Below are positions 1 to 64,000 of a stretch of DNA of 64,000 nucleotides, one piece after another; positions within the stretch are counted from its first letter, which is position 1, and each line of letters opens with the position of its first letter. Position numbers and translations under genes: made by a program. The DNA is from Pontiella agarivorans. GTDB taxonomy: Bacteria > Verrucomicrobiota > Kiritimatiellia > Kiritimatiellales > Pontiellaceae. Below the pieces are notes generated by a model, which was not told where the DNA came from, made no database searches, and saw only the letters and a program-made list of their open reading frames with translations. The stretch lies in the NCBI RefSeq assembly GCF_034531395.1, contig NZ_JARVCO010000010.1, forward strand, positions 806,001 through 870,000, given 5' to 3'.

Positions 1-1
1 C

Positions 2-1000
2 GTAGTGGCCCATGATACACCGTTCGCATTTAATTATGGCGGCGGTGAAGGAGAGGGGGTTTATGGCGTTCTTCAGGGTTCGACAGAAAACCTGCGCGGA
101 GGAACCGGAAGTAACGGCTATGCACCGCGATTGAACAGCGGAGGCAATGGTGCCGCCGGACAGGAAGTCATTGATTGGGACATCCGCAATGGAGCCACCG
201 GCGTGGGCATGATCTACTTCAAAGAAGAGGATTGGGCTACACCAGGAGCTGTTGATGCAACTGAGTTTCAGGTTGGCTACGAATTAAATGCATTTGTTTT
301 TGCGGGGAGTGGCGGCAGAAAACTGCGTGCGATGATTCGGAACGGGGATACATGGTATGCGAGTGAGACTGCCGCAACTGCAAATGGACAGATGATCACG
401 ATTCCGGATGTGATGGCTGAATCTTGGGCGGTTATTCCAGATGTAGCGGAACTGGGAGCGACGGCGTATATGAATGAGGTTTCAGGTTTCAGTACGGCAA
501 ACAATTCGACCTTTACCAATATTAATGCGGTCGGTTTCTTTAAAGGGAACGTTGAGGATGGTGGTTTCCGTTGGCGTATTCTGGGACTCAAGCTTACTGT
601 TGCGAATTCGCCCAGCTCCTACGACTTCTGGACTGCGCAATATGGCCTCAGTGGTGATGACGCTCTGGAAACGGCCGATCCTGATGGGGATGGGGTAACT
701 AATATCGCAGAGTTCGGATTAGGCGGTGATCCGCTGGATCCACTGAGTGCGGGAACGCGTGAGATGGTGAGCGATACGGTCAACGGAGTAGATGGATTTA
801 TTTATTCCTATGTGAAAACGCGCGACCCTGTAGCTGATCTGACGTATACGTTTAAGACTACGGAAAATTTGATGATGCCGTTTACAGATACGGGGTATAC
901 CGTGCTTGATGAAGTGGTGTTGGATTATTACTGGATTGGGGTGACTAACTTTGTTCCAGCTGATGTTGATGCCCGTTTCATGCGTTTAGATATTGAATAA
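2..1000 (+). CDS. Secreted/cell-surface protein, C-terminal part (truncated by window start)
   Basis: The frame is open at the left edge, so only the last 333 codons are present; no start can be chosen. The visible part is Gly/Asn-rich and beta-strand-like, as in secreted lectin-like or adhesin domains. Near residue 205 from the window start comes a module with the calcium-loop-like motif DPDGDGVTN followed by EFGLGGDPLDP, then about 85 residues ending in FMRLDIE. The same module closes four other large secreted proteins in this window, so it is probably a surface-association or sorting domain (inference). No catalytic motif is visible, so the function of the whole protein cannot be given. 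A strong terminator follows the stop codon. Confidence 0.75.
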   Translation, partial: VVAHDTPFAFNYGGGEGEGVYGVLQGSTENLRGGTGSNGYAPRLNSGGNGAAGQEVIDWDIRNGATGVGMIYFKEEDWATPGAVDATEFQVGYELNAFVFAGSGGRKLRAMIRNGDTWYASETAATANGQMITIPDVMAESWAVIPDVAELGATAYMNEVSGFSTANNSTFTNINAVGFFKGNVEDGGFRWRILGLKLTVANSPSSYDFWTAQYGLSGDDALETADPDGDGVTNIAEFGLGGDPLDPLSAGTREMVSDTVNGVDGFIYSYVKTRDPVADLTYTFKTTENLMMPFTDTGYTVLDEVVLDYYWIGVTNFVPADVDARFMRLDIE

Positions 1001-1011
1001 TAAGGCTTAAA

Positions 1012-1050
1012 AATCTCTCACCCTCCAGCTGGGGTGAGAGATTGATTTTT
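1012..1050 (+). terminator. Rho-independent terminator
   Basis: A 12-bp stem (AATCTCTCACCC pairing with GGGTGAGAGATT) with an 8-nt loop is followed by GATTTTT. It starts 12 bases after the stop of the first gene and ends its transcript. Confidence 0.85.
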
Positions 1051-1779
1051 CTGTCTTCGGGCAGTTTTTTTGTATCTGATAAAAGTGTATTTTTTTCGAC
1101 GACTGCATTGACCGGTTCAGGAAAAGTATTTTCGCGGTTTGATCGTCTGAGAGCGGGCCCCCGCCGGCTGCTCGGATTGATTATAAGTCGGAAAAACTTC
1201 GAGGATTTCACGAGGGCAGGGTGCCGTATTTCCGGATAAAGATTGAGCGGATCTCAGTGCCAGATAGTGTGTTTGTGACTGTTCTGAAGTTGTTCTTCTG
1301 AAGTTCCCGGGGACTACCCGGTTTCGAGAATGAATTTTATTCCCTTCCAAACGGCGATCGGTTCTGGACAGTTCTTAGCTTGTCGATGAATTAGATTCGG
1401 ATATGAGATGAGTTACGGTTAACAGTGTTGGAAACGTACGGGTACTTTTCTGAAAAGTCGCTTGCGCCTGCGTCTCCAAACCGCGCTTATAATTTTCTGC
1501 GCGGGTGTCAACCCGGTCTGGTTGCGCTCGTAGTTGCTTTGATCCGTACTACGGGACGTCTGCTTTGGCATCGAGCAGGCTATTGAGCATCTCTTCTGCC
1601 GAGCTGCGCACTTCGGTATCGTTGATTTCGTTGACCTTTTACGTGATGTTGTCCGTCTCTTTCCGGCTTTTTTCTGTGTGTTTGGTTACACTGACTGGTT
1701 GTATCAGCCGGAGGACCTCCTATTCAAATGTGCGAATTTATTGGTACGTTATCGTTGCTGTCTGCCGCACCGCTCTTAA

Positions 1780-1888
1780 CGGCCTTTGCATGCTGATTGT
1801 GAAGGCGGATAAAACCGGTGGATCTGTAAGCATGACGGCAACTGGGGAAGGTTTGAAGCCTTGGAAATGTAAGCTCACGGTTGGCTGA
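1780..1888 (+). pseudogene. Possible remnant of a GH2 beta-galactosidase C-terminus
   Basis: The last 36 codons before the TGA at 1886 include SMTATGEGLK preceded by NGLCMLIVKAD. From memory, family 2 beta-galactosidases often end in an Ig-like domain of the type NGLxxxIVxS...G.ItLtAxseGLk. The sequence upstream in the same frame does not continue the family, so only a fragment of the C-terminal domain would remain. The match is short and unverified. Confidence 0.35.
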
Positions 1889-1947
1889 GAGAATTCCAGC
1901 TGTTTTATAACCGTTCTGCGACGTGCCATGAAGGTGGTTGGGGGGGG

Positions 1948-1975
1948 GACCGCCGAAGTATATGCTCCGGCGGTC
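1948..1975. terminator. Hairpin downstream of the first nucleoside-hydrolase-like gene
   Basis: GACCGCCG pairs with CGGCGGTC around a 12-nt loop, about 20 bases past the stop of the minus-strand gene ending at 1996. On that strand it is followed by a run of C, not T, so it is an atypical terminator. Confidence 0.4.
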
Positions 1976-1995
1976 TGATTATTACTCGATGTAAC

Positions 1996-3339
1996 TTACA
2001 GTTCTTCCAGTAACCAATGGCTTTTGTTGTCCAGCGCATCATCGTCACTCACCCGTATTTGAATATTGCCCTCAGGATGCGTTACGAAGTTTTCGTATCG
2101 ATCAACCTGAATATACTGGTTTTCAGCACGATTCTCCAATCGTACAACACCGCTGCTGATATTGACTTTTCTCCATTCCGCTTCCGGTCCTACCACATAG
2201 GTGACTTTGACTACGGAACGAGGCGCACCATCGGGCATATATAGATACTGCTTCTTGGCTTTGCTTCTTAAATAGAAATATTCTCCACGGGTTGGGATCA
2301 TTTCCCATTGCAGCCATTTTCCACTCCAACCGCCGGGGTATTGAACGACATCTGATCCTTCTGAAGCGCTCAGTGGCCGAATGCGGTTTTCTGTTCTTTT
2401 ACTTTTAATGAAAACTGTGCCGATCGGGTCAGACGGATCAACCGGATCTGAAGGCTCTGTTCCAAAACCATTATCTAACATTGCCTTGAGGCCTGCCGGT
2501 CCGCCTTGCTGGTCTCCAGTGAATAGATAATACGCCATGCCGCAATCAGAAATATCAGCTTTGTCGGATGCGACGATACGTGAGTAGACGAACTGGATGC
2601 CTTCATTTATGGCAGCGCTGTGTGCGCTGTAGTCTCGCAAAAAATGCCAGGCTTCCCAGTAGGGGGAACCGTCATCCGCCAGATGTGTAGCAAATCCAAC
2701 AGTTTTACTGTCAGCAGCGTTCTGATCTTCGATTTTATCGAAGATGACACCGTAACCGGAAAATGCATCAATCATCTCATCCCATGTCCATCCGGTGTGT
2801 TCTTCCCAGTCTTTCGGCTTATCTGAATGTTCATTATTCCACTTTGAATGGGAAATCACGCGGACATACTGCAGTCGACTCGCATCAGTTTGCCTGGCTT
2901 TATTTAAGCCTTTACCGATCACATGCATCGGTCCTGCTCCGATAATCGTCAACGGATCATCAGCTGAAGAAGCAAGAATGGCATCCCGCATTTTGTTGTA
3001 AGCTCCGGTCGGGTTTTGTGCGGCAGAAACGATTTTCGCGGCATCAAAACCAAACTTGGATGCTGTTTCGTCTGCACTCAGTGCCATGGCTGCTTCACCA
3101 CTTCCACTGGACCCCCATATGTGATCGCTGTGCGTATATACGGCCAGTTTGTTTTGTGCATTCTGTGATGCCAGAATCATTAAGGTGGCCGCTGTGGCTC
3201 CCCAGTCATCTTTGTCATGTTGATTCCCATCCGAACTGATGGCAATGCGCCCGGTTGAAAAGGGTACGGTTTGCGCGAAAACAGTTATCGCAGACATTGC
3301 ACCGCTAATAAGTATACTTTTCCAAGGGATTGATTTCAT
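1996..3339 (-). CDS. Secreted nucleoside-hydrolase-like protein with C-terminal trefoil-like domain
   Basis: 447 residues. A signal peptide (to about residue 22, ending VFAQ) is followed by a domain of about 280 residues that resembles the nucleoside hydrolase / Sde182-type fold: an Asp cluster DGNQHDKDDWGA near residue 37, comparable to the D-x-D-x-x-x-D-D calcium/ribose site of nucleoside hydrolases, and DPLTIIGAGPMHVI, like the P-[VI]-T-[IL]-x-x-x-G-P-L stretch of that family. The last 135 residues have repeated W/Y-L patterns (GKWLQWEMIP, EYFYLRSK, YLYMPDG) typical of ricin-type beta-trefoils. The substrate is unknown; a carbohydrate is more likely than a nucleoside given the neighbours. 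Three paralogues lie in the window. GAGGAA precedes the ATG by 5 bases. Confidence 0.65.
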   Translation of the reverse strand: MKSIPWKSILISGAMSAITVFAQTVPFSTGRIAISSDGNQHDKDDWGATAATLMILASQNAQNKLAVYTHSDHIWGSSGSGEAAMALSADETASKFGFDAAKIVSAAQNPTGAYNKMRDAILASSADDPLTIIGAGPMHVIGKGLNKARQTDASRLQYVRVISHSKWNNEHSDKPKDWEEHTGWTWDEMIDAFSGYGVIFDKIEDQNAADSKTVGFATHLADDGSPYWEAWHFLRDYSAHSAAINEGIQFVYSRIVASDKADISDCGMAYYLFTGDQQGGPAGLKAMLDNGFGTEPSDPVDPSDPIGTVFIKSKRTENRIRPLSASEGSDVVQYPGGWSGKWLQWEMIPTRGEYFYLRSKAKKQYLYMPDGAPRSVVKVTYVVGPEAEWRKVNISSGVVRLENRAENQYIQVDRYENFVTHPEGNIQIRVSDDDALDNKSHWLLEEL

Positions 3340-3388
3340 ATGTTCCTCTTTCTCATTATGATATCCAGTTACAGTTTATGCCTTTTTT

Positions 3389-3408
3389 CAGACAGGCATA
3401 CATGACTC
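3389..3408 (-). promoter_or_regulatory. Conserved 20-bp upstream element
   Basis: CAGACAGGCATACATGACTC (plus strand) lies 50 bases before the start codon at 3339 and matches 18 of 20 bases with 5932-5951, at nearly the same distance from the next minus-strand gene. On the minus strand it contains the GTATG half of the palindrome found at other promoters in this window. Probably a regulator site. Confidence 0.45.
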
Positions 3409-3476
3409 GCAATCGTCTAATCTGTTCCTTGTGTTACCTCCTTTTTCCGTCGTTTTTCTATGACCGGTTTATCGTG

Positions 3477-4727
3477 TTAATACTGCCATTCCAAATATTC
3501 GGCATTAACCTGCTGTACTGATAACAGGTTGCGAAATTCCCCGCGCAGATCGGTATTGATATCGGTGTAGGCCTGCTGAGCGGCCGCCAGGTCAATCGGA
3601 TCTCCGAACGCCGACGCGCGCTGCATCAGCGCAAGCGCTTCCTGTGCTGCCAGATCTGCAACTCTTAACCGGTCGGTCGGTTCAACGGTGTTATGTGCCG
3701 CTGCAATTAAATCCGAAACCGGTCGGGCGCGATCCATTACTGCGTTAAAGGTATCCACGCGCATCTCGGTCCGTGCAATACGCTTGAGAAGATCCGGGTC
3801 GGTCTGCTGCGCTTTCCATGTTGCGTAGGCTTCACGGTCTTCCTGATCGACATACCAGGTTTCCGCCACCTCAGCTATGGTTTGATTCCGGATGGCGGGA
3901 TCTATAATGCGTTCCGCCCATGGCATAACGTCGCTTGAATAAGAATTATTTCCATCCCATCGGGTGACGCATTCCGCAAGCGGAACATCCAGCAGCGGAT
4001 CAGCGGGCTGTGAAGCAATATGCTGTGCGGCAGCGACCGTATCAACAATGGCCCATTGGTGATAGATCCCCTGTAAAGCCCGATCTGTATGCGTTGTTCT
4101 TTGAAGTGCACCAAGCAGCTCCAGTGCCTCCAGCGCTCCCCCGGCGGAACCTCGGGCCAAATGCTTTCCGATTGTATAGTCCATTTCATCTATCAACCGG
4201 GGATATCTATTTTCATTCAGAAAAGCGGCGAGTGCTGCAGGGGAGTCCTTTTGCTCCCTCAGCGGAGAAAGCAGTTCCCGGGCGGCACAGTGAAAAATAT
4301 TGTCGGAACGAGCCGAGAGACCATCCAGCATCATAATCGCTTCCAAAGCACTATGGTGTTCAAAAAGGTGGCTGGCCAATTGTTCACCAATCGCAACGGA
4401 GTGCGTATTCATGAGCGGGTGATCTAAATCTGTCAGCAGGTCGATCGCCGCCCGTTCATCTTCCTTTAATAAGGCACTAAGCTCGTTCAAAAATCCCTCT
4501 AAGCTTGAGGCCGTTTCAAGTCCTTCACCCCATATAGGATACTTGAATGCATCCAGGGGCGTCGCGTCGCGCGTTTTCGTTACTACTTGAACAGGAAGTT
4601 CCAGGCCGGAAGAGGATGTCAGCGGTGAGCGTGCAGGGGCGGACTCTGAGGCGGGCCGCAGGAAAAGCAAGCCGCCGACAATCAACAGCGCCAAGGCCCC
4701 GAATAGATAGCGTATTTGTGATTTCAT
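3477..4727 (-). CDS. Membrane-anchored alpha-helical protein of unknown function
   Basis: 416 residues. One N-terminal transmembrane segment or uncleaved signal (LFGALALLIVGGLLFL, residues 9-24) is followed by a Ser/Pro/Ala linker and then an almost entirely helical domain of about 360 residues, rich in Ala, Leu and Glu, with loosely repeated helices containing ALEALELLGAL and AAAQHIASQPADPLL. This suggests a TPR/HEAT-like scaffold outside the cytoplasmic membrane. I do not recognise a family. It follows the beta-helix gene by 40 bases with a hairpin between them, so the two are probably co-transcribed. The ribosome-binding site is weak. Confidence 0.7.
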   Translation of the reverse strand: MKSQIRYLFGALALLIVGGLLFLRPASESAPARSPLTSSSGLELPVQVVTKTRDATPLDAFKYPIWGEGLETASSLEGFLNELSALLKEDERAAIDLLTDLDHPLMNTHSVAIGEQLASHLFEHHSALEAIMMLDGLSARSDNIFHCAARELLSPLREQKDSPAALAAFLNENRYPRLIDEMDYTIGKHLARGSAGGALEALELLGALQRTTHTDRALQGIYHQWAIVDTVAAAQHIASQPADPLLDVPLAECVTRWDGNNSYSSDVMPWAERIIDPAIRNQTIAEVAETWYVDQEDREAYATWKAQQTDPDLLKRIARTEMRVDTFNAVMDRARPVSDLIAAAHNTVEPTDRLRVADLAAQEALALMQRASAFGDPIDLAAAQQAYTDINTDLRGEFRNLLSVQQVNAEYLEWQY

Positions 4728-4741
4728 TTTTAAAGGGAATT

Positions 4742-4759
4742 CCCCGGCCGGAGCCGGGG
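4742..4759. terminator. Intercistronic GC hairpin
   Basis: CCCCGGC-CGGA-GCCGGGG sits between the stop at 4768 and the next minus-strand start at 4727. There is no T run, so it is more likely an mRNA-processing or attenuating hairpin than a full terminator. Confidence 0.5.
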
Positions 4760-4767
4760 AGTCTGAT

Positions 4768-5877
4768 TTAGTTTTCGCGAACGGAACCGTTCAGTCCCAC
4801 GTTATTCACGTAGTCATTGTCTCCGGAACCCTGCCAGAAGATCACCTTAAAATTACTCACCAGTACATCGGTAAAGTCATTTCCATCCCAGGTGCAGTTC
4901 CGCACATTATTACCGAAAATCCCGTTCGACAGCGTTTTGCCGCCCGTGCTGTATATGTTGTTAATAAAATTAACATTACGGGCTCCGATGTCGCCTTCTT
5001 CATCTCCATCGCTCAGGTGATGCAGGCCGCCGATTCCGGTGGAATTTTCAATGAAGTTTCCCGTAAAGGTCGAGTTGTCATACCACTGTTCAGTATGAAT
5101 CGTATGTCGATAGGTCTGCGCATTTTCCCCAGGTCCGTAGAAGTTATTACCTGTGAGTACAAAGCCCTTGCCTTCAGAGGTTCCATACTGCCACTTACCG
5201 CCTTTGAGGAAATCATTATCCTTGATTAAGCTCTGATTGTGCGATGTGCCGACCTGGTCCTCATCATTCCCGCTGTCACTGATGAGATCACGCAGACGCA
5301 GACTCCCTTTGAAGACGTTGCCTTCAAACGTCATTTTATCTACGGATTCCGTCTGATGATCCCGCGTATCATCATTCCGGTTATACATCAGGATTTGAAC
5401 AAACCCATTGTTGTTGAAGGTACATCCAGTCACCTCTAAACCATGGGTCGGCCATCCGATCGAAGAAACAATTCCATAGCTGATCGCATTACGAATACAG
5501 ACATCGGTCACCGTTAGATTTCTACTGCTCGGCTTAATACGAATGCCCATTTGGCAGTCGGTCGCATCGATGCAAAGGTCTCGAACCGTTACGTTGCTGG
5601 ATCGGATACGAAAGACCTCGGGGCCTCCGGTATTATAGATAAAGGTCTTGAATTTGCCGGCACCCTTAATGGTGATATCTGCACTCACATTCATTTGTTT
5701 GGTCACTGTATAGGTGCCCGGGGCCAAATTTATGGTTTCACCAGAAGTAGCGCCGTGAACAATCGAACGAAGATCATCTCCCGGTGTTACATCGATTCCA
5801 TATCCAGTATTTGCGAGCAGCGCGATAGTTCCCATCACAATACCCATGCTCAAATAGCGATCTCTTTTTTTATTCAT
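4768..5877 (-). CDS. Secreted right-handed parallel beta-helix protein
   Basis: 369 residues. Signal peptide MNKKRDRYLSMGIVMGTIAL followed by a cleavage region near ANTGYG. The start of the helix (LRSIVHGATSGETINLAPGTYTV is the typical cap) leads into about twelve coils with regular N-x-x-x-x-x-[NG]-N patterns (EGNVFKGSL, KDNDFLKGG, TGNNFYGPG, INNIYSTGG, DGNDFTDVL). This architecture occurs in polysaccharide lyases and some glycoside hydrolases, but I see no family-specific catalytic motif. By context it acts on an extracellular polysaccharide. AGAGGA precedes the ATG. The upstream element at 5932-5951 is shared with the nucleoside-hydrolase-like gene downstream. Confidence 0.65.
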   Translation of the reverse strand: MNKKRDRYLSMGIVMGTIALLANTGYGIDVTPGDDLRSIVHGATSGETINLAPGTYTVTKQMNVSADITIKGAGKFKTFIYNTGGPEVFRIRSSNVTVRDLCIDATDCQMGIRIKPSSRNLTVTDVCIRNAISYGIVSSIGWPTHGLEVTGCTFNNNGFVQILMYNRNDDTRDHQTESVDKMTFEGNVFKGSLRLRDLISDSGNDEDQVGTSHNQSLIKDNDFLKGGKWQYGTSEGKGFVLTGNNFYGPGENAQTYRHTIHTEQWYDNSTFTGNFIENSTGIGGLHHLSDGDEEGDIGARNVNFINNIYSTGGKTLSNGIFGNNVRNCTWDGNDFTDVLVSNFKVIFWQGSGDNDYVNNVGLNGSVREN

Positions 5878-6226
5878 TTATCAGTTCCTCTGCATCATTG
5901 TGTTTATTTTCATACCGTTTCCATTTGTTGTCAGACGGGCGTACATGACTCTCTGTAGATTCTGTCTTCGTGCAATTAGGTCATCCTCATTTTTCCTCCT
6001 CTTCATACCATCTGCCATTAGGGGAAACAGACGGATTTCCAGCTCTCCGGAGCGGTTGCTACAGGGCGAAGTCCTATCGTTTTTATGGGTAATACTTTCG
6101 TATGCCTATGACGTATGTGTGGCCGTCAGCCCCGTATGCTGATTCCGGTAAAAATGGAATGCTACCCAGCCACCTCAACACCGGACAGGAACTTTCCTGA
6201 TGAGCAGGAGTTAATTTCCCGAAAAC
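5878..6226. other. Upstream region of the beta-helix gene with two regulatory-like elements
   Basis: No gene is visible. The region holds the shared 20-bp element at 5932-5951 and, at 6091-6104, a copy of the window-wide palindrome (AATACTTTCGTATG) that lacks a well-spaced -10 box in either direction. A possible -10 (TATGAA) for the minus-strand gene lies at 5909-5914. Confidence 0.5.
5932..5951 (-). promoter_or_regulatory. Conserved 20-bp upstream element
   Basis: CAGACGGGCGTACATGACTC (plus strand), 55 bases before the start codon at 5877; differs at 2 of 20 positions from 3389-3408. On the minus strand GTACG is followed 25 bases later by TATGAA, the same geometry as the palindromic promoters elsewhere in the window. 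Confidence 0.45.
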
Positions 6227-9200
6227 TTACGGGCGTGTTACCTCGACTCGGAAGAAAATACTGTCCTTATTCTCTCCCCAGACCCTGCGTCTGATTTCAT
6301 TCAATTTAGGGTTCGTTGCTGTGTTTGTGGCGATCAGGTTCCAGCTCTCATTCCATGGGCCTGAGATCATATTGGTTGTCCATTGAACTTTATATTCAAG
6401 ATCGGTGGATGGGCTGTTCAGCTCCATGTTATAAATGCTCACATTCCCGTTCGGATTTATGACTAAACGCGGCTTATTCGGCCCGATGGCTGGATCTGTG
6501 GGATCACCACCCATTGCATACTCATCGAGGTTGGAGGCGCCGTCGCCGTCATAGTCGCTTAAGGGATCGGTGGATGCAGGGAGCCCGTAATCGGACAGCC
6601 AGTTTTCATATCCAACAGACTCGATATAGGCGGCGATTCCGAATTCCATATCGCGGGATTTCGTCGTGAGGGTTTCCAGCGGCCAGCTGATTAACGAGGT
6701 TCCCGAGGTGTCGTAGGCCTGCCCGCCGTCATAAACGGTCGAAGAATTTCCGGTACGCCGAAAGTTGAAGGTATTATCCACCGCTCCGTCATCCGTATTA
6801 TAAGCCAGATGGAAAGAATACTTTCCGCCGGCAATCAGCGAAACCGGACTGTGGAGGTTGAAGCTGACATAGTCGCCGGAAGTCACATTTAAGCCGGTGA
6901 GTTCGAAGTTTTCCCGATGAATAATGCTGGTATCTGACATGTCGAGAATCGCCAGCATAATCGTCGGGAGCGATGCGATGGTGCTCAGATCTGAACCTCC
7001 TACCGTTTTCAGTACGATATGTCCCAGTTCCAAGTCGCTGTTTGCCGTGAAGGACTGCCCAATCGTGCGGCCGGTATCGGATGCGTTGCGGTTGATCGGC
7101 GTTGACAAGGTCATGGAAGGATTATCGAGTGTGCTGACGTCATAATCGACAAAGGGATTGTCCGCATGAAGACTGATGGTACCTGTCGGCCAGGATGCCG
7201 GATCCACAACCGTTACGGAAACGTCATCTGAGGAGGAATCGCCATCATCATCCACGGCGGTCAGTTGGAAGCGGTATACACCTTCGGTCAAGTCGCTGGC
7301 GGTAAGGGTGGTTGTATTGGTGCCGCTTAGCGTCGCGGTGGTCGGGCCCTCCAGCTGCATCCACACGGTGCTGATTACCGTCCCTAAGTCCGTTGCAGAT
7401 CCCTCGAAGGTGGCGCTGTTTTCCGGCAGGGTAATGGTTTGATCGTCGCCTGCGTTCACGTTAGGGCTTGAAGTAACGAGGCCACCACGCTGGGAGGTCG
7501 GGTTGGTCAGCAGCTGGGCCTCAGTAACATCTACGTCGGCGTGGCGGAACATGATCCGGTCGGCTTTAAACCATTTAGAACGCCCGCTCATCCATAAGCT
7601 GTAGGTTTCACCGGCTTTGAAGTGATAGATCGGGATAACTTTGTCACTGCCGCTTTCCGGATCGAGACAGGGGCCGGCCCGCCATACGAATTGATTATGT
7701 TTCCCGCCGAATAACTTGGTGTCCTCTTCTAATACGCTGAGAGTGGCCGGATCGTTCCATCGGGTGCCAGCATCCGGATGCGCGGTATAATCGCCATCCA
7801 CCCGCACATAGCAGTCGTTTGCCACATCTGTACGGTCGCCCACCGTAACGCGGGCCACATGCATATGAAGATAGTACAAGCCTGGTTTCGTAATATGAAA
7901 ACGATATTCCAGCGGCGAGTTTACCGGTCCTCCGGGAGCCGAGTTGCCCATGAAGTCCAGATAGCCGGTACCCAGGTGCGGGGTAATGGTCGATAATTCC
8001 TCCCAAAGCCCTAAATCGCTGCGGGTATCTTCTGCTTCGAAAATTACGAGTCCGTCTTTTTCAATCCAGATATCATTCTCAAGGACCATTCCCTCCATTC
8101 TTTCCAACAGGACGATCCAGTCTGATGCAGGTTCGCTTGGGGCCGTGCCCAGATTGACCACACCGCCGCCGCCTACGTTGGTAATACTGCCAAACTGCAA
8201 GTCGCCGCCGTTGCGTGGATCGTACCATTTAACGGTAAAGTTACCGATGGCTGCGGAAAGATCCAGGGTGTCGGTTCCTCCGTTTTTAAGCTGAACCACG
8301 TATAGTTTTCCGGTTTCCCGCAGGCAATGATTTTCGGGGTCAGTCAGCAATGCATCTTCGTTGCTCATACGTTCGAGCGGAATGTTGTTGTTTTTGAAGA
8401 ATTCCAATTCATATCGGCAATAGTCAAAAAATCCGTCACGGGTACGGAAGTCCTGACAGTTCAGGTCGGAATGATCGGTCTGATAACCATAGTAGAATTC
8501 AACACCGGCTCCACCGGCCATCGTGACGGCCCAGAGCACATCTTTCCGTGCATTGGTCCAGCTGTCTCCAGGATCGTTTGCATCGCGTAATGCATACCGG
8601 GGGTCACCTGGTTCATCTACCGCCACAATCCAGGGTTTTCCCGCTGCTGCGGATTCGGTGACCCACTTCAAGGCTGCGGGGAAAACATCGTCGAAGATGG
8701 CAGAGCCGGTCTGGATTGCGGTGCCGGTGAGTTCGGAAAGGGTTCCGAGCATAGGACGATAGCGTACTTCATGTTTCCCCGGGTAGGTATGAAGAACAAT
8801 ATTGTGTCCATACGGATCAATCTTTTTGAAGTATTGAGTCATTTCAATCACCTGTGCGGTGGTCTGATCCTGGCTCTCTTCTCCCATATTCCAGCTGAGG
8901 CCGAGATGATGACTGAAGCGTGCGATCAGTTCACGGATATAGAGTTTACGCTCCCGGCCGATAGCTCCGTTATCCATCAGCGTTTCATTTTCTGTTTCCT
9001 GCGTTTTGAAATTAAGGTGCATGCCTTTTTTGTCGCCGTAGGCAAAGATCTGTTCCCACTGCGCCATTTTGGAAACATCAAAACGGTCTTTATAGATTTC
9101 GCCGGAATCCCAGCGAGTATCATCGGCGACGGCCTCATAGGCTGCTGTTCCATTGACCAACAGGTGCGGAAATACGTTGTCATCATCGCCGTCGAGACTG

Positions 9201-10405
9201 AAGGTCAGGAAGGAGAATGCATTAAGACCTTTATCGCTGAGGTATTTGATCGCGCCCAGCAGTTCGGTGCCGTTTCCAGAGCCCCAGGTGTATTCCGATG
9301 CGTCGACAGCATCGTAGTCGGTAGCATGCGGGCCCCAGCTTTTACGCAGGTTCGGTTTATCATTCATGTCGTTAGGGGTATCATCCACATCGTCGTAGGC
9401 CAGCAGGTTCTCCGGTGCATCGGTTCCGGCCTTTAGAAAATATTCGCCGGTTTCGGCGTGTTGCAGGAGATGTTTGCCGACATAGGTCAGGCGGCCTTTG
9501 CCTCGGAAGTCGCGTCCGGATTTGTCGGTGTCTGCGATTCTGAAGGTGCCTGTGTCGCCATCAAAGTAGGCCGCACTGGTTCCGGCATCCTCTGCATCGC
9601 TGACGGCTACATCGGTGCCGGTTCGGAACGATGCGGAATAGGTCCATTCACCGGTCAGATTAGGAGCAAAGTGGGCCCTCCATACATTTCCGGAGGTGGC
9701 ACTGCTGTTAGCGGCATCGCCATCGGCAGCATAATATCCGGGAACCCGGAAACTCGTTCCGCTGTCGGTATGCGTGAAAGTTACATTTAAGCGGTAGTCA
9801 GCAAACGGATTTACGACAGCTGTTTCACTGGTATCGGGACCGATCCAGCTGAAGGAAACCTTGTGCCATTTTTTCTGTTCGCCGGAAATCGTAGCGTTTC
9901 CGCCGGAGGCCGTGGGAATCAGTTCCAATCGTGCCCAGCGCCCGCGGGCGTAGGCAAACCCTGATCCTTCGGGAATCCTGCCATTGGATACCGCCATGGC
10001 TTCAACGGATAATTCGGTGCCGGCGGTTACGGTGGTGAACGGAAAGCTGTGAACCTGCCGTACATAGTCGGTTAAAGTCGGATCATTTGTAACGGTTCCA
10101 ATTAAATCATTTCCGACCCAGACGCGGTAAATGCTTTCTCCATCGGTTTCCTGCAGAGTGGTGAGCTGAATCTCGTATTCGTTCTCCAAACCGGAGAAGG
10201 TGGTTGTTGCGCGGGCAAATTTGTCACGATTATTCTCTGCAGCAGCATCGATGGCCAGTGCCCCGCGGCCGGTGTCGATATAGAAGTCAGCCGTTCCTGC
10301 GGTGAGAACGGGAAAGTCGGTGGTTGCCTTAAAAACATCGGCCTGTGCGATTCCTGTATATAACAGGCATCCGGTTAAGAATGCAGATAAGCGTATTAGT
10401 TTCAT
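6227..10405 (-). CDS. Large secreted multidomain glycoside hydrolase (DUF5060 / TIM-barrel type)
   Basis: 1392 residues. In order: signal peptide (1-22); lectin-like beta domain (about 25-165); DUF5060-like Ig domain (about 175-290, with KWHKVSFSWIGPD and APNLTGEWTYSASF); TIM-barrel hydrolase (about 300-690); a small domain of the type that follows DUF4038/DUF5060 barrels (KWYDPRNGG); a carbohydrate-binding-like domain (about 780-950, VIFEAEDTRSDLG); a PKD-like domain (about 975-1060); a 'choice-of-anchor'-type domain (about 1065-1230, also in the protein at 12981); and the C-terminal YDGDGASNLDEYAMGGDPTDP module. Candidate catalytic acids are in SWNMGEES and AVDEPGD (inference). Substrate unknown. 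AGGGAGA precedes the ATG. Its predicted promoter is the palindrome at 10591-10604. Confidence 0.7.
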   Translation of the reverse strand: MKLIRLSAFLTGCLLYTGIAQADVFKATTDFPVLTAGTADFYIDTGRGALAIDAAAENNRDKFARATTTFSGLENEYEIQLTTLQETDGESIYRVWVGNDLIGTVTNDPTLTDYVRQVHSFPFTTVTAGTELSVEAMAVSNGRIPEGSGFAYARGRWARLELIPTASGGNATISGEQKKWHKVSFSWIGPDTSETAVVNPFADYRLNVTFTHTDSGTSFRVPGYYAADGDAANSSATSGNVWRAHFAPNLTGEWTYSASFRTGTDVAVSDAEDAGTSAAYFDGDTGTFRIADTDKSGRDFRGKGRLTYVGKHLLQHAETGEYFLKAGTDAPENLLAYDDVDDTPNDMNDKPNLRKSWGPHATDYDAVDASEYTWGSGNGTELLGAIKYLSDKGLNAFSFLTFSLDGDDDNVFPHLLVNGTAAYEAVADDTRWDSGEIYKDRFDVSKMAQWEQIFAYGDKKGMHLNFKTQETENETLMDNGAIGRERKLYIRELIARFSHHLGLSWNMGEESQDQTTAQVIEMTQYFKKIDPYGHNIVLHTYPGKHEVRYRPMLGTLSELTGTAIQTGSAIFDDVFPAALKWVTESAAAGKPWIVAVDEPGDPRYALRDANDPGDSWTNARKDVLWAVTMAGGAGVEFYYGYQTDHSDLNCQDFRTRDGFFDYCRYELEFFKNNNIPLERMSNEDALLTDPENHCLRETGKLYVVQLKNGGTDTLDLSAAIGNFTVKWYDPRNGGDLQFGSITNVGGGGVVNLGTAPSEPASDWIVLLERMEGMVLENDIWIEKDGLVIFEAEDTRSDLGLWEELSTITPHLGTGYLDFMGNSAPGGPVNSPLEYRFHITKPGLYYLHMHVARVTVGDRTDVANDCYVRVDGDYTAHPDAGTRWNDPATLSVLEEDTKLFGGKHNQFVWRAGPCLDPESGSDKVIPIYHFKAGETYSLWMSGRSKWFKADRIMFRHADVDVTEAQLLTNPTSQRGGLVTSSPNVNAGDDQTITLPENSATFEGSATDLGTVISTVWMQLEGPTTATLSGTNTTTLTASDLTEGVYRFQLTAVDDDGDSSSDDVSVTVVDPASWPTGTISLHADNPFVDYDVSTLDNPSMTLSTPINRNASDTGRTIGQSFTANSDLELGHIVLKTVGGSDLSTIASLPTIMLAILDMSDTSIIHRENFELTGLNVTSGDYVSFNLHSPVSLIAGGKYSFHLAYNTDDGAVDNTFNFRRTGNSSTVYDGGQAYDTSGTSLISWPLETLTTKSRDMEFGIAAYIESVGYENWLSDYGLPASTDPLSDYDGDGASNLDEYAMGGDPTDPAIGPNKPRLVINPNGNVSIYNMELNSPSTDLEYKVQWTTNMISGPWNESWNLIATNTATNPKLNEIRRRVWGENKDSIFFRVEVTRP

Positions 10406-10560
10406 TACTATTCTCCCTTTAGGTGAATCGGTCTGTGAGCTGACCGACCTTTATTTCTTCATATCGCCCTGTACGGAATCCGAGCATCTATCTCCATGAT
10501 TGTTTGCAAACCGTGCGGTAATACAGATCGGCGGACTTGGCTGAAACAGTTAACACTTTT

Positions 10561-10604
10561 AAACTACCAGAGGCCTGCTACCCGTCTATGCATACTAAAG
10601 TATG
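10561..10604 (-). promoter_or_regulatory. Palindrome-linked promoter of the DUF5060 hydrolase
   Basis: Read on the minus strand: CATACTTTAGTATG (10604-10591), 24 bases, then TAGTTT (10566-10561) as -10. The octamer after the palindrome, CATAGACG, resembles TATAGACG at 30965. The predicted transcript starts near 10554, leaving a leader of about 150 bases. Confidence 0.55.
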
Positions 10605-10838
10605 TGTGGCGAGAAGATGTGGAAGAGAGGCGGTTTGTCGATGAGCTTCACGCTCATCGTGTCTCGTCCAGCCGAATGGCGGGATGCGTGCCATCGGTAA
10701 TCATTCTCTTCCTGTAAAAAAGTAACCCGGAAGTTTGTTGCGGGAGCTTCATTGCGGCGCTCTTCAGCTCGATATCGAACATTTTTATCAGGTAGAAATT
10801 ACACGGAGGTGTAGCGGCGGGGACCCATGTGCTCTGGA

Positions 10839-10882
10839 CATACTTTTGTATGGATTGGCTCGTTTTAGGGGTGTGATACTTT
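10839..10882 (+). promoter_or_regulatory. Palindrome-linked promoter of the TonB-like gene
   Basis: CATACTTTTGTATG at 10839-10852, 24 bases, then TACTTT at 10877-10882. The spacer begins GATTGGCT, giving a TTGGCT -35-like box 16 bases from the -10, the same as the copy at 12910. Confidence 0.65.
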
Positions 10883-10949
10883 GGTTAATACGGGGTGGGT
10901 TGATGGCCGTTCATGGCACAGGACGCTACTTTCAGAGGGGGTATAGATC

Positions 10950-12068
10950 ATGAAAAAAAGAAAGAGTCGCCGTTCCGGAAAGGGTATAATTAAGGGAGCT
11001 CCGAGCGGGTTTTTGATCAGTTTGCTGGTGCACGCGGGAGCCTTTATATTAGCGGGGCTTTTGGTTGTTTTTACCGCTACGCAGAAGCTGGATAAAAAAT
11101 TTATTGCGCCCAAGCCGGTAATGCGCCCCAAAATGAAGCTCAGGAAACCAAAGGTGAAGCTCAAGAAATCCGCCAAGCCCAAGGCGCCGACACGCATCGT
11201 TACCAAGGTTGAGAGTGCCAGTATGCCCGACATTCAACTGCCGGAAATGAACGGCATGGGCTTTGGGGGCGCATCCACGGGCATCGGCGGTTTTGATGTG
11301 CTGCCTGCATTGGAGGATATATCCATACTGGGCTCGAAGATAAGTACAGGAAACGATTTGGTCGGCGTCTATTATGATACTAAACGCAATCGGTCAGGTC
11401 AGAATATCAGAGCTAGTGTGGAAGAGTATCGGTACATCGCGCATCGTTTCATGAGGAGTGGATGGAGGCCGAGTATACTAAGTCGATATTACAAGAGTCC
11501 GCAAAAGCTCTACGCCAAAGCTATCGTTATTCCTGAAACCATGGCCACGGTTGCTCCGTCATCATTTGCCGATGAGGATGGTGTCGGAGCTTTCTGGCTG
11601 ATTCATTATAAAGGCGATCTTGTTCACAGGGACGGCATAAAATTTAGATTTTATGGAGCGGCCAACGAATTTATGATTGTGAGAGTAAATGAAAAAATTG
11701 TTCTCGGCTGTTGCTGGAACGATGCTCGCAGGAGCGAGGTCATTGGAAACCTCTGGGAATCGAGTTCGCTGGATACCGATACGTGGCATTGGGGACGGGG
11801 AAGTGTACAGATCGGCGATTGGATAACCCTTGAGCCAGGAGTTCCTCTGAGCATGGAGATTTTGTTGGGAGACAACGGCTGGAGTACCGGCTTTGTTTTG
11901 GGTGTTGAGGTCGAAGGCGAAGAGTACGAAAGGAGTAGGCAGGGTGCGCCCATTCTTCCTGCATTTAAAACGGACGAGCTGTCCCTCGACTATCTTGATG
12001 CGGTGTATCGGGAACAGCCTGAAGGTGAAGTCTGTTTAACCAACGGGCCGGTATTCCGCGATTACTAG
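10950..12068 (+). CDS. Membrane-anchored protein with TonB-like N-terminus
   Basis: 372 residues. A basic start (KKRKSRRSGK) precedes one membrane segment, GFLISLLVHAGAFILAGLLV (residues 20-39), of the kind that opens TonB-family energy-transducer proteins. A Lys/Pro-rich periplasmic linker follows (PKMKLRKPKVKLKKSAKPKA, about 55-75). From about residue 120 there is a globular domain; DGIKFRFYGAANEFMIVRVN resembles the core of PA14-type carbohydrate-binding domains. No TonB C-terminal domain is visible. It may be a cell-envelope anchor that senses or holds a glycan (inference). The next gene starts 20 bases downstream and is probably co-transcribed. Predicted promoter at 10839-10882; AGAGGGGG precedes the ATG by 11 bases. 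Confidence 0.6.
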   Translation: MKKRKSRRSGKGIIKGAPSGFLISLLVHAGAFILAGLLVVFTATQKLDKKFIAPKPVMRPKMKLRKPKVKLKKSAKPKAPTRIVTKVESASMPDIQLPEMNGMGFGGASTGIGGFDVLPALEDISILGSKISTGNDLVGVYYDTKRNRSGQNIRASVEEYRYIAHRFMRSGWRPSILSRYYKSPQKLYAKAIVIPETMATVAPSSFADEDGVGAFWLIHYKGDLVHRDGIKFRFYGAANEFMIVRVNEKIVLGCCWNDARRSEVIGNLWESSSLDTDTWHWGRGSVQIGDWITLEPGVPLSMEILLGDNGWSTGFVLGVEVEGEEYERSRQGAPILPAFKTDELSLDYLDAVYREQPEGEVCLTNGPVFRDY

Positions 12069-12087
12069 CTTTCAGAGGAGAGTGAAT

Positions 12088-12849
12088 ATGAAAATTCCCA
12101 GTGTTGTTGTGAGTATTATCCTGATTCTAATGATGGTCTTATCCAGTTCTGCTGTCTTCGCTGATGCGAGGGTTTGGACATTGCTGGATGATCGTTCGCT
12201 TGAAGCTTCGTTTATCACGACCATAGGAGCTGATTTTGTCCTGAAATCCGCGACTGGCAAACAGATCAAAATTCCTGCTTCTGAGTTTAGTGAGGAAGAT
12301 CGAACTTTTGTCGAACTATTAAGGCCGCCTGAGCTAAAAGTTGATTTCATCAATCAGCTGAAAACGGTCACATTTACTGAGGGTTGGTATGGCGAGTTTG
12401 GGCGGGAACCTGAAAAGCACGGGAATTTCGGTCTTCGAATCGTACAGACCAGCAGTGGATCATACCGTCATGAACTTAGCGCCGAATATTTCGTTATAGC
12501 CCGGCAGCTATACCGATCGGATCCAAAGTGTTTTCTGATCGATCGTGGCGAGGTTACTTTCACGCTAACCAAAAAAAATAAGAGGACGTTCGAATTCATG
12601 AGCGATAATCAGGTGCGATTGCAAAACTGGGAGTATCCAGGTAATGATTTTCTCATTCAGTTTGGCGAAATCTATTATGCATCAGTCGTTGTTATCAGGG
12701 ATAAACGAGGGGAGACCGTTAAGGTCGAAGCAAGTAAATCCTGGATGGCGGAAAATCTGGAGAATCTAAGTCAGCTTAAAATTGGTAATTATTTCGACAA
12801 GAAATGCGTTCGTTGTTTTCCCGCAAGACCAAAGCCATTGGTCTGGTAG
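12088..12849 (+). CDS. Secreted SHD1-like domain protein
   Basis: 253 residues from the ATG at 12088, chosen over an in-frame GTG at 12082 because AGAGGAG lies 7 bases upstream of it. A hydrophobic signal (VVVSIILILMMVLSSSAVFA, residues 6-25) is followed by a domain ARVWTLLDDRSLEASF...GKQIKIPASEFSEEDRTF that matches what I know of the SHD1 (SLA1 homology 1) domain common in Planctomycetes and Verrucomicrobia. The rest (about 75-253) is a beta-rich domain without a family I recognise. Its partner is probably the TonB-like protein encoded 20 bases upstream. Confidence 0.6.
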   Translation: MKIPSVVVSIILILMMVLSSSAVFADARVWTLLDDRSLEASFITTIGADFVLKSATGKQIKIPASEFSEEDRTFVELLRPPELKVDFINQLKTVTFTEGWYGEFGREPEKHGNFGLRIVQTSSGSYRHELSAEYFVIARQLYRSDPKCFLIDRGEVTFTLTKKNKRTFEFMSDNQVRLQNWEYPGNDFLIQFGEIYYASVVVIRDKRGETVKVEASKSWMAENLENLSQLKIGNYFDKKCVRCFPARPKPLVW

Positions 12850-12909
12850 CTCCGGACTTGAATCCATTTCCGGTTTATCCCGCAGCGACAGAGTGAAAAT
12901 GATGACCTC

Positions 12910-12953
12910 CATACTTATGTATGGGTTGGCTTGTTTGGGGGGTGTGCTACTTT
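12910..12953 (+). promoter_or_regulatory. Palindrome-linked promoter of the Asp-box protein
   Basis: CATACTTATGTATG at 12910-12923, 24 bases, then TACTTT at 12948-12953, with TTGGCT 16 bases before the -10. It is almost superimposable on the copy at 10839. Confidence 0.65.
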
Positions 12954-12980
12954 TTCATCTATAGAATAAGGATAATGGTT

Positions 12981-15900
12981 ATGATGAAGAGTACGTGCAC
13001 GCTACAAATAATGCTGTTGCTTGGGCTGGCATCGTTGGCCGGGGCGCAGCAAATGGATTTTACGCCGTTCTGGACAGAGCGGCAGGTTTCGACGGATCGT
13101 ATTGAATGGGAGCAGATCGGGCCTGGAAACTCTGGCCATGTGAATGGGCTTTGGTTTAATCGGTACAAAGCGGATACCGTCTTTGTTTCGCCGGATATGT
13201 TTGATTCATATCGTTCTCCGGATTTAGGGCTGTCGTGGAAAACTATCAAGGATTTTGATGGAACCGGGGGGGATAAAACCCGTTATTCCGGCGTTGAGTT
13301 TTCTGCGCTGGATCCGGACTGCGGCATTCTGATCGGGCGCAGGGATTTGAGTGTGACCTACGACGGCGGTGAAACCTGGTCCGATTTTTCTTCCGCTCCA
13401 TGGTACAGCTACGGAGCTTCCTATAATACGATTGTCTCGTGCGCGGCAATTGATCCGCAGACGACGAATGTCTGGTTTGTCGGTGCGGGGGGGCATCAGC
13501 GTCGGCAGCGGACCTTTGGAACGATGTCGGAAGTCTCTGAGGCCGATCCGCATGGGCTGAGAGATCCGTATTTAAGCGGGCGCATTTATAAGACCACGGA
13601 CAGTGGTCAGAGCTGGACCTATACGACCAACGGGATCAATCCGCTGGCGGAATTCTGCCGAATTGTGGTGCATCCTGCAGATTCGAATGTGGTTTTTGCG
13701 GCTTCGAACTACGGGTTTTATACATCCGTTGATGGAGGGGAGCATTGGACAGAATCGTCGACGGGGTTGGATAATGAGGTGATGATTGATTTTGATTATC
13801 ATTGGAATCCGTCCAACGCTCCGGGGGACCGGCTTACTTTTTATATCATTAATCAGGTGCGGTATCACTTGGTATCGACCAATGGCGGCCAGACCGTGAC
13901 CTCTTCCGGCGGGCTTTACCGGAGTTCGGATCTGGGGCAGAGCTGGCAAATTTGCAATGGAGCGCCGACGGGGCTTCATCAGGATTTGACCGCGCTGTCG
14001 GGTGCGACCAATGTGCGCAGCTTTTTTTATAAGGTCATGGCGAAATGGTTTGGAGCATTTGAGAATGCGAGTGCTGCAGAGGCTGCTTTAAAAGATAATC
14101 TGCCTACGGCTGTCCTGCCGTATATTAATGCGGTATGTATTGATCCAACGGATCGGACGCGGGTGTATGTCAGCCACTTAATCATGAATGATGTGAAATC
14201 ATTTCCTCCGGGGTTGGTCTGGCGGACAGAGGACAGCGGGGCGACCTGGCAAAGTGTGATGCGGATTGCTCCGGCCTATACGGGGGTGGACGAGGATTAT
14301 TGGATCGCGCGGGGAAATCCCACGGCTCCGAATATGGAGGTCAGCCATTCGGGGACGGGTGGATTTAATCAGAGTTATGCCAAGTATGCGCAGGGTGGCA
14401 TTCGCGGCATTGATGTGAACGCGCGGGGCGAGATCATGGCGCTGTGCGATCATGTGACGGTTTTGAGCACAAATCGAGGAACCAGCTGGACACAGGTGGA
14501 TGAAGATGAAACACCGGATGGAAACTGGGTCGGCCGCGGGGGGAGTAACATCGCCGGTCAGGATATTCTGCAGGATTATCGGCTCGGTCCTAATCGGGTT
14601 TATTTCGGGACAGGAGAGCATCGACTGTGGCAGCTACGGGATGATGGTTCAACGATTGGTCCGGGAAAGCAGTCGTTAAAACATTTTGAAAACGCAACGC
14701 CTACGGTTTCTGAAATCGGAATTCATCCCTGGGATCCGCAGACGATTTACGCATTGGCATCCCGTCAGTCGGGGGCCGGGGAGTTCAGGAAATCGGCGGA
14801 TGGCGGGTATACCTGGACGACCCTTGGTGCCCCTTTGGATTATGCGTATGCCGGAAATCCAAGTATGGCGCCGCGTACGATTATTGTGGATCCGATTGAT
14901 CCGAATTGGATCTATTTCGGGGTCCGGGCGAATTCCTATGATCCGACCGCGGTGGGGGTGTATCGCTCATCGGATGGCGGGGTGAATTGGGAGCAGGCAA
15001 ATCAGGGGTTTGATGATGAGGATGGGACTCCGGCGGTAACGGTTCTGCTGTTTGATCCAACGGATCCTGAGCGGAAAACGTTATGGGCAGGCGTTGAGTA
15101 CGGCGGTTCAGGCAAGTGTGTGTATCGTTCGGTTGATCGCGGAGAACATTGGGAAGCGGTTGCGACGATTCCGGAAGATATCGTGAGCATAAATGATGTC
15201 TATTTTGATTCATTCGGGCGGTTGTTTATCAGTGCAGGGAAGAACTGGGGGTACACGGAGGAAGGCGGCGTCTGGATGAGCGAAGATCTCGGGATGACGT
15301 GGCAACGCATTTTTGCCATGCCGTATACGCTTCGTATCGATGTTTCGCCGCACGATCCAAATCGAATGTTGGTAGTGGTTGGGGATGAGGCGCGTATTGG
15401 GCATTTGAACCCCGGGGTTTACTATTCCGAAGATAATGGCGTTTCCTGGGTGAAAGGGAATCGGGGCAATGGAAATCCCTCCAGGGTGTACAAGGCCGTT
15501 TTTGATCTGTTCGATCCGCAGTGTTTCTGGATGACCTGTAGTGCTAATGGCTTTGGGAGAGGGAGCGTTGATATGGGCTGGTCGGATCAGCCGGTGGCTC
15601 AAATTGGCGGAAATCGCGTGTATTGGGACCAGGATGAAATTCCAGGTGAAAATATTCATTTGAATGCTCATGGTTGTTTTGTGCCTGAGGGAAGAACGGC
15701 GACGTATGCCTGGTATGATGAGCAGGGTCAGCTACTTTCTACGGACGTGGAGCTGTCGATGCCATGGGCGGGGGGAGCCAGTGAGATTACGCTTGCGGTA
15801 ACGGATAGTATGGGGCAGGTGGCTGAAACTACGACCTCCATTCGAATTGGCGATCCTGCTCCTGTATCAGGGGGTGGCCCGATGGTCTTTTCTACAGATC

Positions 15901-16904
15901 AACCGGTGGGGGCCTATCGATTGTCTACTTTAGGGCTGGAAGAATTTGATCCCGCGAGTGCGAACCGTACATTTACCTCGATTCCCCTGTTGCGACGAGG
16001 CTCGGGAAAGAGTCGTTCCGGAGGACAGCTCTTTACTGCCCCGGTCGATTTTGAGCTGGGCAGTGTCGTGTGCCGGATGGGAGGTTCTTCGGAGGTCAAC
16101 ACGGATTCATTGAGAGCGAGTGGACTGAATTTAAGTGTGGTGGCGTATTCGAATGGTTCGCCGGATCACGTGGCTTATTCGGAAGATTTTCTATTTAGCT
16201 CAGCCAATACAAATGTGATTCAGGGGCATGAGTTTATTACGTTTAATCTAAGCAGCCCGCTTTCATTGGAGCAGGGCGCTCAATATGCGTTGGTTTTCTG
16301 GTATTCGGATGATCAAATTGATTTCATCAACAACTTCGGGCTGATGTGGTCGGATCGGGGCGCTGGACTTTATGCGGGGGGGCACAGTTTTGATTACCAG
16401 TGGAATGATTCTGCCACGCTGAACCCGGCAGTGGACTATCCTGTAACCTTCCCGCTGGATGGGGGAGCGAGTACGCGCGATCTGGCGTTCGGCTTAGTGG
16501 AGTATCAGCCGCCGTACAGTGGCTATACCGGATGGATCTATAGCTATAACTATTATGAGTCTACGGCCTTCGATTTGGCGGATCCGGATGGAGATGGGGT
16601 GCCGAATATGGTGGAGTATGCCTTGGGAGGGAATCCTTCGGATGCAGCGATTCAGGGAGAACCGCCGCATTTTGATGTGGAGGGAAGCGAGGCGATGCTG
16701 ACGCATGTGTTGCGGGAATCGGCTTCCGATGAGCTGGTTTACCAGTTGGAGCAGTCCTCAAACCTGCTGTCAAATGATTGGGAGCAGGCGGAGAGTCTTT
16801 GGTCGCAGTCGGAAGATTTCGGGCCGGACTTTATTATGGTCACCAATGCTTTTTCAACGGATGGGGAGAGTAAATATATCCGCTTGAAAATTAAGCGGAA
16901 ATAG
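12981..16904 (+). CDS. Large secreted Asp-box (BNR/sortilin-like) beta-propeller protein
   Basis: 1307 residues from the ATG at 12981; the open frame begins earlier but AAGGA sits 8 bases before this ATG and a signal peptide follows (CTLQIMLLLGLASLAGA). Residues about 30-890 carry many Asp-box repeats of the S-x-D-x-G-x-[ST]-W type (SSDLGQSW, TEDSGATW, SSDGGVNW, SVDRGEHW, SEDLGMTW), as in sialidases, GH74 xyloglucanases and VPS10/sortilin propellers. Then follow a short Ig-like domain (WYDEQGQLLS), a 'choice-of-anchor'-type domain (about 960-1180) shared with the DUF5060 hydrolase, and the DPDGDGVPN / EYALGGNPSD terminal module. The GH74 assignment is possible but no catalytic pair can be fixed by eye. 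Extracellular. Confidence 0.65.
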   Translation: MMKSTCTLQIMLLLGLASLAGAQQMDFTPFWTERQVSTDRIEWEQIGPGNSGHVNGLWFNRYKADTVFVSPDMFDSYRSPDLGLSWKTIKDFDGTGGDKTRYSGVEFSALDPDCGILIGRRDLSVTYDGGETWSDFSSAPWYSYGASYNTIVSCAAIDPQTTNVWFVGAGGHQRRQRTFGTMSEVSEADPHGLRDPYLSGRIYKTTDSGQSWTYTTNGINPLAEFCRIVVHPADSNVVFAASNYGFYTSVDGGEHWTESSTGLDNEVMIDFDYHWNPSNAPGDRLTFYIINQVRYHLVSTNGGQTVTSSGGLYRSSDLGQSWQICNGAPTGLHQDLTALSGATNVRSFFYKVMAKWFGAFENASAAEAALKDNLPTAVLPYINAVCIDPTDRTRVYVSHLIMNDVKSFPPGLVWRTEDSGATWQSVMRIAPAYTGVDEDYWIARGNPTAPNMEVSHSGTGGFNQSYAKYAQGGIRGIDVNARGEIMALCDHVTVLSTNRGTSWTQVDEDETPDGNWVGRGGSNIAGQDILQDYRLGPNRVYFGTGEHRLWQLRDDGSTIGPGKQSLKHFENATPTVSEIGIHPWDPQTIYALASRQSGAGEFRKSADGGYTWTTLGAPLDYAYAGNPSMAPRTIIVDPIDPNWIYFGVRANSYDPTAVGVYRSSDGGVNWEQANQGFDDEDGTPAVTVLLFDPTDPERKTLWAGVEYGGSGKCVYRSVDRGEHWEAVATIPEDIVSINDVYFDSFGRLFISAGKNWGYTEEGGVWMSEDLGMTWQRIFAMPYTLRIDVSPHDPNRMLVVVGDEARIGHLNPGVYYSEDNGVSWVKGNRGNGNPSRVYKAVFDLFDPQCFWMTCSANGFGRGSVDMGWSDQPVAQIGGNRVYWDQDEIPGENIHLNAHGCFVPEGRTATYAWYDEQGQLLSTDVELSMPWAGGASEITLAVTDSMGQVAETTTSIRIGDPAPVSGGGPMVFSTDQPVGAYRLSTLGLEEFDPASANRTFTSIPLLRRGSGKSRSGGQLFTAPVDFELGSVVCRMGGSSEVNTDSLRASGLNLSVVAYSNGSPDHVAYSEDFLFSSANTNVIQGHEFITFNLSSPLSLEQGAQYALVFWYSDDQIDFINNFGLMWSDRGAGLYAGGHSFDYQWNDSATLNPAVDYPVTFPLDGGASTRDLAFGLVEYQPPYSGYTGWIYSYNYYESTAFDLADPDGDGVPNMVEYALGGNPSDAAIQGEPPHFDVEGSEAMLTHVLRESASDELVYQLEQSSNLLSNDWEQAESLWSQSEDFGPDFIMVTNAFSTDGESKYIRLKIKRK

Positions 16905-16987
16905 CACGGTACGAAATGGTAACTCACGTCAGGGGCCTGCTTCGTATGCCTCGGGCGGACGTTTGCATCAGACCAATTTAAAATCCA

Positions 16988-17031
16988 CATACTTTTGTAT
17001 GGGTTGTGGCCGTATTTCCGACTGCTATTTT
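16988..17031 (+). promoter_or_regulatory. Palindrome-linked promoter of the fucosidase operon
   Basis: CATACTTTTGTATG at 16988-17001, 24 bases, then TATTTT at 17026-17031. It is the only promoter-like signal I see before the six-cistron unit running to 27467. Confidence 0.65.
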
Positions 17032-17108
17032 AATTTCTGAGTATTGAAACAGGTCGGGGCGCAACGTGTAACGAAGAGTCTGACTGTGCTAAATATAAAA
17101 AGGAAATT

Positions 17109-19229
17109 ATGAACCGTTTTTTATTCAAGCTGGCCATTTGTGGATGCGGTATTGCCATTGCGGGATCCGCTGAGGCCAAAATGGTAACTTCTCCCGATGG
17201 AAAGGTTTCTCTGGAGATTGCGAATGGGCCGTTTGATCCAACGCCGGAATCACTGAGTAAGATGGAGATTCCTGAATGGTTCAAAGATGCCAAGTTCGGG
17301 ATCTATGCGCATTGGAATCCGCAGAGCGTGGTGGAGAAGAACAACGGTTGGTATGCCCGGAATATGTATATAGAAGGGGACCCTGCTTATAAGACGCACC
17401 TTGAAAAATACGGTCACCCGTCAGAGTTCGGTTATAAAGATATTATTCCGCTGTTTACGGCCGAAAAATTTAACGGTGAGGAGTGGATTAAGCTCTGGAA
17501 ATCGGCGGGGGCAAAATACGCCATCGGATTGGCGACACATCATGATAATTTTGATATGTGGGATTCCAAATATAATCGTTGGAACTCGGTTAATATGGGG
17601 CCGAAAAAAGATATTATGGCGGCCCTGCGTGATGCTGCTGAAAAAGAAGGTATGGTCTTTGGGGTAACCACTCATCTGGAACGGACCTGGAGCTGGTTGC
17701 AGACCAATAAACGGGCAGACACTGAAGGGCCGAAAAAAGGGGTGCCCTACGATGGTAATAATCCGGATTATCAGGATTTTTATCTGCCGCCGGATCCGAA
17801 TGGTGATGACAACCGGCAGCATCCGAAAAATGCTCCCGTTGAATGGCGTATCAACTGGGCGAACCGGATGATTGATTTGATAGATCATTATGCTCCGGAA
17901 CATATGTATGTTGATGGAGCGATACCGTTTCGGGGTGACGACCAAGGCTTTACCGGGCTGGCTGTTATTGCGCATCACTATAATCGAAGCATTCAGCGGA
18001 ACGGTAAGTTAACGGGCGTATTCTGCGCAAAGAAACAGGCTCCTTCTCACGGATATTGGTGGGATGGAGTGGTGACGCAGGATTTTGAACGGGGGCGTGC
18101 CAATGAAATCCAAAAAGACTACTGGCAGACCGATACCTCGATCGGGAAGTGGTTCTGGAGCGGTGATAAACACCGCCCGGCCTCCGTGGTTATTCATGAG
18201 TTTATTGATATCGTTTCTAAAAACGGAAATGTCCTGCTGAATGTTCCGCCGCGTGGTGATGGATCTTTTGATGCAAATGCAGTTGCACTGCTGACCGAAA
18301 TGGGGGCCTGGCTGCAACGTGAGGGCGACGGAATCTACGGGACCCGTCACTGGCTGATCCATGGCGAAGGTCCAAATACTTTTGTTGGGGGCGGTTCGTT
18401 TCAGAAGGATATCACCTATACCTCGAAAGATGTTCGCTATACCCGCAGCAAGGATGGAAAAAATATTTATGCGCATATTCTGGGCTGGGATGAGGACGAA
18501 GATGAAATCTGTCTGCAGTCATTCGCGCCGGGTTATGCCGGGGGAGATATGAAGGTGAAGTCCGTTTCGCTTCTTTCAACCGGGGAAAATCTGACCTTTA
18601 GGAAAACTGCCCGGGGGTTGGAAATTACAAAACCTGTAGAGCAACCGGGACCCTATGCCTATGGGTTGAAAATAGAGACGGCAGATTATTCAAAAAAATA
18701 TGCTGAAACACCATATGATGCTTTCAGTAAACGCGTGGTTCAGCATGACGCGGATATTCCGCTTAAGGTATTTACTGCGCAGATTAAAGGTGAAGGTGCG
18801 CGTTTGCCGTGGATTCGTCGTCATGGTGGTGTATTGGATTCATGGAGTGATGAGCGGGCCTTTCTGGAGTGGGATGTTGTGGTGACGCAGTCCGGCGCAT
18901 ACGTTCCGGAACTGATTTATGAAGATTGTGAGGACTCAGCCCATGCCGTGCTGCAGTTTTCCCGAAAGAGTGTCGAGGGCGTCAGCGATGCCGTACTGGC
19001 CGGTGATGACAAGGGGTTGGATGAGGACGAGGGGTGGGACATTGTTACGGAAGTTCCCGTGGTCTTTAGTCCCGCGGAACCGGGGCAGTTGGTAACGGTG
19101 CTGATGGATCAGGCTGCGCTGCAGGTGACGGCCGGTACCTATCGTATTCGCCTGATTCCCGATCAGGAAAATGTATGGAAAGCGGTGGGTTTTAAGGAAT
19201 TGCACCTGAAGAATAACACGGATGTTTAG
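17109..19229 (+). CDS. GH29 alpha-L-fucosidase, secreted
   Basis: 706 residues. Signal peptide (FLFKLAICGCGIAIAGSAEA) then the GH29 barrel: EWFKDAKFGIYAHWNPQSV, the family start (W/F-x-x-AKFGIF-H-W-G/N); AGAKYAIGLATHHDNFDMWD, the conserved HHDGF-like stretch; and HMYVDGAIPF, where the Asp should be the catalytic nucleophile. VLLNVPPRGDG and the TEMGAWLQREGDGIYGTR stretch are also typical of GH29. About 250 C-terminal residues form a beta domain. It hydrolyses terminal alpha-L-fucose from oligosaccharides. First gene of the operon; the sulfatase start lies 13 bases after its stop. Confidence 0.88.
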   Translation: MNRFLFKLAICGCGIAIAGSAEAKMVTSPDGKVSLEIANGPFDPTPESLSKMEIPEWFKDAKFGIYAHWNPQSVVEKNNGWYARNMYIEGDPAYKTHLEKYGHPSEFGYKDIIPLFTAEKFNGEEWIKLWKSAGAKYAIGLATHHDNFDMWDSKYNRWNSVNMGPKKDIMAALRDAAEKEGMVFGVTTHLERTWSWLQTNKRADTEGPKKGVPYDGNNPDYQDFYLPPDPNGDDNRQHPKNAPVEWRINWANRMIDLIDHYAPEHMYVDGAIPFRGDDQGFTGLAVIAHHYNRSIQRNGKLTGVFCAKKQAPSHGYWWDGVVTQDFERGRANEIQKDYWQTDTSIGKWFWSGDKHRPASVVIHEFIDIVSKNGNVLLNVPPRGDGSFDANAVALLTEMGAWLQREGDGIYGTRHWLIHGEGPNTFVGGGSFQKDITYTSKDVRYTRSKDGKNIYAHILGWDEDEDEICLQSFAPGYAGGDMKVKSVSLLSTGENLTFRKTARGLEITKPVEQPGPYAYGLKIETADYSKKYAETPYDAFSKRVVQHDADIPLKVFTAQIKGEGARLPWIRRHGGVLDSWSDERAFLEWDVVVTQSGAYVPELIYEDCEDSAHAVLQFSRKSVEGVSDAVLAGDDKGLDEDEGWDIVTEVPVVFSPAEPGQLVTVLMDQAALQVTAGTYRIRLIPDQENVWKAVGFKELHLKNNTDV

Positions 19230-19242
19230 TCGGAGGATAATA

Positions 19243-20727
19243 ATGCGCGGGATGATTTATATTTTTGGATGCTTATTGACGATGGGCGTGTTTGCAAAGC
19301 AACCGAATGTGGTGTTGATCATGGCGGATGATCTGAGCCACTACAGTGTGGCGGTTTACGGGTCGAAGACCTATTCGACACCGAATCTGGACAGGCTGGC
19401 GAATACCGGCATGCGTTTTAACGAAGCCTATGCCCTGCCGCTTTGCACCCCGTCGCGTGTGGCAATTATGACGGGTATGAATAACGGTCGGAATTATATC
19501 GGCGGGCATTCGCTCGAGCTCTCGCAGGTCACGTTTGGAGAACTGTTCAGAGATGCGGGGTATGCCACTTGCTTTGCCGGGAAATGGAAACTTTCGGTCG
19601 ATGGATCTACGCCTGGTGATTTCGGCTTCGATGAATATGCAATCACAGAATACCAAGTGAGCCACCCACGATTCAAAAATGCCGTTATGAATATTAACGG
19701 TGAGATCGTGAAGCACACGAAGGGGGAATATGGCCCCGATGTGGCCAATGCATTTGCGCTCGATTTTTTGGAGCGGAATAAGGACAAACCGTTCTTTCTC
19801 TATTATCCGATGATTCTGATTCATGATCCTCACACGCCCACACCCGATTCGCCGAAATACGAGGCGAATGAATATGATAATGCCAATGTGCCGGACATGG
19901 TACATTACATGGATATGCTTGCGGGTAACGTAATTGACCGGTTGGAAGAGCTGGGGCTTCGGGAAAATACACTGGTTATCTTTACCGGCGACAATGGCAA
20001 CAAGAAAGTTAACACCGTTGTGCTTAATGACGGGACCCAATACGGGGGCGGGAAAGGCTGGCTGAAAGATGAGGGCGTACACGTGCCCATGATTGCCAAT
20101 CTTCCGGGGGTTGTTCCGGTTGGAACCAATGACGATCTCATCGATTTTACCGATGTGCTTCCGACGATATGCGACTATGCCGGTATCTCGATTCCTCCGA
20201 CGGTGCCGGTTGACGGCATAAGTTTTCTTCCGCAGATCCTTGGCCGGAAAAATCCGGTGCTTCGTACGGCCATATACGATTGGTATCGGAATACCCCGAA
20301 ACAGGAATTGCAGGAGAGTGCCTTTAACAAGGAATACCGACTGTACAGCAACGGGAATTTTTTCAGTGTTAAAGATGATTTCAAAGAAAAATCCGCCTTG
20401 GCCATTTCCGAGATGACAGAGCGGCAAATGGATATACATCGTATGCTGCAGGCGGCGTTGGATGATCATGCTTTGGTTCCGGTCGCTAAACTGATTCCGG
20501 AAGAACAGTCAGTGAAGATGCATGTGGGGGAACAGTTGCAGCTTGGGATCAAGGTGCTGCCTGAAAACGCGACACAAACCACATTGCGTTGGAAATCATC
20601 GAATGATGCTGTCGTGACTGTAAACAAGTGGGGCCGATTGACTGCTGGTAAAAAAGGAAACGCCGGCATCACCGTTACATCGTTTGATGGGAACAGGAAT
20701 GTATGCATTCCGGTTTCGGTCCAGTAG
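19243..20727 (+). CDS. Secreted sulfatase (S1 family) with C-terminal Big2-like domain
   Basis: 494 residues from the ATG at 19243, which has GGAGG 6 bases upstream and is followed by a signal peptide (IYIFGCLLTMGVFA). Metal site NVVLIMADDL, substrate-site signature LCTPSRVAIMTG with Cys68 to be converted to formylglycine, and KWKLS further on. The last 80 residues (EQSVKMHVGEQLQLGIKVLP ... AGITVTSFDG) match a bacterial Ig-like group 2 domain, unusual on a sulfatase. It removes sulfate esters from an algal-type glycan. A Cys-type sulfatase needs an FGE or anSME maturase, not seen in this window. It resembles the sulfatase at 49321 most closely. Confidence 0.88.
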   Translation: MRGMIYIFGCLLTMGVFAKQPNVVLIMADDLSHYSVAVYGSKTYSTPNLDRLANTGMRFNEAYALPLCTPSRVAIMTGMNNGRNYIGGHSLELSQVTFGELFRDAGYATCFAGKWKLSVDGSTPGDFGFDEYAITEYQVSHPRFKNAVMNINGEIVKHTKGEYGPDVANAFALDFLERNKDKPFFLYYPMILIHDPHTPTPDSPKYEANEYDNANVPDMVHYMDMLAGNVIDRLEELGLRENTLVIFTGDNGNKKVNTVVLNDGTQYGGGKGWLKDEGVHVPMIANLPGVVPVGTNDDLIDFTDVLPTICDYAGISIPPTVPVDGISFLPQILGRKNPVLRTAIYDWYRNTPKQELQESAFNKEYRLYSNGNFFSVKDDFKEKSALAISEMTERQMDIHRMLQAALDDHALVPVAKLIPEEQSVKMHVGEQLQLGIKVLPENATQTTLRWKSSNDAVVTVNKWGRLTAGKKGNAGITVTSFDGNRNVCIPVSVQ

Positions 20728-20786
20728 ATATTTCCAGAGATTGGAAACCTGTTTTTATCATTCATTACTCAATAGGTATTTCTGTT

Positions 20787-23700
20787 ATGACGTATAATTT
20801 ATTAAGAAAATGTTCAGTTGGTTTGGCCGCGTTGGCGTTGTCCTGCAGCGGTGCGGTAGAGATTGAAGTGGATCCAACCTGTAACCGGCTGATTGAGGGG
20901 GGGCACCTTCAGCTGGATCGAACAAAATATTTCGGAATCTGCCGCGGTGCGGCGGGTTTTATGGAAAAGGTCCCGGTTGAAGGAGGAGCGGAGTATCTGC
21001 TGGATGACTTGAATATTGCATTCGGCCGAACATCGGAAGTCTGCAAGCAGTTTTCCCAGGCCCACAAATGGTCAAAAACGCCCGGGGTTCAGGAAGATGA
21101 AGACCGGCCGGGGTATGCTGATCCGGCAACGGTGAAATCGACCGCAATCGATCTGAAACTGGATGAACCCGATGCCATGCAGCACCGGGCGGACCGGATC
21201 CGTACGATTGACGATGGGTTCCACGCTGCCCTGCCGGATTTTATGGAGAAGTATCGAATTGATAAGGTGAAAGAGACGCTTCCGGCGAATCTGGATGCAG
21301 CGACTGAGTACGCGGTTGAATGCCTGAAAGCGATACCGGCATGGAAGCGGCCGGCATTTATGCAACCGATGAATGAGCCGAAGTATCAGATGATTTCCGA
21401 TCCTCATTTTCAACAGTGGCACGTAATGCTCAAGGAGAAGGTTCATGCGGAGGTTCCGGGCGTTATGGTCGGAGGGCCATGCCAGTCGGTAGCCTATTAT
21501 TATAAGAATAATTATGCTCCGTTTACCGGAATGATGAAGCCCTTTATGGATGGAACGCAGGGCAATCTCGACTTTTATGGATTTCATCCCTACGACTATT
21601 TTTCCGGTGATGTTGAGGACTTGTCTAGCGGGTTGCCGATGGAATCTGTTTTAGACCTGCTGGATAATTATTCGCGGATAACATTTAGGAAGCCGGTTAA
21701 ACTTGCGCTGTCGGAAGGCGGTGCAACCGGAAAGAATTTTTATACGCTGTTTGATCCGGCGCGGACGACGGAAGCGTCGCAGGCGGTGCTGGATGCCGTG
21801 GGATCCGTAGAGGATGGGTATGACTATCTGGCGATGTTGAACAATCGATCGCTGAACCGTTTCACCATGACCTGGCTGGATCGCCCGCAAACCATTCTGA
21901 CCCATGTTCCGTTTGTATTGGTTTCCTCGGAGTGGAATGAAAAATATCCGTGGGTACTCTATCGTCGTGAAGGTCAGGTGAAGAGTGGAAAGCATCAGCC
22001 GACGGCCAATTTTGATTTCTATAAACTGTGGAAAGATGTGAAGGGGCGGCGTGTTCATGTGCGAAGCGGATCGCCGGATGTACAGGCCCAGGCATTTGTG
22101 GACGGTTCTACGTTGTATCTCTGTTTGAATAATTTATCGGATGATCGGCAGGAGCTTAATCTTCAGTTCAGTGCCAGGCCGGAACGCATTTCAACGGTTC
22201 GTTATTCCCGCAATGGGTATTTCGGAAAACTGTCTGAAAAGAAATTTAAAAAGCTTCCTTCCGGATTAGTGCTGGAGGGAGATGAGTTTATGATCATCAC
22301 CATGACGTATAACCAACCGATCGTTCCGGAAAAAACAGTGGATGAACAGCTGGTATATGGAGACCGGGTTGTGGAACCGATTCGCGCAAACACGCCGCTT
22401 AATTATCAGCTGAATGTGGAACAGGCAGACTCGGTAACGTATGCCACGTTGCGGATCGGTTTTTCACGTCAGCTCAAGGCGGAGAAAACACCGATTGTTC
22501 TGTTTAACGGGAAGCGGCTGACGGTTCCGATGGAAAGAGCATGGGAAAAACGGAAGCAGGTTAAGGATTATGTTTCATTGAAAATGATTCAGATCCCGCC
22601 CTCGTTGATTCGAGCGGAAAATAGGGTTGAGATTCGTTTCCCGGATGAAGGTGGTTCGGTCGGGTCGGTGGCTTTGCGCATTGGTACGGAAGACGTCGAT
22701 GCACGCCCGGTATATGATGTCCGCGATTTCGGGGCTAAAGGCGATGGCGTATCTTTGGATACAAAAGCGATCCAGAAGGCGATTGATGCTGCAGACCCGG
22801 AGGGAGCGGTTGTTCGCGTAAGTAAAGGATCCTATGTCGTCGGAACGATTAAGCTGAAGAGCAATCTGGAGTTTCATCTGGCGGAAGGGGCAGAGCTTCT
22901 GGGAAGCACCAATATTTTGGATTACGCTAAGGATGTTCAGGTTGCCATTGAGGCTCCTTCTTTCAGTAAATGTGTAATTTATGCAGAAGATTGTGAGAAT
23001 GTCAGTCTGACCGGAACGGGCGAGGTGAACGGACGTGCCAGCTGGTCCTATTTCAGCGGAAAGAATGGTCGGCCGATGCTGATGCGGTTTGTCAATTGCC
23101 GGAACCTGACGTTGAATGATGTAATGCTGCGTAACGCAGGGTCGTGGTGCACCCATATGGTGAACTGTGATGACGTGGTGGTTGATCGTGTGAGGATGCA
23201 TACACGTCTGCTGAAGAATAATGATGGTTTTGATCTCGATGGTTGCAGGAATGTCCTGATTCAAAACTGCGATTTGGTGACGGGGGATGATACGATCTGC
23301 CCGAAGAGTACGAGCAAACGGTTGACTGAGAATGTGACGGTCCGCAATTGCCGAATCAGCAGTCATACAGCGGCATTCAAATGCGGGACCTCTTCGCACG
23401 GTGGCTTCAAAAATATTTCTTTCACGGATTGCGAGATTTATGACTGCCGCATGGGCGTGATTAAATTGTTAATGGTGGATGGCGGAACGATGGAAAATAT
23501 TACCGTTTCAGATCTCACGATGACCAATGTGGAAGGCCCATTGTTTATTCGGCTGGGTAATCGCGGCCGCAGTTATCATAAGGCGACGGAACAGATTTAT
23601 TCTGCAAATGCAACGTCCGAAGGGGCGGCGGTCGGCCGGATTCGAAACATTTGTATCCGCAATATCACTGCAACAGTTACCGGCGACGACAAAACCCGGC

Positions 23701-23999
23701 AGGGCATTATGATTACGGGCATTCCCGGCCATAAAATTGAAAATGTGGTATTGGAAAATATACAGATTGAGTTCACCGGCAATGGAACAGAGGAAGATGC
23801 GGCTAATGTTGTTTTAGAGGACGAAGCGCGCTATCCGGAGCAGCACTTTTTCGGGGTGCTTCCATCCTGGGGGATGTATGCCCGTCACGTGGATGGCCTC
23901 ACGTTGAAGAATGTTGATCTTTCGGTGCGGAATGCCGATCAGCGCAGGAAATTTGTCTGTGTTGATGTAAGTAATTGTACGGGTGACCTGAATCCATAA
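20787..23999 (+). CDS. GH86-GH28 fusion: agarase/porphyranase-like plus polygalacturonase-like
   Basis: 1070 residues from the ATG at 20787, chosen because a signal peptide (NLLRKCSVGLAALALSCSGA) follows. Residues about 25-560 resemble GH86 beta-agarases/porphyranases: FMQPMNEPKY (Glu197, likely acid/base) and KLALSEGG (Glu310, likely nucleophile), followed by a beta-sandwich. At about residue 640 a second catalytic domain starts with YDVRDFGAKGDG, the GH28 signature, with NNDGFDLDG (about 810), TGDDTICPKS (about 832) and KCGTSSHGG, corresponding to the family's Asp and His active-site blocks, on a right-handed beta-helix. One polypeptide would thus combine an endo-acting galactanase and a GH28 hydrolase. 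The open frame extends 28 codons upstream without ribosome-binding site or signal. Confidence 0.72.
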   Translation: MTYNLLRKCSVGLAALALSCSGAVEIEVDPTCNRLIEGGHLQLDRTKYFGICRGAAGFMEKVPVEGGAEYLLDDLNIAFGRTSEVCKQFSQAHKWSKTPGVQEDEDRPGYADPATVKSTAIDLKLDEPDAMQHRADRIRTIDDGFHAALPDFMEKYRIDKVKETLPANLDAATEYAVECLKAIPAWKRPAFMQPMNEPKYQMISDPHFQQWHVMLKEKVHAEVPGVMVGGPCQSVAYYYKNNYAPFTGMMKPFMDGTQGNLDFYGFHPYDYFSGDVEDLSSGLPMESVLDLLDNYSRITFRKPVKLALSEGGATGKNFYTLFDPARTTEASQAVLDAVGSVEDGYDYLAMLNNRSLNRFTMTWLDRPQTILTHVPFVLVSSEWNEKYPWVLYRREGQVKSGKHQPTANFDFYKLWKDVKGRRVHVRSGSPDVQAQAFVDGSTLYLCLNNLSDDRQELNLQFSARPERISTVRYSRNGYFGKLSEKKFKKLPSGLVLEGDEFMIITMTYNQPIVPEKTVDEQLVYGDRVVEPIRANTPLNYQLNVEQADSVTYATLRIGFSRQLKAEKTPIVLFNGKRLTVPMERAWEKRKQVKDYVSLKMIQIPPSLIRAENRVEIRFPDEGGSVGSVALRIGTEDVDARPVYDVRDFGAKGDGVSLDTKAIQKAIDAADPEGAVVRVSKGSYVVGTIKLKSNLEFHLAEGAELLGSTNILDYAKDVQVAIEAPSFSKCVIYAEDCENVSLTGTGEVNGRASWSYFSGKNGRPMLMRFVNCRNLTLNDVMLRNAGSWCTHMVNCDDVVVDRVRMHTRLLKNNDGFDLDGCRNVLIQNCDLVTGDDTICPKSTSKRLTENVTVRNCRISSHTAAFKCGTSSHGGFKNISFTDCEIYDCRMGVIKLLMVDGGTMENITVSDLTMTNVEGPLFIRLGNRGRSYHKATEQIYSANATSEGAAVGRIRNICIRNITATVTGDDKTRQGIMITGIPGHKIENVVLENIQIEFTGNGTEEDAANVVLEDEARYPEQHFFGVLPSWGMYARHVDGLTLKNVDLSVRNADQRRKFVCVDVSNCTGDLNP

Positions 24000-24015
24000 A
24001 TCTGGAAGGGCTGTT

Positions 24016-25569
24016 ATGAAGAAGTTCGTTGTGTGCGGGATTGCCGCTTTTATGTTGCTGGGCGTTGCTGCGGCAAAGAAACCCAATATTATTTTTCTGA
24101 TTACGGATGATCAGAATCGTGAAACCCTGTCGTGTTACGGAGGCAATGCACTGACCCCGAACATTGATAAGCTGGCGGGTGAAGGCATCCGGTTTACACG
24201 GTTCACCACCTCGTCTCCGGTCTGTACGCCGACGCGCTACACCTGCCTTTCCGGTCGGTATGCCAGCCGGGCCAGAGGGCTGCAGAAAAATTGGAATGAA
24301 GGCGAGTCGATGTCCATTGAGTGGAACACCACGTTGGAACCGGACCTCGTTAATGTTCCGAAGGTGATGAAGGCCAACGGGTATAGAACCGGGATGGTCG
24401 GAAAGTGGCATGTCGGCGGTCTGAATGAGGCGGAAGTTAATAAACTGAAACCTGAATCCATCACAAAAAAATCCCGGTTGACTGATCCGGGCGTGCAGGA
24501 ATTTCTGGAACTGCGCCAGCGGATGCTCTGCGAAACCATGCGGAAATCTCATGGTTTCGATTATGTGTCACGGTTTTATCCGGGTAATGCGCAGCACCGT
24601 CATCTTCCGGAAGCGCTGGATGTTCATAATCTGGAATGGGTGATGGAAGGGGCTTTTGAATTTCTCGATGAGACGCCGGAAGACCAGCCGTTCTTTCTCT
24701 ATCTGGCCACAACAATTTCACATGCCCCGTATCCGGTTTTAGGGCAGGACGATAATCCATATATTTGTGAAGGCGGATTGCTGAAGACCCTTCCGAAGGC
24801 TGGAATGCCTTCGCGAAAAAGCGTATTTGAGCGGGTGAAGGAAGCGGGAACCGATCCGGATCTCGTATGGGCCACCTGGCTGGATGATGCGGTCGGTTCA
24901 CTGCGGAATAAACTGGAGGAGATGGGCGAGCTGGAAAATACGCTGATTATCTATTTCAGCGATCAGGAAGTGGCGGCCAAGGGATCGCTCTATTACAATG
25001 GCGTCGGCTCTCCGACGTTTATTACACAGGTTGGAAAAACGCCTCATGCCGTTTCGGATGCCAATCTGCAGAATGTGGATTTTGCGCCGACGATCTTTGA
25101 TTACTGCGGCATCACGCCGCCGGATGACATGCTTTTGGATGGTCGCAGTTTTATGCCGTTACTGAAGGGCGAAGAGCTGAAGAATTGGAAAAAAGTGCAG
25201 TATTGTGAAATCGGTTATTTCCGCAGTGTTATTACGGATCAGTTTCGATACATCAGTTTGCGTGTGCCCGAAAATCTGCCGGAAAAAGCGGAGCGGATGG
25301 GGGGCATCACCTGGGAGACAAAGGTGACCGAGGTGAATGGAAATCCGCTTAAGAATGTTCCGATGTATGAGCAGTGGCATCGTCGGCATAAAGAAGCCTG
25401 GACGGAAAACTGGTGGGATCAGGACCAGTTGTTCGATTCCCGCAATGATCCTCAGGAATCCAGAAATCTGGCGGATAGTCCGGAATATGCGGCACAGCTT
25501 GAAAAGATGAAATCTCTGCTGAGTGAAGAGCTGGAGCGTTTTCCGTTTTCTTACGGTGAATTTAAATGA
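24016..25569 (+). CDS. Secreted sulfatase (S1 family)
   Basis: 517 residues. Signal peptide (MKKFVVCGIAAFMLLGVAAA), metal-binding NIIFLITDDQ, and SSPVCTPTRYTCLSG with Cys70 as the formylglycine site; GMVGKWHVGG supplies the usual Lys/His pair and YFSDQEVAAKG lies where the second metal-site Asp is expected. It starts 16 bases after the GH86-GH28 gene with GGAAGGG before the ATG. It differs clearly from the sulfatase two genes upstream, so the operon probably removes sulfate from two positions. Confidence 0.87.
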   Translation: MKKFVVCGIAAFMLLGVAAAKKPNIIFLITDDQNRETLSCYGGNALTPNIDKLAGEGIRFTRFTTSSPVCTPTRYTCLSGRYASRARGLQKNWNEGESMSIEWNTTLEPDLVNVPKVMKANGYRTGMVGKWHVGGLNEAEVNKLKPESITKKSRLTDPGVQEFLELRQRMLCETMRKSHGFDYVSRFYPGNAQHRHLPEALDVHNLEWVMEGAFEFLDETPEDQPFFLYLATTISHAPYPVLGQDDNPYICEGGLLKTLPKAGMPSRKSVFERVKEAGTDPDLVWATWLDDAVGSLRNKLEEMGELENTLIIYFSDQEVAAKGSLYYNGVGSPTFITQVGKTPHAVSDANLQNVDFAPTIFDYCGITPPDDMLLDGRSFMPLLKGEELKNWKKVQYCEIGYFRSVITDQFRYISLRVPENLPEKAERMGGITWETKVTEVNGNPLKNVPMYEQWHRRHKEAWTENWWDQDQLFDSRNDPQESRNLADSPEYAAQLEKMKSLLSEELERFPFSYGEFK

Positions 25570-25588
25570 TGGTTGATGATAACGGGCC

Positions 25589-26022
25589 ATGTATAAGACC
25601 ATTTTATTAGCTGCGGCTTTGCAGGCCAGCCTATTTGCTTTTTCGTCTGAAGTGCAACCTGAGCTTTCCGGGGTTCTGATCGAGGCGGAGAGTTTTGCGG
25701 AGAAAGGCGGCTGGGTGGTGGATCAGCAGTTTATCGATACGATGGGCTCGCCATATCTACTCGCGCACGGTATGGGAAACCCGACCCTTATGATATTCCG
25801 TTCCGTTGCCTCTATTTCCGGAATATTGAAAACCTGATGATGGCGGGGCGCTGCTTCAGTTGCTCGCATATTGGTTTGGGCGGACCGAGAGTGATGAATA
25901 CAATGGGCCGGATCGGCATTGCAACCGGTTATGCCGCGGCACTTTGCATTGATCATCAAATAACTCCGCGCGAGGTCGGGGAAAAGCATATTGATGTACT
26001 ACAAGCCAAACTTGGTTTCTAA
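25589..26022 (+). pseudogene. Broken FAD-dependent oxidoreductase (internal deletion plus frameshift)
   Basis: The first frame (25589-25837, 82 codons) has a signal peptide and then SFAEKGGWVVDQQFIDTMGS, a stretch I know from the beta-domain of FAD-dependent oxidoreductases of polysaccharide-degrading Planctomycetes and Verrucomicrobia. At about 25786 the frame shifts: in the next frame the DNA reads PYDIPFRCLYFRNIENLMMA, then GRCFSCSHIGLGGPRVMNTM and GIATGYAAALC, the C-terminal FAD-binding end of the same family. Between these two parts the intact family has several hundred residues, all missing here. The gene therefore lost its core and its frame, and cannot make an enzyme. Confidence 0.7.
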
Positions 26023-26045
26023 AGGAATTGTTTAAGGGAGAGGGA

Positions 26046-27467
26046 ATGAGATCGCTTGTTATTATTCTATTGTATTTCGTTGGGTTCTGCTCTTACGGAG
26101 AGCCGTTTCGTCCGAATGAACGCGTTGCTTTCATTGGCGACAGCATAACGCATGGAGGAAATTACCACGTTTATGTGCAGGCTTTTTATGCGACTCGCTT
26201 TCCCGAACGAAACGTCTCCTGTTTTAATGTCGGAATCAGCGGCGACACGGCGCAGGGCGGATTTCAGCGTGCTTCAAATTCCGGGCATGGAATTTGGGAA
26301 AGTGATGTGCGGATGTATGTTCCGACGGCTGCCACAATTATGCTGGGGATGAATGATGTCGGTGGGGGGCATTTTTTGAGCATGAAAACCCCGGAGGAAC
26401 TGAAGGCGCAAAATGAAAAAAAGCTTGGGGCGTACCGAAAAAACTATGCCGCGCTTTTGGATAATCTCGAAAGACAGGGTATTGATCGAATTACGCTGAT
26501 CAAGTCATCACCTTATGATCAAACCATGGTGAATCCCAAGGCCAAGCAAAACCTGTATCAGTTTGGTATCGGGAAAAACGATGCCATTGTAGCACTGGGA
26601 TTGAATGTGATTGAGGTTGAGTCGGTTAAGCGCGGTTATCCGGTCTGCGATTTCAATACGCCGATGCTTGCGATCAATGCGAAGCAGCAAAAAACTGATC
26701 CGGCGTTTTCAATTATCGGTAATGATCGGATTCATCCGGGGGACAATGGTCAATTTGTGATGGCCTATGAATTTCTTAAATTCCAGGGACTGCAGGGGCC
26801 GATCGCTTCCGTGGAGCTGGATCTTGAAAATAAAGAGCAGCTGCTGGCTCGTAACTGTGTTGTTTCAATAGAGAAGGCGACTGATGAAGAGGTCGTTTTT
26901 GAATACCGGGCCCAAGCGCTTCCGTTTCCGACCAAAGTCTATCAAAATGTAACCGAACTTGTCCCATTTGAATCAGAGTTCAATCAGGAAACTTTACAGG
27001 TTTCTGGTCTGAAACCGGGGACTTACGGTTTGCGCATTGACGACATCGAAGTGGGATCGTTTCGACACGATCAGCTGGAGAACGGTGTCAATATGGCCTT
27101 GTTGTCAACTGCGCCCCAGGTGGTGCAGGCTAATGCGGTATTTGACCTTTGCATGGAGAGGGGCGAACTTTCCCGGAAGATTCGTGCGGTGGTATGGGCT
27201 ACCCGATACCTTGCAAACATCGAGGGATACGATGCGTCTTCGCTGGAGGGAAACTGTTCGGTGATTAAGCAGGTTTTGGCCGGTGATCTTCCTGAGGGAT
27301 TGAGTAAGGCTCCTGCGGGTAACACAGTAAAACATCTCCGGAACTATCTGGAAAATGCGGCGCACTATACACAGAGAATTGAGCAGCTGGATGTCATGAC
27401 CGGACCCATTTATGAAGCCGCGCAACCGAGGCCGCACTCTATTGTGATCGAATGGATCTGTGATTAA
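26046..27467 (+). CDS. Secreted SGNH/GDSL-type hydrolase
   Basis: 473 residues from the ATG at 26046 (GGGAGAGGG directly upstream; a TTG six codons earlier is less likely). Signal peptide (SLVIILLYFVGFCSYG) followed by the SGNH blocks: VAFIGDSITHGG (nucleophile Ser), GISGDTAQGG (oxyanion Gly), LGMNDVGGG (Asn) and NDRIHPGDNG (catalytic Asp/His). The residues after about 260 form an accessory domain I do not recognise. Likely a carbohydrate esterase, for example a deacetylase, acting on the same glycan as the rest of the operon. Last gene of the fucosidase unit. Confidence 0.75.
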   Translation: MRSLVIILLYFVGFCSYGEPFRPNERVAFIGDSITHGGNYHVYVQAFYATRFPERNVSCFNVGISGDTAQGGFQRASNSGHGIWESDVRMYVPTAATIMLGMNDVGGGHFLSMKTPEELKAQNEKKLGAYRKNYAALLDNLERQGIDRITLIKSSPYDQTMVNPKAKQNLYQFGIGKNDAIVALGLNVIEVESVKRGYPVCDFNTPMLAINAKQQKTDPAFSIIGNDRIHPGDNGQFVMAYEFLKFQGLQGPIASVELDLENKEQLLARNCVVSIEKATDEEVVFEYRAQALPFPTKVYQNVTELVPFESEFNQETLQVSGLKPGTYGLRIDDIEVGSFRHDQLENGVNMALLSTAPQVVQANAVFDLCMERGELSRKIRAVVWATRYLANIEGYDASSLEGNCSVIKQVLAGDLPEGLSKAPAGNTVKHLRNYLENAAHYTQRIEQLDVMTGPIYEAAQPRPHSIVIEWICD

Positions 27468-27498
27468 TTTATAACCTTTGGGGGGCGGAAAAGTGCCG

Positions 27499-27617
27499 TT
27501 TTCAGGGCGCATAGTTGAAGAACGAGACCGGCCTGCTGGACCAGGGTTGTCTTTTCACATGCACAGTTGCATCAACCGTTTCCGCCCTGAAAATCAATGT
27601 ATTGCACAACTGTCTCG
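27499..27617. other. Interlaced inverted repeats between convergent genes
   Basis: TTTTCAGGGCG (27499-27509) pairs with CGCCCTGAAAA (27583-27593), extended by GTTGA/TCAAC inside. ACGAGAC (27522-27528) inside the first loop can pair with GTCTCGT (27612-27618) outside it. The first pair could be the terminator zone of the convergent genes; the crossing pair would make a pseudoknot. Confidence 0.35.
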
Positions 27618-27647
27618 TCATGCTGCTCTGTTTAGAGGAACTCCATT

Positions 27648-28283
27648 CTAGGGTGGATCTTTGACATCAACGATTCCGCGGTGCACGGCAAGAAGAGCGG
27701 CCTGAGTCCGGTCGGCCACACCGAGTTTTTTAATAATTTTTGAAACGTGCATCTTCACGGTTTGCTCTGCGAGGTTCAAGGCATCGGCCATCTCTTTGTT
27801 GCTATGTCCGGAAACCAGCAGGCGAAGAACATCGAATTCCCGTTCGGTGAGCTCGTCCTGTTCGCTTCTGGCGGCCAGCTTTTTCGCTATAGAGGCGGGA
27901 AAGTAAGAACCTCCGTTTGCCACTTCCCGGATCGACTCTAGAAAGGTTTCGATATCGCCGCTTTTAGGAATATAACCTTTGGCCCCGGCCTGAACGGCGT
28001 TCCAGATGATTTCATCTCCTTCATAGACAGAAAGAATAATTATCCGTGCATTCGGAAATTCAGCGAGGATGGATTTGGCGCATTCAACGCCGTTGCATTC
28101 GGGCATGCGGTAGTCAAGGGTGACGACATCCGGCTGCTGTTCCCGATATTTTTCCACGGCTTGGAATGCATTGATCGCTTCTCCGGCCAACTCCATGTCG
28201 TCGGTGCCGCTAATGGCATCTTTGAGACCGAGCCGCAGTAACGCGTTATCGTCAACAATCAGAACGGAAATGTTACGCTTCAT
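27648..28283 (-). CDS. NarL/FixJ-type response regulator
   Basis: 211 residues. Receiver domain with the acidic pair Asp11/Asp12 (VLIVDDN), phosphorylation site Asp57 (VVTLDYRMPE) and Lys107 (GYIPKSG). LuxR-type helix-turn-helix at about 141-205 (LTEREFDVLRLLVSGHSNKE, then EQTVKMHVSKIIKKLGV). It overlaps the histidine kinase by 4 bases (ATGA), so the two form a translationally coupled two-component system. By position among degradative genes it is a candidate activator of them (inference). Confidence 0.9.
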   Translation of the reverse strand: MKRNISVLIVDDNALLRLGLKDAISGTDDMELAGEAINAFQAVEKYREQQPDVVTLDYRMPECNGVECAKSILAEFPNARIIILSVYEGDEIIWNAVQAGAKGYIPKSGDIETFLESIREVANGGSYFPASIAKKLAARSEQDELTEREFDVLRLLVSGHSNKEMADALNLAEQTVKMHVSKIIKKLGVADRTQAALLAVHRGIVDVKDPP

Positions 28284-30379
28284 ACTTCTTTCCTTTTTAA
28301 TTTTTCAAGGGCTGGAATATTCAGCTCGACAGATGTTCCCTTACCGGGAGCACTTTGGATTTCAATGAAACCGCCGACATGGTTTGCCCGTTCGTGGAGT
28401 CCTTGAATTCCGAAGCGGGTGCTTGAGGTCAGAATGTTTGTATCGAACCCACAGCCGTCATCTGTGATTTTGACATTCAGATAATTCTGCTCAAAGAGCA
28501 TGGAAACGCTGATATGCTGTGGTGCACCGTGCCGTGCTGCATTGGTTATGGCCTCGCTGGTGATACGTAAAATATGTCGTTCTGCGGACAGGGTGAGTCT
28601 GCAGGGGGTTCCGGTACATGAAAAGGAGAGCTTTGCTCCGCATTCCTCGATGAGAGGGGCGATGGTTTTCCGAATGGCAGAGGGCAGGTCTGTTTTTTCG
28701 AGAATGCCGCCGCGAAGATCGTTGATGGTGGAGCGCGATTCTTCGCGGCAGTATTTGAGCATGCTTTCTGCCAGCTCCAGGGAATGGCGTCCTTTTTCAA
28801 TATTGGATTTGAGTTGCAGTTTGGAGTTGCCCAGCAGCATGCTTAATCCGGTAAGTGCCTGTTCCAGGGTGTCGTGCAGTTCCCGGGCAATGCGTTGACG
28901 TTCATTCAGAATGGATTCACGTTTGATCTGTGAGGTAATAGTTTGGGTTTGGGTGATCACCCGTTTGCGAAGAAGGGTGACCCAGATCTGATAGCCCAGA
29001 AGAAAAAAAAGTGCGGTTCCAAGTCCCCAGAACAGTCGTTTCGGAGTCCACCACGGTGCGGGTTTTAATACCGTTATATCTGCCATACTCCGGGGAGTGA
29101 GAGAAATCAGTGCGGGCTCGCGAAAAAAAAGTCGGTCGTGATTCCTGCTGAATTTGCAGATGCCGGTGATTCGGATGGTGGTTCCCGGAGAGAGCGCGTT
29201 TTTTATGACCTCGCCTTCAGGAAGCTGTACGTTGAAAAACCAGTCGTCTTTACGGCACAGAAGGGTTTCGTGCATGGAATCCGGTTTGTTTTCCGGTGGA
29301 TTACGCGGGGAAAGAGAGTTGGCCAGTCCGACCGTTACGGCATCCAGCTGCACCAGTTCGTTGTGAAGTCCGACAGGATAATAATAGGGTTTGGTTTCGA
29401 TACGTTTGGGTTCAGGAATCGCACCGTGACCGGTCCGTCGGACTTCATAGGCGCCAAACTCCGGGGCGATCAGGTTTGGCCGGATGTAGCCGGTAAGTTC
29501 AACTTCATCCCCGGGATATAATTCAATATCGGACATGGCTTTTGCTTTGAGAGTGGTGTGTTCGTTCCGGAGATAAATGGTGTCCTGAGTGGCATGGATC
29601 ACGGTGCCGAAGGTATGCAGAGGAATCTGACGGTTGGCGCCGTAGCGATAGATTTCCTGAAGCGGAATGAGTTGCTTTGAATGGTGTTTTTTTCCGGCTT
29701 TTTCTGGGTAAATGCTGGTGGCGGCGTGGGTGAATATGTAGCGGCCGAGCATTTGCCGGTGCGTATTGTAGAGGGTACCGGCCACGCCGTTGATGATCAC
29801 ATAATGAAACATGTGTTTCTTAACTCGCTCAAACATACCGGGATCATTAGGGAACAGTACGAGAATGGTTGAGTCATAAACATCCAGTTCGGCTACGACA
29901 TAATCAAGTTCCTCTTGAATATAGAGACCGGTCATCCATCCGCCGACTTTGAACCATTGGCAGTCGACAGAGGGGTCGTGAAGGTGTTTCCAGTTGAAAA
30001 CCAGTGGGTCAGGGAGGGCTTCTGTGGATAAAACTTCAATGGACTCGGCAGTAACTGTGGGGAGAAAGTTGCCTTTCCCTGTTTTTCCGATAATCCGGAT
30101 TTTGTTCGCAAAGCGCAGCCCTTCGATTTCTCCGGCATTTTTCGGGAGGGTAACGTATATTCCGTTTTCTCCGTCGAAGATAAACATTCCGGGCTTGCGG
30201 GGATGCAGGGAGGATACCAGACCGCAGATTTCGACCGGCAGTTCTTGAGCAGCTTTTTCGGGGGGTAGGTTCCGGATATCTCTAATAACGGTCATCGGTT
30301 CTGCAAAGACTTGCAGCACCAGAGCGGGGAGCATCATGCTTAATCTGAATAGCAGTCGAATACGCATTACGTTTTCCAT
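28280..30379 (-). CDS. Sensor histidine kinase (HisKA_3 / NarX-like), with large periplasmic sensor
   Basis: 699 residues. Signal-anchor at the N-terminus (LLFRLSMMLPALVLQVFA), about 420 residues outside the membrane made of beta-rich repeats reminiscent of OB-folds (EICGLVSSLHPRKPGMFIFD, GWMTGLYIQEE, FGTVIHATQDTIYLRNE, ITGICKFSRNHDRLFF), transmembrane segment at about 449-470 (LFWGLGTALFFLLGYQIWV), then the HisKA_3 box NERQRIARELHDTLEQAL with His502, N box EAITNAARHG and G box DDGCGF. The kinase partners the response regulator just downstream. What it senses is unknown. Two start codons are possible (30379 and 30367); GGAAAA favours the second. Confidence 0.88.
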   Translation of the reverse strand: MENVMRIRLLFRLSMMLPALVLQVFAEPMTVIRDIRNLPPEKAAQELPVEICGLVSSLHPRKPGMFIFDGENGIYVTLPKNAGEIEGLRFANKIRIIGKTGKGNFLPTVTAESIEVLSTEALPDPLVFNWKHLHDPSVDCQWFKVGGWMTGLYIQEELDYVVAELDVYDSTILVLFPNDPGMFERVKKHMFHYVIINGVAGTLYNTHRQMLGRYIFTHAATSIYPEKAGKKHHSKQLIPLQEIYRYGANRQIPLHTFGTVIHATQDTIYLRNEHTTLKAKAMSDIELYPGDEVELTGYIRPNLIAPEFGAYEVRRTGHGAIPEPKRIETKPYYYPVGLHNELVQLDAVTVGLANSLSPRNPPENKPDSMHETLLCRKDDWFFNVQLPEGEVIKNALSPGTTIRITGICKFSRNHDRLFFREPALISLTPRSMADITVLKPAPWWTPKRLFWGLGTALFFLLGYQIWVTLLRKRVITQTQTITSQIKRESILNERQRIARELHDTLEQALTGLSMLLGNSKLQLKSNIEKGRHSLELAESMLKYCREESRSTINDLRGGILEKTDLPSAIRKTIAPLIEECGAKLSFSCTGTPCRLTLSAERHILRITSEAITNAARHGAPQHISVSMLFEQNYLNVKITDDGCGFDTNILTSSTRFGIQGLHERANHVGGFIEIQSAPGKGTSVELNIPALEKLKRKEV

Positions 30380-30440
30380 AGTTCGGAAGTTAACCGCATG
30401 AAAGTATCACAGGATGCGGGGGTTTACCATGAGGTGTATG

Positions 30441-30485
30441 CATACTTTTGTATGTCTATGCGACTGAGAGCGGGCAGAGTATTTT
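30441..30485 (+). promoter_or_regulatory. Palindrome-linked promoter of the orphan receiver gene
   Basis: CATACTTTTGTATG at 30441-30454, 25 bases, then TATTTT at 30480-30485. Only 6 bases separate the -10 from the ATG at 30492, so a transcript starting at the usual distance would be leaderless. The palindrome lies in the space shared with the divergent histidine kinase gene. Confidence 0.6.
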
Positions 30486-30491
30486 TTCAAA

Positions 30492-30869
30492 ATGAAAAGG
30501 GAAATACGAGTAGTCATTGCCGGGGGAAACCGATTTCTGCGGGTGGGGTTAAGGGAGGCTGTTGAGCATGCGGTTGGTCTTAAGGTTGCCGGAGAGGTCT
30601 CCGGCGGTTCGGAAGAGCTCGATGATGTCGGAAGATTGAATCCGGATATTGTGTTGATGGAATACGGTATGTTCGAAAAAAACGGTATCGGTAATCAGAG
30701 TGCTCCGGTTCTCATATATTCTTTGGAGGCAAACGAGCTGGAGTCTGAGAAGGCCGTTGAGGGCGGAGCCTTTGGTTATATTCCCAGCCTTGAGAATGTT
30801 CAGCAGGTTGTTGAGTCGGTATTGGGAGCTGCACCCGCTGCGGAATTTATATCGGTGAAACAGGACTGA
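30492..30869 (+). CDS. Stand-alone degenerate receiver (pseudo-receiver) protein
   Basis: 125 residues, alignable from end to end with the receiver domain of the response regulator encoded at 27648: MKREIRVVIAGGNRFLRVGL against MKRNISVLIVDDNALLRLGL. The phosphorylation chemistry is lost: the acidic pair is Gly11-Gly12, the acceptor Asp57 is Glu (IVLMEYGM), and the conserved Lys is Ser (GYIPSLEN). No DNA-binding domain follows. Glu at the acceptor site can mimic phosphorylation. It may therefore bind or titrate the neighbouring kinase or regulator, or be a decaying duplicate. No Shine-Dalgarno sequence is seen; the promoter suggests a leaderless mRNA. Confidence 0.7.
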   Translation: MKREIRVVIAGGNRFLRVGLREAVEHAVGLKVAGEVSGGSEELDDVGRLNPDIVLMEYGMFEKNGIGNQSAPVLIYSLEANELESEKAVEGGAFGYIPSLENVQQVVESVLGAAPAAEFISVKQD

Positions 30870-30950
30870 AATGCTTTGTCCGGAACAACGCAGACTAAAA
30901 AAATAAAGTTTATTGTTTGTGTCGGGTCTTCAGCGGCATCGGCTTTAGAG

Positions 30951-30994
30951 CATACTTTTGTATGTATAGACGAATGCTGAAGCGGTGGTAGCTT
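30951..30994 (+). promoter_or_regulatory. Palindrome-linked promoter of the gene at 31062
   Basis: CATACTTTTGTATG at 30951-30964, 24 bases, then TAGCTT at 30989-30994. The octamer TATAGACG after the palindrome is nearly the same as that of the minus-strand copy at 10604. The -10 is poorer than in the other copies. Confidence 0.5.
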
Positions 30995-31061
30995 CAGAAA
31001 TGTTAACTGTCCCTTAAGTGTGTCAGCGAAGTGTCGACCTTGGGCAGTGAAAGAGAATGAA

Positions 31062-32960
31062 ATGAAAAAATCAGGAATGATATTGGCAGGATTATTGGTT
31101 GCATCTGCAGCACTGGCAGAGACAACCGTTTTTACCGAAGACTTTGACGGTTGGGCCAATGGCCGTCAGATTGACTGGGATGACAACTGGCATGCCTATA
31201 ATAACACCGGCAAAGGCAAGGCCACAAACGATGTGCTGGGGGTGCTGGCGCAGTATGGCGGTGCGGTACAGATCAGCAATTCCGTTGTGGTAGGCGTTGG
31301 AGAGAGCGTAAACGTTAAGCTCCAGTATCAACCGATGGTCGGGGATATTGAGTCCAGTACACTCGAGCTGTTCGGGTTTCTGCCCGAGCTGGAATATAAA
31401 GAGGGAACGGAACAGATAGACAACGGGGCAGGATCTGTTTCGGATGACATCTATTGGCTGGGGCCAATGTTTTCCCAGGCCGGGTATGATCCGGATGATT
31501 CCGGTGGCGGGTCCATTATTATGCGCAACAGTATTTTCATGCCGAACAATACGGCGAACCGGATCTATTCTCCCGCAGAGAATTTCGGGATCACCGGCAC
31601 AAATGATTTGATCGGGGATATCATGGATATTGAATTTACCCTGACCAAAACGACTGTGGAAGATGTCTGGTTTATGGACATGTCTTATTCCAATACTGTT
31701 AGCGGTGCGGCCGAATTCGGCTCCTATAGGATTACAGACTCCAATACCTATGATGCTGCGGAACTTTGGTTCGGATTTAATGCTTCAGGTGCGCTGGCTG
31801 CGGACCGAAAAGCGGATCATTTTATTGATAATATTGTGGTTACTCACATTCCGGCTCCGCCGACGCGGGTGATTATTGATGAGGATTTCAATCGGTTGAG
31901 CGGTTCCCTGAGTGCGGTGCCCGGCTGGATCGAAATGAAGAAAGACAGTGCGCTCATGGTTCAGGATGGCGTCGCTCAAAGTTATATCGGTCAGGGCATT
32001 GGCGGGCCGTATCGCGGCGTCAGTTATACGGCCAAGACGTTGAATGTTGCTACCGGCGAGACGGTTCGTATTGAGTTTGACTGGGCCGGCACCATCGAAG
32101 GGGATCTGAATCAGGTGTGGTGTGATGTGGTGATGACGACGAATGCCTACGATGACAATTCCAAAGTATGGTATTTCGACAGCTCCGACGCAATGGGCGT
32201 ACAGCTAAAGCAGACGACATTTAATGACACGGTCGCGTTGAATACGGCCGCATCCGGCGGGCTTGCAGTGGATATGGCCGACCTGGCGCTTGATCCGGTA
32301 AATCCCGGAAGCAGCGATGCCTGCCGCATTACATTCGAATATTTGAAGACCGAGACGAACGGGGTCTGGAATCTGGGCATCACGGTTTCAAACAGGATAA
32401 CGGGTATAGAGTATGCGAAGCGTGATCTGATTGTTGTGAATTCTAATACCTATGATGCTGACGAACTCTATTTCGGAATATCTAAGAATGCGGATGTTGC
32501 TTATGATGGCGGCAGTCCGTGGGGCTTTGAAATGGACAACCTGGTGGTTGAAATTGTACCCGTTCCCGGACCGGCCGGATTCGACGGCTGGTATGCACAT
32601 TATGAACTGACTGAAGGCGCGGACGGCGACGATGATGACGACGGTCTCTCCAATCTTTATGAATACGGGCTTGGCGGCGATCCGACGGATGATCGGGACC
32701 AGGGAAACTTGCCGAGCATGGTCTATGGTGGCGATGATACTGTTACGTATTATAATGTCATGCTCTCCGATCCGGACGCCGGCATTGAATACATTGTCGA
32801 ACAGACCACTGATCTGGAGAGCAACCCATGGACTGCGAGCGGCTGGAGCACGATCACCAACTATCCCTCCGCTGATCCAGACTTTGATCAGGCGGAACAC
32901 CGCATTTCCGGCGGAGATAAAGATCAGCTGTTCTTTCGCCTGCGCATTGTTCAGCCCTGA
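31062..32960 (+). CDS. Large secreted protein with two lectin-like domains and C-terminal surface module
   Basis: 632 residues from the ATG at 31062, where a signal peptide starts (MKKSGMILAGLLVASAALA); the frame is open 14 codons earlier. Two similar beta-sandwich-like halves follow, about 20-265 (TVFTEDFDGWANG ... FIDNIVVTHIP) and about 270-500 (VIIDEDFNRLSGS ... EMDNLVVEIVP); each ends in the D-N-[IL]-V-V pattern of concanavalin-A-like lectin domains. Then comes the shared C-terminal module (GADGDDDDDGLSNLYEYGLG, ending LFFRLRIVQP). No catalytic residues are apparent; it probably binds glycan at the cell surface. The palindrome promoter lies 70 bases upstream. Confidence 0.65.
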   Translation: MKKSGMILAGLLVASAALAETTVFTEDFDGWANGRQIDWDDNWHAYNNTGKGKATNDVLGVLAQYGGAVQISNSVVVGVGESVNVKLQYQPMVGDIESSTLELFGFLPELEYKEGTEQIDNGAGSVSDDIYWLGPMFSQAGYDPDDSGGGSIIMRNSIFMPNNTANRIYSPAENFGITGTNDLIGDIMDIEFTLTKTTVEDVWFMDMSYSNTVSGAAEFGSYRITDSNTYDAAELWFGFNASGALAADRKADHFIDNIVVTHIPAPPTRVIIDEDFNRLSGSLSAVPGWIEMKKDSALMVQDGVAQSYIGQGIGGPYRGVSYTAKTLNVATGETVRIEFDWAGTIEGDLNQVWCDVVMTTNAYDDNSKVWYFDSSDAMGVQLKQTTFNDTVALNTAASGGLAVDMADLALDPVNPGSSDACRITFEYLKTETNGVWNLGITVSNRITGIEYAKRDLIVVNSNTYDADELYFGISKNADVAYDGGSPWGFEMDNLVVEIVPVPGPAGFDGWYAHYELTEGADGDDDDDGLSNLYEYGLGGDPTDDRDQGNLPSMVYGGDDTVTYYNVMLSDPDAGIEYIVEQTTDLESNPWTASGWSTITNYPSADPDFDQAEHRISGGDKDQLFFRLRIVQP

Positions 32961-33043
32961 TGCTGTAATAATGGCGGGGGATTCTGTGTCGGGAAATCAT
33001 TTTCCCGGCTGATTAAGAAGCCAAAGAAATAAAGGAGAGTAGT

Positions 33044-33844
33044 ATGGACATAATGAAAAATATCGGGGTTGTTGCTCTGGTACTGTTGGCGGCGATGTCT
33101 GCCGGTGCGGGGGTGATTTATTCTACAGACTTTGATGCGACTGATTTCTCCAACGGGTCGTTGAATGGTCAGGATGGCTGGTGGTCTAATAACAATGGTG
33201 CTCAGGTGGATGCCGGAAATTCTTTAGTGACCCTTCCGAATACTTATGCGCGGGGAACGCAGGGCACCGGATTTTCGTTGGGGGTCAACGACAGTGTAAC
33301 GCTGACGGTGACGTATGATATTGCTAATGTTTTGGTGGCTCAAGGTCAGGATTTCCTTGCTCTGGGTCTGGCAACAGGAGCAGAGAATACGATTGGGGTA
33401 GTTAAGACCCGTGGTGAGGCCAAGGGGACTACTGCTGCAGGGTATTCACAGCAGTGGAGAGCTCCCAGCGATGTTACTTCTGCGGCCACTTCTGTGGTGC
33501 TGGGTCAGACTGCGTTAGGGCTTGATATGCCCGCCGACGATGACATGGTTCCGATTACGGTAGTCTGGACAGCCACGAAGACGGGGACGGCGGATACCTT
33601 CGATATTAATCTCGAAGCGTTTGACGGGACTACCAGTCTTGGGTCACAAACCGCAACCATCGTAGACAATGCTGCGTATACTGCGGGTACCCTTTATGCT
33701 GGTTACCAGCAGTCGGTTAACGGTGATCCGGGATCCGTTCAGCTGCTCAGCTGGGAAACTGCCGTGATTCCTGAACCGGCAACCTTAGGCCTTGTTGCAA
33801 TGGCCGGCGTTGGAATCATCAGTCTCCGTCGCATCATCATGTAG
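33044..33844 (+). CDS. PEP-CTERM exported protein
   Basis: 266 residues. Signal peptide (IGVVALVLLAAMSAGAG), a lectin-like beta domain that begins IYSTDFDATDFSNGSL and so resembles the halves of the preceding protein, and a C-terminal sorting signal: VIPEPATLGLVAMAGVGIIS followed by LRRIIM. In known systems the PEP motif is cut by an exosortase and the protein is released or anchored with exopolysaccharide. Good ribosome-binding site (AAAGGAGAG). A terminator follows 65 bases after the stop. Confidence 0.85.
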   Translation: MDIMKNIGVVALVLLAAMSAGAGVIYSTDFDATDFSNGSLNGQDGWWSNNNGAQVDAGNSLVTLPNTYARGTQGTGFSLGVNDSVTLTVTYDIANVLVAQGQDFLALGLATGAENTIGVVKTRGEAKGTTAAGYSQQWRAPSDVTSAATSVVLGQTALGLDMPADDDMVPITVVWTATKTGTADTFDINLEAFDGTTSLGSQTATIVDNAAYTAGTLYAGYQQSVNGDPGSVQLLSWETAVIPEPATLGLVAMAGVGIISLRRIIM

Positions 33845-33908
33845 TTTAATATACGAATTTCATCTCATCAACTCCTCGGCATTGCGTTGTGAAACGAAGT
33901 GCTTAGGG

Positions 33909-33936
33909 ACCTCCGTCTTAGGACGGGGGTTTTTTT
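33909..33936 (+). terminator. Rho-independent terminator
   Basis: ACCTCCGTC-TTAG-GACGGGGGT followed by six T; ends the transcript of the PEP-CTERM gene. Confidence 0.88.
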
Positions 33937-34025
33937 ATGTACAAAGGGAATCATGAGGCACAATTCGAAGGAAGATGGATAAGGTCATAAGTCGATATTC
34001 TGTAAATTTTAAAAAGTCAAAATGA

Positions 34026-34070
34026 CATACTTTCGTATACATATTCGATGCCTGCAGTTCATGCTATTCT
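34026..34070 (+). promoter_or_regulatory. Palindrome-linked promoter of the sulfatase-LacI unit
   Basis: CATACTTTCGTATA at 34026-34039, 25 bases, then TATTCT at 34065-34070. One base of the palindrome deviates (final A). The leader to the ATG at 34101 would be about 25 bases. Confidence 0.55.
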
Positions 34071-34100
34071 GCTTTCCGGTTTAAATCAGGAAGGTTCTAA

Positions 34101-35501
34101 ATGAGTGGATTGAATATGAGAAAACGGTTGAGAACAGTTTTGTTGGCGGCTCTTACAGTCGGGGGATTTGTATGGGGAGCGGAGAAGCCCAATGTGGTTA
34201 TAATTTTGGCGGATGATCTGGGTTATGGCGATGTGGGCTTTACCGGCTCAACAGAAATTCCGACACCGAATCTGGACCGAATGGCACGCGAAGGTGTGAT
34301 CTGTACACAGGGCTATGTGACTCATCCGTACTGCGCGCCGACACGTGCGGGGTTAATGTCGGGGCGTTATCAGCAACGATTCGGTTTTGAAGTAAATCCA
34401 GCCTATGACCCGCATAATGCATATGATGGCATTCCAAAAAGCGAAAAAACTATTGCGACAAGAATGAAAGAGGCCGGCTATAAAACCGGCATGGTCGGCA
34501 AGTGGCATTTGGGGGCGCATGCCAATTTTCATCCGAACAATCGCGGATTTGATTTTTTCTGTGGTTTTACCGGAGGCGGGCATGATTATTTCCGCGTCGA
34601 TATGCGCCAGATAGCCGATGAGGGCTACCTCCAGCCAATTGATCGTAATGGGGCTCCTTTAGAAGTGGATGGCTATCTGACCCGTCAGCTGACCGATGAA
34701 GCTATCGGTTTTATAGAACGGAACCATAAATCACCGTTTTTTCTTTATGTGGCTTATAATGCGCCGCATGCTCCTTTGCAGGCTCCGAAAGAGAGTATCG
34801 AAAAATTCAGCCATTTGGATAATCCGCTACGAGCCACCTATGCTGCGATGGTATATGAGATGGACCGTGGAATCGGACGACTGATGGACAGCTTGAATAA
34901 TGCTGGGCTTGGTGAAAATACGCTGGTGTTTTTTCTGAGTGATAATGGCGGGCCGAAAAGTTGGGATAAAAACAAACCCTTTGCGTCCAATGGACCGTTC
35001 CGCGGTCATAAGGGTGATTTGTATGATGGCGGTGTGCATGTGCCGTTTATGGCTTACTGGCCCGGCCGAATAGCTGCGGGACGGGTTTTTGATCAGCCTG
35101 TCGTTTCTTTGGATATTCCCCGGACTGCTGCTGTACTTGCTGGGGCAGACGAATCGGGGTTAGAAGGTCAAAATATTTTGCCGCAGTTAAGTGGAAAAAC
35201 AGAGCGGGCACCGCACGATGCAATCTACTTCCGCCGGCGTAATGGCGTGGCTTGGAGTATTGTATCGGCCAATAAAACCAAGCTCATAAAAAATGATTGG
35301 GATGGGACTGTGGAACTGTTTGATCTTACCTCAGATGAATCTGAGGAGAATAACCTTGTCGGACAGCAGCCTGAAAAACAGGCGGAGCTTCTGAAAAAGT
35401 GGAAAAAATGGAATGAAAAAAATATCGATTTCCAGTTTTCAGATTTCCACCCCTATCACAAACAACTGGATGAGTTTTATAAAACGATGCCATCAAAATA
35501 G
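34101..35501 (+). CDS. Secreted sulfatase (S1 family)
   Basis: 466 residues. Signal peptide after a basic start ([21 protein letters not shown]), metal site [14 protein letters not shown], formylglycine motif [18 protein letters not shown] with Cys78, [10 protein letters not shown], and FFLSDNGGP with the second metal-site Asp/Asn. This ADDLGYGD type is the commonest S1 form in marine degraders. AGGAAGG precedes the ATG. The LacI-type regulator gene follows directly. Confidence 0.9.
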
Positions 35502-35540
35502 AGGGTGCAGCTACTGAAAACGAGTCCGAAGCAAGCTATC

Positions 35541-36614
35541 ATGAACCCAAATGCGACGATGAAAGATGTGGCGAAGGCAAGCGGGGTTTCGTATCAGTCG
35601 GTAAGCAGGATCTTAAGCGGAGGGGCGAATCTGCACTCTCCGACCACCGTCCGGCGTGTTGAAATGGCTGCAAAAAAACTCGGCTATATTCCCAATCTGT
35701 TTGCCATAGGACTTCAGGGTCGAAAGACGCGCTCGGTTGGTATAGTGATTGATCCGTCTAAGCAGAGTTTCACAGGAGAAATATTCCGTGGAATTTATGA
35801 TATTTTGATGGAACGCAACTATCTGCCGATTCTGTTATTCCATAGTTTGGATGATCCGGTAGATGCTGTGGTTCGGCGATTGGCGGCGCGGCGGGTTGAA
35901 GGATTTATCATTCATCCAAACCTGAAGCAGGTTCAAGACGTTGCTGATTCCGTGCGGAAGTATCGTTTGCCGGTTATTTGTGTTGATGAATATCTTTCTA
36001 ATGATTGGAACACGGATTTTGTGGGAACGGACGATGCTTTGGGAAGTCGGAAGGGTATTGAGCACCTCCTCAGGTTGGGGCATCGCCGTTTCGCCGCTTT
36101 GTTCATCGATAAACCAAATTTGAAGGTGCGTTTCGAGGCGGTTGAGGAGACTTTGACTCACTGTGAAGAGAAGTGTTTTCTTCAGAGGATTGACCGGTGG
36201 GACTTTGATGATAATTCCCGGAATCAGAAGAGGATCCGAAAAATACTTCAACAGCAAGCGGCCCCGACAGCTATTGTGGCCTGCGGCGACTTTATGCTTC
36301 CCCCAATCTATAATGCGATCCATGAACTGGGTTTAAGAATACCTGAGGATATATCCGTTCTCGGCTTCGGCGATACAAACTTTTCTCGTTGTCTTGTTCC
36401 TCCTGTAACTACTCTCAAGCAGGATGCCTACGGAGTGGGAAGCAAAGCGGCTGAAATTTTGATTGACCGTCTGAATAATCCGGAAGAATCACCCGTTGTG
36501 AAGTCCATTCGTTTCTCTCCCTCCTTACTTGTGCGTGGTTCGACTGCGCAACCGAAGTCCCGGAACAGAACAAAAACGAACGGAGATCTGGAATTACAAC
36601 ATCTGAATTCCTGA
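35541..36614 (+). CDS. LacI/GalR-family transcriptional regulator
   Basis: 357 residues from the ATG at 35541; a GTG at 35505, four bases after the sulfatase stop, is an alternative with AGAGG close by. Helix-turn-helix: TMKDVAKASGVSYQSVSRIL (about 6-25), hinge HSPTTVRRVEMAAKKLGY, then the periplasmic-binding-protein-like sensor domain (RSVGIVIDPSKQ, RVEGFIIHPN, DISVLGFGDTNFS). The operon with a sulfatase suggests that it senses a sugar released from the sulfated glycan and controls its own operon. The palindrome at 34026 lacks the usual central CG of LacI operators, so its binding site is uncertain. Confidence 0.85.
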   Translation: MNPNATMKDVAKASGVSYQSVSRILSGGANLHSPTTVRRVEMAAKKLGYIPNLFAIGLQGRKTRSVGIVIDPSKQSFTGEIFRGIYDILMERNYLPILLFHSLDDPVDAVVRRLAARRVEGFIIHPNLKQVQDVADSVRKYRLPVICVDEYLSNDWNTDFVGTDDALGSRKGIEHLLRLGHRRFAALFIDKPNLKVRFEAVEETLTHCEEKCFLQRIDRWDFDDNSRNQKRIRKILQQQAAPTAIVACGDFMLPPIYNAIHELGLRIPEDISVLGFGDTNFSRCLVPPVTTLKQDAYGVGSKAAEILIDRLNNPEESPVVKSIRFSPSLLVRGSTAQPKSRNRTKTNGDLELQHLNS

Positions 36615-36904
36615 AGAAAAAGGGCCGCTTAATCGCCCTTGTTCCGCGTCATAATGTAAGTGATCAATTTCCGTTATCACTGGTCAGAACTGCTCGGAGA
36701 AAAGGACAACGGTGAGATTCTGGAATTCCTGTGTTCCTGAAATCGTATTATATGTTTTAAAATCGTTCATTTTTTTTCAGTGATTGGCATCTATACAACA
36801 GTGTGATGATAAGCATCACGACAAGGAGGTTCCGGCGGCGGATTTATCAGGAGTCCGTTGCCGGTCGACGTTGTGTTTCTGTTGCCAAGTGGAAGGATTT
36901 TGAT

Positions 36905-38779
36905 ATGCAAAAAAACAAAAAACAATTTGGAGTGAAATCGTTGCTGGTAGGACTTTTGACGGTTGTGGGGCCGGCCGGGGCAATGGAATACCATGTGGCA
37001 TTAAATGGAAATGATTCGGGGCCGGGAACGGAAAGCAAACCTATGCGAACCATTCAGGCCGCCGCAAATCTTGCGATGCCCGGCGATATTATTACGGTTC
37101 ATGAAGGCACCTACCGCGAGCGTATTGATCCGCCGCGCGGCGGAACATCGGATGAGCAGCGGATTGTGTATCAGGCTGCCCAGGGTGAAAACGTGACGAT
37201 TACGGGGGCAGAAGAGGCCAAGGGATGGGTCCGTCAGTCGGGCGATGTCTGGCTTTTGTATCTGCCGAATGATTATTTTGGTGCGTATAACCCGTTTTTC
37301 ATTCCTCTGGAAGGGGACTGGTTTTTTCCGCTGAAACAGGATCATAAAGTCGGTGCGGTATACTTTAATGATAACGAACTGAACGAAGCCGCCGCCCTTG
37401 AAGATCTATATGGAACTTGCCATGGGAAAAAATGGTATTCCAAGTCCGATAATCAGGGTACCTGGATCTGGGCTAACTTTACCGGTATGCCTTCCGGCGG
37501 CAATATTGATCCCAATACCTCCAATGTCGAGATCAGCAAACGTCGCGCAGTTTTTTATCCATCCAAACCCAATATCAACTATATAACCGTACGCGGGTTT
37601 AAACTGACGAAGGCCGCCAATCCCTGGTCGCCGCCGACCACCGAGCAGATTGGTCTGATCGGTACCGGCTGGAGCAAGGGTTGGATTATCGAAGATAACG
37701 AAATTACACGGGCTCGCTGCACAGGGTTGACGCTGGGTAAAAACTTTGACCGGTTTGATGGGCTGATGGATTATGGTTACAATGCGCATTACCAACTGGT
37801 GGAACGTACGATTGCCCGTGGCGATTGGAATAAGGATAATGTGGGCGGTCATCTGGTGCGGAATAATAGGATTGCCTATTGCGGCCAGTCCGGCATCGTT
37901 GGAAGTCATGGTGCAGCATTTTCGACGATCACTGGAAATGTCATTCACGATATCTTCATGAACAAAAGTTTCGAGGGGTTTGAGCAGGCCGGCATTAAGT
38001 TTCATGCGCCGGTTGATACGCTCATCAGCAATAACCTGATCTATAATTCCGGTTGCAAAGGCATCTGGCTGGATTGGATGTCGCAGGGCGCACGCGTGAC
38101 AGGGAATATCCTCTATAATCATAAACAAATGGATCTGTTTGTTGAAGTGAATCACGGTCCACTGTTGGTGGATAATAACATTATGCTGTCAGATGAATCC
38201 TTAAGGGATGCTTCTCAGGGCAGTGCATTTGTGCATAACCTTTTTGGCGGAAAAGTGATTCAACGCCCAGAGCACGAGCGTTTGACTCAGTTTTTCAAGC
38301 CGCACTCCACGGAGCTGGTCGGCCGGTCCAAAATATTTGATGGTGATGATCGTTTCTATAACAATATTGTGATGGAAGATTCCGGGTTACGCAGTTACAA
38401 CAATTGTAAAAATAAGATTCAGATGGGGGGAAACCTTTTTCTCTACAAGGCGGTTCCTGCGAATAAGCTGGAGAAAAATGCTCAGATTGATCATGAGGCC
38501 GATACGCGTTATCGGATTCGGAATAACGGGGGTAAGGTCTTTCTTGAATTAGATCTTAATGCTGATTGGGCGAAAGGTCAGAAGCGTGATTTGGTTACCA
38601 CGAAAATGCTTGGTAAAACGGAAATAACTCATCAGGCTTTTGAGCACGCTGATGGCACGCCGGTATCGATTGATACTGACTTTTTCGGTGCACAGCGCAA
38701 TGTTGAAAACCCATTCCCGGGCCCTGTTGAGCTATCCGGTTCAGTAGAACGGATTCAGATCTGGCCTGCCCAGAAATAA
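36905..38779 (+). CDS. Secreted GH120-type beta-helix glycosidase (beta-xylosidase family)
   Basis: 624 residues from the ATG at 36905 (AAGGA upstream, signal peptide LLVGLLTVVGPAGA follows); the frame is open to 36803 without a signal. Right-handed beta-helix with the GH120 pattern as I remember it: GGTSDEQRIVYQA, NPFFIPLEGDWFFP, RAVFYPSKPNINYITVRGFK and WSKGWIIEDNEI. Catalytic candidates: Asp in GIWLDWMSQG (nucleophile), Glu in FEQAGIKFH 30 residues before it and Glu in DLFVEVNHG 24 residues after it; this spacing is close to that of the characterised Thermoanaerobacterium beta-xylosidase. Likely exo-acting on xylose-type residues, but a related sugar is possible. Confidence 0.72.
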   Translation: MQKNKKQFGVKSLLVGLLTVVGPAGAMEYHVALNGNDSGPGTESKPMRTIQAAANLAMPGDIITVHEGTYRERIDPPRGGTSDEQRIVYQAAQGENVTITGAEEAKGWVRQSGDVWLLYLPNDYFGAYNPFFIPLEGDWFFPLKQDHKVGAVYFNDNELNEAAALEDLYGTCHGKKWYSKSDNQGTWIWANFTGMPSGGNIDPNTSNVEISKRRAVFYPSKPNINYITVRGFKLTKAANPWSPPTTEQIGLIGTGWSKGWIIEDNEITRARCTGLTLGKNFDRFDGLMDYGYNAHYQLVERTIARGDWNKDNVGGHLVRNNRIAYCGQSGIVGSHGAAFSTITGNVIHDIFMNKSFEGFEQAGIKFHAPVDTLISNNLIYNSGCKGIWLDWMSQGARVTGNILYNHKQMDLFVEVNHGPLLVDNNIMLSDESLRDASQGSAFVHNLFGGKVIQRPEHERLTQFFKPHSTELVGRSKIFDGDDRFYNNIVMEDSGLRSYNNCKNKIQMGGNLFLYKAVPANKLEKNAQIDHEADTRYRIRNNGGKVFLELDLNADWAKGQKRDLVTTKMLGKTEITHQAFEHADGTPVSIDTDFFGAQRNVENPFPGPVELSGSVERIQIWPAQK

Positions 38780-38797
38780 GCGATCCGACAGAGAGAG

Positions 38798-38837
38798 GCG
38801 CAGGGACCGGAATCTTCCGGTTTTCCTGCGCTTTTTT
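38798..38837 (+). terminator. Rho-independent terminator
   Basis: GCGCAGG...CCTGCGC encloses CCGGA/TCCGG and is followed by six T. It separates the GH120 gene from the nucleoside-hydrolase-like gene downstream. Confidence 0.85.
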
Positions 38838-39039
38838 GTGCTCGGAAGATTTCGGGGTGCTTTTTGTTAAGTCTTGCTTCTTTTGTGGCATCTCTATGGT
38901 GGCGTGCTTGATAGGGTCTTCTAAAATGAGGAGGGCGTGTCGTATTCAGGGTGCGGTGTGTTTTGTTATGCAGGTCTGATAAAAGCAAGTGCTGTTTAAG
39001 TTTGTGCGATATTTAACGCTAAACAAAAAAGAGGATAAC

Positions 39040-40353
39040 ATGAACCGAACCATTCAATGGATTGTTGGGGCGGTGCTTTTAAGCGCTGCATGTAGTTGGG
39101 GGCAGGCTGTTCCGTATGATAAAGGGCGCATTATATTCACGATCGATGGAAATAATCATGATCCGGATGATTATGGAGCAACGCCGGCGGCCTTAGCCAT
39201 GATTGCCGCGAAAGGATTGCAGGATAAGACGACTCTTTTAATTCATAGTGATCATTATTGGGCATCAGATAAACAGGCGACACGCGCTGAGATTCAGGCA
39301 AGTGTGGCCGGGAGTGTGGAACTGTTTGGTTTTACCGGCACGAGAGTGATTGATGCTGTGGGGAATGTGAATCAGGCTGAGAATGCCATGCGCGATGAAA
39401 TTCTCGCATCCACGGCTGACGATCCGCTGTATATCATATTAGCGGGTATGACGGAAATCATGGGGGCTGCCCTGAATAAGGCTCAGGCTATTGATGCGTC
39501 CTCACTGGCTCATGTACGCGTGATTTCTCATTCGGGGCAAAATGAAAAGCATTCGGTAAAGGATGAGATCGGTATTTGGAATTGGCCGACGTTGAAAAGT
39601 CATTTTGCAGCGGATGGTGTGGTGTTTGATCACATCGATGAGCAGAATAAAAAAACGAGTAAAACAGAGGGGTTTGGAACGCATGCAGCGAGTTCATCCG
39701 GCGACAGCTATTGGCCGTCTTGGTACTTTCTGCGCGACTACAATGCGCATTCTGAGTCAATCAATCGTGCCATTCAGTTTATCTATGAGCAGATGGAAAT
39801 TTCGGGCAAATCAGACATATCTGATGCCGGAATGACGTATTATTTGTTTACTGCTGATGCGCAGGGTGGTCCCTCTGATTTAAAGCTGATATTGGATAAT
39901 GGATTTACCAGCTCTCCTCCGACTGAAGGGAGTATTTATTACATTGAAAATGTCTATAGCGGAAATCGAATTCGTCCAGTCAATACGGTGGAAGGTGCGC
40001 AGATCATTCAGGTTCCGGAGACGTGGGGAGGGAGATGGACACAGTGGGAACAAGTGCCGGCTTCAGGAGAATGGTTTTACCTGAAGAATAAGAAGAGCGG
40101 GGCCTACTTGTTGATGCCGGATTCTACTACGGGAACGGTGGTTGAGGGCTCCTATGTGACGGGACCAGAGGCGGAGTGGAATATCATGGATGCTGCTTAT
40201 GGGGTGATTTTGGTGAACCGATTATATGGGCAGCCGATTCGATGTAATAAGGATCTGGAGGTCAGCAGCTCTCCTGATGGAAATATTCAGGTGCGCGTGG
40301 CTCCGGATACGGCTGCCGGAACGAAAGTGCAATGGGTCATGCTTGCTAAATGA
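39040..40353 (+). CDS. Secreted nucleoside-hydrolase-like protein with trefoil-like domain (paralogue 2)
   Basis: 437 residues from the ATG at 39040 (AGAGGA upstream; signal IVGAVLLSAACSWGQ). Same architecture as the protein at 1996: Asp cluster DGNNHDPDDYGA, DPLYIILAGMTEIMG, RVISHSGQNEKHS, ISDAGMTYYLFTADAQGGP, then a trefoil-like tail (GRWTQWEQVP, EWFYLKNKKSGAYLLMPDS, NIQVRVAPDT). It diverges more than the others: the usual DDWGA is DDYGA and GPMHVIG is GMTEIMG. Substrate unknown. The next paralogue begins 270 bases downstream. Confidence 0.65.
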   Translation: MNRTIQWIVGAVLLSAACSWGQAVPYDKGRIIFTIDGNNHDPDDYGATPAALAMIAAKGLQDKTTLLIHSDHYWASDKQATRAEIQASVAGSVELFGFTGTRVIDAVGNVNQAENAMRDEILASTADDPLYIILAGMTEIMGAALNKAQAIDASSLAHVRVISHSGQNEKHSVKDEIGIWNWPTLKSHFAADGVVFDHIDEQNKKTSKTEGFGTHAASSSGDSYWPSWYFLRDYNAHSESINRAIQFIYEQMEISGKSDISDAGMTYYLFTADAQGGPSDLKLILDNGFTSSPPTEGSIYYIENVYSGNRIRPVNTVEGAQIIQVPETWGGRWTQWEQVPASGEWFYLKNKKSGAYLLMPDSTTGTVVEGSYVTGPEAEWNIMDAAYGVILVNRLYGQPIRCNKDLEVSSSPDGNIQVRVAPDTAAGTKVQWVMLAK

Positions 40354-40621
40354 TTCGTATTTATAAAGCGGACTCTATGCAATGTAGATTACTACTCCAC
40401 TATCTGTAACAGGGAGATTCATCAAAACTTATCTTTGGTGGCATCTTTTTATTTAACAAAGGTATAGAGAGTGCCGTCTGCAAGTGAGTTTTCAGATAAA
40501 CCGAACTTTGTTTTCGGGGAATCGGTATTATTTATCTGGATACTCTTTCGTAAGATTCGTGGTGTTAAAGTGGAATCAATTTTCTGCCGTGCACCATATA
40601 ACATGGTAATTAAGAGGAATC

Positions 40622-41947
40622 ATGAAAAAGAAAACATTAGTCACAAACATACTGCTAGGGGTTTTTTCTGCCGTTACTTCCTTTGGACAAAGCGTGCCCT
40701 ATAGTGCGGGGCGTATAGCTCTTAGTTCAGATGGTAACATGCACGATAATGATGATTGGGGGGCAACTTCAGCCTCATTAGGCATTTTAGCGTCACAAGG
40801 GCTGCAGGATAAAGTGGTGCTTTATACATATAGTGATCATGTCTGGGGTAGTGAAGATGATGATCGGGCAGAAATGATTGAAAGCGCGGTTACATGTGGA
40901 AACAAATTCGGCTTTGATACTTCGAATTTTATGGCAGCAGTAGATGATCCAGGTGCGGCATATAATGCGATGAGGGATGTCATTTTAGCCTCTTCGGCAA
41001 GTGATCCGTTGACGATTGTTGTTGCGGGACCGATGGAGGTTTGCGGGCGCGGTTTGAATAAGGCAAAAAATGTGGATTCATCGACGCTGCAATACGTGCG
41101 GGTGATCTCTCATTCCGGATGGAATGAAAACCATGCGGATAGCCCCGCATCAAACGAGGATGCACATAGTGGGTGGACCTGGGCGGAAATGAAAGATGCC
41201 TTCAGCGACTTTGGAGTGAATTTTGATGAAATCCGGGACCAGAATCAGAATTCCAGTATAACGGAAGGTTTTGCTTCCCACAAAGCGGGCCCGGGTGGGT
41301 CTGAGTATTGGGATGTGTGGCATTTTATCCGAGACTACAATAAACATTCCGCATCTATAAATAGTGCGATTCAGTTTATTTACGCTCGAATGGAAGCTTC
41401 TGGGAAATGTGATATTTCAGATTGCGGCATGGTCTATTATATGGTGACGGGTGATGAGCAGGGGAATCCGGAAAAACTGGAGGCCATGTTCGATGATGGA
41501 TTTGCTGCGGCCGAAATTACGGGAACCTTCTATATTGAAAACAAGTTTTCCGGCAATCGCATTCGTCCGTTTGATGGTGTGGAAGGTGCTCCGGTGGTGC
41601 AGTGCCCAAATACGTGGGGCGGGAAGTGGACGCGCTGGGAAAGATTGCCGACGAGTAATGGATATTTTTACCTGAGAAATAAAGCGAATGGACAATATCT
41701 GTATATGCCTGACGCTGCGAATGGCAGTGCTGTTAAAGCGACCTTTGTGGCTGGGGAGGAAGCGGAGTGGAAAACTATTGCGAAGTCGGGAGAATATGTC
41801 CTGATCGAAAACCGCAGTTACGGAAAACATTTTCGCATTAGTCATGCTGAAAATATGTCAGCGAATCCCGAAGGGAATATTAACGTAAAAGTGGGCGATC
41901 CAACGTGGAATGGAGATAAAGCTCAGTTTGTGTTGGAATCACGATAA
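40622..41947 (+). CDS. Secreted nucleoside-hydrolase-like protein with trefoil-like domain (paralogue 3)
   Basis: 441 residues. Signal peptide (LVTNILLGVFSAVTSFGQ), Asp cluster DGNMHDNDDWGA, YTYSDHVWGS, DPLTIVVAGPMEVCG, RVISHSGWNENHADSP, ISDCGMVYYMVTGDEQGNP; trefoil-like tail from about 310 (NRIRPFDGVEGAPVVQ, GKWTRWERLP, YFYLRNKANGQYLYMPDA). AGAGGA precedes the ATG. The tandem with the gene at 39040 looks like a local duplication that has since diverged. A hairpin follows the stop. Confidence 0.65.
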   Translation: MKKKTLVTNILLGVFSAVTSFGQSVPYSAGRIALSSDGNMHDNDDWGATSASLGILASQGLQDKVVLYTYSDHVWGSEDDDRAEMIESAVTCGNKFGFDTSNFMAAVDDPGAAYNAMRDVILASSASDPLTIVVAGPMEVCGRGLNKAKNVDSSTLQYVRVISHSGWNENHADSPASNEDAHSGWTWAEMKDAFSDFGVNFDEIRDQNQNSSITEGFASHKAGPGGSEYWDVWHFIRDYNKHSASINSAIQFIYARMEASGKCDISDCGMVYYMVTGDEQGNPEKLEAMFDDGFAAAEITGTFYIENKFSGNRIRPFDGVEGAPVVQCPNTWGGKWTRWERLPTSNGYFYLRNKANGQYLYMPDAANGSAVKATFVAGEEAEWKTIAKSGEYVLIENRSYGKHFRISHAENMSANPEGNINVKVGDPTWNGDKAQFVLESR

Positions 41948-41972
41948 CTCGGTAGGGGTTGGGGTATACATT

Positions 41973-41993
41973 GGAGCGCCTTCCTGGCGCTCC
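41973..41993 (+). terminator. Hairpin terminator-like
   Basis: GGAGCGCC-TTCCT-GGCGCTCC, 26 bases after the stop codon; followed by TATATCT, not a clean T run. Confidence 0.6.
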
Positions 41994-42173
41994 TATATCT
42001 GTAAGTAGTTCTGTGTGTAGAAGACCTCTTCGCTAAACATGAAAAGATATATTTTAATTAAGCATGGGGGATCAGGCTGCATCCTCTTAATTGTTCGCCA
42101 CACGATGTTTTTACTGCATTGACAGTTGCTGGACACGCGGCCCTTTTGAAGCAAATTTGAGAAAATAATAACT

Positions 42174-43532
42174 ATGAATGCAACTAAACTTTTGATCGCC
42201 AGTTTACTCCCCGGACTTTATGCCTATGGCATTGTGCTCGATGCCCCTTTTCCTGAAGGTGTCTTCCGCGTTACGAGTGTCACTAAACAGATTATCCTCA
42301 AGGATCAGGCGGGCACTCTCCGTCTTGAAAAAGAGGCGATAAAAGGGACGTCCGTTCAATGGGAACTCATCGCGACTGAACAACAGTATTATCTGAAGAA
42401 TCTGAAAACGGGGCACTACCTGACCCGTTGCGATACCAATCTCATACTATCACCCTATCAAGAGGTCGACGCAAAATGGAATCTCACCAAAACGGAACGT
42501 ACATTTACGCTGGATGATGGAGATGCTTCAACTCCTCAGTTTATTACGCTAAACCAATCGGGAAAACTGGTCCTAAGCGAAAATGCAACCAAAGGATCGC
42601 AGTGGAAGTTTGATAAGGTGTCTGATCCTGTCAATCATCCGGGCAATCCAATTATTCGTCATATTCGAACGGCTGATCCTTCGGCGCATGTTTGGAAGGA
42701 TGGAAAAATGTGGCTCTATACCTCTCACGACCAGGATGATGCCGTGAATTATACCACGATGGATGGTTATCATGCATTTTCGTCAAGTGATCTGATTAGC
42801 TGGACTGATCATGGTGAAATTCTTCACTCCCGAGATGTCAGTTGGGGGCGCGATAAAGGTGGCCTTATGTTTGCTCCGTCTGCTGGCTACAAGGACGGAA
42901 CGTATTACCTCTACTTTCCGCATATGGCCAAGGGAGGAAAAGGATGGAAAGTGGGAGTTGCCACCTCCTCGAAACCGGAAGGCCCCTTTGTGGATCAAGG
43001 ATTTATTAAAGGAACCGATGGAATTGATCCGTGCTGCTTTATGGATGATGACGGGCAGGCGTATCTCTATTGGGGCGCAGCAAAAACCGGAATTAAAATG
43101 GCTAAGCTGAAGCCCAATATGCGCGAACTTGCAGAGGAGCCGCGTATGGTGGATTACGGTGCTGACGACTGTCATGAAGGCACCTTTGTTCATAAATATA
43201 AAGGCACCTATTATTTCTCTTATAAGAATAAAGGATATGCAGAGCAGGGCAGTTACGCCATGTCAAAATCTCCTTATGGTCCTTTCTCGAACAATGCCAA
43301 ATTTGTAAAAAAGGCTCAGGGCGCTCAAATTCATCATTCAATCGTCGAATTTAAAGGGCAATGGTATTTTTTCAACCATTGCGGAAACTATGATGGCGGG
43401 CATCTGTATAAGCGAAACAGCTGTATGAATAAACTGTTTTATAACCCGGATGGCACCATCCAGACGGTCGAATTAATCCATCATGAACCCACTGCTCCTA
43501 TCAAGAAAGCGCCCTCTAAGAAAAAGAAATAG
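42174..43532 (+). CDS. Secreted GH43-type glycosidase with N-terminal trefoil-like domain
   Basis: 452 residues. Short signal (LLIASLLPGLYAYG), then about 130 residues with the W/Y-L repeats of a trefoil-like domain (VQWELIATEQQYYLKNLKTG, AKWNLTKTERTFTL, SQWKFDKVSD), like the tails of the neighbouring nucleoside-hydrolase-like proteins. The GH43 five-bladed propeller follows: TADPSAHVW (catalytic base Asp), MFAPSAGYKDGTYYLYFP, GIDPCCFMDDDG (pKa-modulating Asp) and CHEGTFVHKYKG (acid Glu). Probable activity: exo-acting arabinofuranosidase, xylosidase or galactosidase. The C-terminus is basic (KKAPSKKKK). Confidence 0.8.
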   Translation: MNATKLLIASLLPGLYAYGIVLDAPFPEGVFRVTSVTKQIILKDQAGTLRLEKEAIKGTSVQWELIATEQQYYLKNLKTGHYLTRCDTNLILSPYQEVDAKWNLTKTERTFTLDDGDASTPQFITLNQSGKLVLSENATKGSQWKFDKVSDPVNHPGNPIIRHIRTADPSAHVWKDGKMWLYTSHDQDDAVNYTTMDGYHAFSSSDLISWTDHGEILHSRDVSWGRDKGGLMFAPSAGYKDGTYYLYFPHMAKGGKGWKVGVATSSKPEGPFVDQGFIKGTDGIDPCCFMDDDGQAYLYWGAAKTGIKMAKLKPNMRELAEEPRMVDYGADDCHEGTFVHKYKGTYYFSYKNKGYAEQGSYAMSKSPYGPFSNNAKFVKKAQGAQIHHSIVEFKGQWYFFNHCGNYDGGHLYKRNSCMNKLFYNPDGTIQTVELIHHEPTAPIKKAPSKKKK

Positions 43533-43879
43533 TTAAAGAGCCACTGCTGAGGAGAAGGGGTGGAATATGAAGGCTAATGAATTAGGAAGCCAGGGATAAC
43601 ATCCATAGCTATATGTGTTTTCAGTGCAGAAATAGTCGAGCTTAAATACTCCTGTGCGACTTCTTAAGGTCGACGGCGGGGAGGTCTCCTGCGTCAACCG
43701 TGCCCGCCCTGCAAAAGATGCCCAGTCTGCTTGTGATGGGGAGGTTTATTTGACAGATGAATTACCCATTACCTGAACTTCTTCCCCTTTGAGAATAGGA
43801 ACCACTACTTGTCGGAGAAAGGAAAAGAAAGCTCAAAACAAAACCGGTGAGATATCCTGTTCATACCTTATTTCATATT
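43533..43879. other. Gap downstream of the GH43 gene
   Basis: No gene, terminator or promoter stands out. At 43691-43716 a 26-base stretch matches 21 of 26 positions with 27569-27594, another gap between convergent units; the meaning is unclear. Confidence 0.4.
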
Positions 43880-44404
43880 TTAACGCGTCAGGTGCTTGAT
43901 TTTATTTCTCTGGACTTTTTGAACCAGCAGTTCTTGCATCGCGTTATAGACCGGTTTGACTTTTAGCGTATTGTCAAAGGGGCTGGGAGTCCCGTAGTTC
44001 TGTTTTTCCGGCGGCGGGGTGCCGGTAGCCGGGATCGGTGAATTCCCATGTTTTAAATGCTTTTCCTGCCGATTCGCTAATACATGCATTAAGAATGTCA
44101 CGATAGGTCGCAGATTCCACTTAAGCCAGTGGTCCTAACATCGGGGGCATCCGCGATGCTGGCCGTCAATAGTGATTTTCGTATGGCATTGGATCCCGAT
44201 TCCATCGGTCGGAATTCCCTCATGCTTCAGTGTTTTGAAAAGTTGAATGGATTCTTTCGGGTGGCTCATTCCGGCCAGGGTATTGTGATTGTCGTTGTAA
44301 ATCAGCTTTAGATTTTCGTTTCCATACTGTTTGCTCCAGCCAGTTTTTACCGGAGAGGCCGGCCATTTCCGTGGTACCCTAGTCGGATGAATAAAGATAG
44401 CCAT
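43880..44404 (-). pseudogene. GH10 xylanase remnant (C-terminal third, frameshifted)
   Basis: Three minus-strand pieces in different frames line up with the end of GH10 enzymes: LKLIYNDNHNTLAGMSHPKE then LKHEGIPTDGIGIQCHTKI (44150-44310); next, in another frame, ATYRDILNACISESAGKAFK followed by TWEFTDPGYRHPA (about 44000-44110), corresponding to the family's xxTWGFTDxYSW; and finally NTLKVKPVYNAMQELL. The N-terminal two thirds, including the acid/base Glu region, are absent. At least two frameshifts separate the pieces, so no functional enzyme can be made. It lies just downstream of the minus-strand GH43 gene, as if once part of the same operon. Confidence 0.7.
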
Positions 44405-44427
44405 TTGAGGCGGCTCGCGTCACTTGA

Positions 44428-45425
44428 TTATTTTTCGCTATTGCTTTTGAGGCCTTTGCGACGTTTTTTCTTTTCGATTTTTGGAATATGTCCAAACTTA
44501 TCAATTCCATTTTTGATTTTGACCGGATCGTACGGTGGTTCGATTACCGGTTTAATGGTTCCATCTTCATTATATTCCAGTTTGGTAACGGAGACATTCC
44601 GGCGGTGCTGAAAGTCGGAAACGGGGCGGGACTGAAAGAAGAGATACGACGTTCCTTTATATTCAATGACGGCCTGGTGATTCCCTCTGATGCCGCCCAT
44701 GAATACGCCCATATTCGTATAGGGGCCCATCGGAGAGTCTGCCATGCTGTAGATGAGGCCGCCTCGCCCTTTGTGGGTCAGGTAGTATTTCCCGTTATAT
44801 TTGTGAAGCCAGCAGGCTTCGGTGTGGTTTTCATATTCGTGCGGTTCCAGAATACGTTTTTCACCTTCATAGCCCAGCAGGTCGGGTTTCATCTTTACGA
44901 TAAACGGAGTCCGATGACAGTTCGGTTGCGGTTTGAGCTGTTCTTTCGGAATGGAACCGACCATATAAGCTTGCCCATCGTCATCAATAAAGATGCCCGG
45001 ATCCATGGTGCCCGTATCCATGGGGCCGCCGATCGGATCGGTCCAGGGGCCGGTGGGGGATTTGCTCGTAACGACACCGGTTTTTCCTCCGCCTCCGATC
45101 GGGAAGTAGAGGTAGTACGTTCCGTCGTGATAGATTCCGGCCGGGGCCCAGAAAAATCCATCGACCCACGGAATATCTTCTGTGGCCAGCGTGTAGCCAT
45201 GGAAGGTCCAGTCTTTCATGTTTTCGGTCGAGAAGGCGCAGTAGTCATCCATATTAAATCGGTTGGCGTCTTCTTTGTCATGGCTGGTGTAGAGCCAGAG
45301 TTTTCCATCGGCTCCAATAAAAGGGGCCGGATCAGCGGTATAACAGTCGGTGGTAATCGGATTGCTGAATTCTGCCGCAGAGGCAGTAAGGGCCAGAAGC
45401 CCTGTGTATAAGAGTATTTTTTCAT
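44428..45425 (-). CDS. Secreted GH43-type glycosidase, frameshifted at the start codon
   Basis: From the first in-frame ATG (45252) only 274 residues result, lacking the catalytic base. The same frame upstream reads KILLYTGLLALTASAAEFSN, a signal peptide, then YTADPAPFIGADGKLWLYTS with the GH43 base Asp, but its ATG (45425) is out of frame because the following A run has six A where seven would restore MKKILLY. The rest is a normal GH43: FFWAPAGIYHDGTYYLYFP, TMDPGIFIDDDG (pKa Asp), TEACWLHKYNGKYYL (acid Glu). Either a sequencing error, a phase-variable A run, or a recent inactivation. Coordinates given are those of the restored gene. Confidence 0.75.
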
Positions 45426-45567
45426 TTTACATCCATTGTTCATTATTTTGCGTTTAACTTCAGTCAGGTTCTTCAGAACCAGATACTCTTCAGAATAAAT
45501 GCCGCTTTTTGGGGAATAGAGGAGCTGGTTAAAAAAACGGCATGCTGTAAGCCTTCACTTCACCGGT

Positions 45568-48500
45568 TTAAGGGTGTTCATCCAGCTCTTCAGAAATTTC
45601 CAATCTGATGAACTGCTGCTGATTTGTTGAGATTGGGACATGATTGGTGACTGTTTCAAAGCCTGTTGGTGCGGATCCGGTTCGTTCTTCAGAGGCATTG
45701 ACTGGGGTCCAGTTTCCGTGAATCAGGTTGGTGGATAATGAGAGGGCGTAGTTTAAGCTGCGTTCTTCATGATCAGTCCGTCGGCGGTACACCACCTGCA
45801 TCTGCTGTTCGCCGTATAAATCGATTATCCGTGAAACGGGGAGAAGGGCGTGAGCATCATTGCTGGTTGGATTTCCGCCCAGGGCGTATTCTGTAAAGTT
45901 ATCCATGCCATCCGGCTCCAGATCTGCCAAGGGATTTGAGTTCGATTCCGACAACCCGGATACCGCCAACCAGTTTTGGTAGTTATCCGCATGGCTTCCG
46001 TTGATATGAATATCGTCATAGTACATATGATCAGCCGGCCCTGCTCCGCCGTTTCTGAATCGAAAACATGCATCGACAGGCATTGCATATCGGTTGCTTA
46101 CGACCGTAACAGATTCTTGATAGTTGGTTCCGTTGATATGACCGTGTGGCTGGCCGATAGTGTAAATCGTCAGCCAATCAGTTCCGTCGAAATATTCTAT
46201 AAAGGCCTCATCCGGGGGATCCATTGAATCCATAATGAAGCTGAAGTCGAGTGTGAGACTGCTGTAGGCAGAGGCATCGAAACTGGAATTAAGCATGAGA
46301 ATGGAGCCGGCCTCATCATCTTTGATGTGGACAGCATTCGACCCGGAGCTGGCCCATGCCGGATCGCTCGAAATCGCGGTTTGTATGCCGGTATTGCTCC
46401 AATTGCCCCAGCCATTTTCAAAGCCATCGTAGGACGGGAGGTCAAGCGCGGCTATTCCTTCGGTGGTGAATTGCCAGACGGAGCCGGTAACGACGGATGA
46501 ATCGGCTTTGATGGTGTCGACGCGCCAATGATAGGTGGTTCCGGAGGTAAGTGGAGACCCAAGATCGGCCAGATTAACAATGTTGGTCGGATTGGTTTGA
46601 GTGGTAATGGCTGCCAGTTGCGCGGGGTCCGTGCCCAGATAGATTTCAGCCTGTATACCTTCCCGTCCGATCAGATAGATCAGGTCGCGGTTGAGCGGTT
46701 GTTCCAGTGCACCATCGGCAGGAATCGGTGCGGAGGCTTCGGGAGCCTGATAGCCGGGAATCCAGTAGATTAAGGAACCGGCCTCGTAGGCCCCGATGTC
46801 AGGTGCGGTGCCCAGATAGCTTTCCGGGATGCCGGGAACTGCAATACCGGCATCGATCAGGTCGGAACCGGCGGCGGGCCGGAAATCAAAACTGTCGGGG
46901 TCTATAAGCTGAGGATTGACGGTTTGGATTGGGTCGAAGGTGTATCCGTTCCAGTTGTGGTCGTATCCATCGAGCTCGGGCAGGACGTTGTTTTTACGAT
47001 GCAGGCTCATTTTTGATACGGCATTGTTGCGGAAGATGGAGTTGCTCTGTGCAGAGCCGCCCTCATAAAAGATGATGACATCGTTGCGGATATCCGACCC
47101 CATGGCCGTGTTGAAGGCGAAGGTATGTCCGTTTCCTTTGATCATGAATCCTCCGTTACAGTTTCGGCCGACATTGTGATGCATGACTCCATTCGTTCCC
47201 AGCACCGATGGATCGGTTGGAATGGGGTTGATTGCATCGAAACGCTGTCCGTATTTAATGGTGTCGAGCAACCAGTTGTAGCGGAGTACGGCACCATCCT
47301 GCATGGCAACCGGTAGCTGTATCAGGGAGCCGTCGCTTTGCAGAAAGCCCGTGTGGGAGATGCGGTTCAGTTCGGCAATGGGCGCGCGTCCGAAACTGAA
47401 GGTGGCCGAAGCGCCGGACTGACGGAGTGTATTGCGACGGGCAACGCTGTTGCTGCCTTGCATCGTGACACTGAACATCATGCCGCGGAGTTCCGTGGCG
47501 CTGAAGTCGATGTTCTCGAACATACAGTTTTCAAGGACGTTACTATTGCCTTCACTGTAGAACGCATCGCTATCCGTATTGCGGATCGTGACGTTGTAGA
47601 CGGTACAGGACGATGGGTCTTCATCGTCGTCGTGTTCAATCATACAGATGTCGGGATGGCCAACTTGCTTAAGCATCCGTTTCGAGCAGCTGGGGAAATT
47701 CAGGTCGCAGTTTTTAACGGAGGAGTGGGTCGTACGGTAATAGCGGAAGGCGGCGCCGAAAAAATTAAACCCGTCGAGGCGGACATATTGAGAGTCGCTG
47801 ATATTAAAGGCATAACTTAAAACCTTGCCGCGAATATCTCCATCCGGCATGCCGCCCCCGGGACTCCAGAGGTAGAGCATGCCGGTATCGATGTCGTAAA
47901 ACCACTCGCGTTCAGCATCGAGCAGCTCGAGTTTGCATTCGGCATAGAAATAATGATTCTGGGGTTGGAAGGTAAAGTTAACGGGATTGTAGGTGAAGGT
48001 GTTTTCTCCCGAAGTATGGCTGGTGATTTCGCGGGTGGCGGTCAACCAGTTACCGACATTCAGGATGCCCATGGCGCCTGTGAGGTCAATGCCGGAAGCG
48101 GCCAGATCGTGACCGTTGTCATCTATCGTTGCATCGGCAACCATCGTCCCGTTTGTGTCGAGACTGTCATCCCCCCGGGCCCATTGTTCGCGATCCCAAA
48201 TGGATCCATCGTGCAGAAAGGCATTCGGCCACCGGGCGGGAATCATCATTTCACCGTCATCAAACAGCTGATGAATATCCTGGTTGAGTTGAATTTTATA
48301 GATGTGGGTGGTGCCGGGAAATTCCTGAGAGGCAAGGCTCCATGAACCAGTTGCCAGCTCACTGATCGGACGGGTTCCATCCAGAAAAACATATTCGTCG
48401 GGATAAGCCTGAATGACAACAGGAGAAGCGGAGGACCCCGTCAGGCCGCTTGCTATCACGGATTCGTTATAACGTCCACCGCGGACGAGCAAGGTATTTC

Positions 48501-49245
48501 CAGCAGACAATTGGTTGATGCCATGCTGCAAGGTTTTAAAGGGCTGCGATTCTGTGCCGGGGTTGTTATCGTTTCCATCCGGACTCACGTAATAGGTACT
48601 TTGTGACGGGATACTGAAATTTTTAAGCGTAATGTTATCCGCTCGAAGCGTAATATCCGGTTCGTTCAAATTGATAACAAACCCGAAAGAGAGGGAAGGG
48701 GAGCCGGGAATATTGTTTACCGAATCCAAAGGCGTATCATCCCAAATAAGGGTTCCGTTTCTAAAAACATCAACACAGCCAGCAGCAACGCGGCCGGTGT
48801 CGTAGTTCAGGCTTGCGGAGACATCATTATTGATAATTAGGCGATAGGAATCTGTGATTCCAATTCCTGAAGAGTTGGCATCGAGGTCCAGCTCATACGT
48901 CCGTTCCGTGTTAGAGGCATAATGATTCCGACCCAATACGAAATCGGCATTTCCCCCAGAGTCGGAGATAATGGTGACATCCAGTTCCACTTCAAACTGC
49001 GTTTCAGAGAATCCGGTTAGTTTATTATTGCCCAGGCCGCTTCGCCCTCCGCTGATATGTACGATTTGTGCGGAATGGTTCCCGTTCTGTTCTAGGATAT
49101 TGAGTTGGGTACCTGCACCCTCAATGACATTCTGCCACTGATTTAAGCTCCCCGATTCAAAGTCATCTGAAAACAGGGGAAGGGCCGATGTATGTGCGGA
49201 TGCAAAACTAGTGGCACAAACAAGTGCTAGCTTTATGAAATTCAT
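45568..49245 (-). CDS. Giant secreted beta-helix protein with FN3-like and surface modules
   Basis: 1225 residues. Signal peptide (IKLALVCATSFASAHTSA), lectin-like domain (about 25-210, FSDDFESGSLNQWQ), right-handed beta-helix of about 600 residues starting STYYVSPDGNDNNPGTESQP and containing WPNAFLHDGSIWDREQWARG, a layout I associate with GH141-type enzymes, then a fibronectin-3-like domain (about 855-945, GTTYHWRVDTI), a MAM/lectin-like domain (about 955-1105, YDGFENGWGNWSN) and the shared terminal module (EPDGMDNFTEYALGGNPTS). A glycosidase role is likely but catalytic residues cannot be assigned. Downstream of the sulfatase by 75 bases; GAGGAAGGA precedes the ATG. Confidence 0.65.
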   Translation of the reverse strand: MNFIKLALVCATSFASAHTSALPLFSDDFESGSLNQWQNVIEGAGTQLNILEQNGNHSAQIVHISGGRSGLGNNKLTGFSETQFEVELDVTIISDSGGNADFVLGRNHYASNTERTYELDLDANSSGIGITDSYRLIINNDVSASLNYDTGRVAAGCVDVFRNGTLIWDDTPLDSVNNIPGSPSLSFGFVINLNEPDITLRADNITLKNFSIPSQSTYYVSPDGNDNNPGTESQPFKTLQHGINQLSAGNTLLVRGGRYNESVIASGLTGSSASPVVIQAYPDEYVFLDGTRPISELATGSWSLASQEFPGTTHIYKIQLNQDIHQLFDDGEMMIPARWPNAFLHDGSIWDREQWARGDDSLDTNGTMVADATIDDNGHDLAASGIDLTGAMGILNVGNWLTATREITSHTSGENTFTYNPVNFTFQPQNHYFYAECKLELLDAEREWFYDIDTGMLYLWSPGGGMPDGDIRGKVLSYAFNISDSQYVRLDGFNFFGAAFRYYRTTHSSVKNCDLNFPSCSKRMLKQVGHPDICMIEHDDDEDPSSCTVYNVTIRNTDSDAFYSEGNSNVLENCMFENIDFSATELRGMMFSVTMQGSNSVARRNTLRQSGASATFSFGRAPIAELNRISHTGFLQSDGSLIQLPVAMQDGAVLRYNWLLDTIKYGQRFDAINPIPTDPSVLGTNGVMHHNVGRNCNGGFMIKGNGHTFAFNTAMGSDIRNDVIIFYEGGSAQSNSIFRNNAVSKMSLHRKNNVLPELDGYDHNWNGYTFDPIQTVNPQLIDPDSFDFRPAAGSDLIDAGIAVPGIPESYLGTAPDIGAYEAGSLIYWIPGYQAPEASAPIPADGALEQPLNRDLIYLIGREGIQAEIYLGTDPAQLAAITTQTNPTNIVNLADLGSPLTSGTTYHWRVDTIKADSSVVTGSVWQFTTEGIAALDLPSYDGFENGWGNWSNTGIQTAISSDPAWASSGSNAVHIKDDEAGSILMLNSSFDASAYSSLTLDFSFIMDSMDPPDEAFIEYFDGTDWLTIYTIGQPHGHINGTNYQESVTVVSNRYAMPVDACFRFRNGGAGPADHMYYDDIHINGSHADNYQNWLAVSGLSESNSNPLADLEPDGMDNFTEYALGGNPTSNDAHALLPVSRIIDLYGEQQMQVVYRRRTDHEERSLNYALSLSTNLIHGNWTPVNASEERTGSAPTGFETVTNHVPISTNQQQFIRLEISEELDEHP

Positions 49246-49320
49246 GTGAAGTTCCTTCCTCTTTCATTGATCAGATGTCGCAGGTTCTGAAAGATGGAAC
49301 GGGAAAAATGAGTCTCACAG

Positions 49321-50649
49321 TTATTTTTTTTTGTTTCTGTGTTTTTTCGCGATGGGTTTGACCAGAGCCTGAATTTCGGGGGGGCGCAAGGAAGCATAGT
49401 GTTCAAGCTTGATGTGAAAACGCTGTTTAATTTCGCGTTCTTTTTCGCTCATGGAGGACGGGGCAAGGGGGGACTTTTCAAGAGGATCCAGAACTTTATT
49501 GAACAGAAGTCCCGTATCATAGAGCTTGTAGGTGTTGTTGTGGACAAACTGCCGAATGTCGGAAGAGTCTGTGCGCTCCATATACCAGCAATAGCTGTGG
49601 TCTCGCGGGGTTCCCTTTATGCCGAGAATCTGAGGAAGAAAGCTGATGCCATCCAGGTTGGTTGTGACATCCTCTTTCGGTTTAACGTTCGATGCATCAC
49701 AAATGGTGGTGTAGATATCGCTGAAATCCACGAGGTCATTAATCATAGAACCTGCATTGGCTTTCCCCTGCCATTTTGCGATCAGCGGAACGTGAGTGCC
49801 TGCATCAGTGGTGTATCCTTTGCCGCCCGCGATATCCTTGCCGTTGCAGCGGGTTGTGATGGTTCGGGTGGTTCCGTTGTCTCCGGTAAAGAGGATCAGG
49901 GTATTTTCCGACAGCCCAAGTTGTTCCACGGTTGCGATTAACTGACCAACCAGTTTATCCATATAGTTGATCATGTCGGAAAAGTATTTTTCGTCGTTGA
50001 GCCATGGATCGCCATTTGGATTCCAGTCGGCGGAATCGGGGGTAGGCTGGAAGGGTTTGTGTACCAAGGTCATCGGGTAGTAAAGAAGAAAAGGGTTTTC
50101 CTTGTTGCGCCGGATGAAATCGAGAGCATAGGCCTGCTGGATGTCAGGGCCGTATTGGCCCGGATACGTTTCATGTTTTCCATTGGTGACCAGGCCGGGG
50201 CTCACATAGCGTTCCTCTTTATTGTTTATTTTCCATAGGCAATATTCATCGAACCCGAATTTGGCCGGCGATTTATAATCGGAACTTAACTGCCATTTTC
50301 CGACTACGCAGGTTTTATAACCCGCATCACGGAAGGTATTGCCGAATGTGGATTCGGTATCCAGCAGTCTGGCGAAGGCGAAATAGTTTTTAACGTTGTA
50401 TTTTCCGGTCATAATCTGAACCCGGGACGGGGTGCAGATGGGTTGGGCATTGGCGTTTGAAAACTGAACACCGGCTTCAGCCATTTTATTCAGTTGGGGT
50501 GTTTGATAGACTTCGCAACCATACGATTCCAGACACTCGTAGCCCAGATCGTCTGCCATAACCACAATAACATTCAATGGCTGTTCGGCTCCGTAGGCCA
50601 ATATCGCAGAGGTTCCAGTGCAAATCAGTAAACGTAATTGCTTTAACAT
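49321..50649 (-). CDS. Secreted sulfatase (S1 family)
   Basis: 442 residues. Signal peptide (LRLLICTGTSAILAYG), metal site NVIVVMADDLGYE, formylglycine motif QPICTPSRVQIMTG with Cys72, CVVGKWQLSSD, and LFTGDNGTTRT. Around the active site and in FGNTFRDAGYKTC it matches the sulfatase at 19243 (FGELFRDAGYATC), so these two belong to one subfamily and may cut the same linkage, but this copy lacks the Ig-like tail and ends in Lys-rich KKHRNKKK. First gene of a minus-strand unit with the beta-helix and GH43 genes. Confidence 0.88.
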   Translation of the reverse strand: MLKQLRLLICTGTSAILAYGAEQPLNVIVVMADDLGYECLESYGCEVYQTPQLNKMAEAGVQFSNANAQPICTPSRVQIMTGKYNVKNYFAFARLLDTESTFGNTFRDAGYKTCVVGKWQLSSDYKSPAKFGFDEYCLWKINNKEERYVSPGLVTNGKHETYPGQYGPDIQQAYALDFIRRNKENPFLLYYPMTLVHKPFQPTPDSADWNPNGDPWLNDEKYFSDMINYMDKLVGQLIATVEQLGLSENTLILFTGDNGTTRTITTRCNGKDIAGGKGYTTDAGTHVPLIAKWQGKANAGSMINDLVDFSDIYTTICDASNVKPKEDVTTNLDGISFLPQILGIKGTPRDHSYCWYMERTDSSDIRQFVHNNTYKLYDTGLLFNKVLDPLEKSPLAPSSMSEKEREIKQRFHIKLEHYASLRPPEIQALVKPIAKKHRNKKK

Positions 50650-50946
50650 AGTTGTATGTTCTCCGGATGCAGGTGAAAAACGATTGGTTTCAATTCAAGC
50701 ATTAACAACATGATGCCGCCGCATGATCTTTCTTAAACAGGAACATTTTTAAACTGTTGTTTGCTCAAGGAAATGACTCTTATTCTTTATTCAGCGTAAT
50801 ACCGCCGGCATCAAAATTTTGAACTATTTAAGGTTAAAGACGGTGTGTTTCCATTCATTATTTAACACCATGCGGCATCAGATTGTATAAGAACGAAACA
50901 GGAAAAGTCCGGATCCATTATGCAATAGCCCTCAGGAGATTATATT
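50650..50946. other. Divergent promoter region between two sulfatase genes
   Basis: AT-rich, 297 bases, without a gene. The palindrome found at other promoters in this window is absent, so these two sulfatase genes are probably controlled differently. No clear -35/-10 pair can be fixed. Confidence 0.4.
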
Positions 50947-52329
50947 ATGAAATTGAAATACAGGGTGCTGTTCACCCTGCTGGTTCCCGTATTTTCTAAT
51001 GCCGTGGAAAAACCGAATATTGTAGTGCTACTGGCCGACGATGCCAGCTGGTCATCCTTTGGCTGTATGCCGGATCATTTGACGGCACATACGCCGAATA
51101 TTGATAAGCTGGCGAGTGAGGGAATGCGGTTTGATCGCTTCTTTTGTGCGGCCGCCATGTGTGCTCCGACGAGGCATGAGCTTTATACGTCGCTTCATCC
51201 TGCGACAAGTGGGATGTATGACAATGGCTGCCGACCGGCGGGGAAGTATCCCAATATGGTCGATTGGCTGGAAGAGCTCGGTTACAACGTGGGCTTGACC
51301 GGAAAGCTGCATTTTAACAGTCCGACTAAATTTGAAAAGATTGAAGGGTTTCCGGAACGTGCGAATGATCGGGAATACACGTGGAGTTATGATGGACTGG
51401 AAGCCTTTATGCGTCGGTCCATGCACGAGAAAAAACCGTTCTGCGCAATGGTGTGTTCCATACATTCGCATTCGCCCTGGACGTGTGGTGACACATCGCA
51501 GTTTCCGTTGGATGAAATCAAGGTTCCGTCGCGCCTGCCAGATACACCGGCAACACGAACGGTATTAGCTGCGCAGGCGGCTGAGGTTACAGAGCTCGAC
51601 CGACAGGTTGGTGAGACGTTAGCGCTGATTGATCAACTCGGTTTAAAGGACGAGACGATTTTCGTATTTCTAAGTGAGCAGGGAACGGAGATGCCGACGG
51701 GAAAATATTCCCTCTATAATTATGGAACCCGGGCGGTTGCATTGTTCCGGTGGCCAGGAAAGATTAAGGCCGGCACATCAACTGAAGCGGTTGCGATGTA
51801 TGCGGATGTGGTACCCAGCCTATTGGAGCTCGTTGGCGGTTCCGTTCCTGAGCAGATTGATGGATTCAGTTTCAAGGATGTTTTGCTGTCGGAAGGAGAG
51901 GGTCAGCGTCGGTATGCAACACCTACCTATTTCGGCCATTATCAGCGTTCCATAATTGATGGACGTTTTAAGCTGATTCATCGGGAGCGGCCGATTTCGA
52001 ATTACAGTCTGCCATTGATCACGGGGCCGGAGGATGATCGCCTGCATGCGAGGGCCTGGAAGGAATGGAATGTTTTGGCTGAAACTGATTCTGATATCCG
52101 AAAACAGTTGGAGCTTATAAAGCAGCCACCCGAGTGGGAATTGTATGAAATCGGTACAGACCCGTTTGAGGTAAATAATCTGGCACCAAATCCTGAATAT
52201 GCGGCCGTTTTAAAACGCATGCAGGCCGCTCTTCAGGATGAAATGACGCGGTTGGGTGATTCCTATGATGCCTTTGTTCCGAAAAACCAGCGTCCGCATT
52301 TGAAGCACCGCAAGAGAAGAATTAAATAA
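50947..52329 (+). CDS. Secreted sulfatase (S1 family)
   Basis: 460 residues. Signal peptide (YRVLFTLLVPVFSNAV), metal site NIVVLLADDASWSS, formylglycine motif AAMCAPTRHELYTSLHP with Cys72, then GLTGKLHFNSP where most sulfatases have GK-W-H, and FVFLSEQGTEMPTG where the second metal site often has Asp-Asn/His. The SEQG form marks a distinct S1 subfamily also used by the sulfatase at 24016 (SDQEV). CAGGAG precedes the ATG by 9 bases. Monocistronic by appearance, convergent with the next gene. Confidence 0.86.
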   Translation: MKLKYRVLFTLLVPVFSNAVEKPNIVVLLADDASWSSFGCMPDHLTAHTPNIDKLASEGMRFDRFFCAAAMCAPTRHELYTSLHPATSGMYDNGCRPAGKYPNMVDWLEELGYNVGLTGKLHFNSPTKFEKIEGFPERANDREYTWSYDGLEAFMRRSMHEKKPFCAMVCSIHSHSPWTCGDTSQFPLDEIKVPSRLPDTPATRTVLAAQAAEVTELDRQVGETLALIDQLGLKDETIFVFLSEQGTEMPTGKYSLYNYGTRAVALFRWPGKIKAGTSTEAVAMYADVVPSLLELVGGSVPEQIDGFSFKDVLLSEGEGQRRYATPTYFGHYQRSIIDGRFKLIHRERPISNYSLPLITGPEDDRLHARAWKEWNVLAETDSDIRKQLELIKQPPEWELYEIGTDPFEVNNLAPNPEYAAVLKRMQAALQDEMTRLGDSYDAFVPKNQRPHLKHRKRRIK

Positions 52330-52382
52330 GGACATTGTATCTTCTTCGACCTCAGGAACGCCGGAATTAAGGTTCCGACTAT

Positions 52383-52433
52383 AAAAAAGGCCGACCCAGC
52401 TGGACGTTTAATTCCTGCTGGGCCGACCCTGAG
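52383..52433. terminator. Imperfect hairpin between convergent genes
   Basis: GGCCGACCCAGC can pair with GCTGGGCCGACC with two mismatches around a 16-nt loop; T-rich flank only on the minus side (AAAAAAGG on plus). Likely shared terminator. Confidence 0.45.
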
Positions 52434-52513
52434 GTATGATGATGAAAGTGTGGTTTTTTATGACCTGTTATTTAAAGAATGCCGCTGGGTATCATTGCTT
52501 AACGTTTTTTTAA

Positions 52514-53422
52514 TTAATCAGTCGTTATTTGTTCCGCAGCGGTAAATCCATTGTCGAGCATAGCTTTCAGATCGGCCGGTCCGCCTTTTTCATTGCCGGT
52601 GAAAAGATAATAGGCCATCCCGCAGTCTGAAATGTCCGCCGCAGTGGAGGCTTCCATGCGGGAATAGACAAACTGGATAGCTGCATTAATTTCGGGGCTT
52701 TGGTTGCTGTAGTCACGCAGAAAATACCAGGTTGGCCAGTAGCTTTTCCCGTTTGCAGCCTGCCGGGTGGAAAAGCCCTTCGTGGTGCTGGTTCCGGAAT
52801 TCTGGTCTGCAATTTTAGTAAAAGTTACGCCGTCTGACGTAAAATGGCGGACCATTTCGTCCCAGGTCCATCCGGTATGCTGCGTTTTTTCCCATTTGTA
52901 CGGGTTATCAGCGTGCCTGTTGTTCCACTTTGAATGCGAAATCACCAAGACGTATTGAAGGGGTTCCGGATCAATCTCTCTGGCAAGTTGCAGCCCTGTT
53001 CCGATGACATGCATCGGTCCGGCCCCGATGATCGTCAGCGGGTCCGATGCGCTGGAGGCCAGAATGGCATCGCGCATACGATGATAGGCTGCTGTGGGAT
53101 CGGAAACGGCGGAAATGATATTCGATGCTTCAAAGCCGAACAGCTTTCCACATTCCTCGGCACTGAGTTGCATGGCTTTATCTCCGACGCTGCTGGAGCC
53201 CCATATATGGTCGCTGTGGGTATACACAGCCAACTTGTTCTGAGCATTCTGTGAAGCGATAATCATCAGGGTTGCTGCGGTGGCTCCCCAGTCATCTTTG
53301 TCATGCTCATTCCCGTCCGAACTGCAGGCAATGCGTCCGGACGAAAACGGAATAGTTTGTCCGAATGCGGTAACGGTCGACACGATGCCGGCTAGAAACA
53401 GGCTTGCTGTAGGTTTATTCAT
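52514..53422 (-). CDS. Secreted nucleoside-hydrolase-like protein, single-domain form (paralogue 4)
   Basis: 302 residues. Signal peptide (LFLAGIVSTVTAFGQ) and the complete nucleoside-hydrolase-like domain: DGNEHDKDDWGA, YTHSDHIWGSS, DPLTIIGAGPMHVIG, VISHSKWNNRHADNP, ISDCGMAYYLFTGNEKGGP. It ends right after the domain (LDNGFTAAEQITTD), so it lacks the trefoil-like tail that the other three copies have; this is close in sequence to the copy at 1996. The tail is thus an optional binding module. AGGAAA precedes the ATG. A terminator for the upstream gene lies 62 bases before the start, so it needs its own promoter or read-through. Confidence 0.65.
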   Translation of the reverse strand: MNKPTASLFLAGIVSTVTAFGQTIPFSSGRIACSSDGNEHDKDDWGATAATLMIIASQNAQNKLAVYTHSDHIWGSSSVGDKAMQLSAEECGKLFGFEASNIISAVSDPTAAYHRMRDAILASSASDPLTIIGAGPMHVIGTGLQLAREIDPEPLQYVLVISHSKWNNRHADNPYKWEKTQHTGWTWDEMVRHFTSDGVTFTKIADQNSGTSTTKGFSTRQAANGKSYWPTWYFLRDYSNQSPEINAAIQFVYSRMEASTAADISDCGMAYYLFTGNEKGGPADLKAMLDNGFTAAEQITTD

Positions 53423-53483
53423 GGTTGTTTCCTGTATCGGGTTCTGTTCGAGGATCTTTTTTCTCCGAGGAGAAAAGTAAAAA

Positions 53484-53510
53484 CCCGCGGATGCTTAAAG
53501 CATCCGCGGG
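53484..53510 (-). terminator. Rho-independent terminator
   Basis: CCCGCGGATGC-TTAAA-GCATCCGCGGG, an 11-bp perfect stem; on the minus strand it is followed directly by TTTTTA, on the plus strand by ACCCTTTTTT. It ends the PEP-CTERM transcript. Confidence 0.9.
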
Positions 53511-53540
53511 ACCCTTTTTTACGAGGGATGATGATGAAAT

Positions 53541-54263
53541 CTAAATTATAAACCGGCGGCGAACAAAAAAGATACCAGCGCCGGCGGCGGCGATAAGTCC
53601 CAGTGAGGCCGGTTCCGGAATGGTGATGGAAAGGTTGTCGAATTCAGCTTTAACTGAGCTTCCGCTCAAGGCACTTACCTGAAACCCCAAGGCAATGACG
53701 CCTGTCCCTGAATAATCGAATTGAACGGATTGGGAGGCTCCATTCTCCAGAAGATCTCCTGTTGAGGCAATCAGGCTGGCCGTGGCTGTACCCTCATAAT
53801 TTTTGAATTCTAAATCGGCTGCGGATCCCTGGGTTGTATTAAAATGAATCCCGGAATCTGTGCTGTTATATCCGTTCCCTTCAAATACGAGGATTTTGAC
53901 CCGATTACTTAAACTGTTGAAGGTTGTCAGGTTAACATCATAGTTCAGGGTATAGGTTCCTGCCCCGTGGGTGAAGACACTGGCGGCGAGCACAATGCCT
54001 GCTCCACGAGTGTTATTGGCGGTACTGACAGTCGCATTTTGATTGTTGAATTTCAGGTTGTTTGATGTGCGAGCGATCCATACTCCCGGTTCAAAGCCGG
54101 TTGTTGCGGAACTGCCACCAAGATAGTGTTCGGTAATTGCGGTAGTGGTCACAATATTGGCCGGTTCCGAATCGAAGTTTTCACTCCATACCGTTAGGTC
54201 TGCCATCACGCTAACGGTTAGACCAGCGCCTGCAATAGCCATTATGAGTTTCGTGTTGATCAT
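53541..54263 (-). CDS. PEP-CTERM exported protein
   Basis: 240 residues. Signal peptide (LIMAIAGAGLTVSVMA), beta-sandwich-like body (LTVWSENFDSEPANIVTT ... VKAEFDNLSITI) and C-terminal sorting signal ITIPEPASLGLIAAAGAGIF followed by FVRRRFII. The body has the F-D-N-L pattern of lectin-like domains. GGAGG precedes the ATG. Strong terminator after the stop. It is the second PEP-CTERM protein in the window, without sequence similarity to the first beyond the sorting signal and overall fold. Confidence 0.85.
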   Translation of the reverse strand: MINTKLIMAIAGAGLTVSVMADLTVWSENFDSEPANIVTTTAITEHYLGGSSATTGFEPGVWIARTSNNLKFNNQNATVSTANNTRGAGIVLAASVFTHGAGTYTLNYDVNLTTFNSLSNRVKILVFEGNGYNSTDSGIHFNTTQGSAADLEFKNYEGTATASLIASTGDLLENGASQSVQFDYSGTGVIALGFQVSALSGSSVKAEFDNLSITIPEPASLGLIAAAGAGIFFVRRRFII

Positions 54264-54683
54264 TTTTCCTCCATTTTTCTCTGTTTTTTCGAACAGAAAG
54301 TGGATGCCGCTTAAAGCACATGGGTGAACAGATTTTTTCTTTTTATTTGGGAGGGGACCTGAGGTCCTGCATAAAGAATGAATGCCGTTTTTTTAATTTA
54401 TCGTTGTATTCTGAATGCTCGATGAGCCCCTGTTGCCAAAAGGGAGGCATTTTTTCTATACGCAATTCATAGATCTCCATTTGTTGGATGCCGGTGGGAA
54501 TTCCCTGAAAAATTTACTGCCGCATTGCCCGCCCCGACGGTGCAACAAATGTGAGTAGGCGAAGTCCTGCAATTTGAAAAACTGTTTCACTCATCACTCT
54601 ATCCTCTGGATCTTGCGTACGTTTCAGGGACGATAATGTATCAATAGCATTGAAGTCGGAGAGGCGAATGAATAATTGAGATT
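54264..54683. other. Gap between sulfatase and PEP-CTERM genes
   Basis: No intact gene. A minus-strand open stretch at 54343-54513 looks like a protein end (listed separately). Otherwise AT-rich without clear promoter or terminator. Confidence 0.45.
54343..54513 (-). pseudogene. Possible fragment of a sulfatase C-terminus
   Basis: Fifty-six codons between a TAA at 54514 and a TAA at 54343, with MEIYELRIEKMPPF, then GLIEHSEYNDKLKK. Sulfatases commonly end with E-[LI]-Y-[DE]-L...xNL-x-x-H/D-P-E-Y-x-x-x-[VL]-K. The similarity is short; no upstream continuation in any frame is apparent. Alternative: a small protein of unknown function. Confidence 0.25.
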
Positions 54684-56141
54684 CTATGGGCGAGCGGCCT
54701 CCGGCCCCGCGTGCAAAATGGCTGCCATTTTGTTTACCACATCGTTGTATTCGGGATGGGCTGCCAGATTGGCAGTGGCGATATCGGATGTTGAATGGTC
54801 GTATAATTCGCGTGCGAGAACTTCTCCTTTTTTATTTCGCCATTCCGTGTAGCGCCATTTTCCCGAACGGATGGTATAGCCCATGCCTCCGCCGCGCGGG
54901 TATTGACTGAATGCCGCTTTTTTCCAGGGTTTGGACGGATCGGTGAAAAGGGGAACCGAACTGATGCCTTCGCAATGTTCCGGCACACCGATGCCACAGG
55001 CGTCGGCCAGAGTAGGGAAGAGGTCCACATATTCGACAAGTGCTTTGGTTCGCTGTCCTTTTGCAATTCCGGGTCCGCTGTAAATGAGCGGAATGTGGGT
55101 ATCGAGCTCAAAGTTCGTGTGCTTGTTCCAGCATCCATAGTCGCCGAGTTTCCATCCGTGATCGCCTAGAAGAACAATCAGGGTGTCCTCGCGGAGTCCT
55201 TGTTTATCCAATTCATCGAGAACCCGACCGAGTTGGGCATCAATGTAGGAAACGCAGGCATGGTAGGCGTGGATGAGGGTGCGGGTTTGTTCATCCGAAC
55301 AGAAGCCGTCTTGCGGCATGCCGTAGTAGGAACGTAGTTCGCCCCATGTGGTAAAGGCCTGGTCCGGCGCATTTTCCGGGTGTTTTCTGGAGGGGATCTG
55401 AATATCGGACGGGTTGTACATATCCCAATATTTTTTCGGAGCAACAAAGGGCAGATGCGGCTTCTTGAATCCGACACCAAGAAAGAACGGTTGATCGCCT
55501 CGGTTACGGAGCTCTTCAATGGCTCGGTCGGCTACAAGCCCATCCGAATAGGTGTTATCAGAAACATCGGCTGATTCGTAGGGAGGGCCCTGGGTGTAGA
55601 GCCTTAACGGTTTGCCTTTCAGGCCTTTTGCGGCAGCTTCTTTTCTTCGTTTTTCAATCAATGCAACATTTTCGGGGCTGGCATATTTTTCTAAATCGCA
55701 GTGGTCCAGTACATCCCAGTAGTCCTTGTCGTCCTTGGCATGATGATAGATTTTACCCAGCGAGATGGTTTTGTATCCATTTTCGTGGAAGTGCTGGGGC
55801 AGGGTAAGCTGGTCCGGCAACGTTTTGTCGAGCGACTGTTGCAGGGTGTAGACTTTGGTTGTATCGGGACGGAGCCCCGTGAGGATACTGATTCTGGACG
55901 GTCCGCAAATCGCCTGCTGACAATAGGCTCGTTCAAATAAAATACCGCTCTCTGCCAATTTATCAATATTGGGGGTCTTCATTTGGTCGGCACCGTAACA
56001 ACCCAATTCGATACGCAGATCATCGACTGCTACAAAGAGGACGTTTTTCGGTTTCGCTGCCGCAACAACGGTACACGAAATAGATAATAAGATGGCGGTC
56101 ATTAAGTTTTTCAAATTTTTCCGGCGAGGATCATTTTTCAT
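54684..56141 (-). CDS. Secreted sulfatase, iduronate-2-sulfatase-like (S1 family)
   Basis: 485 residues from the ATG at 56141, chosen because GGAAAA precedes it and a basic, hydrophobic export signal follows (NLMTAILLSISCTVVAAA); the frame is open 25 codons earlier. Metal site NVLFVAVDDLRIELGCYG and formylglycine motif QAICGPSRISILTG with Cys79 (C-G-P-S-R), plus KIYHH, HLPFVAPKKYWDMY and LLGDHGWKLGDYGCWNKHTN, all hallmarks of iduronate-2-sulfatase-type enzymes. Such enzymes in marine bacteria often act on other 2-O-sulfated sugars, so the substrate stays open. Followed by a gap before the PEP-CTERM gene. Confidence 0.9.
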   Translation of the reverse strand: MKNDPRRKNLKNLMTAILLSISCTVVAAAKPKNVLFVAVDDLRIELGCYGADQMKTPNIDKLAESGILFERAYCQQAICGPSRISILTGLRPDTTKVYTLQQSLDKTLPDQLTLPQHFHENGYKTISLGKIYHHAKDDKDYWDVLDHCDLEKYASPENVALIEKRRKEAAAKGLKGKPLRLYTQGPPYESADVSDNTYSDGLVADRAIEELRNRGDQPFFLGVGFKKPHLPFVAPKKYWDMYNPSDIQIPSRKHPENAPDQAFTTWGELRSYYGMPQDGFCSDEQTRTLIHAYHACVSYIDAQLGRVLDELDKQGLREDTLIVLLGDHGWKLGDYGCWNKHTNFELDTHIPLIYSGPGIAKGQRTKALVEYVDLFPTLADACGIGVPEHCEGISSVPLFTDPSKPWKKAAFSQYPRGGGMGYTIRSGKWRYTEWRNKKGEVLARELYDHSTSDIATANLAAHPEYNDVVNKMAAILHAGPEAARP

Positions 56142-56391
56142 TAACAGTTTTCCGTTTTGGATTCTATTGATTGATACTTCGGGATATTTCTGACCACTTA
56201 CGGCCACACCCAACATAAACCAGATGCCGCCGGATTCTTGGTGTTAACAGAAAGAAGGGTTTAATTCTCATGGCATTCGATACGTGGCTGGATAGAGAAA
56301 GGCCTTGGAGGACGCAGTGCCGATCCAGTCACCCCGACCATATTTACAGGTTTTGAACCTGTCCGCCGGAGTTCCCGAGCCGATGGAAAAA

Positions 56392-56467
56392 GGCGAGATA
56401 GCTCAGTCGGTAGAGCAGCGGATTGAAAATCCGCGTGTCCCCAGTTCGATTCTGGGTCTCGCCACCA
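56392..56467 (+). tRNA. tRNA-Phe (GAA)
   Basis: Complete 76-nt cloverleaf with encoded CCA: acceptor GGCGAGA/TCTCGCC, D arm GCTCAGTCGGTAGAGC, anticodon arm GCGGA-TTGAAAA-TCCGC with anticodon GAA, T arm CCCAG-TTCGATT-CTGGG. Confidence 0.97.
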
Positions 56468-56472
56468 CTCTG

Positions 56473-56505
56473 AAACCCTTGTCACGTTGTGATGAGGGTT
56501 TTTTT
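56473..56505 (+). terminator. Terminator after tRNA-Phe
   Basis: AAACCCT pairs with AGGGTTT, with further pairing TGTCAC/GTGAT inside, followed by a T run. Confidence 0.8.
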
Positions 56506-56573
56506 GTATCAGATGGTTTATTGAAGAGGTTGCCAAGGTGCGGCTTCATGGGTATAACTTTCCGCTCTTCACT

Positions 56574-56661
56574 GCCCGGATGGTGAAATTGGTAGACACA
56601 AGGGACTTAAACTCCCTCGGCTATTGCAGCTGTGCCGGTTCGAGTCCGGCTCCGGGCACCA
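56574..56661 (+). tRNA. tRNA-Leu (TAA)
   Basis: 88 nt with encoded CCA and a long variable arm: acceptor GCCCGGA/TCCGGGC, anticodon arm GGGA-CTTAAAC-TCCC with anticodon TAA, T arm GCCGG-TTCGAGT-CCGGC. Confidence 0.96.
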
Positions 56662-56665
56662 CTTT

Positions 56666-56700
56666 AAATCCCGTTGTTTTGATGAACAGCGGGATTTTTT
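56666..56700 (+). terminator. Terminator after tRNA-Leu
   Basis: AAATCCCGTTGTT pairs with AACAGCGGGATTT (one G-U) and is followed by further T. Confidence 0.85.
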
Positions 56701-56923
56701 GTTTCCGGATCGGTGGGCGTATCGCCTTGTTTCGGGCTTTTTTTTTAGATTTCGGAAACGAAGTGGTTTCGGTTTTGCGGACCGGATTTGCCGTTGAAAG
56801 GCGGGGTGGGCTAAACGCCTATTAAAATATAACAATTCTTAAAGAAGAGTTTTCTGTATTGTGCGGGGTTAATCCGCGCTATTATTCTTGGCAGACAGCG
56901 GTCATAACTCCGGAGGATTCGCA

Positions 56924-58237
56924 ATGAAGGTATATTCCATTTTTCGTTTAGCCGAGGCGTTATCGGTTTTCGTTTTAGTATTCGGGGTGGCTTTAAGCGG
57001 CTGGTCCAACCCTTATGCCGAGTCGGTGGTGGACAGTTACATTCTGGACGGGAACGCCGGAAATTCAAAAACGAATCCGGCGGTTGCACTCGGTGCTCCG
57101 GATGATGTGAATGTGTCGATGGGCGGTCCGGGGGCATGGATGATTCTGGATATGGGGAGCGCGGATCCGGTTGTGGATGGTCCGGGGGCCGATTTGGAGA
57201 TCCGCGAAATCGGCGCGGCGTTTGGGGGAAAGGATGAAAGTTACGATGTGTATATCTCGAATTCCACGAACCTTGAAAGTTTTGTGCATCTCGGAACCGG
57301 GCGGGCGATCAGTCTGTTTGATATTTCGAGTTCGGGGCTGACCGATGCCCGTTATGTGCGGATCGTGGATCTCGCCACGGAAACACTGGATACACAAACG
57401 CCGGGTTCAGATATTGATGCCTTGACGTCGATGCACAGCACCGGACTGCCGACGGGGACCGGTGTGCTGAATGCGGAGCTGACATGCCAGGGCATTCTGC
57501 TTTCGTGGGAGCCGGTGGAGGGGGCGGATGCATATTATATCCGTCGGAGTTTTAACGGTATCAGTTATCCGAGTACGCCGGACACGGAAGTGGATGCGTC
57601 GGCGACGGGATATCATGATCTCGCACTGCCGGATGTGACCAATCTCTGGTATGCGCTGACGGCACTGAGTAATGGGGTCGAAAGTGCAGCGGCGGTTGCT
57701 GAAATTCCGTATTTCCATTTTTCCGGGCCTTCGGGTCCTTATCATCTGGGGGATAATACGGCGATGGATTGGGATGTGCCGGATCCCACCAATGTCATTA
57801 CGTTTTCATTCAGTCTGAGTGATGTTCCAAAGGGGCCGATAGTGAAACTGAACTTTGATCTGTTGGATGTGGATTACAGTTATAACTATATATTTGTGAA
57901 CGGGGTCAATGTCGGGGGACTGCCGACGCAGTCGGGAGAATTCTGGGGCTCGGAATCCATGCTGATTGAATCCGGAATTCTGAAATCCGGAACAAATGCT
58001 GTGGAGATTCAGGCGCGAACCAGCGGCGGCGCTCTGTCGGGAAGTCTTGATGATTTTATGATCCGCAATGTGCAGTTCCATGTTTTCGGAACAACCAATG
58101 CGGTGGCGCTGCCGTGGGTGGTCGGCTATTCCCCGACGTTGACGCCGGCCAGCTGGGAGTCGATTTCGGAGCCGATCCGCTGGTCGCCGAATGCCACCAA
58201 TGAAACGGGCTTTTTCCGGTTGCAGTTGCCGGATTAA
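56924..58237 (+). CDS. Secreted protein with discoidin-like and FN3-like regions, function unknown
   Basis: 437 residues from the ATG at 56924, with CGGAGG 7 bases upstream; a signal peptide follows (LSVFVLVFGVALSGWSN). The first domain (about 25-165) contains GAWMILDMGS, GKDESYDVYIS and DARYVRIVDLA, the pattern of cell-surface discoidin/F5-8-type domains. Then a fibronectin-3-like stretch (ILLSWEPVEGADAYYIRRSF) and a beta domain ending FFRLQLPD. Probably a surface glycan-binding protein. It sits alone between tRNA genes and a convergent cytoplasmic gene. Codon use and style match the large secreted proteins of the window. Confidence 0.65.
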   Translation: MKVYSIFRLAEALSVFVLVFGVALSGWSNPYAESVVDSYILDGNAGNSKTNPAVALGAPDDVNVSMGGPGAWMILDMGSADPVVDGPGADLEIREIGAAFGGKDESYDVYISNSTNLESFVHLGTGRAISLFDISSSGLTDARYVRIVDLATETLDTQTPGSDIDALTSMHSTGLPTGTGVLNAELTCQGILLSWEPVEGADAYYIRRSFNGISYPSTPDTEVDASATGYHDLALPDVTNLWYALTALSNGVESAAAVAEIPYFHFSGPSGPYHLGDNTAMDWDVPDPTNVITFSFSLSDVPKGPIVKLNFDLLDVDYSYNYIFVNGVNVGGLPTQSGEFWGSESMLIESGILKSGTNAVEIQARTSGGALSGSLDDFMIRNVQFHVFGTTNAVALPWVVGYSPTLTPASWESISEPIRWSPNATNETGFFRLQLPD

Positions 58238-58241
58238 TAAA

Positions 58242-58265
58242 AAAGCGCCCGGTTCGGGGCGCTTT
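58242..58265. terminator. Bidirectional terminator between convergent genes
   Basis: AAAGCGCCC-GGTTCGG-GGCGCTTT type hairpin; on the minus strand it is followed by TTTTTTATT, so it serves mainly the gene ending at 58291. Confidence 0.8.
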
Positions 58266-58290
58266 GCAGACGGTGATGAAAATTTCCGGT

Positions 58291-58662
58291 TTAGATAATA
58301 ATATCGTTTTTTCCGCCGCGCAGTTCGTCGGGTGTAACAATTTTATTGGCCTGTTCCTGCTGCATTTTGATCATATCATCCTGCAGTTTCTGGATGGCTG
58401 CATTAATTGCTTCCGGGAATTTCTCCACAGCTTCTTCCAGACTGGCGGCTTCGATTTCGCCGGAAATCGGAAGGGCACCACCGGGGGTCATGATGTTGGT
58501 GGTGGCCGACCAGGAAGCCTGACGGTTTTCATCTTCGGTACCGTCGATTTTGATTGGGGTCAGTTTGCGGATGCTTCCGACGGCGAGGTCGGTGAAGTTT
58601 TCTTCTTTCCAGAGGTTGGAACCGTCGATCTGCATATTTTCGAGTGATTGTTCTTCAGCCAT
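58291..58662 (-). CDS. Small cytoplasmic protein of unknown function
   Basis: 123 residues without signal or membrane segment. MQIDGSNLWKEENFTDLAVG, SIRKLTPIKIDG, IMTPGGALPISGEIEA and SLEEAVEKFPEAINAAIQK give a compact beta-rich half and a C-terminal helix. I recall similar uncharacterised proteins of about 110-130 residues in many proteobacteria and deltaproteobacteria-like genomes, often labelled only as cytoplasmic protein; no function is known to me. AAAGG precedes the ATG. Composition is typical of housekeeping rather than exported proteins. Confidence 0.7.
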   Translation of the reverse strand: MAEEQSLENMQIDGSNLWKEENFTDLAVGSIRKLTPIKIDGTEDENRQASWSATTNIMTPGGALPISGEIEAASLEEAVEKFPEAINAAIQKLQDDMIKMQQEQANKIVTPDELRGGKNDIII

Positions 58663-58881
58663 GGCTACCTTTCATCACGGGGATATAAACTCCCGCTGTT
58701 GTTATTAAAATCAAAGCGCGGACTTTGTCCGGTTTTCGCTTTCAGGGCAAGGTGAAACAGCTGAAAGAGAATGAGGGGCGCGCTGTGCGGGATCCGCATC
58801 GGTTTTTGCAGGATTCGCATTGCGAAAGAGGGTGCGGGCAGCGTCTGTTCTGCAATACCCTTTGAATCAGAGAGGCGGGCA

Positions 58882-61653
58882 ATGAATATGATGAGTAAGA
58901 TACTTTGTTTGGTGGTAGCGGTTTCTCCGGTTTTGTGTCCGGCGATCCACAGTATTGAAACCGGTCAGACGATCATGAAAGTACGGTCGGCGACGGCGGT
59001 AAACGGATCCTTTATTGTGGGCAGCAGTTATGAAGGAGATCTGCTGGCCTATACCTACGATGGTTCCAGACTTTGGAAAACAGCGCTTTCCGGCGGGATT
59101 ATGAATAACGACCTGTGGTGTTCTGATTTGGATGGTGACGGCATTGATGAGGTGCTGGCGGCCAGTTCCGACGGATCGGTTTACTGTGTGAATTATAAGG
59201 GAGCTTTGCTGTGGCGGTTTCAGCCGAATGAGGTGCCGATGATTTCGGTTTGTACGGTTCGTGATTCCTCGGGTGCTGTTTATGTGGCCTGCGGGGGAAA
59301 TGATAAAAATTTTTATTGGCTCTCCGCAGAAGGGGAGCTGCTGAAAACGGTGCCGTCGGCTGGATATGATTCGGTGATTACGCCGAATAAAAAGTGGATT
59401 GATGACGGCACGCTCGAAAAGAATGTGCATGTTGTGAATTTCCTGCGCCCGGTTCGGCAGGCGGATGGTTCTGAAGTTCTGCTGTTGAATGCAGTGCTGA
59501 CCAATGCGGATCAGAATTCGATGCTTTTCCGGTTTCGGCCTCTGGAAGTGCGGCCTTTCAAGGCGCGTAAGCTGGGGTATGGATACGGCCCCGTTGGTGA
59601 TTTGCGGGTGAATGGCCGGGTGCTTTTGGGAGGGACGTCGGGGATGAATAAGACCCTTGATTTCTTTCGTTATGATCTGGACGCTGAGAAAGCTGAAAAA
59701 CTGAATCTTCCGTCTACGAAAAAAAAGCCGGGTTTTGGCTATCGTGTGGTTCAGGTTGTTCCGCTTTCGAAGGAACACGGATTTGAATATCTTGTCAAGA
59801 TTGGATCGGAGATGCTGCTGGTGCCGGATTCAATGGATGTGAACAGCGCGGAACAGATTCGTTGCAAATATTCATTCAATGATATGTGGAAGGATTCGGT
59901 ATCCGGAAAACTGCTGTTGGCCAGTGCTCAGAGCGGAGGAAGCTGTATTCATGTTGTCGATCTGACTTCCAGGGATTGGAAGTCGGCGTATGAGCAGCTT
60001 GATCCGCCGGGAACGATTCAGGCGGTTCTCGACAATACTGCTGTGCTGAAAAAACAGCTGTCCGCGTTTAAAAAACCAAGTTGGGAGCGCGATGTCGTTA
60101 CAGCCTATCTGATGTCGCCTCCGAAGCCCTCGGCGAAGACTAAAGCATTCCAGGAAAAGTATAGTAATCCGAAGTTTCTCGGCTATGTGTTTATGAAGGG
60201 GGCGGAGGACTGGGATCGTTCCGGATTGGGATGTGCGGCCTTTGAGCAGGCGCGCGACGGCCGCAAATCCTATACCCTTTCACAGGATGAAATTATCAAA
60301 AAAGCCGGGCAGGGGATGAATGAAAACGGCCTTTGCATGTGGGGCGGACACGGGGTTGATCCGTTTTATTACAATCCGGAAACCCTCTGGAAAATCATGA
60401 AGGGGACCCGCGGGAAAAAGTCCGTATTCATCTGGCCGGAACTGACGATTCTGCATAAGAAGGAATTCCCGTTTGCAGTGGAGCACCTTTTTGCTCCCTT
60501 TGCCGAGAATGCCCGGAAATATAACTCCTCTTTATATATTCGCAGTAAGCATAACTTCTGGCTGGGAAATATTTATCTGCCGGAATGGTCGCGTTTTCTT
60601 TCCGGGGAGTTTGCCGATGTGGCTGTTCCGTCTATGGAGGAGACGCAGGATCAGGCGCAGGACCTCAGTCTGGCCGGGCGTCTGGGTTTGTGGAGCAGCG
60701 GCGTATTTGATGACTGGGGAACGCGCTGTGCGCGGGATAATCCGAGTTTCACGAGGAACCGGCAGTTTTCGCATCAGGAGCTGCCGAACCATTTTCTGCG
60801 CAATGCGGTGTATCATATTGCCTATGGTGCAACGTACATTAATAACTTTACGGTGAGTTCGGCGTATTCCGATTATATGCATGTTTTGTGGGAGCTGATC
60901 GGAAGCGGAGCACTTTATATTCCGAAAAGGGAAGAGATCGTCAGTTTTAATCCGGTGCATTTAAGCATGACGTCGCCGGATGAGCGCTATATGCGGGAGG
61001 CCCATACAACGACGACGAGTATCCGTTATGATGAACGGTTTCATCCGGAAAATCCGTATGTTTTCGGTCGGCTGGACGGTGCGTGGTCGGGGGCGCGGGT
61101 CACGGACTGGGATTTTTCAAATTATGCCGCCGGCGTGAAGGATCGTCGTCAGAATTTCCTGGCCCCGTATCCAAACGGAATGGTGCTGATTACGCCGCCG
61201 CAGAAAGGCGTTTTTTCGGATCCGGATGCCCCGCGCGGTAAACTGGCAGACCATCTCCATCCCATGTATGAAAACCTGCTGGAGGAATATGTCACCAATG
61301 GGCGGAACTATTTTTCCAGCGATGGGAAAGAGACCTTTTCTGCAGATCATTATGCTGAAACGGTAAAGACGCAGATTGAGGCCGGAGCGGAAAAAATGCC
61401 GCTGACGGTATCCGGCGATGTGGCCTGGGTGGTTGCGCAGACTGCGCCGAATCATCTGCGCCTGACGCTGATTGATGGCGGTTATCTGAATCCTTCCGAA
61501 AAGACCGCCCATCTGAAATTCCATACGGTGAGCCCGCTGAAGATTACCGACCTGCTCAGCGGTGAAACCTTTACTCCGGAAAAGGTGACGGAAATTGATG
61601 TGCCCTGCGGCCTTTTCCGTTTTATCGATATCGAACTCGGTGAATCGTTATAA
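58882..61653 (+). CDS. Large secreted beta-propeller enzyme, possibly lambda-carrageenase-like (GH150)
   Basis: 923 residues from the ATG at 58882 (GAGGCGGG upstream; signal KILCLVVAVSPVLCPAI); the frame is open 37 codons earlier. The first 350 residues are a PQQ/FG-GAP-like propeller (GDLLAYTYDGSRLWK, CSDLDGDGIDEVLAASSDGS, GALLWRFQP). The remaining part looks like a TIM-barrel hydrolase (KGAEDWDRSGLGCAAFEQAR, MWGGHGVDPFYYNPETLWKI, SVFIWPELTILHK, VPSMEETQDQAQDLSLAGR) ending in a beta domain. An N-terminal propeller joined to a barrel-like part in a 900-950-residue secreted protein is the layout I remember for lambda-carrageenases; this is unverified. Candidate acids lie in WPELT and SMEETQD. 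Confidence 0.6.
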   Translation: MNMMSKILCLVVAVSPVLCPAIHSIETGQTIMKVRSATAVNGSFIVGSSYEGDLLAYTYDGSRLWKTALSGGIMNNDLWCSDLDGDGIDEVLAASSDGSVYCVNYKGALLWRFQPNEVPMISVCTVRDSSGAVYVACGGNDKNFYWLSAEGELLKTVPSAGYDSVITPNKKWIDDGTLEKNVHVVNFLRPVRQADGSEVLLLNAVLTNADQNSMLFRFRPLEVRPFKARKLGYGYGPVGDLRVNGRVLLGGTSGMNKTLDFFRYDLDAEKAEKLNLPSTKKKPGFGYRVVQVVPLSKEHGFEYLVKIGSEMLLVPDSMDVNSAEQIRCKYSFNDMWKDSVSGKLLLASAQSGGSCIHVVDLTSRDWKSAYEQLDPPGTIQAVLDNTAVLKKQLSAFKKPSWERDVVTAYLMSPPKPSAKTKAFQEKYSNPKFLGYVFMKGAEDWDRSGLGCAAFEQARDGRKSYTLSQDEIIKKAGQGMNENGLCMWGGHGVDPFYYNPETLWKIMKGTRGKKSVFIWPELTILHKKEFPFAVEHLFAPFAENARKYNSSLYIRSKHNFWLGNIYLPEWSRFLSGEFADVAVPSMEETQDQAQDLSLAGRLGLWSSGVFDDWGTRCARDNPSFTRNRQFSHQELPNHFLRNAVYHIAYGATYINNFTVSSAYSDYMHVLWELIGSGALYIPKREEIVSFNPVHLSMTSPDERYMREAHTTTTSIRYDERFHPENPYVFGRLDGAWSGARVTDWDFSNYAAGVKDRRQNFLAPYPNGMVLITPPQKGVFSDPDAPRGKLADHLHPMYENLLEEYVTNGRNYFSSDGKETFSADHYAETVKTQIEAGAEKMPLTVSGDVAWVVAQTAPNHLRLTLIDGGYLNPSEKTAHLKFHTVSPLKITDLLSGETFTPEKVTEIDVPCGLFRFIDIELGESL

Positions 61654-61655
61654 AG

Positions 61656-61684
61656 AAAAACCCGCGCCGGAAAACCGGTGCGGG
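61656..61684 (-). terminator. Terminator of tRNA-Arg, also behind the propeller enzyme gene
   Basis: CCCGCGCCGG-AAAA-CCGGTGCGGG; a T run follows only on the minus strand, so it mainly ends the tRNA-Arg transcript. Confidence 0.82.
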
Positions 61685-61691
61685 TTGAAAA

Positions 61692-61766
61692 TGGTGCGCC
61701 CAACAGGAGTCGAACCTGTATCTATGGCTTCGGAGGCCACTATTCTATCCATTGAACTATGGGCGC
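61692..61766 (-). tRNA. tRNA-Arg (CCG)
   Basis: 75 nt with encoded CCA on the minus strand: acceptor GCGCCCA/TGGGCGC, anticodon loop CTCCGAA between TGGC and GCCA giving anticodon CCG, T arm ACAGG-TTCGACT-CCTGT. Confidence 0.95.
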
Positions 61767-61889
61767 ACGAAAAGCAGGGTTTATAGGGGGAATCCGATAA
61801 AGCCGCAATACTAATTTATCCACAGATTGCACCGAAGACGGAATTGTTTAAATGAATCCGTAAATTTCGGTGAAATCTGCGGAGTTGAA

Positions 61890-62963
61890 TTAGCTGTGTT
61901 TGGCTTCGAATTCTTTCATGAAGGCGACGAGCGCATCAACGCCTTCGGTCGGGAAGGCATTATAGATGGAAGCGCGGATGCCGCCAACGGAGCGGTGGCC
62001 TTTGAGCGTCTTCAGGTTTTTCTCGGCGGCTTCTTTGATGAACTGCGCTTCGAGTTCTTCGGTCGGCAGGCGCCAGGTGACGTTCATGGTGGACCGGAAC
62101 TCCTTCACAGCAGTGCCTTTGTAGAAGTCGGAGCTGTCAAACAGATCGTACAGTTTGGCGGCTTTGGCTTCATTGATCTTCTGCATACCTTCAAGTCCGC
62201 CGTTGGCTTTCAGCCAGCGGGTAACGAGGCAGAGGATATAGACCGGGAAGGTCGGCACGGTGTTATAAAGCGAATTGTTTTCGATGTGCGTTTTGTAGCG
62301 CATGATGGTCGGAACGGTTTCCGGACATTTTTCAGCGAGTTCGTCTTTGATAATCACGAGAGTGATACCGGCCGGTGCCAGATTTTTCTGCGAGCCGGCA
62401 TAGATCAGGCCGAATTTGGAAACGTCAAGCGGTCGGCTGAGGATGTCGGAGGACATATCGGCGATCAGGCAATCGTGTTCGGGGAACTCTTTCCACTGGG
62501 CGCCGGAGATGGTTTCGTTGGAGGTGATGTGCAGATAGGCCGCGCCGTCGGTCAGCTTCAGTTCATCGGCGGTCGGAACACGGGTGGGAATCTCTTTTCC
62601 GCAGTCCGCCGCGATGTTGACCTTGCCGAGCATCTTGGCTTCTTTGATCGCCTTGGCGGCCCAGGCACCGGAGTTGGTGTAGTCGGCGGTTTCACCTTCG
62701 CCGAGCAGATTCATCGGGATCAGCGGGAACTGGGTGGAGGCGCCGCCGGTCATGAAGAGTACGCTGTAGCCTTCGGGAATGTTGAGCAGTTCCTTGATGT
62801 TGGCGATGCATTCATCGTGGATGGCGGAGTATTCTTTGCCGCGGTGGCTCATTTCCATGATGGACATGCCGGTGCCCTGGTAATCAACCAGTTCGGCGGC
62901 GGCTTCTTTGAGTACTTCTTCCGGCAGAATGGCCGGTCCGGCAGAAAAGTTATATGCTCTCAT
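61890..62963 (-). CDS. serC: Phosphoserine aminotransferase
   Basis: 357 residues, the normal length. It converts 3-phosphohydroxypyruvate and glutamate to phosphoserine in serine biosynthesis (and acts in pyridoxal phosphate synthesis in many bacteria); cytoplasmic, PLP-dependent. Family start YNFSAGPAILPEEVL, MSIMEMSHRGKEY, FMTGGASTQF, and IYAGSQKNLAPAG with Lys193 as the PLP-binding lysine. Near the end GGIRASIYNAFP is the usual C-terminal substrate-site motif. GAGGAA precedes the ATG. Next to adenosine deaminase in the same direction, 120 bases apart. Confidence 0.96.
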   Translation of the reverse strand: MRAYNFSAGPAILPEEVLKEAAAELVDYQGTGMSIMEMSHRGKEYSAIHDECIANIKELLNIPEGYSVLFMTGGASTQFPLIPMNLLGEGETADYTNSGAWAAKAIKEAKMLGKVNIAADCGKEIPTRVPTADELKLTDGAAYLHITSNETISGAQWKEFPEHDCLIADMSSDILSRPLDVSKFGLIYAGSQKNLAPAGITLVIIKDELAEKCPETVPTIMRYKTHIENNSLYNTVPTFPVYILCLVTRWLKANGGLEGMQKINEAKAAKLYDLFDSSDFYKGTAVKEFRSTMNVTWRLPTEELEAQFIKEAAEKNLKTLKGHRSVGGIRASIYNAFPTEGVDALVAFMKEFEAKHS

Positions 62964-63082
62964 TTTGTTAAGATTCCTCGGGGTTGAAATTTGCGAAAGC
63001 AGGAAACTAGCAATTCACGAATCTGAGCTCCAACTCAAAAACCGGTATAAATCCATCGAAATAACCGTCATTCGAGGTGCGT

Positions 63083-64000
63083 TCAGGTGAGGTATTGTTC
63101 GGCGAGCTCATCATAGCGCTGAATGGCACGCATGACATATTGCCGTTTTTCCGCAAAAGGGCGGGGGAAAAAGGAGCGTTTGAAGCCGGCGAGAACGAGG
63201 TCGCGGAACTGGCTGTCGGTCAGATCGATCTGGGTGGTGCAGAGCAGCAGTTCGTTGGTGACGGAGGTATGGGAAACCAGGCGGTTGTCGGTATTGATGG
63301 TGACGGACAGGCCGTTGTCGACCATCTGCTGAAGCGGGTGGTTTTCCATGGATTTGATCTCGGGAATGGTCTGAAGATTGGAGGTGGGGCACACTTCGAT
63401 CATGATGCGCTGATTGGCGATGTATTCGGCGAGCTGCTCGATATACGTTTTTTTATCCTTAATGGATTTCAGTTTTATGGCTTCCTCGCTGAACAGGAAG
63501 GTGCCGTGGCCGATGCGGTTGGCGTGGCATTCGGTGATGGCCTGGAAAATGGATTCCGGGCCGTAGGCCTCGCCGGCGTGAACGGTTTTACGCAGGAAAT
63601 GTTTGTGGGCATAATCGAAGGCTTCGAGATGGTGGGCGGCCGGATAGCCGGCTTCTTCGCCGGCGAGGTCGAACCCGACAATCGGGAGGCCTTTGTCCCG
63701 CAGCCTTACGGCTTCTTTAACCAGACCGAGAGAGGCGCGGGCGAAGATGTAGCGCGGTCCGGAATTTCCGGCGCGGGCAAAGAGCCGGGCATAGTAGGGT
63801 GACATGTGGCGGTTGAAGCGGCGCATGGCGCAGAGAATAATGCCGTATTCAAAGGGCAGGTCGTTTTCGGCCATGGAGGCATTAAGGTGTTTTTTCGCCT
63901 TTTCCAATCCCTGGAAAACAGCGAGAACGACGGGCTCAATTTCGTGGGAGCGGGAAATGTGCAGCTGCGGGGCGAAGCGGATTTCGATGTAACGCACCCC
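63083..64000 (-). CDS. add: Adenosine deaminase (start beyond the window)
   Basis: The C-terminal 305 residues; the frame stays open at the right edge. It deaminates adenosine (or a related adenine compound) to inosine, zinc-dependent, in purine salvage. Motifs: VHAGEAYGP with the catalytic Glu and a zinc-neighbouring His, NRIGHGTFL, IEVCPTSNLQT and LSVTINTDNRL with the zinc-binding/catalytic Asp region. YIEIRFAPQLH near the edge is the conserved block about 90-100 residues into the family. The gene is a bit more divergent than typical bacterial add, so an adenine-deaminase-like activity cannot be excluded. Confidence 0.88.
   Translation of the reverse strand, partial: GVRYIEIRFAPQLHISRSHEIEPVVLAVFQGLEKAKKHLNASMAENDLPFEYGIILCAMRRFNRHMSPYYARLFARAGNSGPRYIFARASLGLVKEAVRLRDKGLPIVGFDLAGEEAGYPAAHHLEAFDYAHKHFLRKTVHAGEAYGPESIFQAITECHANRIGHGTFLFSEEAIKLKSIKDKKTYIEQLAEYIANQRIMIEVCPTSNLQTIPEIKSMENHPLQQMVDNGLSVTINTDNRLVSHTSVTNELLLCTTQIDLTDSQFRDLVLAGFKRSFFPRPFAEKRQYVMRAIQRYDELAEQYLT

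Follow-up and report, generated by a model that had tools for sequence, protein, structure and literature searches.

The window analysed here comprised 64 kb (G000:C10:806001-870000) of the genome of Pontiella agarivorans NLcol2, which has 4,436,865 bp in 12 contigs. According to the sections consulted of an earlier report, NLcol2 is an anaerobe of the Kiritimatiellota that can use agar and a carrageenan for growth and carries 165 sulfatase genes; these sections mention that kinases and response regulators are encoded close to such genes and describe no binding site (PMC10880615). The window overlaps a 54 kb block of sulfatase and algal-polysaccharide genes. In this block, which occupies C10:785767-840039 and thereby 1.2% of the genome, a short palindrome recurs. 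The last palindrome ends at window position 34039, and sulfatase and GH43 genes run on to approximately 56 kb. Three regulators were found in or beside the block, namely, a HisKA_3 kinase with its NarL-type response regulator, an ECF sigma factor, and a LacI-family protein.

Promoters and Target Genes

The preliminary description had reported seven palindromes in the window, each followed by a -10-like box after 24 bases (five cases) or 25 bases (two cases). All seven were recovered where it had placed them, with exactly these distances. Promoter 1 (10561-10604, minus strand) was formed by the palindrome CATACTTTAGTATG (10591-10604), the -35 element TAGACG (10583-10588), and TGG joined to the -10 box TAGTTT (10561-10566) at a spacing of 24. 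It is predicted to drive the gene at 6227-10405 (minus strand), which encodes a DUF5060/collagen-binding-2/PKD protein of 1392 aa with a signal peptide-like N-terminus. The other six promoters are on the plus strand, as are their targets. Promoter 2 (10839-10882) contained a palindrome at 10839-10852, TTGGCT, and TGA with TACTTT (10877-10882) at a spacing of 24, and is followed at 10950-12849 by genes for a TonB-like protein (10950-12068) and a 255-aa protein (12082-12849). Promoter 3 (12910-12953) had the palindrome CATACTTATGTATG (12910-12923), TTGGCT, and TGC with TACTTT (12948-12953), again at 24, ahead of a Sortilin/BNR Asp-box protein (12975-16904). The real start of this gene was placed at about 12975-12984 because the open reading frame start at 12921 overlaps the palindrome.

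Promoter 4 (16988-17031) combined a palindrome at 16988-17001 with TTGTGG and TGC with TATTTT (17026-17031) at a spacing of 24. Its operon (17109-25569) encodes an alpha-L-fucosidase family protein, a sulfatase, a porphyranase-type/GH28-like fusion, and a second sulfatase. Promoter 5 (30441-30485) had a palindrome at 30441-30454, TATGCG, and TATTTT (30480-30485) at a spacing of 25, and its predicted transcription start coincided with the ATG at 30492. The gene behind it (30492-30869) encodes a stand-alone degenerate receiver, in which the acid pair is missing (D11D12 to GG), the acceptor Asp is replaced by Glu (D57 to E), K is replaced by L, and a DNA-binding domain is absent. Promoter 6 (30951-30994) was composed of a palindrome at 30951-30964, TAGACG, and TGG with TAGCTT (30989-30994) at a spacing of 24; the two proteins encoded downstream (31062-33844, with the start of the first gene corrected to about 31062) had signal-peptide-like N-termini and no Pfam match. 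Promoter 7 (34026-34070) had the palindrome CATACTTTCGTATA (34026-34039), TATTCG, and TGC with TATTCT (34065-34070) at a spacing of 25, and precedes a sulfatase (34101-35501) and the LacI-family regulator (35505-36614), which together span 34101-36614.

A further palindrome, AATACTTTCGTATG (6091-6104, strand undefined), which the preliminary description did not list, had no -10 box on either side and is probably not a promoter. Moreover, the same architecture was found upstream of the window at C10:785767(-), 786039(+), 788920(+), and 803566(+), all previously missed. A weaker form at C10:791580(+), ahead of a sulfatase, is probably a further promoter of the set. The genes behind the upstream promoters include sulfatases, an MGH1-like glycosidase, an alpha-L-fucosidase-family enzyme, and a GH2 enzyme.

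Restriction of the Palindrome to the Block

The frequency of the palindrome was evaluated via shuffled sequences for the window and via pattern searches with reversed controls for the genome. When up to 3 mismatches were allowed, CATACTTTTGTATG matched the window 16 times; shuffled sequences gave 4.6 +/- 2.3 matches and never more than 12. The stricter form CATACTNNNGTATG occurred at 7 places in the whole genome (4.44 Mb), all of them within 33 kb (C10:803566-836964), and its reversed control at 0. The core ATACN4GTAT occurred at 35 places genome-wide and its reversed control at 12. The block held 12 of these 35 places (binomial P about 7e-15, for an interval chosen post hoc), and the 64-kb window held 8 of the 35 (binomial P 3e-8). 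The 23 places outside the cluster were inspected singly, on both strands, for TAnnnT at 24 or 25 bases. Such a box was present at 8 of the 12 palindromes in the cluster and absent from all 23 others (Fisher P 2e-5, with a pattern that was partly post hoc). The refuting condition named in the preliminary description, a motif just as common within genes or in other places, hence did not refute it, as the palindromes outside the cluster have no promoter. The original observation was confirmed and is stronger than first reported, and the regulon with its promoter architecture is almost certainly real and confined to this locus.

Anatomy of the Promoters

Eleven promoters were aligned. CATAC and GTAT were invariant in all 11, and the four centre bases differed among them (TTTT, TTTA, TTAT, TTTC, GATC, CATC, and GTTC). 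The T in column 17 was also invariant and formed the first base of a weak -35 element, for example TTGGCT, TAGACG, TTGTCG, or TATGCG, with a weak likeness to TTGACA. An extended -10 was given by TG at columns 36-37 in 9 of the 11 promoters; the promoter at 34026 retained the TG with a shift of one base, and that at 30441 was without it. The invariant -35 T and the extended -10 (TGn) had escaped the preliminary description. The 14-base composite CATACN4GTATN3TN18TGNTA was matched exactly in nine rows (eight places) and with a single mismatch in one further row, all at C10:785741-836990, and the rest of the genome gave nothing further at 0-1 mismatches.

With the -10 box placed at -12 to -7, the palindrome spans about -50 to -37, and its centre lies near -43.5. 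This predicted position is that of a class II activator: the distance is fixed next to the -35, the -35 is weak, and the TAnnnT box belongs to most of the cluster palindromes and to none of the 23 others. Judged from these features of the sequence, binding of the palindrome is likely to activate the promoters. Furthermore, at least ten promoters share a palindrome that is limited to the block and held at a fixed distance, which makes joint activation of the entire block probable.

Other Genomes and Related Loci

The composite promoter was sought in the 346 genomes of the class. One exact match was obtained in the 345 other genomes, versus nine rows at home. Exact copies were absent from the nine sister Pontiella species, in which matches with up to 2 mismatches showed no enrichment over the control. 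An 18-base composite gave 11 single, unclustered matches in unrelated phyla in a wider collection of genome contigs, close to the chance estimate of 7-8, and a protein search of that collection with the kinase found no relative. Two palindromes in genome G084 were unrelated, being part of a longer AGCATAC...GTATGCT dyad in a prophage with integrase and tail-collar genes. The site in G108 was likewise unrelated, as it was single and had no -10 at 24.

Kinase/regulator pairs of this type form a family in the genus and adjoin its gene clusters. At the 23 other sampled kinase/regulator loci, de novo palindrome and dyad scans revealed no N4 palindrome that recurs and is followed by a -10 after 24-25 bases; the top matches over the 24 kinase loci were GC-rich or tandem repeats, with no equivalent of CATAC elsewhere. 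The family therefore offers no independent precedent, because the 23 related loci are without a comparable dyad. The sequence GATACATGAGTATC, located where a paralogous kinase gene starts (C10:335818), was rejected as a sister operator, since it shares bases with the start codon and its conservation in G025 is limited to the coding part.

The Candidate Regulator

The candidate regulator is the NarL-type response regulator at 27648-28283 (minus strand), which has the receiver residues D11/D12, D57, S85, and K107 and a GerE HTH at residues 144-199. Among proteins of solved structure, VraR, DevR, and NarL are closest to it. The candidate sensor is a membrane histidine kinase at 28280-30379 (minus strand) with HisKA_3 (H502) and HATPase_c domains and one predicted transmembrane segment after a large N-terminal domain. 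The two genes overlap (28280/28283), and the pair is intact, with the H, D, and K residues and the GerE HTH all present. The recognition helix EQTVKMHVSKIIKKL (TVKMHVSK) is unlike those of nearly all of the approximately 30 paralogs. The only regulator with a similar helix (TTKMHVSR) was found in genome G014 at locus L167; matching composite promoters were absent from that genome, which is 85% complete and in which the L167 contig measures 3.7 kb.

The site at 30441 sits between the kinase gene and the divergent degenerate-receiver gene. The kinase operon has no site at 24-25 bases. The kinase-facing strand carries the extended -10 TGATACTTT at 34 bases from the palindrome, that is, 24 plus about one helical turn, and autoregulation of the pair through this site is a conjecture from that arrangement. 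The N4 centre of CATAC-N4-GTAT (11-12 places) falls in the range of N2 to N4 known for the NarL-type family. The link between operator and regulator is based on position and family geometry, because the paralogous loci and G014 lack matching promoters. We infer that the palindrome is read by the local NarL-type response regulator, with a probability of about 0.6. The preliminary description had proposed a regulon under an activator, which is supported at the level of sequence by the position of the site, the weak -35, the extended -10, the block restriction, and the rarity elsewhere; the NarL-type regulator that it named retains the rank of best candidate.

Alternative Explanations

The reader may instead be the product of a gene at another locus, such as an AraC, GntR, Crp, or NarL-type protein. 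NarL-type regulators are numerous in this genome (73 first-look candidates), and the local regulator is itself a candidate. However, a global regulator acting from a distance should also have sites in other parts of the genome, and the sites are confined to one block. This confinement indicates a dedicated local regulator and makes a distant one unlikely.

Rather unlikely, too, is that the palindrome serves as operator for the LacI-family protein (35505-36614), which would be an autoregulated activator or repressor of the block. LacI proteins recognise dyads and in many cases control the sugar cluster in which they are encoded, and this gene is in the regulon, in the operon behind one of the sites. 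However, LacI operators are normally dyads with a central CpG read by the hinge helix, and none of the centres in the alignment has it. The entire site lies ahead of the -35, a placement more in keeping with an activator than with a repressor. The gene comes immediately after the last site, and relatives of its HTH at 48-52% occur in species without the motif. The LacI-family protein fits worse than the local response regulator.

The worst fit is that of the ECF sigma factor, whose gene (C10:798618) lies a short distance ahead of the window. This gene is part of the block and is accompanied by a FecR/lectin-type partner, and the palindrome would be the -35 of the factor; yet ECF promoters have about 16-17 bases between -35 and -10, the palindrome ends 24 bases ahead of a sigma-70-like -10 with an extended TG, and a perfect dyad is unexpected for a sigma factor, all of which render this reading highly improbable. 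It is just as improbable that the shared architecture reflects descent only, with promoter cassettes copied in the block and of no present function: kinship is evident for some promoters (10839 and 12910 are identical at 19 of 24 spacer bases, and each matches 786039 at 16), but the genes behind them are unrelated, and descent alone fails to explain the invariant dyad and spacing because most promoter pairs have only 3-13 of 24 spacer bases in common.

Discussion

The local response regulator is hence retained as the preferred reader, and a mechanism may be outlined. CATAC-N4-GTAT[G/A] would be the dyad operator of one locus-specific activator that controls 10-12 promoters in the 54-kb block, including those of sulfatases and algal-galactan and fucosyl-glycan genes. 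A breakdown product would be sensed by the membrane kinase, which would then phosphorylate the regulator. The bound dimer, at about -50 to -37, would lie upstream of the weak -35 and the extended -10 (TGnTAnnTT) and recruit RNA polymerase as a class II activator. A doubtful extension is that the degenerate receiver, itself autoregulated, pairs with the receiver of the regulator and tunes it as a phosphomimetic co-regulator produced under the operator of that regulator, and that each polysaccharide block of Pontiella has a private kinase/NarL-type pair, helix, and operator.

To our knowledge, almost no promoter data exist for the phylum Kiritimatiellota. The promoters described here add an anatomy for this phylum, with an extended -10, a weak -35, and a putative activator site at -43.5. 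In the literature searched, no described regulator-operator pair was found for the sulfatase-rich polysaccharide loci of Kiritimatiellota. The 14-base composite promoter defines one regulon sharply, which makes the regulator and the sugar signal directly testable.

The regulon is ordinary in kind and unusually clean in definition. It resembles the NarL/LuxR-type regulons (DevR/DosR, ComA, and LiaR/VraR), in which a receiver-GerE regulator also works with a HisKA_3 kinase. We know of no CATAC among the half-sites of this family. The four-base dyad centre is shared with ComA, which binds the inverted repeat TTGCGG-N4-CCGCAA with an optimal spacer of n=4 (PMC4797271), and the location of the site at the -35 with DevR, whose promoter-proximal site overlaps that element (PMC3029386). 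In contrast to these regulons, that of Pontiella has one site per promoter, is contained within one 54-kb block, and has a candidate as its binder. In Bacteroidota, polysaccharide utilisation loci are controlled by sensors of their own, HTCS and SusR. The Pontiella block is similar in that a local sensor lies inside a CAZyme/sulfatase block and plausibly switches it on. It differs in that two separate proteins, the HisKA_3 kinase and the NarL-type regulator, take the place of a hybrid sensor, in that a SusCD pair was not seen, and in that the host belongs to Kiritimatiellota. The class II activators LuxR and CRP have their site at -41.5/-42.5. As with these activators, the Pontiella dyad immediately precedes the -35 and keeps a constant distance, whereas its centre is near -43.5, its middle has four bases, and the -10 is extended.

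Degenerate receiver and other genes of the block

A stand-alone, degenerate NarL-like receiver was encoded at window positions 30492-30869, behind the palindrome promoter at 30441 and adjoining the kinase gene. According to the residue comparison, GG replaced the acid pair, E57 replaced the acceptor D57, and L replaced K; the DNA-binding domain was absent. This receiver was present solely at the window locus, that is, in 1 of the 24 kinase loci compared. Its transcript is predicted from the sequence to be leaderless, starting at or adjoining its own ATG.

The full composite promoter (palindrome, weak -35 and extended -10) was matched on both strands by one palindrome at C10:803540-803605 of the same contig (approximately 17540-17605 in L008, the stretch upstream of the window). 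This palindrome may form a divergent promoter; no evident gene faced its minus-strand side.

Domain matches in the 54-kb sulfatase block assigned Porphyrn_cat_1 and BPA_C porphyranase domains, followed by a C-terminal GH28/rhamnogalacturonidase-like domain, to a single chain of 1098 aa (window 20703-23999). Mid-block, a Rhodopirellula/Verrucomicrobium-type ECF sigma factor was encoded, and the next gene product had FecR and Laminin_G_3 domains (L008:12618-14713, i.e., C10:798618-800713).

Repeats and dyads

The repeat TTCCAANNNTTGGAA occurred in 334 copies in the P. agarivorans genome (e.g., G000:C10:790077) vs. 1 for the reversed control, and in 0-1339 copies per genome in related Kiritimatiellae vs. 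0-3 for the control. Its placement was both intragenic and intergenic, and in some genomes it formed trains with a spacing of 31/32 bases, approximately three helical turns (further examples, G048:C1:22199-22307 and G057:C41:21272-21475). No mention of the string TTCCAATGATTGGAA was found in the literature searched.

In another genome, L131/L132 (G022:C2, approximately 2203001-2243000) contained dense short direct repeats, with 9 copies of ATACG/CGTAT separated by a 2-base gap; these appear to form a tandem repeat with a 7-base unit. The AGCATACTTTWGTATGCT dyads at L043/L044 (G084:C2:180001-220000) were carried by a prophage; they were considered unrelated to the P. agarivorans regulon and are probably phage operators.

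Follow-up and report, generated by a model that had tools for sequence, protein, structure and literature searches.

Among the described systems that come closest to the locus reported here are those for red-algal galactans. The porphyran system of B. plebeius contains GH86, GH16, S1_11, GH29 and GH2 members, and BpGH29 is the alpha-L-galactosidase of this pathway (PMC12316285). In Zobellia galactanivorans, the genes ZGAL_3629-3638 encode two GH28s, a GH29, a GH2 and S1_28 and S1_30 sulfatases, and respond to kappa- and iota-carrageenan with strong induction (PMC5698469). Pontiella agarivorans NLcol2T, in turn, grows on agar, agarose, carrageenan and Porphyra, and not on L-rhamnose or Macrocystis pyrifera fucoidan; GH86 is listed among the most abundant families of the species, and GH28 is absent from the main text of its description (PMC10880615).

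We analysed 64,000 nucleotides of the P. agarivorans genome (here named the window; contig NZ_JARVCO010000010.1, positions 806,001 to 870,000; coordinates below count from its first letter unless a locus is named). One of its genes encodes a single chain of 1070 residues in which a GH86 enzyme is joined to a GH28 enzyme. The open frame spans 20703 to 23999; translated from 20787, it begins with the signal-peptide-like N-terminus MTYNLLRKCSVGLAALALSCSGA, followed by a whole GH86 (residues ~24-632), a linker of about 10 residues and a whole GH28 beta-helix (residues ~643-1070). An earlier note, made from the letters alone, had proposed such a chain, and Pfam, PDB sequence matches and AlphaFold/Foldseek agree with it; its coordinates, frame and residue numbers were correct, with E197 and E310 exactly where it had put them; the former lies in an NEP motif and the latter in an SE motif. 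The domain search and the structure prediction that it had suggested as checks placed both halves inside their families and recovered both folds, with the catalytic residues present in the aligned families. More specifically, every Pfam match on the chain exceeds its curated cut-off: Porphyrn_cat_1 (residues 431-528, 1.1e-18), BPA_C (543-632, 1.9e-14), Glyco_hydro_28 (725-1003, 4.1e-20) and also Pect-lyase_RHGA_epim (644-694). The features of the gene are as follows.

20787..23999, + strand: GH86-GH28 fusion enzyme, stop codon included (open frame, Pfam and PDB matches for both halves)
20787..20855, + strand: probable signal peptide, residues 1-23 (read by eye; low-confidence start of the model)
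20856..22076, + strand: GH86 TIM-barrel catalytic region, residues ~24-430 (alignments to 8h97, 5ta1 and 4aw7; fold match to BuGH86)
21375..21377, + strand: Glu197, acid/base position of GH86, within the NEP motif (kept in 42 of 44 GH86 sequences)
21714..21716, + strand: Glu310, GH86 nucleophile position (conserved in 44 of 44)
22077..22370, + strand: porphyranase beta-sandwich domain 1, residues 431-528 (PF18206, 68.2 bits, cut-off 27)
22413..22682, + strand: beta-porphyranase A C-terminal domain, residues 543-632 (PF18040, 53.9 bits, cut-off 26.2)
22683..22712, + strand: short linker, residues 633-642, without remnant of a second signal peptide
22713..23996, + strand: GH28 right-handed beta-helix, residues 643-1070 (PF00295, 72.6 bits, cut-off 22.9; pLDDT 94; best Foldseek matches GH28)
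23223..23225, + strand: Asp813 in the NNDG motif, GH28 catalytic Asp (invariant, 59 of 59)
23286..23291, + strand: Asp834 and Asp835 in the GDD motif, GH28 catalytic pair (invariant, 59 of 59)
23457..23459, + strand: Val891 in place of the Arg of the galacturonate-binding motif R-x-K, whose Lys (Lys893) is kept (alignment with the RLK of 3jur)

The barrel of the GH86 half was recognised through PDB sequences, and Pfam covers the two GH86-specific beta-sandwich domains. Residues 36-647 match the GH86 agarase 8h97 (5.9e-43), followed by 5ta1/5ta0 and 4aw7, and the catalytic Glu pair of the family, E197 and E310, is present. The acid/base role of Glu197 is one that we take from established GH86 knowledge. 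In the PDB sequence alignments, Glu310 lies opposite a Glu in 5ta1 and a Gln in 5ta0; as 5TA0 is the E322Q nucleophile mutant of BuGH86 (PMC5849685), this places Glu310 at the nucleophile position. The AlphaFold2 model of this half (29 sequences) has a mean pLDDT of 86.4, and Foldseek on the N-terminal part put BuGH86 and Aga86A_Wa first (TM 0.82 for 5ta1), the next family following far behind. With BuGH86, Aga86A_Wa and BpGH86A (5ta1, 8h97 and 4aw7; beta-agarases and a beta-porphyranase), the chain shares the TIM barrel, the two beta-sandwich domains, the two catalytic Glu and a near full-length match, whereas its structure-aligned identity to them is only 20-23%, a Gly follows its nucleophile and the GH28 domain is extra. 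No compared sequence exceeds 34% identity to the GH86 half. The Gly (Gly311, 21717-21719), which may change the -1 subsite, is replaced by Tyr, Gln, Phe or His in almost every other sequence of the comparison.

The C-terminal half matches the GH28 enzymes 5olp (1.2e-29) and 3jur (1.2e-28) in the PDB sequence search. Its AlphaFold2 model (38 sequences) has a mean pLDDT of 94.1, with the whole helix intact, and GH28 exo-galacturonidases came first in Foldseek for the C-terminal part (TM ~0.7). The half resembles the GH28 exo-enzymes (galacturonidase 5olp, the Thermotoga exo-polygalacturonase 3jur and the Yersinia exo-polygalacturonase 2uve) in its beta-helix, its three Asp and its sequence and fold match, but it differs from them in an aligned identity of 20-22% and in the replaced Arg of the R-x-K motif. 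This Arg reads galacturonate in polygalacturonases; here the motif is absent, Val891-Ile-Lys893 standing against R-L-K in 3jur. In the 59-sequence alignment, most of the wider GH28 clade carries Gly or Ala at position 891, the Arg having been lost clade-wide, so that the change is old and common to the clade and no mark of the fusion protein. The loss of the Arg as proof of a new specificity was dropped for this reason. The two halves were modelled separately, since GH86-only rows aligned poorly in the combined 61-sequence alignment, and the models carry no mutual orientation; the alignments behind them were built without the Persicobacter plasmid rows described below.

The GH86-GH28 chain was met at this gene only. 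Among the 43 genomes of the order that were searched, it is absent from all 42 besides the window's own; none was found in ten related genomes searched in full, it was not the best match in any of 388 genomes from the phylum, for each of which two candidates were scored, and in the related loci inspected both halves lie in one frame at the window's own gene alone. A whole-protein scan gave just two distant GH28 loci in genome contigs and no match in viral contigs, and phage records gave no full-length match, the five matches listed covering the GH28 half only. In the literature naming both families, judged largely from titles and abstracts, no published GH86-GH28 chain was found.

In the tree, standalone GH28s from the genus and from the phylum form a group with the GH28 half (support 83/95); its branch is longer than theirs, and it shares 55-62% identity with the nearest of them. 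Nearly every near standalone homologue has its own signal peptide or lipobox before the same core; as none is left between the halves of the fusion, a read-through artefact is ruled out, and GH86 and GH28 are joined as a genuine fusion. Clusters around the nearest relatives hold GH29, GH95, GH115, GH116, GH31, esterases and sulfatases, and the other members of the wider clade sit in fucosidase- or uronate-type clusters. The genomes that host two of the nearest relatives (G001 and G009) have no GH86 match, so agar degradation is not the only setting of the clade.

GH28 is found in other fusions as well. In a same-genus genome, one 966-residue frame joins a GH28 to an S1 sulfatase (L121 1293-4190, - strand, G009:C217); as in the window, the partner of this GH28, which belongs to the same wider clade, is an enzyme from a pathway for sulfated glycans, but it is a sulfatase there and GH86 here. 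A GH28-GH32 fusion (L117 3261-5960, + strand, G391) and a SASA-esterase-GH28 fusion (L115 2418-5372, + strand, G233) were also observed, both in further genomes from the phylum. GH28 has thus been fused to other carbohydrate enzymes repeatedly, with GH86 as a further partner that was met once here.

The fusion gene stands in a tight co-directional, operon-like run, GH29-S1-GH86/GH28-S1, with the following neighbours.

17109..19229, + strand: GH29, probable exo-alpha-L-galactosidase, first gene of the run (Pfam, PDB matches)
19222..20727, + strand: S1 sulfatase with C-terminal Big_2 domain and CTPSR site, overlapping the GH29 stop by 8 bases (Pfam)
24016..25569, + strand: S1 sulfatase with CTPTR site, 16 bases downstream of the fusion gene (Pfam, PDB)
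26028..27467, + strand: SGNH/GDSL hydrolase, possible last gene of the run (Pfam)

The best PDB matches of the GH29 are 7snk (305 bits) and the exo-alpha-L-galactosidase 7ljj (300 bits), against 218.5 (9lxl) and 215 bits (4ni3) for the best listed fucosidases. A predicted exo-alpha-L-galactosidase-type GH29 therefore lies close to GH86, as in the porphyran degradation system. Like that of B. plebeius, the window combines GH86 with GH29; unlike it, the window adds GH28, which is not mentioned in PMC12316285, and its neighbouring S1 sulfatases match 9fo1 and 9fvt better than 7snj, the S1_11 L-galactose-6-sulfatase. The Zobellia locus is alike in family content, with its two GH28s, GH29 and S1 sulfatases in a red-algal galactan regulon, but its GH28s are unfused, GH2 is present and no GH86 is listed.

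Elsewhere in the window, a whole three-domain lambda-carrageenase is encoded at 58771-61653 (+ strand; CGLA_M, 557 bits), so that the window also serves carrageenan breakdown. A beta-helix protein with a GH120 insertion domain (36803-38779, + strand) lies beside a LacI-type regulator (35505-36614) and a sulfatase (34101-35501), the latter close to the exo-4S-kappa-carrageenan sulfatase 6prm (327 bits). About 17-40 kb past the window, four GH88/GH105-type genes (L126-L129, G000:C10:886742-910715) possibly form a cluster for a uronate polysaccharide, e.g., ulvan.

A comparable cluster was found in another phylum, on plasmid 3 of Persicobacter sp. JZB09 (L114, CP012861.1), where a GH86 is followed after 37 bases by a GH28, then by a sulfatase, a second GH28, a sulfatase-Big_2 and two GH29s. 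GH86, GH28, GH29 and the S1-Big_2 sulfatase are thus common to both, and the latter is 37% identical to that of the window over its length, with the same architecture. In Persicobacter, however, the genes are separate, and the GH28 next to GH86 falls in a different clade. It is 33% identical to the window GH28, the distal one 40%. The adjacent GH28 was considered as the unfused counterpart of the window GH28 and rejected, as the tree groups it with L003. What the two have in common is therefore a recurring gene set and not the exact GH86/GH28 pair. L003 (G000:C12:1076600-1077967), the second GH28 of P. agarivorans, belongs with L050, L051, L068, L043 and L122 to a second GH28 clade, with the motifs NNGDGLDFDGC, TSDDSICLQ and GIRIGLLS, whose members come from Pontiella genomes rich in GH86 and from galactan-type clusters of Persicobacter.

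Together with the Zobellia locus (ZGAL_3631/3632, PMC5698469), the Persicobacter cluster means that the association of GH28 with red-algal galactans is not new. In its interpretation, the earlier note was right about the GH86 and GH28 assignment and the intact active sites; the novelty lies in GH86-GH28 as a single chain.

From the folds, the conserved sites, the fusion itself and its context, we infer, with a probability of roughly 0.55, that the protein is a secreted bifunctional galactan depolymerase of P. agarivorans in which both halves act; activities, substrate and cooperation are worded conditionally in what follows. The GH86 half would be an endo-acting enzyme with the retaining two-Glu mechanism (E197, E310) that cuts the beta-1,4-galactosidic backbone of an agar/porphyran-type red-algal galactan. 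The GH28 half would use the inverting three-Asp mechanism (D813, D834, D835) to hydrolyse an alpha-linked residue, either in this galactan or in material attached to it; the residue is probably galacto-configured or uronic and placed at the end of a chain or at a branch. Being on one chain, the second cut could act where the first exposes substrate, and the neighbouring sulfatases and the GH29 alpha-L-galactosidase-like enzyme would trim the oligosaccharides.

A role on red-algal galactan is likely from the context, as it fits the growth of the host on agar and carrageenan (PMC10880615), the GH29 and two sulfatases of the run and the similar gene set of Persicobacter. The Zobellia locus is counted in favour of the depolymerase as well. 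Counted against the depolymerase are the GH29, GH95, GH115, GH116, esterase and sulfatase clusters of the nearest GH28s, two of which come from genomes lacking a GH86 match, and the other clade of the Persicobacter GH28 next to GH86, as well as the low identity of the GH86 half to the sequences compared and the Gly after its nucleophile. To our knowledge, no GH28 has been shown to cut a red-algal galactan. A new GH28 specificity in the fusion, as suggested by the earlier note, is possible from the context, but the motif loss that would speak for it is clade-wide. Its most specific form, in which the GH28 half hydrolyses alpha-linked, possibly sulfated, galactose or anhydrogalactose and one chain cuts both the beta and an alpha linkage of the same polymer, we consider rather unlikely.

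It is possible, if doubtful, that the GH28 half has instead remained specific for uronic acids, as a BT4146-like enzyme of the alpha-galacturonidase or rhamnogalacturonidase type, and that its target is a part of the algal wall that contains uronate, the fusion serving to open mixed wall polymers together. Indeed, galacturonidases are the best fold matches of this half and BT4146 rhamnogalacturonidase is its best NCBIfam match, but the score of the latter is far under the curated equivalog cut-off (269 versus 500 bits), and Val replaces the Arg that would bind galacturonate. The GH95, GH29, GH115, GH116 and sulfatases beside the closest standalone GH28s would suit uronate-containing sulfated glycans, and one uronate isomerase and five GH88/GH105 matches were found in the P. 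agarivorans genome. The same genome, with 16 GH86-type matches, has two GH28s only and no PL1-type pectate lyase, which counts in favour of a galactan. The missing PL1 also speaks against the uronic-acid reading, as do the failure of the strain to grow on L-rhamnose (PMC10880615) and the reported inability of the related P. desulfatans to use pectin.

That the GH28 half has little or no catalytic activity and binds or anchors for GH86 is very unlikely, given that all three catalytic Asp are present and invariant in 59 sequences and the helix is whole, even if accessory carbohydrate-binding-type domains do occur on GH86 chains here, such as the Malectin domain fused to a GH86 in the same genome (L005 757-4173, + strand, G000:C2). 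Finally, an assembly or reading artefact, in which a frameshift or the loss of a stop had merged two genes, is hardly conceivable: the full-length fusion is seen in one genome only, but its frame has neither stop nor frameshift, the linker counts 10 residues, the second signal peptide is gone, and the locus lies well inside a 1.28 Mb contig of a published assembly at 593x mean coverage (PMC10880615).

In conclusion, GH28s recur in the red-algal galactan gene clusters of Zobellia, Persicobacter and Pontiella, and the fusion to GH86 ties GH28 to a substrate pathway in a strain that is in culture and whose growth on agar and carrageenan has been measured. A single fusion protein makes the question of the GH28 substrate testable, one half at a time. 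If the GH28 half does cut galactan, the range of the family would reach beyond pectin.
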